Shown here piece by piece: positions 1 to 64,000 of a stretch of DNA of 64,000 nucleotides. Each line of letters begins with the position of its first letter. Position 1 is the stretch's first letter. Position numbers and translations under genes: made by a program. Source of the DNA: Paludibacter sp. (GTDB taxonomy: Bacteria; Bacteroidota; Bacteroidia; Bacteroidales; Paludibacteraceae). The notes under the pieces were generated by a model, which was not told where the DNA came from, did not search any database, and worked only from the letters and a program-made list of their open reading frames with translations. The stretch is taken from positions 62,001 to 126,000 of the forward strand of contig JARLGX010000031.1 in assembly GCA_031292575.1 (NCBI GenBank). Reading direction: 5' to 3'.

Positions 1-88
1 GATTTATTGATCTTTTTAAAAATATCGACTTCAAAGACTTGTAATTGAACTTTTGATGAGTTAAATAGTTTATTGACAACTGTTGATG

Positions 89-1444
89 CTATTTTTTAAT
101 CCAGCCCGGATATTGAAAATTGCAGTTTTGCCATGCTGGATCAATGCTGATATATGTTTCCTTTTGTTTTTTTGCAATCCAGTTATTCAAAAATTCTTGT
201 TTCTTTTTATTTTCAAAATATGTTTTTAGCATTTGATAATCATCCGTAAGGTTTGCTTTATGGTTTTCAACTTTTGATTTCAATTTGACCACTGCCACTA
301 CTTCTTTGTTAGTTGCTTTGTCAATCATGGAGAAAGGTTTTGATATTTCACCAACATTCATATCATAAACCGTTTTGGCAACTTCGGGCGGTAAATCCTG
401 ATATTCAAATTTTGATGTACCATTTTTGTCATTCAACATTAAACCTGCATTCATTGCAGTGTTCTTATCTTGCGAGAAATAAATTACTGCTTGTTCAAAA
501 GTTAGTTTGTTTTCTCGAATCAAATTCGAAATAGAATCCAGTTTGTGAATTGCTTTTTCTTTTTCTTCAATTGAGACACGAGGTTTTAATAATATGTGTC
601 GGCAATTAATCCGATCGCCCCTTTTTTCAATTAATTGAATTATATGATACCCAAATTCAGTTTGCACAATGCGCGATACCTTTTTGGTGTCTTGCAAGTT
701 AAAAGCTACAGATGCAAACTCAGGCACTAATTGTCCGCGCCCCATGAACCCAAGTTCGCCTCCTCGTTTAGCGCTTTCGGTGTCTTCGGAATATAACCTT
801 GCCAATACTGAAAAATCTGCCTCTCCACTATTTATACGATTAGTAAAATCGCGTAGTTTCTCTTTAATACGGTTAATTTCTTCTAATGGAACCGGAGGCT
901 CAAAACTAACAATTTGCAATTCTACTTGTGCCGGAACAGTTGGAACACTATCTACCGGAAGTTCTTTGAAGAATCTGCGAACTTCAGCCGGAGTAGATTT
1001 TATATCACCAACCAGTTTTTGTTGCATTTGTTGTATAATTTGCTGGTTTCTAACCATATCACGGAGCTTCTCACGCAAATCAGCAGTGCTCATCTTGAAG
1101 TATTCTTCCATTTTTTCTTTAGAGCCGATTTGAGCAATATAATAGTTTAATTGCTTTTCAACCTGATTCATCACTGCAGGTTCACTCACAACAACGCTAT
1201 CCAATGCAGCTTGATGCAAATAAAGCTTTTGAATAGCAAGTTGCTCAGGAATTACACAATATGGATCTCCCTGAATAGGTGTACCATCGTACTGAGCCCG
1301 CAATTTTTGTTCCTCAACCTCTGATCGTAGAATGGACTCGTCGCCAACAATCCAGATTACTTCATCAATTATATTTTTTTGTGCCCACATTTTCAAAGGT
1401 GCGAGACTTAAAAGTAGAAGGAAAGAAAAAATTATTTTTTTCAT
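89..1444 (-). CDS. SurA-like periplasmic peptidyl-prolyl isomerase, two parvulin domains
   Basis: This 451-residue protein is a probable periplasmic chaperone/PPIase that helps outer-membrane proteins fold. It has a Sec signal peptide (about residues 1-21, ending near MWAQ) and a SurA-type helical N-domain (about 25-170). Two parvulin (PPIC) domains follow, at about 175-280 and 285-390. The first carries the usual GGELGFMGRGQLVPEF and FGYHIIQL signatures. The second starts at CRHILLKP but has a degenerate core, as inactive SurA parvulin domains often do. It is the last of three folding genes read in the same direction, 68 bp after the preceding one. Family assignment is firm; catalytic activity of the second domain is doubtful. 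SurA is the nearest named relative, but I do not assign the symbol because two related proteins sit next to it. Confidence 0.9.
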   Translation of the reverse strand: MKKIIFSFLLLLSLAPLKMWAQKNIIDEVIWIVGDESILRSEVEEQKLRAQYDGTPIQGDPYCVIPEQLAIQKLYLHQAALDSVVVSEPAVMNQVEKQLNYYIAQIGSKEKMEEYFKMSTADLREKLRDMVRNQQIIQQMQQKLVGDIKSTPAEVRRFFKELPVDSVPTVPAQVELQIVSFEPPVPLEEINRIKEKLRDFTNRINSGEADFSVLARLYSEDTESAKRGGELGFMGRGQLVPEFASVAFNLQDTKKVSRIVQTEFGYHIIQLIEKRGDRINCRHILLKPRVSIEEKEKAIHKLDSISNLIRENKLTFEQAVIYFSQDKNTAMNAGLMLNDKNGTSKFEYQDLPPEVAKTVYDMNVGEISKPFSMIDKATNKEVVAVVKLKSKVENHKANLTDDYQMLKTYFENKKKQEFLNNWIAKKQKETYISIDPAWQNCNFQYPGWIKK

Positions 1445-1512
1445 AAAGTTTATATTGACGTTGAATATTTATATGTGTGTTTGAATATGAAAATCAGTCT
1501 TTTTAGTTGTTT

Positions 1513-2370
1513 TTATTTTTTGTAGAATGTTACCAATTGATCTTTTACGGCATCATCATATATTTCATTTTTAAATTTTAAAATAAAATCTGCCTTTTGT
1601 TTATTGAGCAGAATTTCTGCAATTTTATCTTTAGCCATTTCGTAAGGCTCTGCCTGTCCGATTGTCCTAAATGACTGAATGCGAAGAAAATAATGTTGTA
1701 AACTGTCTTGTGTTTCCACAAACTTGTTTGAACTTAAGAATTTAGCCGGATCTGTAATTTTCAAAGGTATTCTTTTTAGAATATCTGAAAATAGTAGCCA
1801 TTTATTGCCAAAATAATCATAACTTATAGCTTTTTGAATACTATATTTCTCAATATTTTCAAGTGATTTTGTGTTGGCAGATTGCACCCAACTGCGTACA
1901 TTATTAAGATTTGGGGCATTTTTCGGAACAATAAGCAATAAACCTTTGAGTATATTTTCTTGTAAAATAAGCTGTCCGCTGTACTGCGTATAAAATGCTT
2001 TCATATCTTCTTCCGAAGGCTCTTTCGGAAGTCGTTGTTCGATCAGTTTTTGCTGATATTGGTGAATTGTAAGCGATTTTCTATAACTTTCTACTAAATC
2101 TTCTATTTCAGCCTTGTTCGTAATATTCCTTTTTGCATTCTCATACATAAGCACGTCGGTAACCCATTTTCGTACATAGCTTTCAGCAATTGCAGCGCTG
2201 TCGGTATCATTTACGTTGGGTGGAATAATTTGTTTTACCTCGTCAGCATACAAAAATTTACCTTCAACTTCGAGCAAAGGTTTACGCACCCCTTCAGGTG
2301 TTTTGTGCACGCATGAATTGAAACAGACCAAAGTCAGCGTGAGAAAACTCAGAACAGCAGATTTATTCAT
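1513..2370 (-). CDS. Putative lipoprotein related to SurA/PpiC N-domains
   Basis: A 285-residue protein starting at the ATG at 2370. The frame stays open upstream to 2415, but the signal peptide (MNKSAVLSFLTLTLVCFNSC) begins here. The Cys at the end of the signal suggests a lipoprotein, although the lipobox FNSC is weak. The body is largely helical and resembles the SurA substrate-binding domain: an opening VEGKFLYADEVKQIIP-type segment, followed by long amphipathic helices. No parvulin signature (GG-G---F, FGYHI) is present, so it is probably a non-catalytic folding factor. It sits between two PPIase genes and is probably co-transcribed with them. The function is inferred mainly from its neighbours. 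Confidence 0.75.
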   Translation of the reverse strand: MNKSAVLSFLTLTLVCFNSCVHKTPEGVRKPLLEVEGKFLYADEVKQIIPPNVNDTDSAAIAESYVRKWVTDVLMYENAKRNITNKAEIEDLVESYRKSLTIHQYQQKLIEQRLPKEPSEEDMKAFYTQYSGQLILQENILKGLLLIVPKNAPNLNNVRSWVQSANTKSLENIEKYSIQKAISYDYFGNKWLLFSDILKRIPLKITDPAKFLSSNKFVETQDSLQHYFLRIQSFRTIGQAEPYEMAKDKIAEILLNKQKADFILKFKNEIYDDAVKDQLVTFYKK

Positions 2371-2461
2371 GTGGTTTTTATATGGAATCTCAACCAGGTT
2401 GAAAACAAAACGCAAAAATAAAAGCCAAAGGTAGGTCTTTTATTTTTACGTTCTTAAAGTA

Positions 2462-4405
2462 TTAGTTTTTCTTAACCGTTTTCAAAACATTTTGGTCAAC
2501 TTTCACTGGATATTTAGCCCGAAGTTCTTTAATCCACTCTTTTTCTAAGAATTCTTGATAATCGGCTGTAACTAAACCACGGACATCGGTGTAATCTTCA
2601 GGTTTATTTTTCAACAGTTTTCCTACTACAAAGTAGTACGGATAATCTTTTGAAGGAACATACAGGTCTTTTGTTTTGAAAATTTGATTGTCAACAACCT
2701 TATTTTCTCCTTGCACATATAACCCTTTTTCAACTTTAACATATTGAATGCTGTCATTCAAGCGCGTACGGAGGTATTTATCAATAGAATCCACCTCTGC
2801 TTTTTTAACTATGGCCTTAGCGGCATTAAAAGTAGCTTTGTCTTTACATAGTATTACATGCCCTTTAAAATGAGGTTTTTCCCAGGTATAGTCGGCTCTG
2901 TGCTCATTAAAATATTTAGCCAGTCCTTCTGTATCTTTCGATGCTTTATCCCAAACTTCTTTGTTGCTTACTTCAAAAAGCAAAATCCCATCATGATATT
3001 CTTGCATTAAATAGCGGAAGTCTTCATATTTATTTTCTAGCTGAGTATCTTCATAAGCCAATAATTCAGCATTTACAAAAGCATTGAGTTTCTCGTTAAT
3101 TACTTCCGAAGGAATAACTTTATCTGTATTGTTGTTTTTCTTCAGATATTTAGCAAAATCTGCCTGTGAATAATTTCTCCCTGCAAAGCTAAAAAGAGGT
3201 TTGTCTAATTTTGAAGCATCGGCAATGAACGTAGAATCGCTTAATTTTCTGTTAGTTGCTAATTTATAAAATTCAATAACGCTTGGTTCAACTTGCCGAT
3301 AATTGTATTCAACTTTTAATTTATTCAAAAATGACAGTTGTTCGAGGTTTGCGCGGTCATCATGTTTAACTTTACGCTCCAGGTCAGCTTTCAGTTCGTT
3401 AAAAGTGCCGAGTCCCTTTTTATCAATCAATTTAATAATATGCCATCCATATGCAGATTGAATTGGCTTTGAAACATCACCTTTTGCTTTTAGTGCAAAT
3501 GCTGCCACTTCAAATTCAGGGACCATTCGTCCTGCGCCAAACCAAGGCAATTCGCCATTTTTAACTGAAGAACCTTTGTCCTGAGAATACTTTTTCGCTA
3601 AAGTTCCAAAGTCATCTCCTGCCAACACACGTTGATAAAGCGAATCAATTGTTTCTTTCGCTTTTTTATTCTTAGCTTCATCTCCTTTTGTTGTAAAGAT
3701 CATAATATGAGCAACAAGGACTTCACCTAAAGATTTTCGACGTGCGTTAACTTTTACAATATGGTATCCAAAAGATGTTCGGAATGGTTTCGAGAAACTC
3801 CCAACGGGTGTATTGTAAGCCACTGTTTCAAATGGATATACTGTTCGAAATGGTGAAATCCATCCAATGTACCCACCATTTTTTTCTGCCGATTGATCTT
3901 GCGATACTTCTTTTGCAACTTTTGCAAAGTCTTCTTTTTGTAGTCGTTTCCAGATTTTATTTATATCTGCAAAAGCTTTCAACGTATCGGCGGGAGTCGC
4001 ATTTTGTGAAACACGAATCAAGATATGACTTACTTCCACATCTTCTTTTGAACGATCGTAAGCTTCGCGTAACAATGCATCGTCAACTTTCGAATCTGTC
4101 AGATAAGGTTTTGTCAGTTGCGAACGATAGCCCGAAAGCTCATTAATAAAAGATTTAGTGGTATCAATTCCCTGACTCTTAGCCTCTTCTACTTTTAATT
4201 TGAAATTTATAAATAAATCAACGTATTCTTCCAGTGTTTTTTTATCAAGTGAATTATTTGTATTATTTTTATTATAAATGTATTCAAATTCCGATTTTAA
4301 AACGGGCTTACCGTTTATAATCATTAGTACCGGATCAGAAGTTTGGGCAAATAGCCCCATTGATAATGAAAAAAAAGCTAATAAGGCAAATACTGTTGAT
4401 TTCAT
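2462..4405 (-). CDS. Large periplasmic PPIC-type peptidyl-prolyl isomerase
   Basis: A 647-residue PPIase with a Sec signal peptide (about 1-20, MKSTVFALLAFFSLSMGLFAQ). It has tandem parvulin domains at about 122-222 (HILIRVSQ, GGYIGWISPFRTVYPFE, FGYHIVKV) and 229-330 (HIMIFTTKG, GELPWFGAGRMVPEFE, YGWHIIKL). A long C-terminal helical part (about 340-647) shows no recognised domain. Both parvulin domains keep the usual motifs, so they look active. It is first of the three folding genes on the minus strand, downstream of guaB. The likely role is outer-membrane protein biogenesis, which would suit an organism exporting many SusC barrels. PpiD and SurA are both possible comparisons; there is no N-terminal membrane anchor of PpiD type. 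Confidence 0.9.
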   Translation of the reverse strand: MKSTVFALLAFFSLSMGLFAQTSDPVLMIINGKPVLKSEFEYIYNKNNTNNSLDKKTLEEYVDLFINFKLKVEEAKSQGIDTTKSFINELSGYRSQLTKPYLTDSKVDDALLREAYDRSKEDVEVSHILIRVSQNATPADTLKAFADINKIWKRLQKEDFAKVAKEVSQDQSAEKNGGYIGWISPFRTVYPFETVAYNTPVGSFSKPFRTSFGYHIVKVNARRKSLGEVLVAHIMIFTTKGDEAKNKKAKETIDSLYQRVLAGDDFGTLAKKYSQDKGSSVKNGELPWFGAGRMVPEFEVAAFALKAKGDVSKPIQSAYGWHIIKLIDKKGLGTFNELKADLERKVKHDDRANLEQLSFLNKLKVEYNYRQVEPSVIEFYKLATNRKLSDSTFIADASKLDKPLFSFAGRNYSQADFAKYLKKNNNTDKVIPSEVINEKLNAFVNAELLAYEDTQLENKYEDFRYLMQEYHDGILLFEVSNKEVWDKASKDTEGLAKYFNEHRADYTWEKPHFKGHVILCKDKATFNAAKAIVKKAEVDSIDKYLRTRLNDSIQYVKVEKGLYVQGENKVVDNQIFKTKDLYVPSKDYPYYFVVGKLLKNKPEDYTDVRGLVTADYQEFLEKEWIKELRAKYPVKVDQNVLKTVKKN

Positions 4406-4591
4406 AAATACTTAAATGATTGTAAATTCAAGAAACAGCGAATGTTGAATAGCTAAAATTGAACTCAGATTATTGCAACTAAATTTAAACGACTGATTTT
4501 AGTTATTGTTGTATGTAAAAAATAAAATAGCTGCAAAAGTTATCATTTTCAATTTACAACGAAACCATCAACCACATTTATTGTCGGTTTG

Positions 4592-6127
<1,536 letters not shown>

Positions 6128-6186
6128 TTAAAAACATTTTATTTTTAATTAGTTACGTAAATCATGTCTATGAAAATTATTGCGTG

Positions 6187-6194
6187 CAAATTTA
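6187..6194 (-). promoter_or_regulatory. Candidate guaB promoter -7 element
   Basis: Read on the minus strand the octamer is TAAATTTG, matching the Bacteroidota -7 consensus TAnnTTTG. It would give a guaB leader of about 110 nt. No convincing TTTG -33 box is seen at the usual spacing, so the call is tentative. Confidence 0.4.
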
Positions 6195-6396
6195 CATATT
6201 ATTTGTGAGCATGGAAACACTCGGAACGCAAAAAAACTTTAATTGGGTTGATTTTGAAGTAAATTGTGTGTTTCACTTCAAATAAGACAACAATTTGTGG
6301 ATATTTAAGATTTAGAACGAACTTTATCCAGGTCTTTTATCTGTAAGAAGCAAGTCAAATATAATATGGATTATATATGTTGTTTAAATAAAATAC

Positions 6397-6404
6397 TATA
6401 TTTG
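6397..6404 (+). promoter_or_regulatory. Candidate -7 element for the MmcQ/YjbR gene or a leader RNA
   Basis: TATATTTG fits TAnnTTTG. It is followed by GCAATG and about 165 bp before the YjbR start codon. The -33 region is weak (a TTG at 6380-6382, too close). Confidence 0.35.
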
Positions 6405-6574
6405 CAATGCTTAAAGAATTTGATATTAAAACGAATTAAAACTACTCCCGAAGGTCGTGGTCATAGCTTACAAATCTCGTCAATCAATGGCGGAACTTGT
6501 TACTTTTAAAGAATATATTCAAAGCAGTATGAAAATTAACTAACTGATATTAAACTTCTAACAATTTCTGGATT

Positions 6575-6925
6575 ATGAATGTAGAAGAATTGAGGGAATA
6601 CTGCCTGAGCTTGAAAGGAACAACTGAATGTTTCCCTTTCGATGATGTTACGTTGGTGCTCAAAGTACAGGGTAAAATGTTTGCGTTGATACCGTTGGAT
6701 AATATTGAACCACAAATTTCGCTTAAATGTGATCCCGATTTGGCCATTTCTCTACGCGAAGAGTTTGAAGGAGTTGTTCCGGCTTATCATTTTAATAAAA
6801 AGCATTGGAATACGGTATTTATGGATGGCCATATCACTCGGAAACAAATTTGTGAATGGATTGACCATTCTTACAAGTTAGTTGTTTCCGGCTTACCTAA
6901 AAAGCTAAAAGAAGAACTCCAATAA
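6575..6925 (+). CDS. MmcQ/YjbR family protein
   Basis: A 116-residue cytoplasmic protein of the MmcQ/YjbR family, small DNA-binding-like proteins with a CyaY-type fold and no settled function. Family hallmarks are the opening MNVEELREYCLSLKG, then ECFPFDDVTLVLKVQGKMFAL. The KCDP--A--LREEFEG and YHFNKKHWNTVFMDG stretches follow, then a final helix with the LVVSGLPKKL sequence. Length is normal for the family. It is the only plus-strand gene between two minus-strand operons and seems to be its own transcription unit. The family is secure, but no function can be given. Confidence 0.9.
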   Translation: MNVEELREYCLSLKGTTECFPFDDVTLVLKVQGKMFALIPLDNIEPQISLKCDPDLAISLREEFEGVVPAYHFNKKHWNTVFMDGHITRKQICEWIDHSYKLVVSGLPKKLKEELQ

Positions 6926-6993
6926 TAATTAAAGTGGATGACCAATCTTGTTGAACACCCTTTTCCCCATTCTTTATTTCCACTCAGAACAGA

Positions 6994-7018
6994 GTGATTA
7001 TATAAGATTTATAATCAC
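6994..7018 (-). terminator. Hairpin overlapping the nuoN stop codon
   Basis: GTGATTATA and TATAATCAC form a perfect 9-bp stem with a 7-nt loop, and the nuoN stop codon lies in one arm. It is at the very end of the complex I operon, so it may end or stabilise the transcript. There is no strong T run, so a true intrinsic terminator is uncertain. Confidence 0.4.
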
Positions 7019-8377
7019 ACCCGGAATTAATCCAAGCACGATCATCAGGAAGGCTGCAAGGAAAATTTGTTTTTTGTAGTTGCTGCTCGAATCGATAGCT
7101 GAAGTGGCCGAAGGCAGGTTGAAATACATCGCCACCACCGGACGAATGTAGTAATATACACTGATCATGGAACCTACGATGGCCACAATTACCAACGGCA
7201 GATGTCCTTGTTCAATGGCTGCAATAAATAAATTATACTTTGCGGCAAACCCCACCAGCGGAGGAATGCCGGCCAGCGAAAGCATGGCAATGGTCATGGC
7301 AAAGGCTTCTGTGGGATTGTGTTTGGCCAGTCCTTTGAAAGCATTGATGGAGAAAGTACCCGTCTCCTCACGCACCAGAATAAGCACGGCAAAAGCGGTG
7401 ATGGTGGCAATGGTGTAGGATATTGAATAAAGCAACAATACACCGGCAGCCTGTTGTTTCAAGGCAATTATGGCAATAAGCATGTATCCGGCATGTGCAA
7501 TTCCCGAATAGGCAAACATGCGTTTTACGTTGTCCTGGTAAAATGCCGAAAGGTTCCCAATAAGTATGGTGGCGATGGCAAAAATGGTGAGTGTAACTAC
7601 CCAGCTGCTTTCCATATCGCTAAAACTTGAACTCATTAAGCGGAAAAATGCCGCGATGGCAGCCACTTTCCCAACCGTAGCCATAAAAGTGGTAATCAGC
7701 GTAGGCGAGCCTTCGTACACGTCGGGTGCCCAGAAATGAAAAGGTGCAGCACCAATTTTGAACGTCATACCGATAGCCACCAGCAATAAACCGATATTAA
7801 GCATGGCTGGAATATTATTATGATGGGCAACAACAAATTCTTTGATTGTTTCCAGATTCATGCTCCCGCAGGCTCCGTAAATCAGGGCGATACCAAACAA
7901 CAGGAAGCCCGAAGCAAACGAACCGGTGAGAAAATATTTCATGGCGGCCTCGTTGGAGTTCGGATCAAATTTTTTGCTACCCGCCAGTATGTAGAGCGAT
8001 AACGACATGGTTTCGATTCCTACAAACAACATTAAAATGTTTCCGAAGCCGGTCATAGTTAATGCACCAATCAAGGCAAACAGAATGAGTGCGTAAATAT
8101 CTTCAAGCGGCCGTTTTACAGGTTTATAGTAAACCGGAGCAAAAATAAAAACCAACAACGTTGTGAATATTAATACCGCATTAAAGGCAATACTGAAATT
8201 ATCGGCAATATACATTTCATTGTAATAATGAATGGACTGGTTCCAACCAAGCAAATTGATAATGAAAGCCACCGGTAACCCTACGAAAATAATAGGCAAC
8301 AGCGGCGTTTTTTTCTGTATTGCACCAAGAAACAAGACAATGATAGCAACAATTGATATGGTTATTATGGCGTACAT
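6998..8377 (-). CDS. nuoN: NADH-quinone oxidoreductase subunit N
   Basis: Subunit N of complex I, 459 residues. It is one of the three antiporter-like membrane subunits that move protons when NADH is oxidised. About 14 hydrophobic helices are seen. The conserved antiporter segments include MKYFLTGSFASGFLLFGIAL and KIGAAPFHFWAPDVYEGSPT, which contain the channel lysines. The stretch FAYSGIAHAGYM follows. It is the last gene of the nuoA-N operon, 63 bp after nuoM. That gap contains a heptanucleotide array just upstream of the start codon, almost the same as the one before nuoL. Length and motifs are normal. Confidence 0.97.
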   Translation of the reverse strand: MYAIITISIVAIIVLFLGAIQKKTPLLPIIFVGLPVAFIINLLGWNQSIHYYNEMYIADNFSIAFNAVLIFTTLLVFIFAPVYYKPVKRPLEDIYALILFALIGALTMTGFGNILMLFVGIETMSLSLYILAGSKKFDPNSNEAAMKYFLTGSFASGFLLFGIALIYGACGSMNLETIKEFVVAHHNNIPAMLNIGLLLVAIGMTFKIGAAPFHFWAPDVYEGSPTLITTFMATVGKVAAIAAFFRLMSSSFSDMESSWVVTLTIFAIATILIGNLSAFYQDNVKRMFAYSGIAHAGYMLIAIIALKQQAAGVLLLYSISYTIATITAFAVLILVREETGTFSINAFKGLAKHNPTEAFAMTIAMLSLAGIPPLVGFAAKYNLFIAAIEQGHLPLVIVAIVGSMISVYYYIRPVVAMYFNLPSATSAIDSSSNYKKQIFLAAFLMIVLGLIPGVIINLI

Positions 8378-8381
8378 AAGT

Positions 8382-8409
8382 AGTTACAAGAAATTAGTTA
8401 CGAGTTACA
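8382..8409. repeat. Heptanucleotide array before nuoN
   Basis: Four 7-nt units in register on the plus strand: AGTTACA, AGAAATT, AGTTACG, AGTTACA. It fills part of the 63-bp nuoM-nuoN gap and ends 5 bp before the nuoN ATG. The array before nuoL has three of the same units in the same order, so the two are related copies. Confidence 0.75.
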
Positions 8410-8440
8410 AAATTTATAATTCTCAAATGTTAATCATTAA

Positions 8441-9865
8441 TTATTTCACCGCTCCCTGAAGCAATTGCAATATGAACGATGGGAAAATTCCCACTAAGAA
8501 TATCATTGCTATAATGGGAACGAAAACGAGCATTTCGCTGAGTGTCAAATCTGTAAAATTCTCAGTGGCTACGCTTTTCGCACCATACATTACTTTCTGG
8601 TACATTTTAAGTATATAAACCGCTCCCAGAATAATAGTTAGCCCTGCAATAATGGCAATAATCATGTTGGATTGGAATAAGCCCAGCAAAATCAGAAATT
8701 CACCCACAAAACTATTGGTTAGCGGGAGTGATATATTCGCCAGCACGATAATCATGAAAACAGCTGCAAACTTTGGAGCTGCACTTGCAATGCCACCCAG
8801 GTCGCTGATTTTGTCGGTATGCGTACGTTTCATAATCATATAATAGCAAAGAAAAAACCCAACCACATTCACACCGTGAGAGAACAATTGCAGGATACCG
8901 CCTTCAACGCCGTAATGATTGTTGGATAGTAACCCGAGTGCAATCAACCCTACGTGCGAAAGCGATGCAAAGGCAATGAGTTTTTTGAGGTTGGGTTGCG
9001 AAATGGCAATGACTGCACCATAAATAACTCCGAAAAGTATCAGCGGCAGGAAAATGAGCGAACCGCCCGCCACCACATCCGGACAAAGCGGAAGTATAAA
9101 CCGGATAATTCCGTACAATCCCATTTTCAGCATGATACCTGCCAGCAACATGGAGCCCTGCACAGGCGAAGCATTATAGGTCTCGGCCTGCCACGAGTGA
9201 AAAGGGAACAGCGGTATTTTGATGGCAAATGCCAGAAAAAAAGCCAGAAAAACCGGTACCTGAACCGAATAAGGCAATTTCAACTGATAAAAACTGTCGA
9301 AACTAAATGAATGCGGGGCAGGAGTGAGCGTGTACAAATACAGGATGGCAATCAGCATGGCAAAACTTCCAACCACCGTGTAGATAAGGAATTTCACACT
9401 GATTTTCTTTCTGTTATCGCCTCCCCAAAGTGCGGTAATAAAGAAAATAGGAATCAGCGCCAGTTCCCAGAAAATATAAAACAGAATCATTTCCGACGCT
9501 GTAAATACGCCTATCAGTGCCATTTGCATCAGCATTATCAGTGCGTAAAAGTTTGGTTTCCGTCTCTCTTTCTTTGCTGTGGAAGCAATGATAACCGGTA
9601 CCAGCAAGGTGGTCAGCATAACCATGATGAGCGAAACAGCATCCATTTTAAGGATAATATCTACATCCATCAATTGCTTCAGGTTTAGGTTGAGTGCCAA
9701 AATTTTATTATCGGCAAAGGTAAAAGCATACCCTGCTACCAACGAAATGGCAAATACTACCAGCGACGAAACCAGCGCAAAGGTTTTACTATGCTTTCCC
9801 AGTTTCCCAGTAAACAAAAGCAATGACGATAATAAAGGCAGAATCAATAAAAGTACAAGAATCAT
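8441..9865 (-). CDS. nuoM: NADH-quinone oxidoreductase subunit M
   Basis: Subunit M of complex I, 474 residues, a proton-pumping antiporter-like membrane protein of about 14 helices. Motifs: FYIFWELALIPIFFITALWG with the conserved Glu of helix 5, KIPLFPFHSWQAETYNASP with channel Lys and the family HxW element, and IAFASLSHVGLIALGL. It starts 3 bp after the nuoL stop codon, which implies translational coupling. nuoN follows after a repeat-bearing gap. The sequence is ordinary for the family. Confidence 0.97.
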   Translation of the reverse strand: MILVLLLILPLLSSLLLFTGKLGKHSKTFALVSSLVVFAISLVAGYAFTFADNKILALNLNLKQLMDVDIILKMDAVSLIMVMLTTLLVPVIIASTAKKERRKPNFYALIMLMQMALIGVFTASEMILFYIFWELALIPIFFITALWGGDNRKKISVKFLIYTVVGSFAMLIAILYLYTLTPAPHSFSFDSFYQLKLPYSVQVPVFLAFFLAFAIKIPLFPFHSWQAETYNASPVQGSMLLAGIMLKMGLYGIIRFILPLCPDVVAGGSLIFLPLILFGVIYGAVIAISQPNLKKLIAFASLSHVGLIALGLLSNNHYGVEGGILQLFSHGVNVVGFFLCYYMIMKRTHTDKISDLGGIASAAPKFAAVFMIIVLANISLPLTNSFVGEFLILLGLFQSNMIIAIIAGLTIILGAVYILKMYQKVMYGAKSVATENFTDLTLSEMLVFVPIIAMIFLVGIFPSFILQLLQGAVK

Positions 9866-9868
9866 CTT

Positions 9869-11761
9869 TTATAGTATTATATTAAAAAATAGGATGGCAA
9901 TGATGCTGAAAACCATAAAAATAAGGTATAATCCCACATTACCGGTCTGCAAGCGCCGTAGCCTTTTCCCGACAAACAAAGTTCCGTTTCCCACAGCATT
10001 TACAAAGCCATTAATTATTGTTTGGTCAAGCAATCCGCGGAAAACATTGGATATAAATGCAAGTGGTTTTACAAGAAAGAAATCGTATATTTCATCAAAG
10101 TAAAACTTGTTGGCAAACACATGCTGAATGCCGGTTTGGACCGCAAGTTCTTTATTATTTACAAAGCGTTTATAGCTCAAAAATATTAAGACGAATATAA
10201 TGCTAATTGGAATTATCAGCGTGAGCCATTCGGTTTGTACGCTCAATGCCTGACCGGAAACAGTTGCCAATCCGCTTGCTTTCGCAAATACCGGCGACAA
10301 AAATGTGTCAAATCCCTGCGTTTCTGAGAAAAGTTTAGGCATCTGGACAAACCCTGCAACGACCGACAGAATTGCCAGAATTGCCATTGGATATAACATC
10401 ACTTTAGGCGATTCGTGTATATGATGATTGGCTTTGATTTCTTTGCTTTCCGGTTTGTAAAACACAACAAATAACAACCGGAACATGTAAAGGGTAGTCA
10501 ACAACGATATGGCTGTAGCAAGGATACCCATGCCCGTGCCGTGTTCGTAAGCAGCCGACAAAATCAGTTCTTTCGAAAAGAAACCTGCAAATGGTGGAAT
10601 GCCCGAAATGGCAATAGTTCCGATAATAAACAGGGCAAAAGTGAAAGGTATTTTCTTACGCAAGCCGCCCATTTTCCGAATGTCTTGTTCGTTCCCCAAC
10701 GCATGAATTACACTGCCGGCAGATAGGAAAAGCAGAGCTTTGAAAAAAGCGTGGGTAGTTAAGTGGAACATGGCTCCCGAGAACGAACCCAATCCCAGTG
10801 CCATAAACATAAAACCCAGTTGGCTTACCGTGGAATAAGCCAGCACCTTTTTTATATCGTTTTGATAAATGGCAATTATTCCGCCAACAATGGCTGTTGC
10901 TGCTCCGATTACTAAAATAATATTCATGGTAACAGGCGAAAGAACAAAAAGTACGCTGGAACGGGCAATTAAATAAATACCTGCTGTAACCATGGTGGCG
11001 GCGTGTATTAAAGCCGAAACGGGTGTCGGTCCTGCCATGGCATCAGGCAACCAAGTGAACAACGGGATTTGTGCACTTTTCCCCATTGCACCAATAAACA
11101 GGCAAAGGGTGATGGCCGTCAGAGTTAAATCGCCCGAAGGCATTAAACTTGCTTTGGCTGCTATTTCGCTTATCGAAAGAGTTTTGAAAGTGCTGTAAAG
11201 GAGGAAAATTCCTAACAGAAAACCCAGGTCACCAATGCGGTTCATAATAAAAGCTTTTTTTGCAGCATCATTGTTCACGTGGTCTTTAAACCAAAATCCT
11301 ATTAATAAATAAGAGGAAAGACCTACACCTTCCCAACCAATAAACAGCATCAGGTAATTGGAACTTAACACCAGCGTCAACATAAAGAACACAAAGAGGT
11401 TCATATAAGCGAAGAATCGGTTTACACCTTCATCTTCTTTCATATATCCGATGGAATAAATATGAATGAGCAATCCTACTCCGTTAACAATAAGCATCAT
11501 AAGTGCCGAAAGGCGGTCGACTGTCAGTGACATTGGAATGGAAATATCGCCGAATTTAATCCAGTCGAACAGTTGAGTTTCTACTGTTTGATTGGAAGAA
11601 GAAACAAAATTAAAAAGAATTGCTGCCAGAATAAGGTTAATGAAAATGACCGACGAAGCGAGTATCCCGGAAAAACTCCGGTTCATTTGTTTTTGAAATA
11701 AGCCGATAGCCAGAAATCCAAGTAGTGGAAAAACAAGTAGTAATATTGATATAAGTTCCAT
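9869..11761 (-). CDS. nuoL: NADH-quinone oxidoreductase subunit L
   Basis: Subunit L of complex I, 630 residues, the distal proton-pumping subunit with the long lateral helix. I start it at the ATG at 11761 (MELISILLLVFPLLG). The open frame upstream only translates the heptanucleotide repeat. Motifs: LFIGWEGVGLSSYLLIGFW with the conserved Glu, AQIPLFTWLPDAMAGPTPVS, and IHAATMVTAGIYL. The C-terminal part (about 540-630) holds the lateral helix and last membrane segment. nuoM follows after 3 bp. The start choice differs by 15 codons from the longest frame. Confidence 0.96.
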   Translation of the reverse strand: MELISILLLVFPLLGFLAIGLFQKQMNRSFSGILASSVIFINLILAAILFNFVSSSNQTVETQLFDWIKFGDISIPMSLTVDRLSALMMLIVNGVGLLIHIYSIGYMKEDEGVNRFFAYMNLFVFFMLTLVLSSNYLMLFIGWEGVGLSSYLLIGFWFKDHVNNDAAKKAFIMNRIGDLGFLLGIFLLYSTFKTLSISEIAAKASLMPSGDLTLTAITLCLFIGAMGKSAQIPLFTWLPDAMAGPTPVSALIHAATMVTAGIYLIARSSVLFVLSPVTMNIILVIGAATAIVGGIIAIYQNDIKKVLAYSTVSQLGFMFMALGLGSFSGAMFHLTTHAFFKALLFLSAGSVIHALGNEQDIRKMGGLRKKIPFTFALFIIGTIAISGIPPFAGFFSKELILSAAYEHGTGMGILATAISLLTTLYMFRLLFVVFYKPESKEIKANHHIHESPKVMLYPMAILAILSVVAGFVQMPKLFSETQGFDTFLSPVFAKASGLATVSGQALSVQTEWLTLIIPISIIFVLIFLSYKRFVNNKELAVQTGIQHVFANKFYFDEIYDFFLVKPLAFISNVFRGLLDQTIINGFVNAVGNGTLFVGKRLRRLQTGNVGLYLIFMVFSIIAILFFNIIL

Positions 11762-11767
11762 ATATTC

Positions 11768-11802
11768 AGTTACAAGGGAATAGTTACGAGTTACAAGTTC
11801 AG
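11768..11802. repeat. Heptanucleotide array before nuoL
   Basis: Five 7-nt units in register: AGTTACA, AGGGAAT, AGTTACG, AGTTACA, AGTTCAG. It lies 6 bp upstream of the nuoL start codon, in the 79-bp nuoK-nuoL gap. The first, third and fourth units are identical to those before nuoN. Confidence 0.75.
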
Positions 11803-11840
11803 ACACAATTAATTATAAATTGTGCATTATGAATTAAACA

Positions 11841-12170
11841 TCACCATTTAAGTCGGTTTAAAGCATTGATATCAATGGTTTTGGTGGATCGATAAACAAC
11901 CACCAACAGTGCCAGTCCAATAGCCACTTCGGCTGCAGCCACAACCATGATAAAAAACACAAATATTTGTCCTGCAGGATCATTGCGATAAGCCGAGAAA
12001 GCTGCCAACAAAAGATTGGCCGAATTAAGCATCAGTTCCACCGACATAAAAATAACCAATGCGTTTCGTTTTGCCAACACTCCGATTACACCAATCGAAA
12101 AAAGAGCAGAACAAAAAATAATATAATACTGTAAAGGAATAACCTGTATTTGAGCAACTGTGGTTTCCAT
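11841..12170 (-). CDS. nuoK: NADH-quinone oxidoreductase subunit K
   Basis: Subunit K of complex I, 109 residues with three membrane helices, the bacterial MnhC/NuoK size. The conserved membrane glutamates are visible in FMSVELMLNSANLLL and AAAEVAIGLALLV. It couples quinone-site changes to the antiporter modules. It starts 4 bp after nuoJ and is separated from nuoL by a 79-bp repeat-bearing gap. Nothing unusual is seen in the protein. Confidence 0.97.
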   Translation of the reverse strand: METTVAQIQVIPLQYYIIFCSALFSIGVIGVLAKRNALVIFMSVELMLNSANLLLAAFSAYRNDPAGQIFVFFIMVVAAAEVAIGLALLVVVYRSTKTIDINALNRLKW

Positions 12171-12174
12171 ATGT

Positions 12175-12675
12175 TTAATTTTTATCTTTTTTACCTAACA
12201 TTACCGCACCCACCATGGCCGATAAGAACAGAATGGATGATAATTCGAACGGCATTAAATATTGGCTGTAAAGCGTTTTACCAAGATTTTTCACTAATCC
12301 GATTTGTGTCATTGACGGATCGCCAACAGTGGTAACGTCAAATGATTTAAGTGTACCAATCAGCACCAGGAAAATCATCCCTCCAGCAATGGCTGCTACA
12401 AATTTCATAACTGTCGACTTCTGGAATTCGCCTTCTATATTCAGGTTCAACAACATTACCGTAAAAAGAAATAGCACCATAATTGCTCCAGCATACACGA
12501 TAATGTGAACCACGGCAAGAAATTGTGCATTCAGCATAATGTAGTGTCCGGCTAGTGTAAAAAAGGTCAGAGTTAAGTACAATACGCTGTGAATAGGCTT
12601 TTTAGACAATAAGACCATGACAGCCGAAACCAACGTCACAGCACTCAAAAAGAAAAATACATAGAGTGAAAGCAT
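12175..12675 (-). CDS. nuoJ: NADH-quinone oxidoreductase subunit J
   Basis: Subunit J of complex I, 166 residues, five predicted membrane helices. I choose the ATG at 12675 (MLSLYVFFFLSAVTLVSAVM), where homologous NuoJ proteins begin. The longer frame to a TTG at 12741 only reads through repeat sequence. The conserved third helix with the pi-bulge (HIIVYAGAIMVLFLFTVMLL) is present. It follows nuoI after 90 bp that include a heptanucleotide array, and precedes nuoK by 4 bp. Confidence 0.95.
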   Translation of the reverse strand: MLSLYVFFFLSAVTLVSAVMVLLSKKPIHSVLYLTLTFFTLAGHYIMLNAQFLAVVHIIVYAGAIMVLFLFTVMLLNLNIEGEFQKSTVMKFVAAIAGGMIFLVLIGTLKSFDVTTVGDPSMTQIGLVKNLGKTLYSQYLMPFELSSILFLSAMVGAVMLGKKDKN

Positions 12676-12735
12676 GTTCTTTAATTTACAATTTTTTGAT
12701 TGATAATTTACGATTGTATCTGATTGGTTCTTACT

Positions 12736-12770
12736 TTCCAATCGTCAATACAAAATCTTAAATCGTCAAT
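12736..12770. repeat. Heptanucleotide array in the nuoI-nuoJ gap
   Basis: Five 7-nt units in register: TTCCAAT, CGTCAAT, ACAAAAT, CTTAAAT, CGTCAAT. The array runs into the last bases of nuoI. Weaker 7-nt periodicity (AATTTAC, AATTTTT and similar) continues down to about 12680, next to the nuoJ start. Confidence 0.65.
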
Positions 12771-13353
12771 TATTATGCGATTTTGACTTGTCTTGTTTAA
12801 ATGCCAGCACTTCCGGTGTCTGGCGTTTCGAAACATCAATGCGGGAATCTTTTTTCTCAACCAATACATCTTTTCCATAAATAAAATCAGCCCGTTCATA
12901 TTCGCTTGGAACAGTTCTGTTGGTCAGGAATATTGCTTCTTTCGGACAAGCCGATTCGCAATCACCGCAAAAAATGCATCGTAACATGTTTATTTCATAC
13001 ATCGAAGCGTATTTTTCTTCACGATACAAATTTCTCTCATCTTCTTTACGTTCTGCAGCTATCATCGTGATTGACTCCGCGGGACAAGCCAGCGCACACA
13101 ATCCGCATGCAGTGCATCGTTCCCGCCCTTCATCATCCAGTTTCAATACATGCAGTCCGCGGTAAATATCCGAAAACGGACGTTTTACTTCAGGATACTG
13201 TATGGTAACTTCCCTTTTGAAAAAGTGACTGGCAGTGATAGACATTCCTTTGAAAATGGCTGGCAAGTAGAACCGCTCCATCAGCGTCATCTTTTTGTTG
13301 GAAACCACTTTCGAACGGTTTGTCAGTGATATTTTTTTTTGATCTTGATTCAT
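12766..13353 (-). CDS. nuoI: NADH-quinone oxidoreductase subunit I (2x [4Fe-4S])
   Basis: Subunit I of complex I, 195 residues, carrying clusters N6a and N6b that pass electrons towards NuoB. Two ferredoxin motifs are intact: CTACGLCALACP and CIFCGDCESACP. An N-terminal amphipathic helix (MERFYLPAIFKGMSITASHF) probably lies on the membrane. It starts 4 bp after nuoH. The C-terminal tail after the second cluster (about 40 residues) is Lys/Ser-rich and ends in the repeat-bearing gap. Confidence 0.97.
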   Translation of the reverse strand: MNQDQKKISLTNRSKVVSNKKMTLMERFYLPAIFKGMSITASHFFKREVTIQYPEVKRPFSDIYRGLHVLKLDDEGRERCTACGLCALACPAESITMIAAERKEDERNLYREEKYASMYEINMLRCIFCGDCESACPKEAIFLTNRTVPSEYERADFIYGKDVLVEKKDSRIDVSKRQTPEVLAFKQDKSKSHNN

Positions 13354-13357
13354 TTCC

Positions 13358-14386
13358 TTATTTTTTAAACAGCATATAGAAAAATCCTGTCAGAACCATA
13401 TTAGCAATGGCCCAGGGCATTAAACCTTTCCACCCGAAACGCATCAACTGGTCGTAACGGAAACGGGGCAATGTCCATCGAATCCACATAAACAGAAATC
13501 CGAAGAAAGTTATTTTCAGGAAAAGTGCCGCAGTTCCCATGAGAGTCACCATATTGTGCGACAATCCCATATCATGCATAAATGGGAAATCATATCCTCC
13601 AAAATACAGCGAAGCAATCATGGCCGACGAAATAAACATATTGATGTATTCCGAGAATAAGTAAAAACCAAGTTTCATTGAGCTATATTCGGTATGATAA
13701 CCGCCGATAAGTTCGCTATCGCATTCAGGAAGGTCGAAGGGAGCACGGTTCGTTTCGGCAAAAGCGCAAATCAGGAACACTACGAATCCTATGGGTTGTG
13801 TAAACACATTCCAGTGCATCCCCTGTTGTTGGGTTACAATTTCATTCAGGCTCAAGCTTCCTGTTGTCATCACGATGGTTACGATGGACATACTCATTGC
13901 CAGCTCGTAACTAATCATTTGCGAAGCAGCGCGAACCGAACCCATCAGTGCATATTTATTATTCGATGCCCAACCTCCAATCATAATTCCATAGACACCT
14001 ATCGAAACCACTGCAAAAACGTAAAGCACACCGATATTGACATCGGCCACCTGCAAAGCAAATTCTCTACCTGCAATAATCAACGTCCCGCCCCATGGAA
14101 TGACCGCACTACTCAGTAAAGCCACCAGCATGGTGAGCGATGGACCCATGATATAAAGGACTTTATCAGCGTTGGCAGGCATAAATTCTTCTTTCATAAA
14201 AAGTTTAAGCCCATCAGCAACCGGTTGCAGTAGTCCAAAAATACCGGCCCGGTTTGGTCCAAGTCTGTCCTGAAAAAATCCTGCTACTTTGCGCTCGGCA
14301 AGTGTGGAATACATAGCTACCATTAAGCTCAATAACAGTATAGCCACAATCAGAATGATTTTATATAGAATGAATTGTATATCCAT
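13358..14386 (-). CDS. nuoH: NADH-quinone oxidoreductase subunit H
   Basis: Subunit H of complex I, 342 residues with about eight membrane helices, forming the quinone chamber with NuoB and NuoD. Family hallmarks are DRLGPNRAGIFGLLQPVADG, the charged loop ETNRAPFDLPECDSELIGGY and EYSSMKLGFYLFSEY. It begins 2 bp after nuoG and ends 4 bp before nuoI, so translation is probably coupled. Confidence 0.98.
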   Translation of the reverse strand: MDIQFILYKIILIVAILLLSLMVAMYSTLAERKVAGFFQDRLGPNRAGIFGLLQPVADGLKLFMKEEFMPANADKVLYIMGPSLTMLVALLSSAVIPWGGTLIIAGREFALQVADVNIGVLYVFAVVSIGVYGIMIGGWASNNKYALMGSVRAASQMISYELAMSMSIVTIVMTTGSLSLNEIVTQQQGMHWNVFTQPIGFVVFLICAFAETNRAPFDLPECDSELIGGYHTEYSSMKLGFYLFSEYINMFISSAMIASLYFGGYDFPFMHDMGLSHNMVTLMGTAALFLKITFFGFLFMWIRWTLPRFRYDQLMRFGWKGLMPWAIANMVLTGFFYMLFKK

Positions 14387-14388
14387 AA

Positions 14389-15348
14389 TTACTCCATAGT
14401 TTCTTTAATCGGGTTTATGACCGATGGTATTACCACATTTTTATAATGATTTTGATTGATAACCGAATAAGACTCAATCTTTCGTGGTCCTTCAATAACC
14501 CAATCGGAACTATTCTTTTTTTCAAAACGACATTCGTTGCAAATAAAATCATGTACTTCTCCGTATTTATCTTTTCGTCCGGTTACGCGATACACTTCTT
14601 CACCACGATACCAAAGTGTTGCCTTACCACTACATTTTGTGCACTCCCGGTGGGCATCCATAGGTTTGAGGAACCAAACACGGTTTTTGAATCGGAATGT
14701 TTTATCGGTCAATGCACCAACTGGGCAAACATCAATCATATTCCCCGAGAAATCATTTTCAATAGCTTGATGAATAAAGGTTGAAATTTCTGATTTTTCG
14801 CCGCGATAAAGAATCCCGTGAACACGGTTGTCGGTTAGTTGATTAGCTGCATATACACAACGGTAGCAGAGAATGCACCGGTTTGGATGAAACTGTATCA
14901 GGTTGCCAATATCAATTTTTTCGTACGTGCGTTTTTCTTCTTCAAAGCGGGAAGTATTAGTTCCGTGCTCGTAGCTAAGGTTTTGTAAATCGCATTCACC
15001 AGCCTGGTCGCAAACAGGGCAATCGAGCGGATGGTTGAGCAGCAAAAATTCTACTACGGCTTTGCGGGCATCCACCACTTCGGGCGAAGTAATGTTCTGT
15101 ACCACCATGCCATCCATCACTTCCGTACGGCATGAAGCCACCAATTTAGGCATTGGACGAGGGTCTGCTACAGAGCCTTGCGCCACTTTTACCATGCAGG
15201 TGCGACATTTTCCACCGCTGTCTTTCAGTTCGGAATGGTAGCACATGGCCGGCGGAACTACATCACCACCAATCATGCGGGCAGCTTGCAGAATGGTTGT
15301 ACCCGGTTCTACTTCTATGCTTTTATTGTCAATTGTTACCTTAAACAT
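14389..15348 (-). CDS. nuoG: NADH-quinone oxidoreductase subunit G, short form
   Basis: A NuoG of only 319 residues (typical proteobacterial NuoG is about 900). The N-terminal iron-sulfur modules are complete. N1b uses a Cys at the CYHSELKD start, then CRTC and a later Cys. N3 uses HPLDCPVCDQAGEC. N4 uses CILCYRC plus a distal Cys in IDVCPVG. A remnant of the next module has CTKC and CNEC pairs, then the protein stops, so the molybdopterin-type domain is absent. Short NuoG proteins are known in Bacteroidota, so this is probably natural rather than a truncation. A 107-bp gap with inverted repeats separates it from nuoF. Confidence 0.93.
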   Translation of the reverse strand: MFKVTIDNKSIEVEPGTTILQAARMIGGDVVPPAMCYHSELKDSGGKCRTCMVKVAQGSVADPRPMPKLVASCRTEVMDGMVVQNITSPEVVDARKAVVEFLLLNHPLDCPVCDQAGECDLQNLSYEHGTNTSRFEEEKRTYEKIDIGNLIQFHPNRCILCYRCVYAANQLTDNRVHGILYRGEKSEISTFIHQAIENDFSGNMIDVCPVGALTDKTFRFKNRVWFLKPMDAHRECTKCSGKATLWYRGEEVYRVTGRKDKYGEVHDFICNECRFEKKNSSDWVIEGPRKIESYSVINQNHYKNVVIPSVINPIKETME

Positions 15349-15364
15349 CTTATTATATTTAATG

Positions 15365-15386
15365 ACCCCTATCCCCTAAAGGGGAA
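15365..15386. repeat. CCCCTAAAGGGG element, copy 1 (nuoG leader)
   Basis: The core CCCCTAAAGGGGAA is preceded by ACCCCTAT. The core itself is a short palindrome. It is an inverted partner of the copy at 15459-15482: the two arms could pair over about 22 bp with one mismatch, enclosing 72 nt. Confidence 0.8.
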
Positions 15387-15455
15387 CTATGTTACTTTTA
15401 ATTCCTAATTTTCAATATCATCCACACATAAGACACAATCAAGTTGTAATCTTTC

Positions 15456-16799
15456 TTATTCCCCTTTAGGGGTTAGGGGTAATTTCCCATGCTTAATATT
15501 CTTCACTATCTCTGGATTTTGAATATGAAATTCAAATTCACTTCGGAAATGTCGAATGGCAGCACCTACAGGCCACGCAGCAGCATCACCCAACGGGCAA
15601 ATGGTATTCCCTTCAATTTTTGAAGCAATACTTACCAGCAAATCAATGTCTTTCATTTTCCCCTCGCCGTTTTCAATGCGGTACAAAACACTTTCCATCC
15701 AGCTTGTACCTTCGCGGCAAGGCGAACATTGTCCGCAAGACTCGTGATGATAAAAGCGGGAAAAATTATAGGTGTTTCGCACAATGCAGGCATCTTCGTC
15801 GTAAACAATAAATCCACCCGAACCAAGCATAGAACCGGTAATAAAACCACCTTCAGACAATGATTCATAACTCATTAAGCGTGGCTGCCCTTCTGCTGTT
15901 TTTAGCATTAAATTTTTTGGAAGAATTGGAACAGAAGAACCTCCTGGAATTACAGCTTTTAATTCTTTTCCGCCTTTAACTCCACCGCAATATTTGTCGC
16001 TGTAAATAAATTCTTCGACCGGTAAGCCTAGTTCAATTTCATAAACGCCAGGATTATTGATATTACCACAAGCCGAAATCAGTTTAGTCCCGGTGCTGCG
16101 GCCGATACCTATTTTTGAATAAGTTTCACCACCATTGTTCACAATCCAGCCAATATTGGCCAAAGTCTCAACATTATTCACCACAGTTGGGCAGCCGTAC
16201 AAACCTTTGATGGCTGGAAATGGTGGCTTCAAACGGGGATTTCCGCGTTTGCCTTCCAACGATTCGAGCAATGCCGTTTCTTCTCCACAAATATATGCTC
16301 CGGCACCGGTATGAACGTAAATATCTAAATCGTATCCGCTTCCATGAATGTTTTTGCCTAGCAATCCGGCTTTGTATGTTTCTTTCAGAGCTTCATTCAG
16401 AATGCCGATGATAGTCTTGAATTCGCCACGTACGTAAATATAAGCGGTATTTGCCCCTAATGCGTAAGCCGCACAAATCATTCCTTCAATCAAACGATGC
16501 GGAATGTGCTGCAATAAATAGCGGTCTTTAAATGTGCCAGGCTCACTTTCGTCGGCATTGCAAACTAGGTAACGCGGATTGCCACTTTTCTTATCAATAA
16601 AGCTCCATTTCATACCGGTTGGGAAACCGGCACCACCCCGTCCACGTAATCCCGAAGTTTTCACTTCGTTCACTACTTCATCGGGTGTCATTGTTTTCAG
16701 GGCTTTCTCAATGGATTTGTAACCGCCATTTTCGCGATACACTTCCAACGAACGAATACCTTCAATCTCAATATTTTCTAAGATAATCTTTCTTTCCAT
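15456..16799 (-). CDS. nuoF: NADH-quinone oxidoreductase subunit F (FMN, NADH site)
   Basis: Subunit F of complex I, 447 residues, which oxidises NADH through FMN and holds cluster N3. Visible motifs: GLRGRGGAGFPTGMKW (NADH/FMN binding), GAGAYICGEETALLESLEG and SCGQCSPCREGTSWM with the distal Cys in NTICPLGDAAAWP for the [4Fe-4S] cluster. It overlaps nuoE by 22 nt. The extreme C-terminus, after NIKHGK, is encoded by a CCCCTAAAGGGG repeat, so the tail is probably not native to the family. Confidence 0.97.
   Translation of the reverse strand: MERKIILENIEIEGIRSLEVYRENGGYKSIEKALKTMTPDEVVNEVKTSGLRGRGGAGFPTGMKWSFIDKKSGNPRYLVCNADESEPGTFKDRYLLQHIPHRLIEGMICAAYALGANTAYIYVRGEFKTIIGILNEALKETYKAGLLGKNIHGSGYDLDIYVHTGAGAYICGEETALLESLEGKRGNPRLKPPFPAIKGLYGCPTVVNNVETLANIGWIVNNGGETYSKIGIGRSTGTKLISACGNINNPGVYEIELGLPVEEFIYSDKYCGGVKGGKELKAVIPGGSSVPILPKNLMLKTAEGQPRLMSYESLSEGGFITGSMLGSGGFIVYDEDACIVRNTYNFSRFYHHESCGQCSPCREGTSWMESVLYRIENGEGKMKDIDLLVSIASKIEGNTICPLGDAAAWPVGAAIRHFRSEFEFHIQNPEIVKNIKHGKLPLTPKGE
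15459..15482. repeat. CCCCTAAAGGGG element, copy 2 (3' end of nuoF)
   Basis: Read on the minus strand it is TTACCCCTAACCCCTAAAGG followed by GGAA. It encodes the last residues of NuoF (LPLTPKGE) and touches the stop codon. It is the inverted partner of 15365-15386. Similar CCCCTAAAGGGG repeats are, to my knowledge, widespread in intergenic DNA of this phylum. Confidence 0.8.
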
Positions 16800-17359
16800 G
16801 TCAACTCTTCTGGTTTCTTAAATTCGCTTTCACTTCGCAGTTTCGCGATAATTTCATCAATTTTTTTTATGTCCAAAAACTCGTGGAATTCAGTATTCAC
16901 CTGCATTACCGGCGCCGAACCACAGGCTCCCAGACATTCAACTCCTTTGAGCGAAAATAGTTTGTCTTCAGTAGTTTCACCTACTTTTATTTGCAGCTTT
17001 TCTTCCAGATAATGCATTATATCTTCACCACCACAAATAGCACAAGGCCCGGTTTGGCACACTTCTATTACATATTTTCCAACCGGATCAATATAAAACT
17101 GGGAGTAAAATGTAGCCACTTCATACACTTCAATCGGAGTGATATTCAATAGTCCGGCTACATAATCCATTATGTCTACATTCAAACTTCCACCGAATTC
17201 TTCTTGAGCAATGTGCAAAATTGGAATCAAAGCCGATTTTTGCCGACCTTCGGGATAATGGGAAATGATGGTTTGTATTTTCTCTAATGTCTCCGGGGTA
17301 AAGGAAACATCGCTGTTTTTCTTTACGTAGAGTTTATGTTTAAAAAGTTTTTCGCTCAT
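16778..17359 (-). CDS. nuoE: NADH-quinone oxidoreductase subunit E ([2Fe-2S])
   Basis: Subunit E of complex I, 193 residues, thioredoxin-like with cluster N1a. The ligands are in CQTGPC and CLGACG. I start it at the ATG at 17359 (MSEKLFKHKLYV). The longer frame begins at a TTG inside a heptanucleotide array. The N-domain has the usual YPEGRQKSALIPILHIAQE helices. The stop codon lies 22 nt inside nuoF. Confidence 0.95.
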   Translation of the reverse strand: MSEKLFKHKLYVKKNSDVSFTPETLEKIQTIISHYPEGRQKSALIPILHIAQEEFGGSLNVDIMDYVAGLLNITPIEVYEVATFYSQFYIDPVGKYVIEVCQTGPCAICGGEDIMHYLEEKLQIKVGETTEDKLFSLKGVECLGACGSAPVMQVNTEFHEFLDIKKIDEIIAKLRSESEFKKPEELTWKERLS

Positions 17360-17374
17360 CTTTGTATTTGTATT

Positions 17375-17402
17375 TTCAACTGTCAACTATTAACTGTCAA
17401 CT
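17375..17402. repeat. Heptanucleotide array before nuoE
   Basis: Four 7-nt units in register: TTCAACT, GTCAACT, ATTAACT, GTCAACT. They lie in the 47-bp nuoD-nuoE gap, beginning 16 bp upstream of the nuoE start codon. The motif differs from that before nuoL and nuoN. Confidence 0.8.
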
Positions 17403-17406
17403 AATT

Positions 17407-18621
17407 TTATGCATCAAGTTCTCCTGCAATCACATTCATACTGCTCATTGTCAGGATGGCATCCGAAAGGGCTGCTCCGGTAATCATTTCAGGAAAAGCC
17501 TGATAATAAATGAATCCCGGACGACGGAAATGTAACCTGTATGGAGTTCTGCCACCGTCGGCTACAACGTAGAAACCAAGTTCTCCATTGGCGCCTTCAA
17601 CAGCACTATAAATTTCTTTTTCAGGAACATCAATTTCTCCCATTACCATTTTAAAATGGCTGATTAACGGCTCCATTTTACTATAAACATCTTCTTTGGG
17701 TGGCATAAAAAAAGCAGGAACTTCACTGTTGAACTTTCCTTCGGGAAGGTTATCCAACGCATTACTTACCAGCTTAATGCTTTCCCATAATTCTGTTTGA
17801 CGCACGCAGTAGCGGTCGTAGGTATCGCCATTTTGACCAACCGGAACGATGAAATCAAAATCGTTGTACGACGAATAGGGTTCCATTACCCGCACATCAT
17901 AATCTACTCCGGCGGCACGAAGATTTGGTCCTGTGAATCCATAATTCAATGCACGTTCTGCCGAAATTCCTCCAACGTTTATTGTTCTGTCCATGAAAAT
18001 TCTATTACGCATTAAAAGCCGTTCGAATTCGTGCAACACTTTAGGCAGTCCGTTTATCAAATCCCTGATTTTCTGAATTGCCAGCGGTGAAAAATCCCTG
18101 TCGAAACCACCTACACGACCTAAATTAGTAGTTAGACGCGCTCCGCAAAGCTCTTCGTATATTTCGTATATCTTCTCGCGTTCTTCAAAGACGTAAACAA
18201 ACCCGGTAAGAGCGCCACTGTCAACACCAATAACGCTGTTGCAAATCAAATGATCGGCAATACGCGCCAATTCCATAACAATAATACGCATGTAATCAAC
18301 ACGTTTTGTTGTTTTTACACCCAATAATTTTTCCACAGCCAAATGCCATCCGATATTATTAATCGGCGAAGAGCAATAATTTAATCTGTCGGTCAACGTA
18401 GTGATTTGATAGTATGGACGCCGTTCGGCAATTTTTTCAAAAGCACGGTGTATGTACCCGATTGTTTGTTCGGCACCAACAATTGTTTCACCGTTCATGG
18501 TCAATATATTTTGAAAAATACCATGAGTTGCCGGATGCGTTGGTCCAAGGTTTAGCGTGCTGTAAACCTTTTCATCCTCTTTGGTTAAATCTAAATGGTG
18601 TTCCGAATTTATGGTTTTCAT
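17407..18621 (-). CDS. nuoD: NADH-quinone oxidoreductase subunit D
   Basis: Subunit D of complex I, 404 residues, the 49-kDa homologue that forms the quinone site with NuoB. NuoC is a separate gene here, unlike the CD fusion of enterobacteria. Motifs: NLGPTHPATHGIF, GYIHRAFEKIAERR, RVGGFDRDF and EGANGELGFYVVADGGRTPYR (19-residue stretch trimmed from a longer conserved block). I start at the ATG at 18621. The longer frame from a GTG at 18663 runs through a palindrome and is unlikely. Confidence 0.96.
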   Translation of the reverse strand: MKTINSEHHLDLTKEDEKVYSTLNLGPTHPATHGIFQNILTMNGETIVGAEQTIGYIHRAFEKIAERRPYYQITTLTDRLNYCSSPINNIGWHLAVEKLLGVKTTKRVDYMRIIVMELARIADHLICNSVIGVDSGALTGFVYVFEEREKIYEIYEELCGARLTTNLGRVGGFDRDFSPLAIQKIRDLINGLPKVLHEFERLLMRNRIFMDRTINVGGISAERALNYGFTGPNLRAAGVDYDVRVMEPYSSYNDFDFIVPVGQNGDTYDRYCVRQTELWESIKLVSNALDNLPEGKFNSEVPAFFMPPKEDVYSKMEPLISHFKMVMGEIDVPEKEIYSAVEGANGELGFYVVADGGRTPYRLHFRRPGFIYYQAFPEMITGAALSDAILTMSSMNVIAGELDA

Positions 18622-18643
18622 TCTCTTTAAATCTCTTTTATTA

Positions 18644-18661
18644 GTCAGGTCACGACCTGAC
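18644..18661. repeat. Palindrome in the nuoC-nuoD gap
   Basis: GTCAGGTC and GACCTGAC form perfect 8-bp arms around a 2-nt centre. It lies in the 59-bp gap upstream of nuoD. It has no T run and lies inside an operon, so it is more like a repeat or protein-binding site than a terminator. Confidence 0.7.
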
Positions 18662-18680
18662 ACTACTATAAACTATCTAA

Positions 18681-19169
18681 TCATCTCCCAAAAAATCGAT
18701 CGTCTTTATCACTTCGAGTTGCATCTTCAAGCGGATATTCTTTTCGCATTGGGAAATAATCCATGTAATCCACATTCAGAATACGTATCAGATTTGGATG
18801 TCCCGCGAAATCAATACCGTAAAAATCAAATGTTTCACGTTCCATCCAATTAGCACTTGAAAAAACCGATACGATACTTTCAACTTGCGGATTGGCTCTT
18901 GTCACAAATGTTTTCAAGCGAATACGTTTGTTTTCCACCAAATTATGAAGGTGGTAAATTACGCCAAATTCTTTTTCCTGTTCGGGATAATGAATGCCGC
19001 ACAAATCGGTTAGGAAGATAAAATCCTGCTTTTCTTTCAGGTAAATAATCAATTCTTTGATAACTTTTGATGCGATTGTTACGGTAAAAATATCCGCAGA
19101 GTCGTCTGCCAACAAAATACTGTCTCCAAAATTATTTCTAAGTTCCTGAAGTAATATGCTGTATTCCAT
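18681..19169 (-). CDS. nuoC: NADH-quinone oxidoreductase subunit C
   Basis: Subunit C of complex I, 162 residues, the 30-kDa homologue of the peripheral arm. The C-terminal signature is present (WMERETFDFYGIDFAGHPNL, then RILNVDYMDYFPMRKEYPL). The N-domain with the LTDLCGIHYPEQE strand region is normal. It starts 4 bp after nuoB. It has no cofactor and contacts NuoD and NuoI. Confidence 0.96.
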   Translation of the reverse strand: MEYSILLQELRNNFGDSILLADDSADIFTVTIASKVIKELIIYLKEKQDFIFLTDLCGIHYPEQEKEFGVIYHLHNLVENKRIRLKTFVTRANPQVESIVSVFSSANWMERETFDFYGIDFAGHPNLIRILNVDYMDYFPMRKEYPLEDATRSDKDDRFFGR

Positions 19170-19173
19170 TTGT

Positions 19174-19734
19174 TTATTTGTCTATTTTAATACCGTAGCT
19201 CTCAAGCATTTCTTTGTACTCAGTACTATACCGGCGGCGCAATGATTCTTTCCCAACCAGTTCCTGAATTTTCATAAATCCATCAATTATTTGTTCTGGG
19301 CGTGGCGGACATCCCGGCACGTACACGTCAACCGGAACCACTTTATCAATTCCCTGCAACACGCTGTAAGTATCGAAAATACCACCGCTCGAAGCACATG
19401 CTCCAACAGCTATTACCCAACGAGGTTCGGCCATTTGTTCATAAACTTGCTGTACTACGGGAGCCATTTTCTTTGCAATTGTTCCCATCACCATCAATAA
19501 ATCGGCCTGGCGAGGCGAAAAACTCAATCGCTCGGCACCAAACCGACCTAAATCGTAATGTGCACCCATGGTTGCCATAAACTCAATTCCACAACACGAA
19601 GTGGCAAACGGAAGCGGCCAAATTGAATTTTTACGGGCCAACCCTACAGCTTTATCCAAGGTAGTAGCAAAGAATCCCGGAGCACTGTATCCATCGGGTG
19701 CTTCAACTACTGTATATTTATCTTTTTCACTCAT
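19174..19734 (-). CDS. nuoB: NADH-quinone oxidoreductase subunit B ([4Fe-4S] N2)
   Basis: Subunit B of complex I, 186 residues, carrier of the terminal cluster N2. The four ligands appear in FATSCCGIEFMA (the Cys-Cys pair), GACASSGG and VPGCPPRPEQIIDG. The 47-bp gap to nuoA carries a heptanucleotide array. nuoC follows after 4 bp. Confidence 0.98.
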   Translation of the reverse strand: MSEKDKYTVVEAPDGYSAPGFFATTLDKAVGLARKNSIWPLPFATSCCGIEFMATMGAHYDLGRFGAERLSFSPRQADLLMVMGTIAKKMAPVVQQVYEQMAEPRWVIAVGACASSGGIFDTYSVLQGIDKVVPVDVYVPGCPPRPEQIIDGFMKIQELVGKESLRRRYSTEYKEMLESYGIKIDK

Positions 19735-19750
19735 AATAATCTATTTTTTT

Positions 19751-19778
19751 TACTGCTTACCTCTTACTACTTGCCTCT
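19751..19778. repeat. Heptanucleotide array before nuoB
   Basis: Four 7-nt units in register: TACTGCT, TACCTCT, TACTACT, TGCCTCT. It lies between nuoA and nuoB, beginning 17 bp upstream of the nuoB start. It can also be read as a 14-nt repeat present twice with two differences. Confidence 0.8.
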
Positions 19779-19781
19779 GAT

Positions 19782-20174
19782 TTATTCCTGTTCCTTATTC
19801 CAATCCAAAGCTCCTTTTTTGTAAATATAAAAGAACCCGAAAACAAAAATCAGCACAAAAAGCATCATATCTAAAAATCCACTCCAGTCGGTATCCCTGA
19901 AATTTACAGCCCACGGATAAAAGAAGATTACTTCTACATCGAAAAGTACGAAAAGTATAGCGATAAGGAAATATTTGATGGAAAAAGGAAAACGGGCATT
20001 CCCCTGAATATCGATTCCACATTCAAAGTTTTCCTCCTTTTTTAGTGTGCGAACTCTTTTTCGGGTGCTGATTATTAGGTGTGTAACCACCATCACAATC
20101 ACTACGAATGACAGTGCTACAAAAAATTGTATCAACACTGGCTCGTAATCGGAAGCTATATAAACTCTATTCAT
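19782..20174 (-). CDS. nuoA: NADH-quinone oxidoreductase subunit A
   Basis: Subunit A of complex I, 130 residues with three membrane helices. The loop between helices 1 and 2 has the conserved FECGIDIQGNARFPFSIKYF stretch, and helix 2 has the FVLFDVEVIFFYPWAV signature with its conserved acidic residues. It is the first gene of the 14-gene nuo operon, with a TAATTTTG -7-like element about 18 bp upstream of its start. Confidence 0.97.
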   Translation of the reverse strand: MNRVYIASDYEPVLIQFFVALSFVVIVMVVTHLIISTRKRVRTLKKEENFECGIDIQGNARFPFSIKYFLIAILFVLFDVEVIFFYPWAVNFRDTDWSGFLDMMLFVLIFVFGFFYIYKKGALDWNKEQE

Positions 20175-20191
20175 CGTTACTAATTTGGTTG

Positions 20192-20199
20192 CAAAATTA
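20192..20199 (-). promoter_or_regulatory. Candidate nuo operon promoter -7 element
   Basis: TAATTTTG on the minus strand matches TAnnTTTG. The transcription start would fall a few bases before the nuoA ATG, giving a very short leader. No clear TTTG -33 box is seen. Confidence 0.4.
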
Positions 20200-20234
20200 A
20201 GGAAAAATTTCCGTAATTGAATTTGTGAAACTGG

Positions 20235-20259
20235 TTAATCAGAAAATAAGACTGATTAA
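20235..20259. promoter_or_regulatory. Inverted repeat upstream of the nuo promoter
   Basis: TTAATCAG and CTGATTAA form perfect 8-bp arms around a 9-nt spacer, about 35-60 bp upstream of the candidate -7 box. The position fits an activator or repressor site, but no protein can be named. Confidence 0.35.
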
Positions 20260-20292
20260 ATATTATATATTATGCTGTATAACAACAACATA

Positions 20293-20314
20293 AATAAAGA
20301 TTAAAATCTTTATT
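20293..20314. promoter_or_regulatory. AT-rich palindrome upstream of nuoA
   Basis: AATAAAGATT and AATCTTTATT form perfect 10-bp arms around AA. It is about 120 bp upstream of nuoA. It could be a regulator site or chance symmetry in AT-rich DNA. The rest of the 20175-20534 spacer holds the nuo -7 box, the inverted repeat at 20235 and the terminator at 20472. I see no gene in it. Confidence 0.3.
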
Positions 20315-20471
20315 AGCTTGATTTGATAACAGAAGTATGGCTTAAAACACAGTTTAGGACAGGATTGTTTATCGAAGCGGTTGAAATAACTGTTTTTTGT
20401 TTGATTTTTTTTGTCTCGAAATATATCCTCTCGAAAAAAATGAAAATCTTCGACACCTATTTTTAAGTTTC

Positions 20472-20515
20472 AAAAAAAAGAGGAACAATTCCGTAGAATT
20501 ATTCCTCTTTTAAAA
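20472..20515 (-). terminator. Intrinsic terminator of the T9SS cargo gene
   Basis: Arms AAAAGAGGAACAATTC and GAATTATTCCTCTTTT pair around CGTA with one mismatch. On the minus strand the stem is followed by a run of T residues. It lies 20 bp downstream of the minus-strand gene ending at 20535, so nuo is transcribed separately. Confidence 0.8.
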
Positions 20516-20534
20516 AAACAGGGGTATTGAAAAA

Positions 20535-21893
20535 TCAAATACAAATCTTCAATGAATCATTCAATCCTGACACCCGAACAATATAAACTCCTTTTTGGAA
20601 ATTAGTAGTGGGGATGGAAGTCATTGAGCTGGCAACTTTTTTGCCCAACACGCTATATACTTCAATTGGCAAACCCTTGGTGTTTACAATTTCGGTTCCG
20701 TTAAATGAAACGCCTTTGTCGGAAAGAGTTTGTTTAACTGCGGTTGTAGCGTTTAAGTACCATCGTGGATCACCGGCACTGTTTGCACCTGCAAAGCTTG
20801 CATCTTTAATTTTGTAATTACCTACAGTCGTTGTATATGGTGTTGCTGAAGAGCCAGAGCCAGCAGCAACAGTGGATACAGATACACTTGTAAATAAGTC
20901 TGTTGAAGCTCCTGTATAAGCCGTAAATGCACCAGTTAGATCAGCGCTTGGCAGTGCAAATGGTGAAGTGGCAATTGGAGCAGCAGCTAACCAATCTGAA
21001 GCCGTATAACAATTTGCAATAGCAAGTGTTCCTGCAGATGTTAAGACTCCACCTGTAACTACTCCTCCAGTTATTATACTGTTAGCACCTGATATTGCTT
21101 TCCCAAAAATGCAATTAGTAAGGGTGGTTGGGTGAGGTACTGAAGCAAAATCTACAATGGCTTTTGCTGTAGTTACATTCATTACATTATCAAAAGTACA
21201 ATCGGAGATATCTATGCTTGTTGCATTTTTTTGTAACATAAATACAGTAGCACCAAAACCATAGAAGGTGGATTTAGTAACCTTAACAGGTCCAAAGAAA
21301 CCTCCTGTAGAACTGTTATAAACAACCCCATAATCTGCAAAATTGTGCATAATACAGTTGTTTATTATTACGTTATTGGCTTTCTGGGTTGGAGCTGTAA
21401 CTGCAGTAGTACTTTGAAAACGAACTAATGAACGAAATCCTGAAACATTACAGTTATCAAATACAACTGAGTCAACTACTGATGCAGCTGTAGAAGCTGA
21501 ATTAATTATATAATTTAAAGTTGGATCAACCGTGCCGTTAGTTTGTACAGCGCCAGTAATAGTTAAGCCACTAAACGAAAGCTTAGAAAGAGTTGCTGGT
21601 AATGTAATTTTAGCAAATAAAACAGTTGGATTTGATCCATCACCTTTAATTGTTATTTTAGCATTAGATGATAAAGTAGTTAACTTGCTTAAATCAATAG
21701 AATTGGGTACTCCGGCAGTTGCACCTAATGGATTTGTATACCCTTGAGGAATTACTAAAACAATATTTGTTCCATTGTACCCTCTTAAATTAGTTATAAT
21801 ACTATCATTTACACCTAAATTGAACACGTCTTGTGCATTAATATTTGCAAACGCTATTAAAACTATTGCAATAAGAAGTAAAGTTTTTTTCAT
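20535..21893 (-). CDS. Secreted parallel beta-helix protein with T9SS C-terminal sorting domain
   Basis: A 452-residue secreted protein. It has a Sec signal peptide (about 1-20, ending INAQ). Residues about 25-370 are rich in short strand turns of the IDISDCTF, VIINNCIMHNF and VVFDNCNVSGF type, as in right-handed beta-helices. They resemble the DUF4957/DUF5123 proteins found near polysaccharide loci. The last ~75 residues (IEVYSVLGKKVASS, FQKGVYIVRVSG) are a type A T9SS sorting domain, so it is exported across the outer membrane and probably anchored or released. It is divergent from the HTCS gene, with 209 bp between them, and has its own terminator. A glycan-binding or lyase-like role is possible, but no catalytic residues are evident. 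Confidence 0.85.
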   Translation of the reverse strand: MKKTLLLIAIVLIAFANINAQDVFNLGVNDSIITNLRGYNGTNIVLVIPQGYTNPLGATAGVPNSIDLSKLTTLSSNAKITIKGDGSNPTVLFAKITLPATLSKLSFSGLTITGAVQTNGTVDPTLNYIINSASTAASVVDSVVFDNCNVSGFRSLVRFQSTTAVTAPTQKANNVIINNCIMHNFADYGVVYNSSTGGFFGPVKVTKSTFYGFGATVFMLQKNATSIDISDCTFDNVMNVTTAKAIVDFASVPHPTTLTNCIFGKAISGANSIITGGVVTGGVLTSAGTLAIANCYTASDWLAAAPIATSPFALPSADLTGAFTAYTGASTDLFTSVSVSTVAAGSGSSATPYTTTVGNYKIKDASFAGANSAGDPRWYLNATTAVKQTLSDKGVSFNGTEIVNTKGLPIEVYSVLGKKVASSMTSIPTTNFQKGVYIVRVSGLNDSLKICI

Positions 21894-21942
21894 GATAATT
21901 TTTTGTTTTAATTGTTAGTAGATTTGTTTTGAATTAACTGTA

Positions 21943-21950
21943 CAAATGTA
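21943..21950 (-). promoter_or_regulatory. Candidate -7 element of the T9SS cargo gene
   Basis: TACATTTG on the minus strand matches TAnnTTTG, about 50 bp upstream of the start codon at 21893. The -33 box is not clear. Confidence 0.4.
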
Positions 21951-22056
21951 GAGTTATAAAAATCAACTTATGTGGAAAAATAAATTGATTCTGTGCAAAA
22001 TTTGACCGATATTCTTAAAACAGAATAAATAATGTAGTTTTGCATAATCTAATTCC

Positions 22057-22064
22057 TATTTTTG
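22057..22064 (+). promoter_or_regulatory. Candidate HTCS promoter -7 element
   Basis: TATTTTTG followed by CATAG, the same -7 box as the three PUL promoters, about 39 bp upstream of the HTCS start codon. A second match, TAGTTTTG, lies at 22035-22042. No AGTATyAT element is found at the 49-bp position, so the HTCS gene does not appear to share the operator. Confidence 0.45.
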
Positions 22065-22102
22065 CATAGGATTGTACCTTATTATTTAATGTAACATAGT
22101 TT

Positions 22103-25100
22103 ATGAGAAAGTTGTTTTTGCTAATCAGCATCTTAATATTTGCCTTGTTGGCTAACGCTCAATATCACTTTTCTTTTTCGCACTTTACTTCCGATAATGG
22201 CTTATCGCAAAACAGCATCACAGCCTTGATGAAAGATAGCAAAGGTTATCTTTGGTTTGGCACGCGCGATGGGTTGAATAAATTTGACGGATATAATTTT
22301 ACTAATTATAATTCAAAGCCCGGTCAGAAATATCCCGTGGCAAGTAATCGTATTTTGCAAATTAAAGAAGACCGCTGGGGATATATTTGGGTAAAAACCT
22401 ACGATGAAATGATTTATCGTTTAGACCCAAACACAGAAGAGTTAACGCAAATTCAAAACAGCGAGGGTGGTTTTATCACCGACAAAATTAACGAAATGTA
22501 TGTCCTCCACTCAGGAGTAATCTGGCTTAGTACTTTTGATAAAGGATGTTATAGAATTACTACCAGCGAAAGTACCCACGACCTTTCAGTAGCTTATTTT
22601 AATCAAAAAACACGAGCTCTCCCTAACAATATTATTAAACATATTTCTGAAGATAGAGACGGAAACACCTGGATACTAACTCAGAGCGGACTATGCTATT
22701 TGGAAAAAACAGGGAAAAACCTTATCTATTTCAAAACCGAACCTTTTAATTGCATTTCGGAAAATGACAAAAGAATCATGTTTGGAGGTGAGGGCAAGGT
22801 TTTTCAATACGAGAAAAGAACTAAAACATTTAAAACAATTGAACTGTCGAATAGAACGTTGGTTTCGAGTATTGCAAGCGTATCATCAAACAATTACTTG
22901 TTTGCCACACAAGGAAACGGTTTTTATACATATAGCATTTTAGGCGAAAAACTTCAGCAGTTTACAAAAGAAAAATATCCCGAAATGAAAACCAACGATA
23001 TTCAAAGAATATATGTTGACAGAGCCGGTGATGCATGGATGGCAATAAGACAGCCGGGAGTATTGCATTACAATCCACCTACAAATAAAATAACATATAT
23101 TGCTTCAAATAAAAACGAAGGACAGATTACAAATCCTAATTTTGTGATATTTGAAGATGAAAAGGATATTTTATGGATTCAACCTTATTTTGGGTTCTTT
23201 TCCTGGTTCGACCGTGCAAATAACCGGTTGGTGCCATTTTACAGCGCTTACAATGAGGATATTAATACGCTGTTTTCTTATGGAGTAAATCATGTTTTGT
23301 CCGATTCGCAAGGTGTAATGTGGATAAGTACAAACCGCGGAAATGGTTTTTTTAAATGTACTTTCCTGCCCGACTATTTCAATCATTACTTGTTTCAAAG
23401 CCATTCGGTTTATAGTATTTCCAATGAAATAAGATCCATTTTCGAAGACAATAAAAACAGAATGTGGGTTGCATGTAAAGATGGTTCGGTGCACGTTTTT
23501 GACCAGAACAAGAGAGAAATAGGGAAGATGAATAAAGATGGGCGAATTATCCCGGGTGGAAATCTTGAAGCTTTGGTTTACAATTTTTGTCAGGATAAAG
23601 CCGGGAACATTTGGTTTGCCACCAAGAAACAAGGTTTGTTCCGGCTGAAACCGCGCGGGTCGGGGAATTCATTTCAAATTGAGAATTTCCTCCATAATCC
23701 GAATGATATTTATTCCCCGGCAAACAATGACTTTTACTCTATCATACAGGATAGTTACGGTCATATATGGGCTGGAAGTTATGGTGGCGGGTTACACCTC
23801 ATTGATGAGCAAAACGGGAAAATCCGTTTTTTTCATTCAGGTAATCTACTCGCCAATTATCCAATTGCCAATTGTTCAAAAGTACGACAGGTTTTTGCTG
23901 ATTCCAGGCATCATATTTGGGTAGCAACAACCGAGGGCTTCGTGGTTTTCAATGCCAATTTCAACGCCCTGAAAAACATAAAATACAAATACTATCATAA
24001 AAAAGACAATGATGCTAAAAGTCTGGGTGCCAATGATGTTTATTGTATTTCGGAAGATGCCGAAGCTAATATGTGGTTTGGTACTTTTGGTGGCGGTTTA
24101 AGTGAACTTAAAACAAAGATTGATGACCCCAAACAACTTGAATTTAAAGTTTACGATCGCTCCAAAGGAATGCCCAACAATGTGGTTTACACAATAATCG
24201 ACGACAATAACGGGAATTTATGGCTGACCACTGAAAATTCAATTGTCAAGTTCAATAAAAAAACAGCTAAGTTTGAATCATTCGGTAAAGGCAATGAGCT
24301 TGAAAATGTTGAGTTTTCAGAGGCATCTGCCTGTTTGCTTCATTCGGGCGAAATATGTGTCGGTTCCAAGTCGGGTTTTTATTCGTTCATGCCCGATGCA
24401 GTAAAACGCCGGATAATTAATGCGCCTCTTGTTTTTACGGGATTACAACTATTCAATAAAGAAGTGGAGGTTGGAGAAGAAGGATCGTTGCTGCAAACAT
24501 CCATTGATAAAACTTCTCAAATTGTGTTCAGTAGCAAGCAAAATGTGTTCACCATCGAGTTTGCAACTTTAGATATGCGAGCTCCCGAGAGAATTCAATA
24601 CGCGTATAAACTTGATGGATTTGATTCGGAGTGGAATAGAGTCCAGTCCAAACATTTTGCCACCTACACGTCTTTACCGCCGGGAACATATACTTTTCAT
24701 GTAAAATCCACCGATAGTGAAGGTATCTGGTTACAAAATGAACGTCAGGTTGAAATTAAAATTCTTCCTTCGTTTTGGCAATCCGGATTTGCAAAGTTCT
24801 TGTACGCGTTGCTTGTTATTTTACTGTTTTTGACAACATTGTATATTTTTGTTACTATTTTCAAGTTGAAAAACAATGTTCATCTTGAGAAACAAATGAC
24901 AGATATGAAGCTGCGTTTCTTTACCGATATTTCGCACGAATTACGAACTCCGCTTACTCTTATTTCACTTCCTGTGGATAATATTCTGCAAGAAAATCTG
25001 GAGCCGGCCATAAAAGACCAACTATTATTAATCAGAAGGAACCTGGATCGGGTTATGGTTTTAATAAATCAAATTCTGGATTTTAGAAAAATACAAAATA

Positions 25101-26461
25101 ACAAAATGCGATTAACAGTTGAAGAGATAGCCTTTGGCGAATTCATCAAAGTTTGTTGCAGTAATTTCCTTGAAATTGCACATAATAAAAATATTGCTTT
25201 CAACTTTATTGATGAGTCTAACAATGTAAAAGTTTGGGTTGACCCTGAACGTTTTGATTCTATAATTTCTAATTTACTTTCAAATGCATTTAAATTTACT
25301 CAATCTGGGAAAAGCATAACAGTGAAAGCTTCAATCAAACAAAATGTAGCTGTTTTGTCTGTAGTTGACGAAGGAATTGGTATTGCACAAGAAAAAATTA
25401 ATTTCATTTTCGACCGTTTTTTCAGTATTTCTACGTTGCGGAATATCGCTCAAAAAAGCACAGGTATTGGACTCGATTTGGTAAAAAAACTTGTTGATTT
25501 GCATCATGCTATTATTCATGTTGAAAGTCAGTTAGGAAAAGGTACAACGTTTGAAATTGAATTCAAACTTGGCTCGGCACATTTCGACGATGATGTGGAT
25601 ATTATTCTTACCGATCTGGAAATTAAGCCGGTGGAACTTTCAGAAATTTCCGACCAGGATGTTGATGCTGAAGATCATGAACACATTACTCCATTAATTA
25701 TGATTGTAGAAGATAATGACGAACTGCGTCATTTTTTAAAGAAAAGTTTGAAAAAAAATTACAGGGTAAGCGATGCTGAAAATGGAAAAATCGGTTGGGA
25801 AAAAATAGAACATCTAATGCCCGATATTATAATTGCGGATTTAATAATGCCGGAATTGGATGGATTGGAGCTGACAAAGAAAATTAAAAATGACAGCCGC
25901 ACATCGCATATTCCGGTTATCTTGCTTACCGCTGTTACCGACATTGAAAGCAAAGTAGCAGGGATGAATGCCGGTGCCGATGATTACATCACTAAACCTT
26001 TCAGTTCAGAATTTCTTCACGCCCGAATCGAAAATTTGATGATTCAGCGCAGTAAACTGCAACAGTATTATCGATCCAAAATTAGCGTTGCTAAGCCGGA
26101 ATTTAGTTTGCCTCCGCTTGAAATAAAATCGCAGGAAGAAAAATTTATGCAGAATCTGATTCAGCTCATGAATGAGAATTTGGAAAATTTCGATTTAAAT
26201 ATTGATTTACTTGCTTCTGAATTAGGAATGAGCCGCACGGTTTTTTTCAACAAGTTAAAATCTCTGACAGGGTTCTCGCCGGTGGAATTCGTTCGCGAAA
26301 TTCGCTTTGAACGGGCAGCTGAATATATCCGCGATACTCAATTAACCGTTTCTGAAATTTCTTACAAAGTTGGAATCGAAGATCCGCGTTATTTTAGCCG
26401 TTGTTTTAAACAAAAATTCGGAACGACTCCTTCTGAATACAGAGCTCAACACGGAAATTAA
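22103..26461 (+). CDS. Hybrid two-component system regulator (HTCS) of the PUL
   Basis: A 1452-residue HTCS that senses a glycan fragment in the periplasm and activates the PUL from the same polypeptide. Order: signal peptide (1-19); two periplasmic beta-propellers made of Reg_prop repeats such as KGYLWFGTRDGLNKFDG (about 25-800); Y_Y_Y domain (about 812-890, YAYKLDGFDSEW); one membrane helix (about 896-917). The histidine kinase has phospho-acceptor His945 in DISHELRTPLTL, and an ATPase with DEGIGI. The receiver has Asp1246 in IIADLIMPELDG and the TKPF lysine. The AraC-type DNA-binding domain is at about 1356-1452. All signalling residues are intact. It is the only regulator in the window and lies directly before susC-1, so control of the downstream operons is likely. 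Confidence 0.96.
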   Translation: MRKLFLLISILIFALLANAQYHFSFSHFTSDNGLSQNSITALMKDSKGYLWFGTRDGLNKFDGYNFTNYNSKPGQKYPVASNRILQIKEDRWGYIWVKTYDEMIYRLDPNTEELTQIQNSEGGFITDKINEMYVLHSGVIWLSTFDKGCYRITTSESTHDLSVAYFNQKTRALPNNIIKHISEDRDGNTWILTQSGLCYLEKTGKNLIYFKTEPFNCISENDKRIMFGGEGKVFQYEKRTKTFKTIELSNRTLVSSIASVSSNNYLFATQGNGFYTYSILGEKLQQFTKEKYPEMKTNDIQRIYVDRAGDAWMAIRQPGVLHYNPPTNKITYIASNKNEGQITNPNFVIFEDEKDILWIQPYFGFFSWFDRANNRLVPFYSAYNEDINTLFSYGVNHVLSDSQGVMWISTNRGNGFFKCTFLPDYFNHYLFQSHSVYSISNEIRSIFEDNKNRMWVACKDGSVHVFDQNKREIGKMNKDGRIIPGGNLEALVYNFCQDKAGNIWFATKKQGLFRLKPRGSGNSFQIENFLHNPNDIYSPANNDFYSIIQDSYGHIWAGSYGGGLHLIDEQNGKIRFFHSGNLLANYPIANCSKVRQVFADSRHHIWVATTEGFVVFNANFNALKNIKYKYYHKKDNDAKSLGANDVYCISEDAEANMWFGTFGGGLSELKTKIDDPKQLEFKVYDRSKGMPNNVVYTIIDDNNGNLWLTTENSIVKFNKKTAKFESFGKGNELENVEFSEASACLLHSGEICVGSKSGFYSFMPDAVKRRIINAPLVFTGLQLFNKEVEVGEEGSLLQTSIDKTSQIVFSSKQNVFTIEFATLDMRAPERIQYAYKLDGFDSEWNRVQSKHFATYTSLPPGTYTFHVKSTDSEGIWLQNERQVEIKILPSFWQSGFAKFLYALLVILLFLTTLYIFVTIFKLKNNVHLEKQMTDMKLRFFTDISHELRTPLTLISLPVDNILQENLEPAIKDQLLLIRRNLDRVMVLINQILDFRKIQNNKMRLTVEEIAFGEFIKVCCSNFLEIAHNKNIAFNFIDESNNVKVWVDPERFDSIISNLLSNAFKFTQSGKSITVKASIKQNVAVLSVVDEGIGIAQEKINFIFDRFFSISTLRNIAQKSTGIGLDLVKKLVDLHHAIIHVESQLGKGTTFEIEFKLGSAHFDDDVDIILTDLEIKPVELSEISDQDVDAEDHEHITPLIMIVEDNDELRHFLKKSLKKNYRVSDAENGKIGWEKIEHLMPDIIIADLIMPELDGLELTKKIKNDSRTSHIPVILLTAVTDIESKVAGMNAGADDYITKPFSSEFLHARIENLMIQRSKLQQYYRSKISVAKPEFSLPPLEIKSQEEKFMQNLIQLMNENLENFDLNIDLLASELGMSRTVFFNKLKSLTGFSPVEFVREIRFERAAEYIRDTQLTVSEISYKVGIEDPRYFSRCFKQKFGTTPSEYRAQHGN

Positions 26462-26556
26462 ACCCAACAATATTTCCAATTTGATGATTGTATCTTTTTT
26501 AATGTGACTTAAATTGCTGCATCGCTTCTGAAATCTTCTAAATATCTACTTTCCTT

Positions 26557-26596
26557 CGGGCACAACATAATGAGAATTTTTATTTTGTTGTGTCCG
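26557..26596 (+). terminator. Hairpin downstream of the HTCS gene
   Basis: CGGGCACAACATAAT and ATTTTGTTGTGTCCG pair over about 15 bp with one mismatch and one G-U. It lies about 95 bp after the HTCS stop codon. It has no T tract immediately after it, so it may be an RNA end or stability structure. The rest of 26462-26946 is AT-rich and holds the susC-1 operator and promoter. Confidence 0.5.
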
Positions 26597-26814
26597 ATTT
26601 AGTTTGCTCAATTCAACATTTGATTGATAATTTTCCATTTTCCCCCAAACTAAAGGGTATTCGGCATCATTTTTACAGTTCGACTATAATTCCATATTTT
26701 ACATTAATGTAATACTTTTTAACTGCCATAAAGTAAGCGGTTAATATTGCCTTGGCGATAGAAAAACATGAGTAAATGGTCTATTATTTACTTTTTATAG
26801 CTTTTTAGAGACTG

Positions 26815-26885
26815 TTTTTGGTAGAAATAGTATTATATAAGGATAAAAAAATATGTATTTTCTAATTTTCAATACTCTATTTTTG
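26815..26885 (+). promoter_or_regulatory. susC-1 promoter with shared PUL operator
   Basis: The -7 box TATTTTTG is at 26878-26885. AGTATTAT begins at 26829, exactly 49 bp upstream of the -7 box. It is preceded by TTTTTGGTAGAAAT and followed by a GATAAAAAAATATG stretch. The same arrangement with the same 49-bp spacing occurs before the second GH28 gene (40578/40627) and susC-2 (44882/44931). This is a candidate binding site for the HTCS. Confidence 0.65.
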
Positions 26886-26946
26886 CAATGTCGAAATGTA
26901 TTATTTCGCAAAAATAAATCAACCTTCTAATATTAAATTTAATTCC

Positions 26947-29900
26947 ATGAAAAGAAAAATCAATTTTCTAATGGCATTGCTCCTGTTTGGAGTATGTTTA
27001 GTTTCTGCTCAGCAGAATCTTTCTGTTTCTGGAGTTGTGACCGATGCAAGTGATGGAAGCCCAATGGTTGGCGTTTCTGTCATGTTAAAGGGAACAACGA
27101 ATGGGACAATTACTGACGTGAACGGGAAGTATAACCTGAATGCTCCCCAAGGTTCAACAATTATTTTCTCCTACATTGGGATGGAAAAGCAAGAAATTCC
27201 TGCCAGAAACAATGTAATTAATGTAAAACTTCAATCCGATTCCAGGTTGTTAGATGAAGTTGTAGCTGTTGGCTATGGTACCATGAAAAAGAAAATCATG
27301 ACCGGTGCCACAGTTCAGGTAAAAGGTGATGACTTACAAAAGCTGAATACCACTTCAAGTATGGCGGCCCTACAAGGAACTACATCAGGAGTTCAAATTA
27401 CTAAATCTGACGGTCAACCTGGTGATGGATTAAACGTAATTGTACGTGGTATTGGAACCATTGGTCAAACCCAACCACTTTATGTTGTTGATGGCGTCCC
27501 TGTTGGCAATAATATTGATTATTTATCTCCTTCAGATATTGAATCAATTGATGTTTTGAAAGATGCTACAGCAGCAATTTATGGATCGCGTGCTGCTAAT
27601 GGTGTAGTATTGGTGACAACCCGACAAGGCTCAAGCACGGGTAAAACAGTAGTTTCTTATGATGGTACTTATGGCGTCCAAAATGTATATAAAAAGTTGC
27701 CCTTATTAAATGCTCAACAATATTTAATGATAGCCAATGAGGCTGAAGTTAATTCGGGTAAATCTCCATTTTCAAATGCATATATACTTGGATCATCGTT
27801 AAATGCACTTAACCAAACTGTTCCTAATGTACCTTATGGAGCGCAGATTTTAGCTGGAACATATCACGGCACGAACTGGTTTGATGCTTTCACAAATAAA
27901 AACGCGCCAATACAAAGCCATGCTTTAAATATTGCCGGTGGAAATTCTAATGGAACATATACTCTAGGCGTTTCATATATCAATCAAGATGGTATAATGG
28001 GTGGTCCTGCACCTTCAAATTACGAGCGTTATAATATTCGTTTGAATTCAGACCACAAAGTAATTTCTAACAAAGATTTTACAGTTCTTAGAGTAGGTGA
28101 AAATATGGATATATCTTACAATCAAAAACAAGGTGTGTCTGGCTCAGGTAGCGTATATTGGAATGACGTGAACAATATGATAGTTTCAATACCTCTACAA
28201 CCACTTTATGACCCTTCAACTCCAGGTAAATACAGTTATTCAATTCCATTTGCTAACTTACAATCAAATCCTATTGGTGCGTTGATGAGTTCATCGAGAG
28301 CTAATAATATCTCGAAAAACTATAACCTTGTGGGTAATATTTATGCAGAATTACAACCAATTAGAAATTTAATATTTTTAACTCGTTTTAGTGTGAATGG
28401 ATCTGCAAGCAGCTATCGTGCGTTTACGCCTCAGTATAACTTAAGCTCCACAGCGATAAATGCAAACGATAATGCATCTCAAAGCATGTCAGCCGGATTG
28501 GGTTGGATATGGGAAAATACAGTATCGTATAAATTCTCAACAGACCAACACAACTTTTCATTTTTAGCAGGTACATCTGCTGAACGTGATGGTTTAGGTG
28601 AGTCAGTTAGCGGTCAAAATGCAATAGGTCTTTATCAGGATTTTGCACATGCATATTTGGTAAACTATCCAAATGTATCTACTGTATTAACTTCTGTTAC
28701 TGGTTCTCCTTGGGGTGTCAGTTCACTTAATTCCTATTTCGGAAGGGTTAATTATGACTACAAAGGAACTTATATGTTGTCAGCCATTGTACGTTCTGAT
28801 GGTTCTTCAAACTTTAACACAGGTCATCGTTGGGGAACTTTCCCATCATTCTCAGGAGGTTGGGTTGTGAGCAACGAATCTTTTATGAAAGAGGTTACAA
28901 CCATTGACTTTTTGAAGTTACGTGCTAGTTGGGGTCAAAACGGAAATAATGCAATTTCACCATTCCAGTATCTGGCACAAATTGGCACAAATTATAATTC
29001 AACAACAAATATTTATCCAAACTACTACTTTGGGGCTGATAACAAAACTGCACCAACTGTAGGTTCTTATCCAGCTATTTCGCCAAATTTAGATATTAAG
29101 TGGGAAACTTCAGAACAAACTGACTTAGGGTTGGATGCAACTTTGCTTAATAACCGTTTATCACTTACTTTTGATTACTACGATAAAGTAACAAAAGACT
29201 GGTTAGTAACAGCTCCGATACCAGCTGTAGTTGGAACATCAGCTCCAGCAATCAACGGAGGTAATATTGAAAATAAAGGGTATGAATTTAGTTTGGGTTG
29301 GAGAGATCATATTGGAGATCTGAAATATAATATCACTGGAAACATTTCTTTCAATCACAACGAAGTAACAAAAATCAATAATGGTACAGGATTTATAAAT
29401 GGACCTACTAATGTTTTTGGAAACTCTGATTTTTGGTACAGAGCTCAGGTAGGGTATCCAATTGGTTATTTCTATGGGTACAAAACTGATGGAATTTTCC
29501 AAAGCGTTGCACAAATTAAAGCTTATGTAAACAAAGCAGGTCAGGAAATTCAACCAAATGCAGTTCCAGGTGATGTTAAGTTTGTGGATTTAAATGGAAA
29601 TGGAACCATTGATGCTGCTGATCGAACAAAGATTGGTGATCCTAACCCTGCTTTTAATTATGGAGTTACAGCTAAATTTGAGTACAAAGGATTTGATTTG
29701 AGTATAGTGGGTACAGGTGTAGGTGGAAACCAGATTGCACAATGTACTGACTTTGAAGATCCTATTTTGTCAAATAATACGACAGATATTTTTGCTCGCT
29801 GGCATGGTGAAGGAACTTCTAATTTCTTACCTCGCGTAACTGCATCTCCAACGATTAATACCCAATATTTCTCAGATATTTATATGCGTAATGGAGACTA

Positions 29901-30135
29901 TTTCAAAATTGCCAATGTAACGTTGGGATATGATTTTGTAAAATTGTTCCGCAATTCAATTCCTGTAAATCAAGCTCGTTTATACGTACAGGTTCAAAAC
30001 CTTTACACCTTTACTAAATATTCAGGTATGGATCCTGAAGTGTCTTATGCTCCAAGCAGTTGGGCAAGTGGAATTGATATAGGTCAATATCCAAGCGCCA
30101 GAACAGTATTGGTAGGCGTCAATGTTAAATTTTAA
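26947..30135 (+). CDS. SusC/RagA-family TonB-dependent transporter 1
   Basis: A 1062-residue outer-membrane TonB-dependent transporter that takes up oligosaccharides with its SusD lid. I start at the ATG at 26947 (MKRKINFLMALLLFGVCLVS), the signal peptide shared with SusC-2; the frame is open 17 codons upstream but reads the leader. After the signal comes a carboxypeptidase-regulatory-like domain (about 22-105, VSGVVTDASDGSPMVGVSV), then the plug (about 115-225, with DVLKDATAAIYGSRAANGVV) and the barrel to the C-terminus (TVLVGVNVKF, ending in aromatic Phe). There is no N-terminal secretin/TonB-short signalling domain, so it is not anti-sigma controlled. susD follows after 12 bp. Confidence 0.96.
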   Translation: MKRKINFLMALLLFGVCLVSAQQNLSVSGVVTDASDGSPMVGVSVMLKGTTNGTITDVNGKYNLNAPQGSTIIFSYIGMEKQEIPARNNVINVKLQSDSRLLDEVVAVGYGTMKKKIMTGATVQVKGDDLQKLNTTSSMAALQGTTSGVQITKSDGQPGDGLNVIVRGIGTIGQTQPLYVVDGVPVGNNIDYLSPSDIESIDVLKDATAAIYGSRAANGVVLVTTRQGSSTGKTVVSYDGTYGVQNVYKKLPLLNAQQYLMIANEAEVNSGKSPFSNAYILGSSLNALNQTVPNVPYGAQILAGTYHGTNWFDAFTNKNAPIQSHALNIAGGNSNGTYTLGVSYINQDGIMGGPAPSNYERYNIRLNSDHKVISNKDFTVLRVGENMDISYNQKQGVSGSGSVYWNDVNNMIVSIPLQPLYDPSTPGKYSYSIPFANLQSNPIGALMSSSRANNISKNYNLVGNIYAELQPIRNLIFLTRFSVNGSASSYRAFTPQYNLSSTAINANDNASQSMSAGLGWIWENTVSYKFSTDQHNFSFLAGTSAERDGLGESVSGQNAIGLYQDFAHAYLVNYPNVSTVLTSVTGSPWGVSSLNSYFGRVNYDYKGTYMLSAIVRSDGSSNFNTGHRWGTFPSFSGGWVVSNESFMKEVTTIDFLKLRASWGQNGNNAISPFQYLAQIGTNYNSTTNIYPNYYFGADNKTAPTVGSYPAISPNLDIKWETSEQTDLGLDATLLNNRLSLTFDYYDKVTKDWLVTAPIPAVVGTSAPAINGGNIENKGYEFSLGWRDHIGDLKYNITGNISFNHNEVTKINNGTGFINGPTNVFGNSDFWYRAQVGYPIGYFYGYKTDGIFQSVAQIKAYVNKAGQEIQPNAVPGDVKFVDLNGNGTIDAADRTKIGDPNPAFNYGVTAKFEYKGFDLSIVGTGVGGNQIAQCTDFEDPILSNNTTDIFARWHGEGTSNFLPRVTASPTINTQYFSDIYMRNGDYFKIANVTLGYDFVKLFRNSIPVNQARLYVQVQNLYTFTKYSGMDPEVSYAPSSWASGIDIGQYPSARTVLVGVNVKF

Positions 30136-30147
30136 AAAATTACAGTT

Positions 30148-31917
30148 ATGAGAAAATTAAAAATATTTTTACTTACAGGTTTGGTTATTGGTCTTTTTGG
30201 ATGCTCTGAAAGCTTTTTGAATTCGACCGATCTTACCCAAAAAACCAGTGCGTCCTTTTATCATACGCCTACCGATATAGCTCAAGCGTTAGCTGCATGT
30301 TATGCTGTCGAACCATCTGTATTGCCATACCAAAGCATCTTTTTGCTTGCCAATCAGATGTCTGACGATTGTTTAGGCGGAGGTGGACAGAATGACCATT
30401 CAGGTCAATATGATCAATTTCAAACAACAAGTACCAATGGGTATGAGAGTCCGTGGGTAGCATATTATCAAGGTATTAATCGTACAAATACGTTGATTGC
30501 CAAATTTAGTCAGGTTACTGGCTGGACCAGCGATAATGCAAAAAATCAAGCATTGGGAGAAGCTTATTTTTTGAGAGCGAACTGTTATTTTAACCTTATG
30601 CGCATGTTTGGAGGCCCTATAAAGGGAGTAATGACCGGGGTTCCCTGTTTCACAGATCCAAATGCAACAACTTCACTGCGTGCTCCGGTTGATACAGTAT
30701 ATGCACGTATTGCCTCCGATTTAAAATCAGCCATTACTTTAATGCCTGGTGTGACTTATCCAAATATCGATAAGACTACATTAGGACATGCCACAAAATG
30801 GGCTGCTGAAGCTTTAATGGCACGTGTATATTTGTTCTATACAGGTGCTGTTTATGGAACGCATACAACTTTACCTTTACCAGGTGGTGGAACAATAGCT
30901 AAAGCTGATGTACAAACTTGGATAGCTGATTGTGCTGACAATAGTGGGCATGCTTTGATTCCTGATTTCCGTAACTTATGGCCATATTCCTATTCAACTA
31001 CTGGTGTAAAAGGAGGTTCGGATTATGGTTATGCCAAAGCAAATAATCTTTTATGGGTTGAAGGTAATGGAACAACAGGAACTGAAGCGAATAATACTGA
31101 AGATGTATTCTCAGTGCACTATTCTAATTTTGGAGGCTGGAATGGTGGGCTTAGTACAACCTATAGTAATCAGATAAACTTGTATTGTAGCTGGCGTAAT
31201 CAAACTCAATTACCTTTTGGTGATGGTTGGGGAGATGCCACAGTAGTTCCCACGGTTTATAGCAGTTGGGATAGTAACGACTTACGGAAACAAGGATCAA
31301 TTTGTAATGTAAACGATGCTACAGAAGGCATCACAGGTTTTGTATCGGGTTCGGACAAGCAATGGAACGAAACAGGCTATTGGCAAAAGAAATATATTGC
31401 TGTTAATATTAAAGCACCTGATGGTACTTTATATAATTATAGTTGTAAACTTTATGGAACTTCTATAAATTATCAAACGGATAATACACAAAATATAATT
31501 TATATTCGTTTTGCTGATGTATTATTGATGGCTGCTGAATTGGGTTGTCCTAAAGCTCAGGCATATTTTGATCAGGTTCATAAAAGGGGATACCCAACTT
31601 ATGTCGCCGGAACATTGCCTGCAACTTTGGCCAATATACAAGTTGAACGCCGTCATGAACTTGCTTTTGAAGGTATACGTTACTGGGATGAACTTCGTTG
31701 GGGTACTTTTGTAGCTGATCTTACCGCCGAAGCCGGAGCCCCTGAATTAAACGCCGGCGTGGCTGCAACCTATGATCCAAGCACTGCAATCAGCCGATTT
31801 AATTTAACTAAAGGTTTTTTACAAATACCTAATGATGAAATTGGACTGTCCAACGGGCAACTTGTTCAAAACGACGGATGGACGACAGGAGATAATACAA
31901 GTCAGTACCAACAATAA
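30148..31917 (+). CDS. SusD/RagB-family surface glycan-binding lipoprotein 1
   Basis: A 589-residue SusD homologue that closes over SusC-1 and delivers glycan to it. The signal peptide ends in lipobox LFGC (Cys19). Family features are the N-terminal FLNSTDLTQKTSASFYHTPT segment, the TPR-like helices with GEAYFLRANCYFNLMRMFGG and ATKWAAEALMARVYLFYTGA, and the C-terminal ERRHELAFEGIRYWDELRWG motif. It is coupled to susC-1 by position. The ligand cannot be read from the sequence. Confidence 0.95.
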   Translation: MRKLKIFLLTGLVIGLFGCSESFLNSTDLTQKTSASFYHTPTDIAQALAACYAVEPSVLPYQSIFLLANQMSDDCLGGGGQNDHSGQYDQFQTTSTNGYESPWVAYYQGINRTNTLIAKFSQVTGWTSDNAKNQALGEAYFLRANCYFNLMRMFGGPIKGVMTGVPCFTDPNATTSLRAPVDTVYARIASDLKSAITLMPGVTYPNIDKTTLGHATKWAAEALMARVYLFYTGAVYGTHTTLPLPGGGTIAKADVQTWIADCADNSGHALIPDFRNLWPYSYSTTGVKGGSDYGYAKANNLLWVEGNGTTGTEANNTEDVFSVHYSNFGGWNGGLSTTYSNQINLYCSWRNQTQLPFGDGWGDATVVPTVYSSWDSNDLRKQGSICNVNDATEGITGFVSGSDKQWNETGYWQKKYIAVNIKAPDGTLYNYSCKLYGTSINYQTDNTQNIIYIRFADVLLMAAELGCPKAQAYFDQVHKRGYPTYVAGTLPATLANIQVERRHELAFEGIRYWDELRWGTFVADLTAEAGAPELNAGVAATYDPSTAISRFNLTKGFLQIPNDEIGLSNGQLVQNDGWTTGDNTSQYQQ

Positions 31918-32003
31918 TCAAAACAAAAAAGAGATCAGGATTTTTTTCAAAGAAAAAGAATTCTTTTCTCTAATAGATTAAAAACTTAATTAATTATACA
32001 ATT

Positions 32004-32840
32004 ATGAAATATAAAATATGGTATAGCTTAGCTACATTAGTGTTGCTATTTGCTTCTTGTACAGCCATTGAAGACAGAGCAGCCATGGGTCCTGTTTTAG
32101 CGGCTTCACAAGTAAAAATTCAAATTGTTCAAAAAACAACTGGTGCTAACGCTGTTACAGTATTAGACGCAACGCCTGGAGCAATTATTTACTTTGATTG
32201 GGGAACAGGTACAGGCAAAAGTGCTGCTGCCGATGATTCAGTAAATTTTTATGTGCCTTTTGCAGGAACATTTAAATTGAAATATACTGCATTCTGTGCT
32301 GGTGGAACTGTAACAGACTCTACTACTTTCACTATTGCGGCAAATGATGAGGCTTATTTTGATCGTGATCCAGTTTGGAAAACTTTGACAGGTGGTGGCT
32401 CTGGTGAAACTTGGGTTTTTGGGACTGATGTTCCTGGTGGTATTGTAGGCGGTAATGGACCAATTAATAGTCCAGCTCCAGCTTGGTGGACTTTGAATGC
32501 TAGTTCAAGTGGCATTGGCAGCCAGTTAAGTTCCCCATGGTCTGTACAAGATCAGATTACTTGTAATCTTATTGGTGCGGCTAACTTCAGTGTTAAACAT
32601 TCAGATGGAAGTGTAACAAAAGGATTCTTTAATGTTGCTACTCCTGTTATTGACTCGGGAGATGGTGATCCAACTCCTTATCATGCTATTACAGTGTCTA
32701 ATGGTGCTCATTTTCCTTGGCCATCAGGCAATGGAATAGGCCAGTATCATTTTACAGTATTGACTGCGAAACATTTGTGTGTTCATGATTATAATGGATA
32801 TAATTGCGCATTGTATAAACAAATGGGAACAACTTGGTAA
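32004..32840 (+). CDS. PUL lipoprotein of unknown ligand (SGBP position)
   Basis: A 278-residue lipoprotein (lipobox FASC, then TAIEDRAAMG, an acidic stretch like those that send lipoproteins to the cell surface). Residues about 35-115 look like a PKD/Ig-type beta domain (ILDATPGAIIYFDWGTGTG is similar to PKD cores). The rest (about 120-278) is Trp-, Gly- and Ser-rich with KTLTGGGSGETWVFG and AHFPWPSGNGIGQYHF, which suggests a lectin-like module. It lies directly after susD-1, where surface glycan-binding proteins usually sit. I do not recognise the C-terminal domain. Two hairpins follow the stop codon. Confidence 0.85.
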   Translation: MKYKIWYSLATLVLLFASCTAIEDRAAMGPVLAASQVKIQIVQKTTGANAVTVLDATPGAIIYFDWGTGTGKSAAADDSVNFYVPFAGTFKLKYTAFCAGGTVTDSTTFTIAANDEAYFDRDPVWKTLTGGGSGETWVFGTDVPGGIVGGNGPINSPAPAWWTLNASSSGIGSQLSSPWSVQDQITCNLIGAANFSVKHSDGSVTKGFFNVATPVIDSGDGDPTPYHAITVSNGAHFPWPSGNGIGQYHFTVLTAKHLCVHDYNGYNCALYKQMGTTW

Positions 32841-32847
32841 TTTAAAA

Positions 32848-32880
32848 TTAGCAATCACCATTTAATGAGGTGATAGCTAA
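32848..32880 (+). terminator. Hairpin after the SGBP-like lipoprotein gene
   Basis: TTAGCAATCACC and GGTGATAGCTAA form a 12-bp stem with one mismatch, 8 bp after the stop codon. It is the first of two consecutive hairpins. Confidence 0.5.
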
Positions 32881-32907
32881 TAACAATAAAATCCAAAATT
32901 AAATGCA

Positions 32908-32952
32908 TAAAACCTATTCCAGTTGCTTTTTGCAATTAGAATAGGTTTTATT
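32908..32952 (+). terminator. Intrinsic terminator of the susC-1 operon
   Basis: AAAACCTATTC and GAATAGGTTTT form an 11-bp stem. The interior contains a further TTGC/GCAA pairing around five T. A T-rich ATTT tract follows. It lies just before the next gene at 32968, and marks the end of the susC-1, susD-1, lipoprotein unit. Confidence 0.7.
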
Positions 32953-32967
32953 TAAAAGAATCATTTT

Positions 32968-33870
32968 ATGAAAACTATTCGTCTAACTCTTTGCTTATCT
33001 ATAATAATATTGTTTACGTTTAGCTGCTGCTTGAAGCAATCATCAAATTCTTCAAAAAATGATCGTGAGCTATCCAAATTAAAAGGAAATGTAAAACTTC
33101 TTTCTGAAATAAATTATTCTGGTGCCGGTAAGTGTTTGACGAATATTCTCTTTAATAAAGTTGGTTATATTACTAAACAAGAATCTTTTAATCCCGATGG
33201 TTCGTTAATTAGGAGATGGGTTTACACATACGATGAGGAAAATCATCCATTAACCAGAAAGTGTTGGGTGCAAAATGACAGTTTAAGTTATACGATGTAC
33301 TATTATTATAATGCAAACAAGAAGCTAACATCTACAAGATTAATTAAGTCGAATGGGGTTTTAGGAACGTTGGATTCAATTCAATATGACACAAAATTGA
33401 ACACCTTATTTGAAAGAAATTTTGGAGAAAATAATTTATTGGGGAATTCAATCTTAAAAAAGTTTAATGCCAGGAATGAAGTGATTGAAGAATCATATAT
33501 CGAATATCTTATCCATACTCAAGGGAGATTTACCTATAAATATAATAATAAACATTTGCAAGAAGATGTTTATAGTTGGTCTAATAAAGATAGTCTTGTT
33601 AGCCGGATACGATATGCTTATTTCGAAGATAATAATATAAAAAAAATGTATACTTATAATTCTACAAATAAGCTTGTTTCTACGATGAATTACAAGTATG
33701 ATAAAGAAGGCAATCAAACTGAAATTGTAGAACTTACACCTGATAATAAAATTAGGAATAAGAGTACCTATAAATATCAATATGATAATCAAGGAAATTG
33801 GACATCTTTTTTTGGTTATGTAAACAATAAATTAGAAACGATTATGACCCGTAAACTTGAATATTATTGA
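32968..33870 (+). CDS. YD-repeat-like lipoprotein
   Basis: A 300-residue probable lipoprotein (signal peptide ending TFSC at about Cys20-21; two adjacent Cys). From about residue 55 on it consists of repeated tyrosine-rich strands such as WVYTYDEENHPLTRK, YYYYNANKKLTSTRL, YKYDKEGNQTEIVEL and YQYDNQGNWTSFFGY. These are like the YD/RHS beta-strand repeats, but no toxin domain or large shell is present. It may bind carbohydrate at the surface. It is flanked by a terminator upstream and a GH28-like gene 48 bp downstream. It is AT-rich (about 70% by eye), more than the neighbouring enzymes. No function is assigned. Confidence 0.8.
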   Translation: MKTIRLTLCLSIIILFTFSCCLKQSSNSSKNDRELSKLKGNVKLLSEINYSGAGKCLTNILFNKVGYITKQESFNPDGSLIRRWVYTYDEENHPLTRKCWVQNDSLSYTMYYYYNANKKLTSTRLIKSNGVLGTLDSIQYDTKLNTLFERNFGENNLLGNSILKKFNARNEVIEESYIEYLIHTQGRFTYKYNNKHLQEDVYSWSNKDSLVSRIRYAYFEDNNIKKMYTYNSTNKLVSTMNYKYDKEGNQTEIVELTPDNKIRNKSTYKYQYDNQGNWTSFFGYVNNKLETIMTRKLEYY

Positions 33871-33918
33871 TTATGTAACATATAAAAATAAGTAAAAGGT
33901 AACCAAAAAATCAAAATC

Positions 33919-35442
33919 ATGAAAAAAAACGTTTTATTGATTATATTGTTTGTCAATATTTTAGGAGTTGCAAAAGCAACCAGTTACAATGTAATAGACT
34001 TCGGGGCTAAAAATAATGGCAAAGAAATAACCACAATTGAAATTCAGAACGCCATCGATCAATGTAATAGAGATGGAGGAGGGCTTGTTACTGTTCCCCG
34101 TGGAGAGTATCTGGTTGGAACGTTGAATCTAAAATCAAACGTTGAATTTCATTTTGAAAAGGGAGCAATTCTAAAAGCTTCAACCGACCTATCACATTAT
34201 CAGAAACATAATGAAAATCTGGCAGGAGTTTTTTATACTGAAGATGCTAACAATATATCAATAACCGGAGATGGCACAATTTTCGGTCAGGGTATGAATT
34301 TTATGTTTGTAGATAGTGCCAAAGTTATTCGTGGTGAAGTAACTAATTATATTCGTCAGAAATCAGATTTCCGAAAAGTAACATCTGGTGTGGGAGATGG
34401 GCCACTTTATCCAAAAGACAGATTTCACCAAATGATTATTTTTAGTAACTGTACCAATGTTGTTTTGTCGGATTTTAAATGTGTGGATGCACCTTATTGG
34501 ACTTTTCTGATCGTTCATTGCGATATGGTGAAAGTGAATAAACTATCAATCAGTAACAACTTGTTAATCCCAAATAGCGATGGACTTGATATACTTTCCA
34601 GCAGTGATGTCAACGTTTCCGATTGTATGTTTTCCTGCGGAGATGATGCCATTGTGTTGGGAGGTTACGCTACACATTTTGGCGATCCTGGATTTAAAGG
34701 CATATTGAAACCATCGAAAAACATTAACGTGTCGAATTGTATTTTGCACTCCCGTTCAAGTGCCATCCGAATCGGCGGTTGGGATCAAAACCATATGTCA
34801 AACTACAATTTCAACAATATTACCATCGTGGATTCAAACTGCGGAATTAACCTAACCGTTCGCGACTCAGGTTCAATACAAAATGTGAATTTTAGTAACA
34901 TAAGAATTGAAACCAGAATGCATACCGGCGATTGGTGGGGTAATGGTGAACCGATTAAAATATCTGCAATGCGTGGTGTTCCCAACGATAAAATCGGGAT
35001 TATTAAAAATATAAATTTCACGAATGTTACTTGTAGTGGTGAAAATTCTATTCTTTTGTACGCATCACCTGAAACTAAACTGCAGAATATATATTTTACA
35101 AACTTTGATTTTGAATTAAAAAAAGGACCATTGGAGGATGTCAGTGGTGGAAACTTTGATTTAAGACCCAACATTGTAAAAGGAATGGAAATTTATAAAT
35201 CGGATGTTCCTGTAGTTTACATTGAAAACGCAGATAATGTGTGTTTTAACGAGGGTAGTATAACTTGGAAAAGAGTTGATAAGCCTTATTATACAAATGC
35301 TATCGAGGCTGTTAAGGTCAACAACCTGAAACTAAATAATTTGACAGCAGTTTCATCACCCTCAAATCCAACATTGCAGGCTATTTCATTGAAAGAATGT
35401 ACGAATATAATTAATAATGGTGTCTTACATCTTACAAAGTAA
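33919..35442 (+). CDS. GH28-like beta-helix glycoside hydrolase 1
   Basis: A 507-residue secreted enzyme (signal peptide about 1-20) with the pectate-lyase/GH28 beta-helix. The opening YNVIDFGAKNNGKEITTIEI and GGGLVTVPRGEYLVGTLNL are the family N-terminus. The three catalytic acids are kept: NSDG (Asp221) and GDD (Asp242, Asp243). The other polygalacturonase signatures are changed: the G-H-G segment is replaced by SRSSAIRIGG, and there is no RIK. This suggests a substrate other than plain polygalacturonate. It resembles the protein at 40697-42241 along its whole length, including TGDWWGNGEPI. Cell location is periplasm or surface. Confidence 0.85.
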   Translation: MKKNVLLIILFVNILGVAKATSYNVIDFGAKNNGKEITTIEIQNAIDQCNRDGGGLVTVPRGEYLVGTLNLKSNVEFHFEKGAILKASTDLSHYQKHNENLAGVFYTEDANNISITGDGTIFGQGMNFMFVDSAKVIRGEVTNYIRQKSDFRKVTSGVGDGPLYPKDRFHQMIIFSNCTNVVLSDFKCVDAPYWTFLIVHCDMVKVNKLSISNNLLIPNSDGLDILSSSDVNVSDCMFSCGDDAIVLGGYATHFGDPGFKGILKPSKNINVSNCILHSRSSAIRIGGWDQNHMSNYNFNNITIVDSNCGINLTVRDSGSIQNVNFSNIRIETRMHTGDWWGNGEPIKISAMRGVPNDKIGIIKNINFTNVTCSGENSILLYASPETKLQNIYFTNFDFELKKGPLEDVSGGNFDLRPNIVKGMEIYKSDVPVVYIENADNVCFNEGSITWKRVDKPYYTNAIEAVKVNNLKLNNLTAVSSPSNPTLQAISLKECTNIINNGVLHLTK

Positions 35443-35450
35443 AATACAAA

Positions 35451-35561
35451 GATATTTTAAAAGATTTCGTAGAAATTTTAGCCGAAGAATTTGAACGAGA
35501 TAAATTTAAGAACAGCGACCTATTAATATTTCTATTCCCTCTTGACGAGGCTTCTTTCTGA
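35451..35561 (+). pseudogene. Possible short coding remnant after the GH28-like gene
   Basis: A 36-codon stretch without a start codon and ending in TGA looks coding: it begins DILKDFVEILAEEFERDKFK and ends with LDEASF. It is in another frame than the GH28 gene and cannot be its extension. I do not recognise it. It may be a fragment left by rearrangement, or chance. Confidence 0.25.
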
Positions 35562-35642
35562 AAAGAATGCAGGATTGAAGCCATTACTTATGATATCATA
35601 ATCTTTAATTTCGCCTTTAGCTTAAAAAGATATAATAAAAAT

Positions 35643-38033
35643 ATGAGAAATAAATTATTCTTCTCAGTGCTGTCAATCGCTTTTTTGATTGCCCTACCAA
35701 ACCTTGCCAAAGCATCCGTGACTTCTTTCACTAAAGAACACGATGGTGTGCTTTTTACGTTGGACAATGGACTATTAAAAGTGAAAGTTTGTACAGACAA
35801 TGTGGTTGAAGTGAAATACACCGAACTACCTGTTTTTATGAACAAACCATCGTTGGTGGTAACGAATGAATGGAAAACGATTCCAACTTTTACTGTAGCT
35901 GAAAATGACAATGAAATTATAATTACAACTGCAAAGTTACATGTAATCGTAAGCAAGAAAACGAACTCAGTAAAATATACCGATTTAAATGACAAAGTTA
36001 TTCTAAGTGAAGATGATTCTCAAAGCAAATCAATGACTTCAGCCACAATTGCTGGTATTGATGTTTATAACTGCACATCAGAGTTTAAGTCGCCTCTCGA
36101 TGAATCTCTTTATGGACTGGGATGTCATCCGGAAGATTCTCTTTCCATTAATTACAAAGGACGCAATCAGGATATGGCCATCAAGTACATGACTGGAGCA
36201 ATTCCAGTACTTTTATCTACAAAAGGGTACGGACTTCTTTGGGATAATTACTCGGCTTCCGATTTCTATGGTGCAGAAGATGGAAATACTAAATTCAAAT
36301 ATGTCTCAGAAAGTGGTAATATGGTAGATTATTATTTTATCTATGGTCCAAGTTTTGATAATATTATTGCTTCTTACCGTAATGCTACCGGCAATGCACC
36401 AATGTTCCCAAAATGGTCATTTGGTCTTTTTCAATCGCAAGACAGATATAAAAGTCAGGCTGAAATTTTATCAGTGAAAGATAAATACCGTAACAATAAA
36501 ATCCCTGTAGATTGTATTGTTCAGGACTGGTTTTACTGGGAACCGAATGTTATTGGATCTCACGTAATGTATCCTGAAAGATATCCTGATCCAAAAGCGA
36601 TGGTGGATGAATTGCACAAGTCACATATACATGGTATGATTTCTATTTGGCCAGTATTCTCAAAAGGTACAATACCTTACAACCAAATGTCTCATTCAGG
36701 AGGTATGACGGACATTTTATGGGATAATGCAATGACACATATGCTTGATAGTTATTATGATGCTCACAGTGCTCAGGCTCGACAGTTGTATTGGAAACAA
36801 GCTTATGACAGCCTGGTTGGACGGTATGATTGGGATGCATGGTGGGTAGACCAATGTGAACCTGATAATGGTAATAATCTTGATTTGAGAAGGCAAAGCC
36901 ATTTTGCTATTGGACGTGGTATTGACTATATGAATACCTATTCTTTGATGCATTCAACCGGTTTGTATGATAATTGGAGAAAAGACTTTCCAAATAAACG
37001 GGCTTTTTTCCTGATTCGTCAGGCTTTTGCCGGTCAACAGCGTAACGCAACAACTTTATGGTCATCAGACATCAGTTGTACATGGAAAGCCTATAAAGCT
37101 CAGATTCCACAAGGAATAAATGCCTGTACATCTGGCATGCCTTACTGGACTTCAGACATAGGTGGCTATCATTTGAACTGGCTATCACCCGATTGGACGA
37201 CACCTACAAACCGAGAATTATTTACACGTTGGTTTCAGTTTGGAGCATTTAGTCCAATTTTTAGAATTCATGGAAAAGGTGAAAGAGCCTTATTCTCTGA
37301 CAATTGGGATGTGAAAACAAAAGCTATTTTATTGAATTACGACAACCTGCGTTACCGTTTAATGCCTTATATTTATTCACTTTCATGGAAAATAACCAAT
37401 GAAGGTTACACCATCATGCGATCATTAGCATTTGATTTCAGGAATGATCCTGCTATTAAATCAATTCCAGATGAATATATGTTTGGTACAGCATTTCTTG
37501 TAAGCCCTGTAACTGAGCGTATGTACAGTCTTCCAAACAGTAAAAATATTAAAAAAACAAGAAAAGTTTACCTTCCGAAATCAACACTGTGGCTCGATTT
37601 CTGGACAGGGAAAAAGTATGAGGGCGGACAGACTATTGACGCTTCAGCTCCAATTGAAACACTTCCACTTTATATCAAAGCGGGATCAATTGTGCCCATG
37701 GGACCATATTTACAATATGCTACCGAGAAGCCTGCTAATCCGCTTGAACTTAGAATATATCCGTATGCTAACGGGAGTTTCACTCTTTACGAAGATGAGA
37801 ACAATACCTATGATTACGAAAAAGGTGTTTTTGCCACCATTTCTTTTAAATGGAACGATACAAAACATGAGTTGATTATTGACAAGCGTCAAGGTAGTTT
37901 TCCCGGGATGTTGAATGATAGAACTTTCAAAATTATCATCGTTAACGCAACAAAAGGAACAGGAGTTGAAATGACAAAGAATCCTGACAAAACAGTTCAA
38001 TACGATGGAAATGAACAAGTCATTCAATTTTAA
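35643..38033 (+). CDS. GH31 family, alpha-xylosidase-like
   Basis: A 796-residue secreted GH31 (signal peptide about 1-25). N-terminal beta-sandwich to about 240, then the (beta/alpha)8 barrel. The nucleophile is Asp403 in DAWWVDQCEPDNG, a form typical of the alpha-xylosidase-type subgroup rather than the WxDMNE of starch alpha-glucosidases. The acid/base is Asp476 in LWSSDISCTW. The segments PKWSFGLFQSQDRYKSQAE and QFGAFSPIFRIHGKGERALF support the family. C-terminal beta domains run from about 640. It would release alpha-xylose (xyloglucan) or a similar alpha-linked sugar from oligosaccharides in the periplasm; alpha-glucosidase is an alternative. Confidence 0.88.
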   Translation: MRNKLFFSVLSIAFLIALPNLAKASVTSFTKEHDGVLFTLDNGLLKVKVCTDNVVEVKYTELPVFMNKPSLVVTNEWKTIPTFTVAENDNEIIITTAKLHVIVSKKTNSVKYTDLNDKVILSEDDSQSKSMTSATIAGIDVYNCTSEFKSPLDESLYGLGCHPEDSLSINYKGRNQDMAIKYMTGAIPVLLSTKGYGLLWDNYSASDFYGAEDGNTKFKYVSESGNMVDYYFIYGPSFDNIIASYRNATGNAPMFPKWSFGLFQSQDRYKSQAEILSVKDKYRNNKIPVDCIVQDWFYWEPNVIGSHVMYPERYPDPKAMVDELHKSHIHGMISIWPVFSKGTIPYNQMSHSGGMTDILWDNAMTHMLDSYYDAHSAQARQLYWKQAYDSLVGRYDWDAWWVDQCEPDNGNNLDLRRQSHFAIGRGIDYMNTYSLMHSTGLYDNWRKDFPNKRAFFLIRQAFAGQQRNATTLWSSDISCTWKAYKAQIPQGINACTSGMPYWTSDIGGYHLNWLSPDWTTPTNRELFTRWFQFGAFSPIFRIHGKGERALFSDNWDVKTKAILLNYDNLRYRLMPYIYSLSWKITNEGYTIMRSLAFDFRNDPAIKSIPDEYMFGTAFLVSPVTERMYSLPNSKNIKKTRKVYLPKSTLWLDFWTGKKYEGGQTIDASAPIETLPLYIKAGSIVPMGPYLQYATEKPANPLELRIYPYANGSFTLYEDENNTYDYEKGVFATISFKWNDTKHELIIDKRQGSFPGMLNDRTFKIIIVNATKGTGVEMTKNPDKTVQYDGNEQVIQF

Positions 38034-38204
38034 TCGAAATAAAGAAAACATTCTTTTATTCTTATTTCTGATAATCATCGGAGTGCAAACATAATAATCC
38101 ATTTTCTATCATGTACAAAGGGCAAACGCATTTCAACGAAAAGTGCTTTTTGTTTATTAGAATATAAATTTTAGAAATAGTCGTATAACCAAAACAATAT
38201 CTAA

Positions 38205-40196
38205 TTGAAAATGAGAAATAAACTAACAGGATTAATTGCTGTGTTGTTGATATCAACAATGGTCAGTGCACAAAAAACAAAGGATTTTGTTCTAAAATCA
38301 CCCGATGGTAATCTGACACTACAAGTTGCGTCAGGACAAAAACTGCTTTGGTCGGTACAGCTAAAGGGAAAACAAATTATTGCTCCTTCGGATATTGCTC
38401 TCGAACTTGAAAATGGTGAAGTACTTGGCGAAAGAGTGAGAATAAATTCATCAAAGACAGAAAAAGTTAATAGTTCTTTTGCCACATTAAATTACAAAAA
38501 GTCAACAATCACTGATGTTTACAACGAACTTACATTGAATTGTAAGAACGATTTTGGTGTGAAATTCCGCGTGTACAATGATGGAGTGGCATATCGTTTT
38601 TTTACAACAAAAAAAAATGAAATAATTGTAAAAAACGAAATTGCTAATTTCAATTTCACTGAGGATTACAAAGCGTTCATACCGTACATGTGGGATTACC
38701 GGGATGGGGCAAAATTTAATTCATCATTTGAAGCACTTTACAAAGAAAGTCCAATTTCAAAATTTGCACCGGATTCATTGGCATTTTTGCCTTTGTTGGT
38801 TGACGAAGGTGACAATAATAAAGTGGTGATTATAGAAGCTGATTTGGAAGATTACCCAGGCATGTATCTGAATATGAATGATACTCACAAAGGTTTTATG
38901 GGAGTTTATGCACCTTACCCACTCGAAACAAAAATGGGTGGATATGAGAATATGAATGTTATTCCAACAAAAAGGGCCGATTATATTGCAAAAACAACTG
39001 GAACACGTAGTTTCCCCTGGCGTGCAGTAATTATTAGCCAAAGCGACCGAGAATTGCTGAATAATGATATGGTTCAAAAACTAGCCTCACCCTCAAGAAT
39101 TGCTGATGCCTCATGGATTAAACCCGGACAAGCTTCGTGGGATTGGTGGAGTGATTGGAATATATCTCATGTCGATTTCAAAGCAGGGTATAACAACGCA
39201 ACTTACAAATACTACATTGATTTTGCGGCGGCCAATAAACTGAAATACATTGTTATGGATTGGGGTTGGTCTAGCCACACCGATATTATGAATGTCATTG
39301 CCAATGTTGATTTGCAGGAATTGGTGGACTATGGAAAGCTAAAAGGAGTTGGAATATTTCTTTGGGCATCGTGGTACGCAGTTTCGCAAGAAATGAATCA
39401 GGCATTTCCCAAATATTCAAAAATGGGTATTAAAGGATTTAAAATTGATTTCTTCGACAGGGATGACCAATTGGTAGTTGCTTCTACTTATGCAATTGCC
39501 CAAAAGGCAGCCGAATATCATTTAATGGTTGATTATCATGGAATCTACAAACCAACGGGTTTACAAAAAACGTATCCGAATGTGATTGGTTTTGAAGGAG
39601 TCAAAGGACTGGAAAATTATAAATGGGCAACCGAAGATCAGCCTCGTTATACGGTTACCATTCCATATATCCGCATGATGGCTGGTCCAATGGATTATAC
39701 ACCGGGTGCAATGCGTAATGCTAACAAAACAAATTATCGTCCAATCGAAGGAATGCCAATGAGTATGGGTACTCGTTGCAATCAACTGGCTATGTATGTT
39801 GTTTTTGATGCACCATTACAAATGTTGTCCGACAATCCTTCTACTTATATGAAAGAGCAGGAATGCACTGATTTTATTTCCAGCATTCCTACAACTTTTG
39901 ATGAAACGGAGGCTTTGGATGGAAAAGTTGGCGAGTTTACTGCCATTGCACACAGAAAAGGTGATGTGTGGTTTATAGGAGCAATGACCAATTGGACAGA
40001 GCGAGAACTGACACTCGACTTTTCATTCTTGCCAAAAGGAAATTATCAGGCAGTAGTATTTAAAGATGGTGTAAATGCCGATCGCGATGGCACTGATTAT
40101 AAAAAAGAAACTATTAAAATAGCCTCGGGAGCTAAGTTGTCTATTCATCTTGCAGCGGGTGGAGGCTGGGCTGCCAGAATAGAAAGAATAAACTAA
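38205..40196 (+). CDS. GH97 family, retaining type (probable alpha-galactosidase)
   Basis: A 663-residue secreted GH97 (signal peptide ending MVSAQ). N-terminal beta-sandwich (about 25-290), barrel (about 300-560) and C-terminal beta domain. Asp415 in GFKIDFFDRDDQ is where retaining GH97 members (characterised as alpha-galactosidase in Bacteroides) carry the nucleophile; inverting SusB-type alpha-glucosidases lack it. Glu464 in VIGFEGVKG is a good candidate for the acid/base. Alpha-galactosidase activity would suit the galactomannan genes further on, but other alpha-linked sugars are possible. A hairpin follows the gene. Confidence 0.88.
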   Translation: MKMRNKLTGLIAVLLISTMVSAQKTKDFVLKSPDGNLTLQVASGQKLLWSVQLKGKQIIAPSDIALELENGEVLGERVRINSSKTEKVNSSFATLNYKKSTITDVYNELTLNCKNDFGVKFRVYNDGVAYRFFTTKKNEIIVKNEIANFNFTEDYKAFIPYMWDYRDGAKFNSSFEALYKESPISKFAPDSLAFLPLLVDEGDNNKVVIIEADLEDYPGMYLNMNDTHKGFMGVYAPYPLETKMGGYENMNVIPTKRADYIAKTTGTRSFPWRAVIISQSDRELLNNDMVQKLASPSRIADASWIKPGQASWDWWSDWNISHVDFKAGYNNATYKYYIDFAAANKLKYIVMDWGWSSHTDIMNVIANVDLQELVDYGKLKGVGIFLWASWYAVSQEMNQAFPKYSKMGIKGFKIDFFDRDDQLVVASTYAIAQKAAEYHLMVDYHGIYKPTGLQKTYPNVIGFEGVKGLENYKWATEDQPRYTVTIPYIRMMAGPMDYTPGAMRNANKTNYRPIEGMPMSMGTRCNQLAMYVVFDAPLQMLSDNPSTYMKEQECTDFISSIPTTFDETEALDGKVGEFTAIAHRKGDVWFIGAMTNWTERELTLDFSFLPKGNYQAVVFKDGVNADRDGTDYKKETIKIASGAKLSIHLAAGGGWAARIERIN

Positions 40197-40203
40197 ATAT
40201 ACT

Positions 40204-40241
40204 ATGGAACTCGTTCTGTCTTTATACAGAGCAAGTTCCAT
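40204..40241 (+). terminator. Hairpin after the GH97 gene
   Basis: TGGAACTCGTTCTGT and ACAGAGCAAGTTCCA pair over 15 positions with one mismatch and one wobble, 8 bp after the stop codon. There is no T tract. The remaining spacer to 40696 holds the next operator and promoter; I see nothing else in it. Confidence 0.55.
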
Positions 40242-40563
40242 TCGATAATTTACAAACAGTTGTTCTCAATCGAATGAGTTGGTTTCATTGCAGAGAAGGA
40301 TTTCTCAAAGATATACTTGGAAAGTTTTTTTTTGGTTACACTCTTTCAAAGTTCAAAGGGAACATATTTTTCTAACGAATTAGCAGATAAATCAATTCAA
40401 TTTACTGCAAAAGAGTTGATGATACTTTTCTAAAATTTGCTATTGTTTTTCTTTCAATAAGAGAGAAAATAATAAAATCAAATAGACTTATTGAATTGAG
40501 AAATAGGACAGGAATTCATAGGTTTGTCACCTGCATCTTTATTGATTAGAAGTAAAACAGTGA

Positions 40564-40634
40564 TTTTTAGGTGAAATAGTATTATTATGTGATAAAATAA
40601 TATGTTTTAGTTGCGGTTAAATGAGTTATTTTTG
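40564..40634 (+). promoter_or_regulatory. Promoter with shared PUL operator before the second GH28 gene
   Basis: TATTTTTG at 40627-40634, with AGTATTAT starting at 40578, 49 bp upstream. TTTTTAGGTGAAAT precedes it and GATAAAATAATATG follows, as at susC-1. This marks a separate transcription unit for the GH28-like and clan GH-A genes. Confidence 0.65.
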
Positions 40635-40696
40635 TAAAGTATCTTCGTGCTTTTATCTATCAATTCTAATAACAATTCAACTGTTAATCAATTCTC

Positions 40697-42241
40697 ATGG
40701 TTAAATCAAGATTCATCTTTCTCTCTATTTCTCTTTTCTGCTTTCTTCAAATTCAATCTCAATCTTTTAATATCACAAATTATGGAGCTGTTGGAGATGG
40801 AAAAACGCTCAATACTCAAGCTGTTCAAAAGACAATTGACGCTTGCAATCAAACCGGTGGTGGTCAGGTAATTATTCCTAAAGGGGTTTTTATTATTGGA
40901 ACAATTTATTTGAAAAGTAATATAGATTTACATCTTGAGTCAGGATCAATACTACGTGGAAGTGCAAACATTAACGATTATGCTCCATACAACGGAGTAC
41001 ATTACGGAATGATTTACGGTGAAAACGCTGAGAATATCACTATCTCCGGTTCGGGGAATATTGATGGCAATGGTGATAGTTTCTTTGACCTTACGCATGC
41101 AAAAAAGATTGAATGGGGTGGTACACAATACACCCGCCAAAAAGCAGATTTTCGCAAAGTACTTGATGGTGGTATAGGTGATGGACCAATTGTGCCAAAA
41201 ATTCGTCCCTATCAAATGCTTATTTTTAGTAGTTGCAAAAGAGTAACATTGAAAAATATTTTGATTACAAAGCCTCCATTCTGGACGATGCTTTTTGCCG
41301 ATTGCGATGGAGTTCTTGTCGATGGAATCCGGCTTTGGACCAATATGCTCGCACCCAATGCCGATGGTATCGATGTTGCAAGCTGCAATAATGTGATTAT
41401 TTCTAATTCTGATATTCGTTCGGGCGATGATGCCATTGCCATTGTTGGATACGATAGTCATTTCGAAATTCCGGGCTTCAAAAAATTACGTCATTCATCA
41501 GGGAATATTATTATAACCGGTTGTAATTTACAATCATACTCAAGCGGTATCCGCATTGGCTTCCTTGATCAAAATACAGTTCGGAATATCAACATTTCCA
41601 ATTGTAACATTACCAATTCTACTCGTGGAATTGGCATTTTCTTACGAGACGAAGGTTCGTTGGAGAATATAAATGTTTCCAATTGTAATATTGAAACTAA
41701 ACTTCGCACCGGCGATTGGTGGGGAAATGGAGAGCCTATTCACATTTCGGCCATTCGTGGAAAAGCCGATGTGAAATTGGGAACAATCAAAGATGTAAAG
41801 TTCAATAATATAACTTGCCGCGGCGAAAACGGTATTTTGGTTTATGGTTCTGACGAAAGCGTAATTGAAAATGTATCATTTAATCACGTAACTTTCGAAT
41901 TGACCGATTCAAAACTGAATGATGTTGCTGGTGGTAACATTGACTTGCGAGGATGCTCTGACCCTAAAAGCCAACTTTTTCAACATGACATTCCGGGTTT
42001 ATTTGCCCAACATGTAAATGGATTGACAATTAATGATTTCCAGTTGGAATGGACTGGAACGCGAATGCCTTACTTTTCGAACGGAATTGAAGTCTCCGAT
42101 TTTAGTGGTTTGCGAATTTCAAACTTTGTTGGTACAGGTTCGCCGATAAACAAGGATGCGTTTCCAATATATCTTGAAAATGGGAAGCAGGCAAAAATTG
42201 ATACTAAGATTGGAGTAAAAGAAGTTAATCTCACGAAATAA
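40697..42241 (+). CDS. GH28-like beta-helix glycoside hydrolase 2
   Basis: A 514-residue secreted paralogue of the GH28-like protein at 33919-35442 (signal peptide about 1-22). The opening FNITNYGAVGDGKTLNTQAV is the family N-terminus. Catalytic acids are NADG (Asp223) and GDD (Asp244, Asp245). The G-H-G element is replaced by YSSGIRIGF, as in the paralogue, and TGDWWGNGEPI is shared. It is first in its own operator-controlled unit. An exo-acting pectinase on a decorated or non-pectic chain is possible. The substrate is not known. Confidence 0.85.
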   Translation: MVKSRFIFLSISLFCFLQIQSQSFNITNYGAVGDGKTLNTQAVQKTIDACNQTGGGQVIIPKGVFIIGTIYLKSNIDLHLESGSILRGSANINDYAPYNGVHYGMIYGENAENITISGSGNIDGNGDSFFDLTHAKKIEWGGTQYTRQKADFRKVLDGGIGDGPIVPKIRPYQMLIFSSCKRVTLKNILITKPPFWTMLFADCDGVLVDGIRLWTNMLAPNADGIDVASCNNVIISNSDIRSGDDAIAIVGYDSHFEIPGFKKLRHSSGNIIITGCNLQSYSSGIRIGFLDQNTVRNINISNCNITNSTRGIGIFLRDEGSLENINVSNCNIETKLRTGDWWGNGEPIHISAIRGKADVKLGTIKDVKFNNITCRGENGILVYGSDESVIENVSFNHVTFELTDSKLNDVAGGNIDLRGCSDPKSQLFQHDIPGLFAQHVNGLTINDFQLEWTGTRMPYFSNGIEVSDFSGLRISNFVGTGSPINKDAFPIYLENGKQAKIDTKIGVKEVNLTK

Positions 42242-42321
42242 TCTCTACAGGGTTACACAATACATCGAAAAACAAAATCAGATGAAAAATAATATTAATG
42301 TTCAACTAAAAATAATACATC

Positions 42322-44052
42322 ATGCTGAAGCACTCACAAAAATTTTCAAGATTTTCGATCTTTTTTATTTTAGGTCTTTTATATTCTTGTCAGGGAAAAG
42401 GAAATGAGCCAGTAAAACCTCCAACTAACAATGACACTACGATTGTTGCCGGAGTAGATCCAACAATAGCTAATACAATTGGGTTCTTTTTAGATAATTG
42501 GCAACCAAAAACATTTAGTGTCCCTACTTATGATCAAACAACTGTTTCAACAACCCAGCCTACGATAATAAGTATAAATGCCACATCCATAATAACTAAA
42601 ATTCCATTGTCAGTATTTGGACAAAATGCAAATATGTGGATGGGACCGGTTGCTGATAATACCAGTTTCATTAATCCGATAAACGATTTACAACCCCACA
42701 TTATTCGCTTTCCAGGTGGAAGTGCAAGCGATGCTTATTTCTGGAATGAACCTCAAGGCGTTAATCCTCCGGATGCTCCTGCTAAAATATTCGATTTAAA
42801 TGCTGTAGCTCAAGATCCCGGATATAATTATGGGATGACTAATGCTAACTGGCAATGTTCGTTAGACAATTATTACAGTATGTTGGCTAAAACTAATAAC
42901 AAGGGAATTATTACCGTCAACTTTGGTTATTCACGTTATGGTACAGGTCCAAACCCGGTTGCTAAAGCTGCTCATCTTGCTGCCGATTGGGTACGCTACG
43001 ATAATGGCCGTACTCAACTTTGGGAAATTGGTAATGAAAATTTCGGCAGTTGGGAATGGGGTTATCGTATTAATACAGCAGCTAATCAGGATAATCAACC
43101 CGAATTCATGACTGGAGCTGAATATGCTAAACACTTTCTTGTCTTTGTTGACTCTATGCAGGTTGCTGCAAAAGAAGTTGGCAATAATATAAAAATTGGA
43201 GCCGTTACGGTTGAAACACCGGCAACTGAATCGTGGCAAACTATCTGTACAAAAACTTGGAACGCGGGCATGATGACTGGTATTAATAATAAAGCTGATT
43301 TTTATGTCGTACATGATTATTTTACTGCTAGCACCAATGTTACAGCTCCTGTGATTCTTTCAAGTGCAACAACAGTTCCAAACACTGTAATTAACTTTGT
43401 ATCCCAGGCTTTGGCATTAAATAATGCAATTATAAAACCAATAGTGTTGGATGAGTGGAACTTTTTTGCCTCCGGTTCCAAACAAATGGTATCCAATATA
43501 AGTGGTCTTTTTTCAGTTTTGGTTTTGGGTGAAGCATTAACTAACAAATATGGTATGGCAGCTCGTTGGGATTTGTTAAATGGGTGGAGCAATGGAGATG
43601 ATATGGGGATGTTCAGTGCCGGTGATGAGCCAAATGTTGCCAAATGGACTTTACGACCAAGCTTTTATTATATGTATTTTCTACAAAAAATGCTTGGTGA
43701 CAGAATGGTTACTTCAACAAGCACAACGAATATTATGTGTTATGCGTCGACCTATTCATCTGGACAGTTAAATGTAAATCTTGTGAACACGAGTACTGCG
43801 GATATTAATGTACAATTAAATCTTAAAAACTTTTATAGAGGTAGCCGCTATTACTGGTATAGTCTTCAGGGTGGGACTGATGACCCTCAATTTTCGCGTC
43901 AGGTATTTGTAAACGGAGTAGGCCCAACTCAGGTTGCCGGAGGTCCTTCCACTTATAGTAGCATTCATGCACGTTCAGCAAGTGCTGTAAATGGGATATT
44001 TGTTACAGTACCTGCCCAGGGAGCAGTTATGATGGTTATTGAAAAGAAGTAA
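42322..44052 (+). CDS. Clan GH-A glycoside hydrolase lipoprotein (GH51/GH39-like)
   Basis: A 576-residue lipoprotein (lipobox LYSC near residue 23). The barrel has the clan GH-A pair: acid/base Glu239 in WEIGNENFGSWEWG and nucleophile Glu378 in PIVLDEWNFF. IIRFPGGSASDAYFW in the N-terminal barrel and a C-terminal beta domain (about 470-576) resemble alpha-L-arabinofuranosidases and their relatives. The exact family (GH51, GH39, GH30 or GH79) cannot be settled from motifs. It follows the second GH28-like gene by 80 bp and is probably co-transcribed. The lipid anchor suggests surface or periplasmic-face action. Confidence 0.75.
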   Translation: MLKHSQKFSRFSIFFILGLLYSCQGKGNEPVKPPTNNDTTIVAGVDPTIANTIGFFLDNWQPKTFSVPTYDQTTVSTTQPTIISINATSIITKIPLSVFGQNANMWMGPVADNTSFINPINDLQPHIIRFPGGSASDAYFWNEPQGVNPPDAPAKIFDLNAVAQDPGYNYGMTNANWQCSLDNYYSMLAKTNNKGIITVNFGYSRYGTGPNPVAKAAHLAADWVRYDNGRTQLWEIGNENFGSWEWGYRINTAANQDNQPEFMTGAEYAKHFLVFVDSMQVAAKEVGNNIKIGAVTVETPATESWQTICTKTWNAGMMTGINNKADFYVVHDYFTASTNVTAPVILSSATTVPNTVINFVSQALALNNAIIKPIVLDEWNFFASGSKQMVSNISGLFSVLVLGEALTNKYGMAARWDLLNGWSNGDDMGMFSAGDEPNVAKWTLRPSFYYMYFLQKMLGDRMVTSTSTTNIMCYASTYSSGQLNVNLVNTSTADINVQLNLKNFYRGSRYYWYSLQGGTDDPQFSRQVFVNGVGPTQVAGGPSTYSSIHARSASAVNGIFVTVPAQGAVMMVIEKK

Positions 44053-44881
44053 GACGGATATTTAATTCTTTCCAATGATTTTCGATGACATAACTATATA
44101 AATATGAATGTAATTATGTAAGTAAAAAATGAGAAAATAAAGAACTTTCTGAAGAATAAAAAGAATTAAACCACTCATTATCCTAACGCTTTTTTAGAGA
44201 TTATCATGGGAGCTAATCTTTTAAAAAGATTAAAAATTGCAGTAAGCATTGACAATTCATTATTGGGAATCTCCAAAAATATTGGTTTGAAGGCGTTTTA
44301 TTCAAAATAAAGTGAATCAGAGTCCCTGTATGTAAATTTCAATACTGGAATATATCCATATTTCACAAATTAGTATGATTTCGAAATAAGGATGAGGAAC
44401 AAAAATCTCATTTTATGTATAGCCTTAAGTAGTACATTTATACTCTGCCGATACTCTACTGATGCTCCACTGATGCTCCACAGATGCTCCACAGTTCAGC
44501 AGTCGCAAGATTGAGATATTTAGATTAAGAATTGGAGCTCAAAACTAAAAAATTATAGCTACTTGGAGCGCATTAATTTACTCAATCAATATCACTTGAT
44601 AATTGTTTAAAATTTGAATCAGTTATTGGTTTCTAACACTGATTTCATTCACTGGAGGAAATATATATTAAATATTGCATAAATACTTTCCCCGTTATTG
44701 GCGATTTAGTTATACTAATTTTACATATTTTCATTAAAATGCCGCGATAAAAAATATGTTTTTGTATTGAAGACTAATTAATTTTAGGGTAGAAAAAGTA
44801 CAACTCAAACTTACTAATAATTAAGGCTATACTTAATTTAAGTGATTTTGTGATTAAAAAGGATAGAGTGTAAGTTCAAAA
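44053..44881. other. Long spacer before susC-2
   Basis: A 946-bp gap precedes susC-2 (this entry covers its non-promoter part). It holds an 11-bp tandem array (44439-44493) and a 34-codon ATG frame at 44206-44310 (starts MGANLLKRLKIAVSIDNSLL) that I cannot support as a gene. The rest is AT-rich without a recognisable feature. Confidence 0.5.
44439..44493. repeat. 11-bp tandem repeat array
   Basis: Five units of 11 bp in register: TATACTCTGCC, GATACTCTACT, GATGCTCCACT, GATGCTCCACA, GATGCTCCACA. Units become more alike from left to right. The array is intergenic, upstream of susC-2. Confidence 0.85.
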
Positions 44882-44938
44882 AGTATCATATAAAGCTAAA
44901 AAAATATAGTTTTCATTGTGAATGTTACTCTATTTTTG
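44882..44938 (+). promoter_or_regulatory. susC-2 promoter with shared PUL operator
   Basis: TATTTTTG at 44931-44938, with AGTATCAT beginning at 44882, 49 bp upstream. It is followed by a CTAAAAAAATATAG stretch that matches the susC-1 operator. The sequence from about 44970 on into the gene also matches the susC-1 leader. Confidence 0.65.
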
Positions 44939-44998
44939 CATAGTCGGAATATATCATTTCGCAACATCAATTAACCTTCTAATATTAAATTTAATTCC

Positions 44999-47900
44999 AT
45001 GAAAAGAAAAATCAATTTTCTTATGGCATTACTCCTCTTTGGAGTATGCTTAGTTTCTGCACAGCAGCAACTTACTGTTTCAGGGGTTGTAACCGATGCA
45101 AGTGATGGCAGTCCTATTATAGGGGCTTCAGTACTGGTAAAAGGATCTGCAAAAGGAACTGTTACGGATGTGAATGGGAAGTATACCCTGAACACAGTAC
45201 AAGGTTCTTCTCTTGTTTTTTCATTTATTGGTATGGAAAAACAAGAAATCTCAGTCAGAAGTAAAGTTGTTAATGTTCAGCTAAAATCTGACTCTCATAT
45301 GTTGAATGAAGTAGTAGCAATTGGCTATGGTACAGCTAAGCGGGTGGATTTGACAACTGCTCAGTCTTCTGTTTCTGCAAAGGAAATGGATAAAACTGTA
45401 AATACTACGTTGGAACAAGCTCTCCAGGGAAGAGCTGCAGGTGTGTATATTACTCAAAATTCAGGTCAACCTGGTGGTGGTATTTCTGTTGCTGTACGTG
45501 GTGTAAGTTCCATTAATGGGTCAACAGAACCTCTGTATGTTATTGATGGAATTCAAATTCCTGGATCACAAGTATCTTATGGCTCAACAAGCTCTTCTAA
45601 CCCCCTTTCTGGGCTTAACCCCTCTGATATATCTGATGTTCAAATCTTACAAGGTCCTTCTGCAACTGCTTTATATGGCTCACGTGCAACAAATGGTGTG
45701 GTTTTAATCACTACCAAGCGCGGTCAAGCCGGTGATGCTAAAATTACGTACAATTATAGTTACTCTTTGCAGACTCCTCCTGCACGAATGGCCGTGATGG
45801 ATTTACCACAATATGCTCAGATGGTAAATGAATTTCATGCTATTGTGGGTGGAACAACTCCAACAGAATTTTTGGATCCCTCAATATTAGGAAAAGGTAC
45901 CGACTGGCAAAGTGAGTTATTTAGAAATTCAGGTATGCAAAAACACCAAATAAGTTTAAGCGGCGGAAGTGAGAAAACAACTTACTATGTTTCAGGAGAA
46001 TACTTAAATCAGGACGGAGTTGCTGTAGGTTCCGGATTTAATAGATTAGGAGTACGTGCAAATTTGGATACCAAGCCGAGAAAATGGCTCAAGATGGGTT
46101 TAAATACAAGTTTTAATCAAACATTTGAGAAACTAACTTCCAGTTCTGAAGACGTGATTAATAACGCTTTACAACTTACACCACAAACTCCTGTAAAAAA
46201 TATAGATGGCACTTACGGAGGCGGAAATGTAAATAACCCTACAGACCAATATGCACCGGTAAATCCTATCGCAATTGCTAATTTAGTTACAAATACGAAC
46301 CTTCGTAGACAATTTAATGGTGGCGGAAATTTAGACATAGACATTTTACCCGGACTTACTTTCAGGACTACTTTAAATGCAAATACTGAAACTCAAAATT
46401 CTATATATTATAGACCTACATACTCAATTGGGTGGGCTAAAAACACTATTGCTACTATGTCGGATTATAATGGAGTAAGCACTTATTATAACTTAAATGA
46501 ACTTTTACAATATGTAAAGAAATTTGGCAACCACAATTTTGACTTAATGGTAAGCCATGAAGCACAAGGATCAACTTACAAAGGTAATGGGGCGAATATA
46601 ACTACTTTCATTACGAATGATGTGATAGATGTTAATGCTGGTGATCAAACCACTGCAACTGTTTCAGGAGGACATAATTCCTGGGGAATGGAATCTTATC
46701 TTGGAAGATTGAATTATAATTACAATGAAAGATACATTCTTTCAGCTTCTGTTCGTAGCGATGGTTCTTCAAACTTTGGAGCCAATAATAGATGGGGTAC
46801 TTTTCCTGCCATATCGGGAGCCTGGAGAGTTTCAAAAGAACATTGGTATAATGTATCATTTATGAACGAACTAAAATTAAGACTTGAAACAGGTACTACC
46901 GGTAATCAGGGTGGAGGTGGAATTTACTCTTCAATGAGTACTGCACCATCACAATGGGGAACGGGTTTCTTACCAAGCATTTATGCAAATCCTTCATTGC
47001 AATGGGAATCTACTTCAACGAATAACATTGGTATGAATGCAAGTTTCTTCAATAACAGAATTCAGGTTGAGGCTGATTATTATCACAAAGTTACGGATAA
47101 CCTTCTTATGCAAGCTGCTCTACCTGCCTATATGGGTACAAGAGGAAATGGTGGTCTTGGAGCACCCACCGTAAATCTTGGGTCATTACAAAATAACGGT
47201 TGGGCTATTACATTGACTACGACGAACATTAATACTAAAAATTTCAAATGGGAATCTAATTTCAATATATCGGGATTTAGAACTAAAATTTTGAAGTTTA
47301 ATAATGATGCTGCATCAATCGACCGTACATCCTGGTGGATGGGAAACTGGACACAACGGTCATCCGTAGGTCAGGCACCTTGGTTATTCCTTGGTTATAA
47401 AACGGATGGAATTTTTACTTCAGTAGATGAAATTAATAAAAGTGCTGTGCCGGTTGATAATAATGGAGTAAGACTTACCACCGATGTGAATCATGTATGG
47501 GTTGGAGATGTAAAGTATAAAGACATGAATGGCGATGGAGTTATTGATGTGAAGGACTTAACAACAATTGGTAATCCTTGGCCTAAATCCTTTGGTGGTT
47601 TTACAAATACATTTACATATAAAGGATTTGAGTTAAGCGTTCTTCTTACATATTCGTACGGAAATGATATTTACAATTACGTAAAAATGACAGATTCAAA
47701 TCCGCAACAAATTAATATTGGTCGTAATTTGTTGACAAGTGCAGAAAATTATGCTAGGCTTGCAACTGATGCTAACGGGAACGTGTATTTGACAAATCCA
47801 ACAACAAATCTGCCCCGAATTACCTATAGTACCAATGGTAACTGGACCAGATTTTCTGACAGATGGGTTGAAGATGGATCGTATATAAAAATTAAAAATG

Positions 47901-48139
47901 TGTCTTTAGCGTATAATTTGCCATATTCTTTACTTGCAAAACAAAAAGTAGTGAAAGATGTGAGACTTATGTTTAGTGCACAAAATTTATATACACTCAC
48001 AAAATATAGTGGTTATGACCCCGAAGTTGGTGCCTATGTAGGAAACAATTCTGCTTCAAATAATCAAGCTATTGGTGTGGATAATGGACGTTATCCATTA
48101 ACTGCAGTCTATACATTTAATATTATGGTTAACTTTTGA
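44999..48139 (+). CDS. SusC/RagA-family TonB-dependent transporter 2
   Basis: A 1046-residue outer-membrane SusC homologue. The signal peptide and first residues of the mature protein are almost identical to SusC-1 (MKRKINFLMALLLFGVCLVS), and the plug and barrel then diverge. Carboxypeptidase-like domain about 22-105 (VVTDASDGSPIIGASVLVKG), plug about 115-230 (SDVQILQGPSATALYGSRAT), barrel to TAVYTFNIMVNF. It lies at the head of the mannan-degradation genes and probably imports (galacto)manno-oligosaccharides. susD-2 begins 14 bp after its stop. Confidence 0.96.
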   Translation: MKRKINFLMALLLFGVCLVSAQQQLTVSGVVTDASDGSPIIGASVLVKGSAKGTVTDVNGKYTLNTVQGSSLVFSFIGMEKQEISVRSKVVNVQLKSDSHMLNEVVAIGYGTAKRVDLTTAQSSVSAKEMDKTVNTTLEQALQGRAAGVYITQNSGQPGGGISVAVRGVSSINGSTEPLYVIDGIQIPGSQVSYGSTSSSNPLSGLNPSDISDVQILQGPSATALYGSRATNGVVLITTKRGQAGDAKITYNYSYSLQTPPARMAVMDLPQYAQMVNEFHAIVGGTTPTEFLDPSILGKGTDWQSELFRNSGMQKHQISLSGGSEKTTYYVSGEYLNQDGVAVGSGFNRLGVRANLDTKPRKWLKMGLNTSFNQTFEKLTSSSEDVINNALQLTPQTPVKNIDGTYGGGNVNNPTDQYAPVNPIAIANLVTNTNLRRQFNGGGNLDIDILPGLTFRTTLNANTETQNSIYYRPTYSIGWAKNTIATMSDYNGVSTYYNLNELLQYVKKFGNHNFDLMVSHEAQGSTYKGNGANITTFITNDVIDVNAGDQTTATVSGGHNSWGMESYLGRLNYNYNERYILSASVRSDGSSNFGANNRWGTFPAISGAWRVSKEHWYNVSFMNELKLRLETGTTGNQGGGGIYSSMSTAPSQWGTGFLPSIYANPSLQWESTSTNNIGMNASFFNNRIQVEADYYHKVTDNLLMQAALPAYMGTRGNGGLGAPTVNLGSLQNNGWAITLTTTNINTKNFKWESNFNISGFRTKILKFNNDAASIDRTSWWMGNWTQRSSVGQAPWLFLGYKTDGIFTSVDEINKSAVPVDNNGVRLTTDVNHVWVGDVKYKDMNGDGVIDVKDLTTIGNPWPKSFGGFTNTFTYKGFELSVLLTYSYGNDIYNYVKMTDSNPQQINIGRNLLTSAENYARLATDANGNVYLTNPTTNLPRITYSTNGNWTRFSDRWVEDGSYIKIKNVSLAYNLPYSLLAKQKVVKDVRLMFSAQNLYTLTKYSGYDPEVGAYVGNNSASNNQAIGVDNGRYPLTAVYTFNIMVNF

Positions 48140-48153
48140 TAATTATAAAGAAT

Positions 48154-49857
48154 ATGAAGAACTTAAAATATAATTGGATAGTAATATTCACTTTGATTCT
48201 GATCCTGACAGGATGTTCACAGGATTTTTTAAACAGACCTCCTGTTGATTCCATTACGGATGCAAATTTTTATAAAACAGATGCTGAAGTCATGTCTGCA
48301 ACATCATTATTATATAATAGAGTATGGTTTGATTATAATGACAAAGCATCCTATGAAATAGGAGACTTCAGAAGTGGAGTAGCTTATAATCCTTATGGAC
48401 AACAAGGATATGTTCGATTTAATTTAACTGGAGATGATGCAGATATGAATGCCGGTTGGAATGCTTTTTTCACGGTAATTGGTCAATCAAATATGGCAAT
48501 TCAGAACATAAACAGATATGCAGGATCTGCTGTCACTGAGCCAATAAAAAAAGAAGCAATTGCTGAGGCCCGGTTTATGAGAGCTTGTGCTTATCGTGAT
48601 CTGGTTATGCTATGGGGAGAAGTTCCTATTATAGTGAATAATCAGGCAATACTTCAAGATACTACAATTGCTAGAAATACAGTGAGTAGTATTTGGAAGT
48701 TTTTGACTTATGAGATGAAAGCATGTGCTAATGATTTACCTGAAACTCCTTATCAATTAGGAAGAGTTACTAAATGGTCGGCTGAAGGGATGTTAGCGAG
48801 GTTTTATTTGACCCGTGCAGGTGTTGAGTCTGTAAATGGTGTACGTAACCAGGCATTTTTAGATAGTGCCAAATATTACTCAAACAGGGTAATAACAATG
48901 AGTGGAAAAACTCTATTGCCAAGTTATGCGAGCCTTTTCAAGTATCCGTATGATAACAATAATGAATCTTTATTTGAACTACAATGGGTTTATTCCAATG
49001 TGTGGGGTGTGAGTAATTCAGCTCCGGCCTATCTTGCCTATAGCTCAGATATAGCAAACGGTGATGGTTGGGGAGGAAGTATTGGGGCAACATGGTGGAT
49101 GCTTCAGAAATATGAAGGCATAAATGCTTATGGTACAACCGGAGATACGCTAAAAGGCAGAACGCTGGATCAACGCCTTCATGAAACGTTTATGCTACCA
49201 GGAGCCAGTTATCCTGAAATATCACAAAGAGTAACTACTGCAAGTGGAAACGATAGTATTCAACGATTGATCTATCCAAATAATACCGCTGATAACTCCG
49301 CGCTTGCTATAAAAAAATATATATGCGGAAAAGCTGCCGATATGGGAGGCCAGGCATCGAGTCAACATTATCCTAATGACACCTACATGTTGCGATTGGC
49401 TGAGATGTATTTAATTTATGCCGAAGCTGAATTGGGAGATCAAACACAAACAAGTGATGCAACTGCACTTTCTTATTTTAATGCAGTTCACACACGGGCA
49501 GGATTGGGTGCAATAATAACACCACTTACATTTGATATGATATTTAATGAAAGATTAGTTGAGTTTGCTATGGAGGGTGAATGCATGTATGATTTGAGTA
49601 ACTTGTATTATTATAATCCAACAAAAGCATTAGCGATACTCAACTCTCAGGATAGAGGACTGTTTGCAGCTTATCCTGATAAATTTCCTAATCCAACACA
49701 ATGGACTTTTGTTAAGACTGCCTGGGCTATTCCTGCTAATGGCGATTATAGAACCATTACAGCATCTACTGGCAATTTTTATCTACCAATTCCAACATCC
49801 GAATTGGCAGCTGCACCAAATTTGCAGAAGCCAGCAGTAGATTATTACACTAAGTAA
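48154..49857 (+). CDS. SusD/RagB-family surface glycan-binding lipoprotein 2
   Basis: A 567-residue SusD homologue, the lid of SusC-2. I start at the ATG at 48154 (MKNLKYNWIVIFTLILILTG), giving lipobox LTGC. The earlier TTG at 48136 overlaps the susC stop. Family features: FLNRPPVDSITDANFYKTDA, EARFMRACAYRDLVMLWGEV, VTKWSAEGMLARFYLTRAG and the C-terminal IFNERLVEFAMEGECMYDL segment. A paired SusCD in front of mannanases implies mannan-type ligand, which is an inference from context. Confidence 0.95.
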   Translation: MKNLKYNWIVIFTLILILTGCSQDFLNRPPVDSITDANFYKTDAEVMSATSLLYNRVWFDYNDKASYEIGDFRSGVAYNPYGQQGYVRFNLTGDDADMNAGWNAFFTVIGQSNMAIQNINRYAGSAVTEPIKKEAIAEARFMRACAYRDLVMLWGEVPIIVNNQAILQDTTIARNTVSSIWKFLTYEMKACANDLPETPYQLGRVTKWSAEGMLARFYLTRAGVESVNGVRNQAFLDSAKYYSNRVITMSGKTLLPSYASLFKYPYDNNNESLFELQWVYSNVWGVSNSAPAYLAYSSDIANGDGWGGSIGATWWMLQKYEGINAYGTTGDTLKGRTLDQRLHETFMLPGASYPEISQRVTTASGNDSIQRLIYPNNTADNSALAIKKYICGKAADMGGQASSQHYPNDTYMLRLAEMYLIYAEAELGDQTQTSDATALSYFNAVHTRAGLGAIITPLTFDMIFNERLVEFAMEGECMYDLSNLYYYNPTKALAILNSQDRGLFAAYPDKFPNPTQWTFVKTAWAIPANGDYRTITASTGNFYLPIPTSELAAAPNLQKPAVDYYTK

Positions 49858-49883
49858 AACCAATGTATAAAAATCATATAATC

Positions 49884-51026
49884 ATGAGAAAAATATATAA
49901 ATCAATTCACTTCCTCTTTATAGCAATAGCTATATTAGGTGCATTTGCATCTTGCAATAATGAGGATGTTAAAAGTGGGGCACCCGTAATTTCTTATATT
50001 AGAATTACAAAACCTGCTGCTTCAGATTCATTGTTAGCAGCAGCTGGTCAAGGTCAGATGATTGCAATCATAGGTAATAATCTACAAGATACCCGTCAAA
50101 TTTGGTTTAATGACCAGCAAGCATCTTTGACACCAACTTATATTTCTAACAAATCCATTTTAGTAAATGTGCCAAGCCATATTCCTATGACTGTAGATAA
50201 TAAGCTAAAACTAATATTTGCGAATGGAGATTCCCTATTATATAATTTTAGTGTAACGGTAAATAAACCTACTATCACCAGTATGGATTGTGAATATGTA
50301 CTAGATGGAGGTATAGCAACTATACACGGTAATTATTTTTATCTACCAATTTCTGTTACTTTCCCAGGAGGAATTGCGGGGATTAACCCTTCAGTAGATG
50401 CAACAAATCAAATACTTACTGTAACAGTTCCTCAAGGAGTAAGTCCCGGACAAATTACAGTGACAACTAACTTTGGTGAAACGAAGTCTGATTTTTGGTT
50501 TAGAGATAACAGAAATCTCTTTGTAACTTGGGACCCATTTCCTGCAGATGCATGGTCAGGCTCACAGTATGTAGTTACTAACCCCGGACCTACTGATCCA
50601 CCTGCTATCAATGGCAATTATTGTAGGGTTAAACAATCAATTGGTGTTTGGGCATGGACAGATTTCTATGATGGTGATATGACTACAGCAATTCCTGATG
50701 CTGCAATCCTTAACCCCGCTTCTTACAATTTGAAGTTTGAACTTTGTACCACAAAACCGTATAACAATAATAATATTTTATTCGGTATAGGGAAACCAAC
50801 ATTTGACAATCAACATTGTTACAAATTTAGTCCACCTATTGATACTAAAGGACAATGGCAGACAATAGTTATACCATTTGAAGATATTATGAACACTTCT
50901 GTCACTCCAAATGTCGTTTCCCCAACAGGATATATAACGAGTTTAATTTATTTAGGCGGGACAGCACTTGATTGCGATATGTCTTATGATAATTTCAGAG
51001 TCGTGCCTAAAATTATTAAACCATAG
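49884..51026 (+). CDS. TIG-domain surface glycan-binding lipoprotein A
   Basis: A 380-residue lipoprotein starting at the ATG at 49884 (lipobox FASC followed by NNEDVKSG, an acidic surface-export-like tail). IPT/TIG-type Ig domains occupy about 35-215 (two units; IAIIGNNLQDTRQIWFND and VLDGGIATIHGNYF). The C-terminal domain (about 220-380) has FVTWDPFPADAWSG, YCRVKQSIGVWAWTDFYDGD and DMSYDNFRVV, like the glycan-binding module of Bacteroides SGBP-B proteins. It probably holds mannan chains at the cell surface next to SusCD-2. Confidence 0.87.
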   Translation: MRKIYKSIHFLFIAIAILGAFASCNNEDVKSGAPVISYIRITKPAASDSLLAAAGQGQMIAIIGNNLQDTRQIWFNDQQASLTPTYISNKSILVNVPSHIPMTVDNKLKLIFANGDSLLYNFSVTVNKPTITSMDCEYVLDGGIATIHGNYFYLPISVTFPGGIAGINPSVDATNQILTVTVPQGVSPGQITVTTNFGETKSDFWFRDNRNLFVTWDPFPADAWSGSQYVVTNPGPTDPPAINGNYCRVKQSIGVWAWTDFYDGDMTTAIPDAAILNPASYNLKFELCTTKPYNNNNILFGIGKPTFDNQHCYKFSPPIDTKGQWQTIVIPFEDIMNTSVTPNVVSPTGYITSLIYLGGTALDCDMSYDNFRVVPKIIKP

Positions 51027-51049
51027 AAAGAGTAAATTTAACGATTAAT

Positions 51050-51087
51050 TATGTTGAAATCTCATTGAAAATTGAGATTTCAACATA
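51050..51087 (+). terminator. Perfect 15-bp hairpin between the two SGBP genes
   Basis: TATGTTGAAATCTCA and TGAGATTTCAACATA pair perfectly around an 8-nt loop. It lies 23 bp after one SGBP gene and 23 bp before the next start. No T tract follows. It may be an attenuator or an RNA-processing or stability element that sets stoichiometry in the operon. Confidence 0.6.
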
Positions 51088-51109
51088 CCTTAAATAAAAC
51101 AAAATAAAT

Positions 51110-52420
51110 ATGAAAAAAATAATATATAATATACGGTTACTATTATTGGTATGCGTTGTTACTTCTATAGGATTGTGGACTTCCTGTACGTCCGATAACT
51201 CTGTAAGCATAGGTTCCAAAGTAGAATTAATTAGTTTTGGTCCTGCAGGTGTACAACTTGGAGACACAATTAGTTTTATCGGTAATAATTTGAATAATGT
51301 TACAAAAATAAAATTTGTTGGTGATAGTGTTTTACAGGCAGCATTTATCAAACAATCGTCTGGACTTATTAAAGTGATTGTGCCTCCTTATACCACAAGA
51401 GGTTTTGTAACTCTTTATGCTCCTAAAGACACCGTTGTTTCAAAAACAATGTTTGATCTTTTAGTCCCTGTAACTATCACTTCATTTCCGACCGTTGTTC
51501 GTCCGGGTGGTACGATGACTATTACCGGACAATTTGTTAACTGGATTAGTGAAGTTTGGTTTTCTAAAAATGTCGTTGTACGGGATAGCAATTTTATCAG
51601 TAAATCATTAACTCAGGTTGTTCTAAAAGTTCCAATGACAGCTCAAACCGGTCCAATTGTTATAAATACCCGTGGAGTGAAACCTTTGTCTATTAACCCT
51701 GTTGATATTGTGACTGTAACATTGCCTGCAATTACCAGCTTTGCTCCAATTCCAGTTGCTCGTGGAGGAAATCTTACTATTACTGGAACTGATCTTGACC
51801 TTACAAAAGGTATAATATTTAAAGGTTCCGGATCAACTGGTGTAACAGACACTGTTAAGACATTTGTAAGTATATCTCCAACACAAATTGTAGTGACAGT
51901 TCCTCAAACAACTGCTAAAGGTCCACTTACATTAGTTGCTTATTCCAATCTTCCGATTGTTTCAACTACAAAGGTTCAATTAGTTGGAGATATACCTGAT
52001 TTAGCTCCTTTGGCTTATGCATTTTATGAAGATGCCGTTGTTAATGGTTGGTCTGAATGGGGTTGGGGAAGAACTGCTGACTATGCTAACACTGATTTTG
52101 TCAGAGATGGAAATTATTCAATGAAAGTTACCTATACTGCTCAATGGAGTGGAGTCGCTTTTCAGAATAGTAGTGTATCAACAGCCAATTATACTAATGT
52201 TGTATTCTCAGTCTATGGAGGCCCAGGTACCGATGGTCTAACGATTGTAGCTAAATTGAACTGGGGTACAGGTTACAATGTTACCATTCAGGAAGGCAAA
52301 TGGCAGGAATTCTCCATACCAATTTCAGCTCTAGACAATCCGGCAACTATTACAAGTTTTATGCTAGGAAATGCTGCTTGGACAGGTGTGGTTTATTTTG
52401 ATCATATTGGACTAAGATAG
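51110..52420 (+). CDS. TIG-domain surface glycan-binding lipoprotein B
   Basis: A 436-residue lipoprotein (signal peptide ending WTSC, then TSDNSVS). Three IPT/TIG-like Ig units (about 40-300) each have an FIGNNLNNVTKIKF / ITGQFVNWISEVWF / ITGTDLDLTKGIIF-type core. The C-terminal part (about 300-436) has a WSEWGWGRTADYANTDFVRD stretch and ends YFDHIGLR, a carbohydrate-binding beta-sandwich type. It is the last gene of the susC-2 unit before a strong terminator. Its likely job is capturing polysaccharide at the surface. Confidence 0.87.
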   Translation: MKKIIYNIRLLLLVCVVTSIGLWTSCTSDNSVSIGSKVELISFGPAGVQLGDTISFIGNNLNNVTKIKFVGDSVLQAAFIKQSSGLIKVIVPPYTTRGFVTLYAPKDTVVSKTMFDLLVPVTITSFPTVVRPGGTMTITGQFVNWISEVWFSKNVVVRDSNFISKSLTQVVLKVPMTAQTGPIVINTRGVKPLSINPVDIVTVTLPAITSFAPIPVARGGNLTITGTDLDLTKGIIFKGSGSTGVTDTVKTFVSISPTQIVVTVPQTTAKGPLTLVAYSNLPIVSTTKVQLVGDIPDLAPLAYAFYEDAVVNGWSEWGWGRTADYANTDFVRDGNYSMKVTYTAQWSGVAFQNSSVSTANYTNVVFSVYGGPGTDGLTIVAKLNWGTGYNVTIQEGKWQEFSIPISALDNPATITSFMLGNAAWTGVVYFDHIGLR

Positions 52421-52598
52421 CATGCCTTTTTAAATGAACAAATTTCATAATTTTTAATTGGAAAACAGAGATTTATTTGTGACGAAAGTTCTATGTTTAA
52501 GTCTATTTTAATCCGATGTTTTTTAATTCTTTAATTTCGTTTTTTTTTGTAGTTAATTTAATAATTGGTTTCTTCATGGTTTTTTTAAGTTGATTTAG

Positions 52599-52634
52599 AA
52601 AAGGGGGAATTATTCTCCGGAGTAATTCCCCTTT
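52599..52634 (+). terminator. Intrinsic terminator of the susC-2 operon
   Basis: AAAGGGGGAATTATTCTCC and GGAGTAATTCCCCTTT pair with a bulge. It lies about 180 bp after the SGBP-B gene. The rest of the 319-bp spacer to 52739 is AT-rich. It has no AGTATyAT/TATTTTTG promoter, so how the enzyme operon downstream is started is unclear. Confidence 0.7.
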
Positions 52635-52739
52635 ATATTTCAACCCAAATTAGGTATTAGTTTTTTTCAAGATATTTTAAGATATTATTGTCCAAATATA
52701 ATAACGTAGTAATTATGTTATTTACAAACAGATCCAGAT

Positions 52740-54080
52740 ATGTTTAACATATTCAACAGAATTTCAATATATTCATCCCTTTTTATATTCATTCTCCTAC
52801 TCTTGGTTGCATGTGGAAATGCAGAAGTTAATACCGATAAAATACCACTTGTTTTAATGACTAGCACTCCGGCAACTGGAACTACATCTGTAGATGTTAA
52901 TGCTACAATTTCTTTTGTTTTTACTGAGGCAATCGTTTTATCACCAACAAGTAAAATATTATTAAATAATCAGGTTGTTTCTGCAACAGTTTCTCCCCAA
53001 ACACTCACAATCTCTCCAATCACTTTAAAACACAATACAACTTATACGCTTGTAATTCCCGGTAATGCAATCAGTGATAAGGCCGGAAATTTTGCCAAAG
53101 AAATATCAATTTCATTTGTTACTACCGATTCATTTAATATTACACCTTCGTTAGTCACTCCAAATCCTTCTGCTCAGGTGGTAAAATTGTATAACTTCCT
53201 CAAGTTGAATTTTGGGACTAAGGTTATATCTGCCACAATGGCAAATTATAGTACAAATATTATTGAAGCAACCTGGGTTTATAATAATACAGGTAAATGG
53301 CCGGCTATGACTACATTTGACTTTATTGATCATACAAATCAAAATCAAAACTGGATTAATTACACTGCTCCATTTACATTGGGACAGGATTGGTGGAATA
53401 ACAATGGAATTGTCAGTTTGATGTGGCATTGGCGCGATCCGTTGACAAAATCTGGCGCTTTTTATACCGCTAATACAAGTTTTGATATTACAAAGATAAA
53501 TGATTCTACATCAGTAGAATACAAAGCAATGATTGCCGATATTGATTTGATTGCCAGTTATTTAAAGCAATTCAAAGATGCAGGAATTCCCGTAATTTGG
53601 CGTCCGTTGCACGAAGCATCCGGTGGTTGGTTTTGGTGGGGAGCTCATGGTGCAGCGCCTTGCAAAGCTTTATGGAAAGTGATGTTTAACCGATTGGTAA
53701 ATTATCACGGATTAAATAACCTCATTTGGGTATGGACTTCAGACACTTCCAGTTCAGCAATTGATTGGTATCCGGGCGATAATTATGTTGACATTATCGG
53801 AATGGACATTTATCCAAATCCCGCCTCACATGCCTCTCAATCAGTAGAGTTTAATAAAATCAGGAGTATTTTTAACAATAAAAAGCTGATTACGTTAAGT
53901 GAGTGTGGTTCGGTTCCTGATCCGGGTTTGATGAAAACTAACGGAGATATGTGGTCGTGGTTCATGCCTTGGAACGGTGATTATACTGAATCGGATGCAC
54001 AAAACGGTGCTACCTGGTGGAAAAAATTCTTTAGTTATGATTATGTGATTACACGAGACAAAATGCCAAGTTTGAAATAG
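52740..54080 (+). CDS. GH26 beta-mannanase lipoprotein
   Basis: A 446-residue lipoprotein (lipobox LVAC near residue 25). An N-terminal SbsA/Big_5-type Ig domain is at about 36-130 (TPATGTTSVDVNATISFVF). The GH26 barrel runs from about 140 to the end. Acid/base is Glu292 in WRPLHEASGGWFWWG and nucleophile Glu388 in LITLSECGSVPD. It hydrolyses beta-1,4-mannan internally. The lipid anchor plus Ig spacer suggest it is the surface mannanase. It opens the enzyme cluster, 35 bp before the esterase gene. Confidence 0.94.
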   Translation: MFNIFNRISIYSSLFIFILLLLVACGNAEVNTDKIPLVLMTSTPATGTTSVDVNATISFVFTEAIVLSPTSKILLNNQVVSATVSPQTLTISPITLKHNTTYTLVIPGNAISDKAGNFAKEISISFVTTDSFNITPSLVTPNPSAQVVKLYNFLKLNFGTKVISATMANYSTNIIEATWVYNNTGKWPAMTTFDFIDHTNQNQNWINYTAPFTLGQDWWNNNGIVSLMWHWRDPLTKSGAFYTANTSFDITKINDSTSVEYKAMIADIDLIASYLKQFKDAGIPVIWRPLHEASGGWFWWGAHGAAPCKALWKVMFNRLVNYHGLNNLIWVWTSDTSSSAIDWYPGDNYVDIIGMDIYPNPASHASQSVEFNKIRSIFNNKKLITLSECGSVPDPGLMKTNGDMWSWFMPWNGDYTESDAQNGATWWKKFFSYDYVITRDKMPSLK

Positions 54081-54115
54081 TAGATACTCAGAAAATTATC
54101 GTAAAATTTATAACA

Positions 54116-55513
54116 ATGAAAAAAATACTTATATCATTATTTTGCTTTTTTGTATTAAATGCATCAGCTCAATGGGCTTTCCGTTTACCTGCCATTATCA
54201 GTAATCATGCAGTTTTGCAGCAGTCAGCCGATGTAAAACTATGGGGTTGGGCTCAAAGTGGAAGTACTGTAAAGATTAGTTGTAGCTGGAATCCAACCGA
54301 CACAATTAAAGCCGAACCTGGAAAAGACTGGACATGGGAAACTACTGTAAAAACTCCGAAAGCGGGTGGTCCATATACCATTACTTTTATAAGTAGTACA
54401 CAAAAAGTAGTAATAAACGATATCTTAATTGGCGAAGTGTGGCTTTGTTCCGGACAGTCGAATATGGAATACGCTTTTAATTGGCAGCAAGGAGTGCTCG
54501 ATGCGGGCGATGAAGTTGCAAAATCGGCAAATAATGAGTTGCGTTTTTTTCAGCTATCACACAAATACAGCAATTTTCCTGTTGAAAATTCTGACGGTGA
54601 ATGGAAAATTAGTTCACCTGAAACTACTCCATCGATGAGTGTTGCCGGATATTTCTTCGGGAAAAAATTAAATCAAACACTCAAAGTGCCTGTCGGTATG
54701 ATTGCTTCATATTGGGGTGGAACAAGTGTACAAAACTGGATTCCTTCGCAAGTTTATCAAAATGATTCTGAACTGAAAAAAGATGCTGAGAATCTATCTC
54801 CTGTGAACTGGGCACCAATGGCGCCTTCTGTACTTTATAATTCGATGATTTATCCGTTGATCAATTATCGCATTGCCGGAACGATATGGTATCAAGGAGA
54901 AGGTAACACCGAACATCCTGAAGTTTACGGTAAGTTGTTTGAAGCATTAATAACAGGTTGGAGACAAGTATTTGAAAACGAACTTCCTTTTTACTTTGTA
55001 CAAATTGCACCTTGGAACGGCTATGGTGGAATTAGTGCAGCTTTGTTGCGCGAGCAGCAGGAGGTTGCTTTAAAATTGCCAAAAACGGGGATGGTGGTTG
55101 TTGGAGATTTAGTTGACGATATAACTAATATCCATCCAAAAATCAAAAAAGAAGTTGGTAACCGCTTGGCGAATATGGCTTTGGAAGAACAATATGGAGT
55201 CAAAGGATTACAACCATATTTTCCGCATTTTTCAGGTTTTACTGTAAAAGGTAATAAAGCTAATATTACGGTTAAATCTGTTGGAAAACTAAGTTGTAAA
55301 GCCAAAACCATTAATAGTTTTCAGATTGCCGGCACGGATAAAGTTTTTTACCCTGCAACAGCTGTAGTTGAAAAAAACGGCTCGATTACCTTGACCAGTA
55401 AATTAGTTAAACTTCCGGTTGCAGTTCGATATTGCTTTACAAACGATGGAATGCCTAATCTTTTCGATGTCAATGGATTGCCACTGGAGCCATTCAGAAC
55501 AGATAAATGGTAA
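54116..55513 (+). CDS. SGNH-type carbohydrate acetylesterase (sialate O-acetylesterase-like)
   Basis: A 465-residue secreted esterase (signal peptide ending NASAQ). Catalytic Ser115 is in CSGQSNMEY. The Gly/Asn oxyanion region includes GTIWYQGEGNTEHPEVYG, and His340 is in TNIHPKIKKEVGNRLA. The family is annotated as sialate 9-O-acetylesterase, but in a mannan locus it most likely removes O-acetyl groups from mannan or manno-oligosaccharides. It lies between two GH26 genes, with a 15-bp gap to the next. Confidence 0.9.
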   Translation: MKKILISLFCFFVLNASAQWAFRLPAIISNHAVLQQSADVKLWGWAQSGSTVKISCSWNPTDTIKAEPGKDWTWETTVKTPKAGGPYTITFISSTQKVVINDILIGEVWLCSGQSNMEYAFNWQQGVLDAGDEVAKSANNELRFFQLSHKYSNFPVENSDGEWKISSPETTPSMSVAGYFFGKKLNQTLKVPVGMIASYWGGTSVQNWIPSQVYQNDSELKKDAENLSPVNWAPMAPSVLYNSMIYPLINYRIAGTIWYQGEGNTEHPEVYGKLFEALITGWRQVFENELPFYFVQIAPWNGYGGISAALLREQQEVALKLPKTGMVVVGDLVDDITNIHPKIKKEVGNRLANMALEEQYGVKGLQPYFPHFSGFTVKGNKANITVKSVGKLSCKAKTINSFQIAGTDKVFYPATAVVEKNGSITLTSKLVKLPVAVRYCFTNDGMPNLFDVNGLPLEPFRTDKW

Positions 55514-55528
55514 ATTAAAAATAATTAT

Positions 55529-56680
55529 ATGAAAGAGTATCGAAGTTTGTCGATAAATATACTGATTCTTTTTATTATAATTGCAAATGCTGCTTTTGGC
55601 AAAAACTCGTTGGAAAAATTATATTTTCCGGTTGATGGAAAAGCAACGTTTGAAACGAAGGCACTTTTTTTCAATCTGAGAAAGATCCAACAAACGAATA
55701 TCCTCGTAGGACAGCATGATGCAACTATGTACGGGCATACTTGGTCAGGAGATGATAATCGTTCGGATATGAAAGATGTTTGCGGCTCACATCCTGCGCT
55801 GATTGGGTTTGACTTTGCACTTGTCACTAATAAACCATCGGCAATGACGCAAAACCGATCGGAATTTATGGTTCGTAGAATTATTGAAACTTACAATCGT
55901 GGTGGAGTTGTTACAATGTGCTGGCATACCGACAATCCGTTCAACAACCAAACAGCATGGGTTGATACCACCAAAACAGTTGTAAATACTGTAAAGGAAT
56001 TGCTTCCGGGAGGGAAAGCTCATGAAGCATATAAAAACAAACTGAAACAAATTGCACAAATTGCTAAATCGATAGTTGGTGCTGATGGACATTTAGTTCC
56101 AATGATTTTCAGACCATTTCACGAGATGGAAGGCGGTTGGTTTTGGTGGGGAAGACCTTACCGAACTCCCGAAGAATTTAAAACTTTGTGGCGTTTTACG
56201 GTAGAATATCTGAGAGATAGTTTACAAGTGCATAATTTTTTGTATGCTTTTTCAACAGATTGTAAATTCAAAACTCGTGAACAGTATTTGATAGATTATC
56301 CGGGTGATAAATATGTTGATGTGTTGGGCATGGACGATTATTGGGATTTTCGTCCCGACGGAGCAAACAATTCGACTTTGGCTGCTGAAAAGGTTAAAAT
56401 TGTTTCAGACTTAGCGCAGCAAAAAGAGAAAATTGCTGCTATGACCGAAACTGGATTAGAATCGATTACCGATAGCACGTGGTTTACTAAAAAATTGTTA
56501 CCAGTGCTTCGTTACAAAGATTCGAAGTTGGCTTATGTTATGTTTTGGAGGAATGATAATCATATGAAGTACCATTTCTTTGCTCCATTTCCGGGACATA
56601 ATTCAGTCCCCGACTTTTTGAAATTTTATAATGAAGATTATACCTTGTTTGAAAAAGATTTGAAAGGTATTTATAAATAA
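55529..56680 (+). CDS. GH26 beta-mannanase, second copy
   Basis: A 383-residue secreted GH26 (signal peptide about 1-24, ending NAAFG; no lipobox). Single barrel domain of normal size. Acid/base Glu199 in FRPFHEMEGGWFWWG and nucleophile Glu307 in AAMTETGLES. GQHDATMYGHTW and the C-terminal HFFAPFPGH segment are matched in the GH26 half of the next protein, so the two are close relatives. Possibly a periplasmic mannobiose-producing enzyme acting on imported oligosaccharides. Confidence 0.94.
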   Translation: MKEYRSLSINILILFIIIANAAFGKNSLEKLYFPVDGKATFETKALFFNLRKIQQTNILVGQHDATMYGHTWSGDDNRSDMKDVCGSHPALIGFDFALVTNKPSAMTQNRSEFMVRRIIETYNRGGVVTMCWHTDNPFNNQTAWVDTTKTVVNTVKELLPGGKAHEAYKNKLKQIAQIAKSIVGADGHLVPMIFRPFHEMEGGWFWWGRPYRTPEEFKTLWRFTVEYLRDSLQVHNFLYAFSTDCKFKTREQYLIDYPGDKYVDVLGMDDYWDFRPDGANNSTLAAEKVKIVSDLAQQKEKIAAMTETGLESITDSTWFTKKLLPVLRYKDSKLAYVMFWRNDNHMKYHFFAPFPGHNSVPDFLKFYNEDYTLFEKDLKGIYK

Positions 56681-56705
56681 CGATTTTTTTAGCAAAAGAA
56701 ATATT

Positions 56706-61587
<4,882 letters not shown>

Positions 61588-61621
61588 TAAACAGAGAATA
61601 TTAAGAAATAAATATATAATT

Positions 61622-62818
61622 ATGACTGAGTTTAAAGAAGCATTAAATCAACTAAAAGTGCATCACGAGGAGATTTTGAGTTTAAAAAATGAAAAGCTGC
61701 CGTTTGGAAATGGTATTTACAATCGATACAAAAATCCGGTTGTTACGGCTAATCATGTCCCGTTAACATGGCGTTACGATTTTAATAAAGATACAAATCC
61801 TTTTTTATTGGAACGCATAGGTGTTAATGGTACATTTAATGCTGGTGCAATAAAATGGAATGATAAATATATTTTGTTAGTGAGAGTGGAAGGGAATGAC
61901 CGAAAATCATTTTTTGCCATTGCCGAAAGTTTCAATGGGGTTGATAACTTCCGTTTTTGGGATGAACCAATCACCTTACCTGAAACTGAAAATCCCGATG
62001 CCAATGTGTACGATATGCGACTTACAGCACACGAAGATGGTTGGATTTACGGTGTTTTTTGCAGCGAACGTAAAGACCCGAATGCACCCGCAGGAGATTT
62101 GTCATCGGCAGTGGCTACTGCCGGAATTGTGCGCACTAAAGATTTATTGACTTGGGAACGTCTGCCCGATTTGAAATCTAAAAGCCAACAACGCAATGTG
62201 GTGCTTCATCCTGAATTTGTCGATGGGAAATATGCCTTTTATACCCGTCCACAGGATGGATTCATCGACACGGGAAGCGGCGGTGGAATTGGTTGGGGAT
62301 TGGTTGATGATATGACAAATGCCGAAGTGACAGATGAGAAAATTATCAATCACCGTTATTATCATACCATCAAAGAATTGAAAAACGGTGAAGGACCACA
62401 TCCAATCAAAACGAATAAAGGTTGGTTGCATTTGGCTCATGGTGTCAGAAATTGTGCTGCAGGTTTACGGTATGTGTTATATCTTTACCTCACAGATTTA
62501 CAAGATCCTACAAAGTTAATTGCCGAACCAGGTGGATATTTTATGGCACCGCAAGATGAAGAACGCATCGGTGATGTGTCAAATGTGTTATTCAGCAATG
62601 GTTGGATAGCCGAGGATGATGGAAGAGTATTCATCTACTATGCTTCGTCAGATACACGAATGCATGTGGCTACTTCTACTGTTGACCGGCTGCTTGATTA
62701 TTGTATCAATACTCCTGCCGACGGTTATCGCTCTGCGAAATCAGTTGAAACGATTAAACAGCTTGTGGCTAAAAATAAAGCAATTATGAATCAGAAATCA
62801 ATATTAATCGAAAACTAA
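61622..62818 (+). CDS. GH130 mannosyl-glucose phosphorylase-like enzyme
   Basis: A 398-residue protein without a signal peptide, therefore cytoplasmic. I start at the ATG at 61622 ([12 protein letters not shown]); the upstream codons overlap only spacer. The GH130 subfamily 1 signature [13 protein letters not shown] and [18 protein letters not shown] are clear. The catalytic Asp131 in [13 protein letters not shown] falls at the same number as in Bacteroides 4-O-beta-mannosyl-glucose phosphorylase. It would split mannosyl-glucose with phosphate to mannose-1-phosphate and glucose. The pathway needs a mannobiose epimerase, which is not in the window. Confidence 0.93.
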
Positions 62819-62855
62819 AAGTATAAGCTAAACATCAACCAAAAATTTATAAAAA

Positions 62856-64000
62856 ATGAAAAACATAAAAATATTGCTTGTACTATTTTGCATAGTACTC
62901 ATTCAGGTTTCTGTAATGGCACAGAAATTTCAGGGTCTGGTTCAAACTCCTCCAATGGGTTGGAATAGTTGGAATAGATTTGCATGTGATATAAATGAAA
63001 AAATCATTCGTGAAGCTGCTGATGCTATGGTTTCATCAGGAATGAAAGATGCTGGTTACGAATACATTGTCATAGACGATTGTTGGCAGGTTAGTCGTGA
63101 TAGCCTTGGATTTATACAGGCAGATCCTAAAAAATTTCCTTCAGGGATAAAAGCATTGGCCGATTATGTCCATTCTAAAGGATTAAAATTCGGCATTTAT
63201 TCATGTGCCGGAGATAAAACCTGTGGTGGAAGACCAGCAGGGCGTGGGCATGAATATCAGGATGCTTTGATGTATGCCAAATGGGGTGTGGATTATTTAA
63301 AATACGATTGGTGTAATACTGAAAATTTAAATGCGATAGGTTCTTATACCACAATGCGCGATGCCATTCACGAAGCCGGTCGTCCAATTGTTTTCAGTCT
63401 GTGCGAATGGGGTAATAACAAACCTTGGTTGTGGGCCAAAGAAGTAGGACATCTTTGGAGAACCACCGGAGATATATGCAATTGTTTTGATTGTTACTTC
63501 GATCATGGAACATGGAAACAGAACGGAGTTATGCAAATACTTGATATGCAATCGGGATTACGCAAATATGCAGGCCCGGGACATTGGAATGACCCTGATA
63601 TGCTCGAAGTTGGAAATGGTATGACGCAAAACGAAGATCGGGCACATTTTACAATGTGGTGCATGATTGCTGCTCCTTTGATTTCGGGAAACGATTTGCA
63701 GAAGATGACTCCCGAAACTCAAAGTATTCTTACAAACAAGGAAGTAATTGCACTTGATCAGGATTCGCTGGGCATTGAAGGATTCAGATCTGAAGTGAAA
63801 GACAGTGTTGAGACCTGGCTGAAACCTCTCAAAAATGGTGACTGGGCAGTAAGTCTATTGAACAGAAGTAAAATGCCAAGAAGTATAAATATAGATTGGA
63901 AAACAGTTTCAGTTACTGATTCTCTTTCAAACAGAACACTTAATATTGCGTCAAAGGACCAATACAAAATAAGGGACTTGTGGTTGAAGAAGAATATTGG
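62856..64000 (+). CDS. GH27 alpha-galactosidase (cut by the window edge)
   Basis: The open frame runs to the right edge without a stop, so at least 381 residues are present. Signal peptide about 1-23 (ending SVMAQ). GH27 hallmarks: TPPMGWNSWNRF, IDDCWQV, GIYSCAGDKTCGG, nucleophile Asp151 in YLKYDWCNTE and acid/base Asp206 in WRTTGDICNC. NDPDMLEVGNGMT and APLISGNDL are also family segments. It removes alpha-1,6-galactose from galacto(gluco)mannan. It is the last seen gene of the mannan enzyme cluster, 37 bp after GH130. Catalytic residues are intact. Only the C-terminal beta domain is partly missing. Confidence 0.95.
   Translation, partial: MKNIKILLVLFCIVLIQVSVMAQKFQGLVQTPPMGWNSWNRFACDINEKIIREAADAMVSSGMKDAGYEYIVIDDCWQVSRDSLGFIQADPKKFPSGIKALADYVHSKGLKFGIYSCAGDKTCGGRPAGRGHEYQDALMYAKWGVDYLKYDWCNTENLNAIGSYTTMRDAIHEAGRPIVFSLCEWGNNKPWLWAKEVGHLWRTTGDICNCFDCYFDHGTWKQNGVMQILDMQSGLRKYAGPGHWNDPDMLEVGNGMTQNEDRAHFTMWCMIAAPLISGNDLQKMTPETQSILTNKEVIALDQDSLGIEGFRSEVKDSVETWLKPLKNGDWAVSLLNRSKMPRSINIDWKTVSVTDSLSNRTLNIASKDQYKIRDLWLKKNI

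Follow-up and report, generated by a model that had tools for sequence, protein, structure and literature searches.

A tandem element shared by three promoters of a Paludibacter beta-mannan PUL is very likely the operator of an AraC/XylS-family activator encoded beyond the analysed stretch

RESULTS

Genes and features of the locus

The window, that is, the whole stretch of 64,000 nucleotides of Paludibacter sp. DNA analysed here, carries an HTCS gene, two susC-susD pairs and a beta-mannan operon. The features considered are:

20535..21893, minus strand: divergent gene (DUF4957; DUF5123 below its cut-off)
21943..22007, minus strand: separate operator assigned to the HTCS, with two half-sites 21 bp apart, TTTGCACAG (21999-21991) and TTTCCACAT (21978-21970), and -7 box TACATTTG (21950-21943)
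22103..26461, plus strand: HTCS gene (Reg_prop, Y_Y_Y, HisKA, HATPase_c, Response_reg, HTH_18)
26821..26857, plus strand: predicted operator 1, half-site 1 at 26821-26836 and half-site 2 at 26842-26857, 21-bp period
26878..26885, plus strand: -7 box TATTTTTG of promoter 1 (susC1, susD1 and following genes)
26896..31917, plus strand: susC1 (ORF 26896-30135) and susD1 (30148-31917)
33919..40196, plus strand: GH28 (33919-35442), GH31 (35643-38033) and GH97 (38205-40196)
40570..40606, plus strand: predicted operator 2, half-sites at 40570-40585 and 40591-40606
40627..40634, plus strand: -7 box TATTTTTG of promoter 2 (GH28 gene, 40697-42241; 576-aa gene, 42322-44052)
44874..44910, plus strand: predicted operator 3, half-sites at 44874-44889 and 44895-44910
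44931..44938, plus strand: -7 box TATTTTTG of promoter 3 (susC2 operon)
44999..62818, plus strand: beta-mannan operon, with susC2, susD2, SGBP, TIG protein, GH26, SASA esterase, GH26, a GH26/GH5-matching protein, GH2 and GH130

The inner ATG at 26947 (MKRKINFL) is a likelier start for susC1 than the ORF start at 26896, and the divergent gene is the likely target of the HTCS operator. Outside the window, on C13, the beta-mannan operon includes genes for an alpha-galactosidase, an MFS transporter and a GH94. The contig ends 4.4 kb beyond the window, and past that end, on contig C29, is an AraC gene. Genes for GH94, epimerase, GH5 and AraC follow one another in this order in 9 of the 12 AraC loci of the genus that were compared with the proteins of the present genome, and four of these nine (L090, L103, L166 and L170) have the alpha-galactosidase and MFS genes in the same stretch; in G079, epimerase-GH5-AraC stands at a contig start, and G175 and G180 depart from this order. 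The operon thus appears, by comparison with relatives, to continue on C29 with the epimerase, GH5 and AraC genes; since the regulator of this genome is on another contig, it is from the relatives that we infer continuity across the break. The initial annotation described the HTCS as the only regulator in the window, which holds for AraC-type HTH proteins and for the ORFs scanned against Pfam, but the solo AraC-family gene with which the same mannan operon ends in relatives is found just outside, past the contig end.

Three promoters share a tandem element at a fixed distance from the -7 box

The pattern AGTATYAT-N41-TATTTTTG has three matches in the window, each of 57 bp, at 26829, 40578 and 44882; as first described, they start 49 bp before identical -7 boxes (26878, 40627 and 44931), an arrangement that occurred in 0 of 100 dinucleotide shuffles of the window. 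Scanning the whole genome (3.46 Mb) added no further matches: its three strict matches are all in this PUL, and the reversed-pattern control gave none. At all three positions TATTTTTG agrees with TAnnTTTG, given as the -7 consensus of the Bacteroidota primary sigma factor (PMC7366714); at -33 only a T-rich stretch is found at the right distance, within or beside the second half-site.

The conserved block begins 8 bp earlier than AGTATYAT. It is made up of two direct-repeat half-sites of 16 bp with a period of 21 bp, and 20 bp separate the end of the second from the -7 box. Half-site 1 reads GTAGAAATAGTATTAT (site 1), GGTGAAATAGTATTAT (site 2) and GTTCAAAAAGTATCAT (site 3), and half-site 2, 21 bp downstream, reads GATAAAAAAATATGTA, GATAAAATAATATGTT and GCTAAAAAAATATAGT, respectively. 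Self-identity is highest at an offset of 21 both in the 15 strict sites of the genus (0.58; next 0.48) and in 15 diverged sites (0.62; next 0.50; 0 of 2000 shuffles), and the consensus half-sites match at 10 of 16 positions (equalled by 149 of 5000 shuffles), figures to be read with the relatedness of the sites in mind and with the fact that, in sites found by the pattern, some of the repeat is given from the outset. Such a pair of direct repeats, with a period of about 21 bp and close to the promoter, is what is expected of an AraC-type tandem operator.

It is extremely improbable that the element is a functionless remnant of shared ancestry, copied as part of a promoter with the susC genes. 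Sites 1 and 3 are indeed not fully independent, as the stretch that starts at the -7 box and runs into the susC leader is equal at 110 of 124 columns (89%). However, the 100 bp upstream of these two sites have diverged to chance level (0.48, against a mean of 0.49 for random pairs) and the element has not; site 2, the independent one within the window, precedes an unrelated gene, the GH28 gene; and the spacing is kept in the genus and in fixed-length matrix matches of other genera.

A matrix trained on 14 of the 15 strict sites (the 58-bp site, L094, was excluded) returned the same three matches in the window, all of them members of the training set, and no others above 14 bits. The element is thus not found before the HTCS, GH26, GH31 and GH97 genes, as had been noted from the sequence, and the scan found no element belonging to the GH28-GH31-GH97 stretch (33919..40196). 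Once the -7 box is left out, the pattern is not specific: the core AGTATYAT-N7-TAAAWWAATATR, allowing three mismatches at most, gave 43 matches in this genome and 46 in the reversed control. An additional core match with one mismatch, C37:138227 (minus strand), lacks a TAnnTTTG at the right distance and was treated as chance; about 300 bp from it, the next gene on the same strand is an ORF of 364 aa.

The element is conserved in the genus

When gaps of 6-8 and 15-31 were permitted, 15 strict sites were found in 11 of the 48 genomes of the genus (reversed control, 0 of 48), 14 of them at 57 bp and one at 58 bp. With up to three mismatches there were 49 sites in 19 of the 48 genomes, again with no genome positive in the reversed control. 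For 24 of the 30 sites examined among these 49, the next same-strand ORF begins within 125 bp; for one site, G144:C1:697755, nothing within 1.2 kb looks like a plausible target. Three genomes (G174, G175 and G180) hold six to nine sites each, before susC, GH130 and further genes, and 7 of 20 further loci of the genus gave matrix matches above 14 bits. Over 150 genomes of the family, the strict pattern matched in 10 and the reversed control in 2, so that an isolated short match elsewhere may arise by chance; of those outside the genus, the matches in G004, G031, G060 and G075:C110, which are without the conserved body, look like chance. The matches in G024, G055 (two, of 25 and 41 bits) and G075:C100 (between AraC and susC) look like diverged sites, and one of those in G055, which belongs to another genus, precedes a GH28 gene. 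The genome scan, the geometry in the genus and the loci of other genera (below) strongly support the original proposal of a common operator whose distance from the -7 box is constant.

The element occurs together with an AraC-family gene

The AraC gene on C29 (G000:C29:150340-151248) is an ORF of 302 aa, or about 294 aa from the likelier ATG, with a C-terminal AraC-type double-HTH domain (Pfam HTH_18, E 3.7e-22; HTH_AraC, E 1.6e-17). The Pfam search found no kinase or receiver domain and no family matching the part before the HTH, and no NCBIfam cut-off was reached among the matches listed (25 of 30 families). At HTH2, 11 aligned AraC proteins (G178 left out) share the identical residues NLSNFNR, where the HTCS has DPRYFSR. 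All 11 genomes with the strict element have this AraC at 67% identity or more, in G171 as a contig-end fragment (89%). At an identity of at least 59%, a cut chosen, like the 700-bp target window, after first looks at the data, the element (up to three mismatches) is present in 17 of 20 genomes with the AraC and in 2 of 28 others (Fisher 3.8e-8); at a cut of E 1e-40 the counts are 18 of 26 and 1 of 22 (Fisher 3.8e-6). Because the genomes share ancestry, these Fisher values overstate the evidence. The exceptions are G161 (82% complete), with two sites and no AraC match at E 1e-40, and G160, G163 and G165 (83-87% complete), with an AraC at 66-81% and no element at up to three mismatches.

Loci of other genera lie outside the training set. 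An AraC match was found in 22 such genomes, of which 16 were tested (G021, G092, G118, G142 and G147 were left out, and G024 had been seen previously). In 12 of these 16 loci, several of which are close relatives of one another, the top matrix match preceded either susC or the gene that follows AraC, against an expected 0.47. Moreover, in 9 of the 16 the AraC gene is directly 5' of susC and the best matrix match of the locus, a diverged element, is found between the two. This arrangement, the way in which the element tracks AraC over the 48 genomes and the 21-bp tandem form, which suits an AraC-type protein, make it improbable that the element is bound by an unlinked regulator other than this AraC, be it one more HTCS, a paralog of the AraC protein or a member of some other family, and that the AraC gene merely travels with the mannan genes. 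This genome does have 20 HTH_18 matches, 19 of them over the cut-off; the element without AraC in G161 would fit this reading, as would other HTCS genes near the mannan PUL (in G130, the start of an HTCS 24% identical to that of the window is about 2.7 kb away from the mannan element) or adjoining the AraC gene (G160).

The HTCS is associated with a different operator

The initial annotation had proposed the HTCS (gene at 22103-26461) as the binder of the element, with its C-terminal AraC-type domain making the contact, and as the activator of the three promoters. Its gene ends 360 bp upstream of site 1; predicted HTCS operators upstream of Bacteroides PUL genes are likewise direct repeats, with a mean distance of 21 bp (Ravcheev et al., 2013; PMC3878776); and in Bacteroides ovatus the HTCS to which the beta-mannan PUL is linked, BACOVA_02097, binds manno-oligosaccharides (PMC3243724). 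HTCS orthologs, counted at a cut of 60% (where the list drops from 61% to 42%) among 12 candidates scored per genome, co-occur weakly with the strict element (7 of 16 genomes with the ortholog, 4 of 32 without; p = 0.027) and less clearly with the element at up to three mismatches (9 of 16 and 10 of 32; p = 0.12), and in G170 ortholog and element are on one contig, about 23.5 kb apart. Against this, the element is absent from all nine HTCS ortholog loci (67-77% identity; 11-24 kb each), eight of which have a different operator, a 21-bp tandem TnCACA...TCCACAT found in the window at 22007-21943. All 16 genomes that have the HTCS also have this operator, against 1 of 32 others, a co-occurrence partly built in, as its letters were taken from seven promoters of this HTCS family; on its matrix the three AGTATYAT sites score -21.5, -11.3 and -20.7. 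Conversely, 10 of the 19 genomes with the element have no HTCS ortholog at 60% or more among the candidates scored, including G001, a single contig with two elements whose best HTCS match is 34% identical over part of its length, and none of the five genomes with the HTCS and without AraC has the element. The proposal has therefore become most improbable, and the HTCS is very probably not the binder of the AGTATYAT element.

DISCUSSION

The element is very likely, judging from comparative sequence evidence, the operator of a one-component activator of the AraC/XylS family that serves beta-mannan utilisation and is encoded beyond the window. A cytoplasmic dimer would bind the two direct-repeat half-sites, which a period of 21 bp, or two helical turns, would place on the same side of the helix. 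The downstream half-site reaches to within 20 bp of the -7 box, where a -33 element would be expected, so that the protein, probably an activator rather than a repressor, could contact RNA polymerase directly in a class II-like manner. It would turn on susC1-susD1 together with the genes behind them, the GH28 gene and the adjoining 576-aa gene, and the operon running from susC2 to AraC; as this operon would include the gene for the activator itself, positive feedback is expected. The inducer is perhaps a cytoplasmic mannoside or mannose, a guess prompted by the neighbouring GH130 and epimerase genes.

AraC, RhaS and XylR of E. coli are one-component activators of the AraC/XylS family that bind two direct-repeat half-sites, the downstream one next to the promoter. 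The C29 ORF likewise has a C-terminal HTH_18/HTH_AraC domain; unlike in E. coli, the promoters are of the Bacteroidota type (-7 TAnnTTTG) and the N-terminal part is without a Pfam match. Compared with the predicted Bacteroides HTCS operators, the likely binder here is a separate soluble AraC protein, and the HTCS encoded next to the PUL is paired with an operator of its own that matches in geometry. Similarly, while the B. ovatus galacto-/glucomannan PUL concerns the same substrate class and has an HTCS as its sensor, the evidence here points to an AraC-family protein. A beta-mannan PUL of Muricauda sp. MAR_2010_75 also has both an HTCS and an AraC-type factor, FG28_RS02325, which is expressed; all proteins of that PUL except the HTCS are upregulated on galactomannan, and the accessible text of the article gives no description of an operator (PMC9860051). 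In the literature searched, from which subscription papers were mostly absent, we found no operator for a soluble AraC-type beta-mannan regulator in Bacteroidota, for which the element now offers a prediction. A PUL is often credited with whichever regulator lies closest to it; in this locus that choice would very probably be mistaken.

Comparative genomics yields two distinct operators for two AraC-type proteins, both of which are directly testable. The HTCS operator matches the element in geometry, with a 21-bp repeat and a distance of 49 bp from the first base of the half-site as written to the -7 box. It is conceivable, if somewhat doubtful, that a single AraC-type activator serves a regulon wider than beta-mannan, which may include GH28 pectin-type enzymes (site 2; G055) and the many sites of G174, G175 and G180, and that an interleaved HTCS regulon, in which the neighbouring HTCS would govern a separate gene through its operator of matching geometry, is kept apart by the letters of the half-sites only.

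The AGTATYAT element in the beta-mannan gene cluster

Three promoters of the window had been annotated initially as sharing an operator at a fixed distance from the -7 box, a Bacteroidota promoter element. The three 57-bp matches, starting at 26829 (site 1, before susC1-susD1), 40578 (site 2, before a GH28 gene) and 44882 (site 3, before the susC2 beta-mannan operon), are confirmed, and none of 100 shuffles of the window contained a match. A scan of the complete assembly (3.46 Mb, 40 contigs) returned the same three sites and none further, and the reversed pattern gave no match in these 40 contigs. The surrounding polysaccharide utilisation gene cluster (PUL), which lies downstream of a complex I gene cluster, is of the beta-mannan type: it includes two susC/susD pairs, a surface glycan-binding protein, GH26, a protein matching GH26 and GH5, a SASA esterase, GH2 and GH130, with two GH28 genes, a GH31 and a GH97 in between. 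The stretch that runs from the -7 box into the susC leader (26878-27001 and 44931-45053) has 89% identity between promoters 1 and 3 and may represent a conserved element of the 5' untranslated region; over the 100 bp upstream of the two sites their identity is at chance level, and the gene 3' of site 2 is unrelated to those of sites 1 and 3.

Alignment of 15 strict sites in the genus (pattern without mismatches) extended the block to GTnGAAAAAGTATCAT-N5-GnTAAAAAAATATGTT, followed by 20 bp and then TATTTTTG. The fixed spacing is kept across the genus, with 57 bp in 14 of these sites and 58 bp in one, in a search that permitted gaps of 6-8 and 15-31. Many of the 15 have a GTCGGAAT-like sequence after the -7 box.

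Judged from their sequence, the halves of the element are direct repeats. Self-identity among the genus sites peaks at an offset of 21 (0.58; next best 0.48, at offset 18; mean 0.32 over offsets 8-44). Between the consensus halves 10 of 16 positions match, a value reached by 149 of 5000 shuffles, so that the repeat test is modest alone. Offset 21 was again the best (0.62; 0 of 2000 shuffles) at 15 diverged sites, which are mutually related and of which those found by pattern carry part of the repeat by construction. Less biased evidence for the putative repeat comes from sites that depart from the matrix and keep the repeat: in the genus g33 the second half is GTACTTG or GTATTTG, with its G placed 21 bp from that of the first half, and one site in genome G182 has AAACTATCATTTTT in both halves. 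In the portions of the sources available, Bacteroides HTCS motifs are described as direct repeats spaced 21 bp on average (PMC3878776), and the -7 TAnnTTTG and -33 TTTG promoter elements are described in PMC7366714; an operator like the AGTATYAT element is absent from the available portions of PMC10766802, PMC12125979 and PMC11253607, and was not found in the portions available of the literature searched.

The HTCS and its own predicted operator

The HTCS, a large sensor/regulator encoded at 22103-26461, had been proposed to bind the element, and an HTCS has been linked to a mannan PUL of B. ovatus (PMC3243724, available portion). The proposal did not hold at the orthologs: none of nine ortholog loci (67-77% identity; Paludibacter sp., Paludibacter jiangxiensis or uncultured Bacteroidales) has the element. 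These loci are without the window's mannan genes, a GH28-like protein being found near two of them. Genomes G001, G079 and G144 have the element and no adjoining HTCS in the stretches read around the mannan PUL, and in G001, a single contig with two elements, no ortholog was found among 12 candidates scored. In G170, however, the element and an HTCS ortholog lie on one contig, about 23.5 kb apart. In G130, a different HTCS in divergent orientation (locus L089, from 16778) begins some 2.7 kb from the mannan element and shares 24% identity with the window's HTCS over 995 aa. Among 48 genus genomes the strict element is found in 7/16 with an HTCS ortholog of at least 60% identity and 4/32 without (p = 0.027); with up to three mismatches allowed, the counts are 9/16 versus 10/32 (p = 0.12).

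A second tandem repeat lies in the divergent promoter that separates the HTCS gene from its neighbour. Its halves, TTTGCACAG and TTTCCACAT, are 21 bp apart, and a -7 box is found 49 bp from the start of the first half:

22007-21943, minus strand: HTCS operator (predicted), tandem repeat before the divergent gene
20535-21893, minus strand: DUF4957 gene, neighbour of the HTCS, 3' of the HTCS operator

The geometry is that of the AGTATYAT element, the letters differ, and the repeat is common to HTCS orthologs. A matrix built from seven promoters (the window and six loci) found a site in eight of the nine ortholog loci, namely the six training loci, L064 and L069 (in the latter before a susC-like gene); L063 has none. 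Weaker sites were found before a susC-like gene (L068) and before genes of other kinds (L065 and L067). The corresponding pattern occurs in 16/16 HTCS genomes versus 1/32 others (G171; p = 7.5e-12), with the reversed control in 0/48 genomes, and in 14 of the 16 no more than 300 bp separate it from the HTCS start. The co-occurrence is partly built in because the pattern derives from the same HTCS family, but it shows that the HTCS has a different predicted operator. Five genomes with the HTCS and without the AraC regulator considered below (G122, G140, G150, G154 and G181) have the HTCS operator in 5/5 cases and the element in 0/5.

An AraC-family regulator as the candidate binder

A soluble AraC-family regulator (about 294 aa) is a better candidate than the HTCS for the binder of the element. 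In relatives the mannan operon continues beyond GH130 with an alpha-galactosidase, an MFS transporter, GH94, a cellobiose-2-epimerase-like protein, GH5 and this regulator. By comparison with the genome's own proteins, the order GH94-epimerase-GH5-AraC is found in 9 of 12 genus AraC loci (L090, L102, L103, L104, L106, L133, L166, L170 and L172), with the alpha-galactosidase and MFS genes also in L090, L103, L166 and L170. In G079 (L185) the last three genes stand at a contig start, and the neighbours of the AraC gene differ in G175 and G180. In the genome under study, contig C13 ends 186 bp past the GH94 gene, 4.4 kb beyond the window, and the end of contig C29 carries the epimerase, GH5 and AraC genes; the operon appears to be interrupted, after GH94 and before the epimerase, by the break between the contigs:

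C13:118000-130387 (L100): contig-end stretch of the mannan operon
C29:140000-153838 (L130): contig-end stretch, apparent continuation of the mannan operon

The short string AATGCGAATCAG lies near both contig ends, possibly from a repeated mobile element. In L103 (G144), at 9807-11806, the regulator is present in two tandem copies at the end of the mannan operon.

The regulator is 75-81% identical in ten of the closest genomes, and at least 67% in 11/11 strict-element genomes, a contig-end fragment in G171 included. With up to three mismatches the element has 49 sites in 19/48 genus genomes, and the reversed control none. It occurs in 17/20 of these genomes with AraC at 59% identity or more versus 2/28 others (p = 3.8e-8) and, with a cut at E 1e-40, in 18/26 versus 1/22 (p = 3.8e-6), p-values that are indicative only because the genomes share kinship. 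The element is present without AraC in G161 and, at the 59% cut, in G152 (AraC 52%); AraC occurs without the element in G160, G163 and G165. The HTH2 residues are NLSNFNR in 11/11 aligned AraC proteins and DPRYFSR in the HTCS. According to the available portion of PMC9860051, an AraC-type factor of a Muricauda beta-mannan PUL is expressed, and on galactomannan the HTCS is the sole PUL protein not upregulated.

Most likely, an AraC dimer would occupy the two half-sites, on the same face. The second half-site ends 20 bp before the -7 box and covers the -33 region, and AraC therefore probably activates by contacting RNA polymerase. Induction would be self-reinforcing if the operon with AraC as its last gene starts from promoter 3. 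Judging by GH130 and the epimerase, the inducer may be mannose or a disaccharide that contains it.

The element in other genera and at further sites

At 16 loci of other genera, with AraC homologs of 44-65% identity and outside the matrix training set, in 12 cases the best-scoring position falls in the 700 bp before susC or before the gene that follows AraC (expected 0.47), the 700-bp target having been chosen after a first look and several of the loci being near-identical relatives. The gene after AraC is susC in 9/16. The matches in L253, L244 and L242 have below-zero scores, and in L239, L250, L251 and L252 the best position lies outside the target region.

An element of 54 bits in L048 (G144:C1:697755-697819), part of the training set, has no plausible protein target within 1.2 kb and might control a small RNA or be a remnant. 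A widened regulon is suggested for genomes G174, G175 and G180, which have six, six and nine elements, the examined ones standing before susC, GH130 and further genes. As at site 2 of the window, a GH28 gene follows a strict element in a different genus (L051, G055:C114), there on a short contig.
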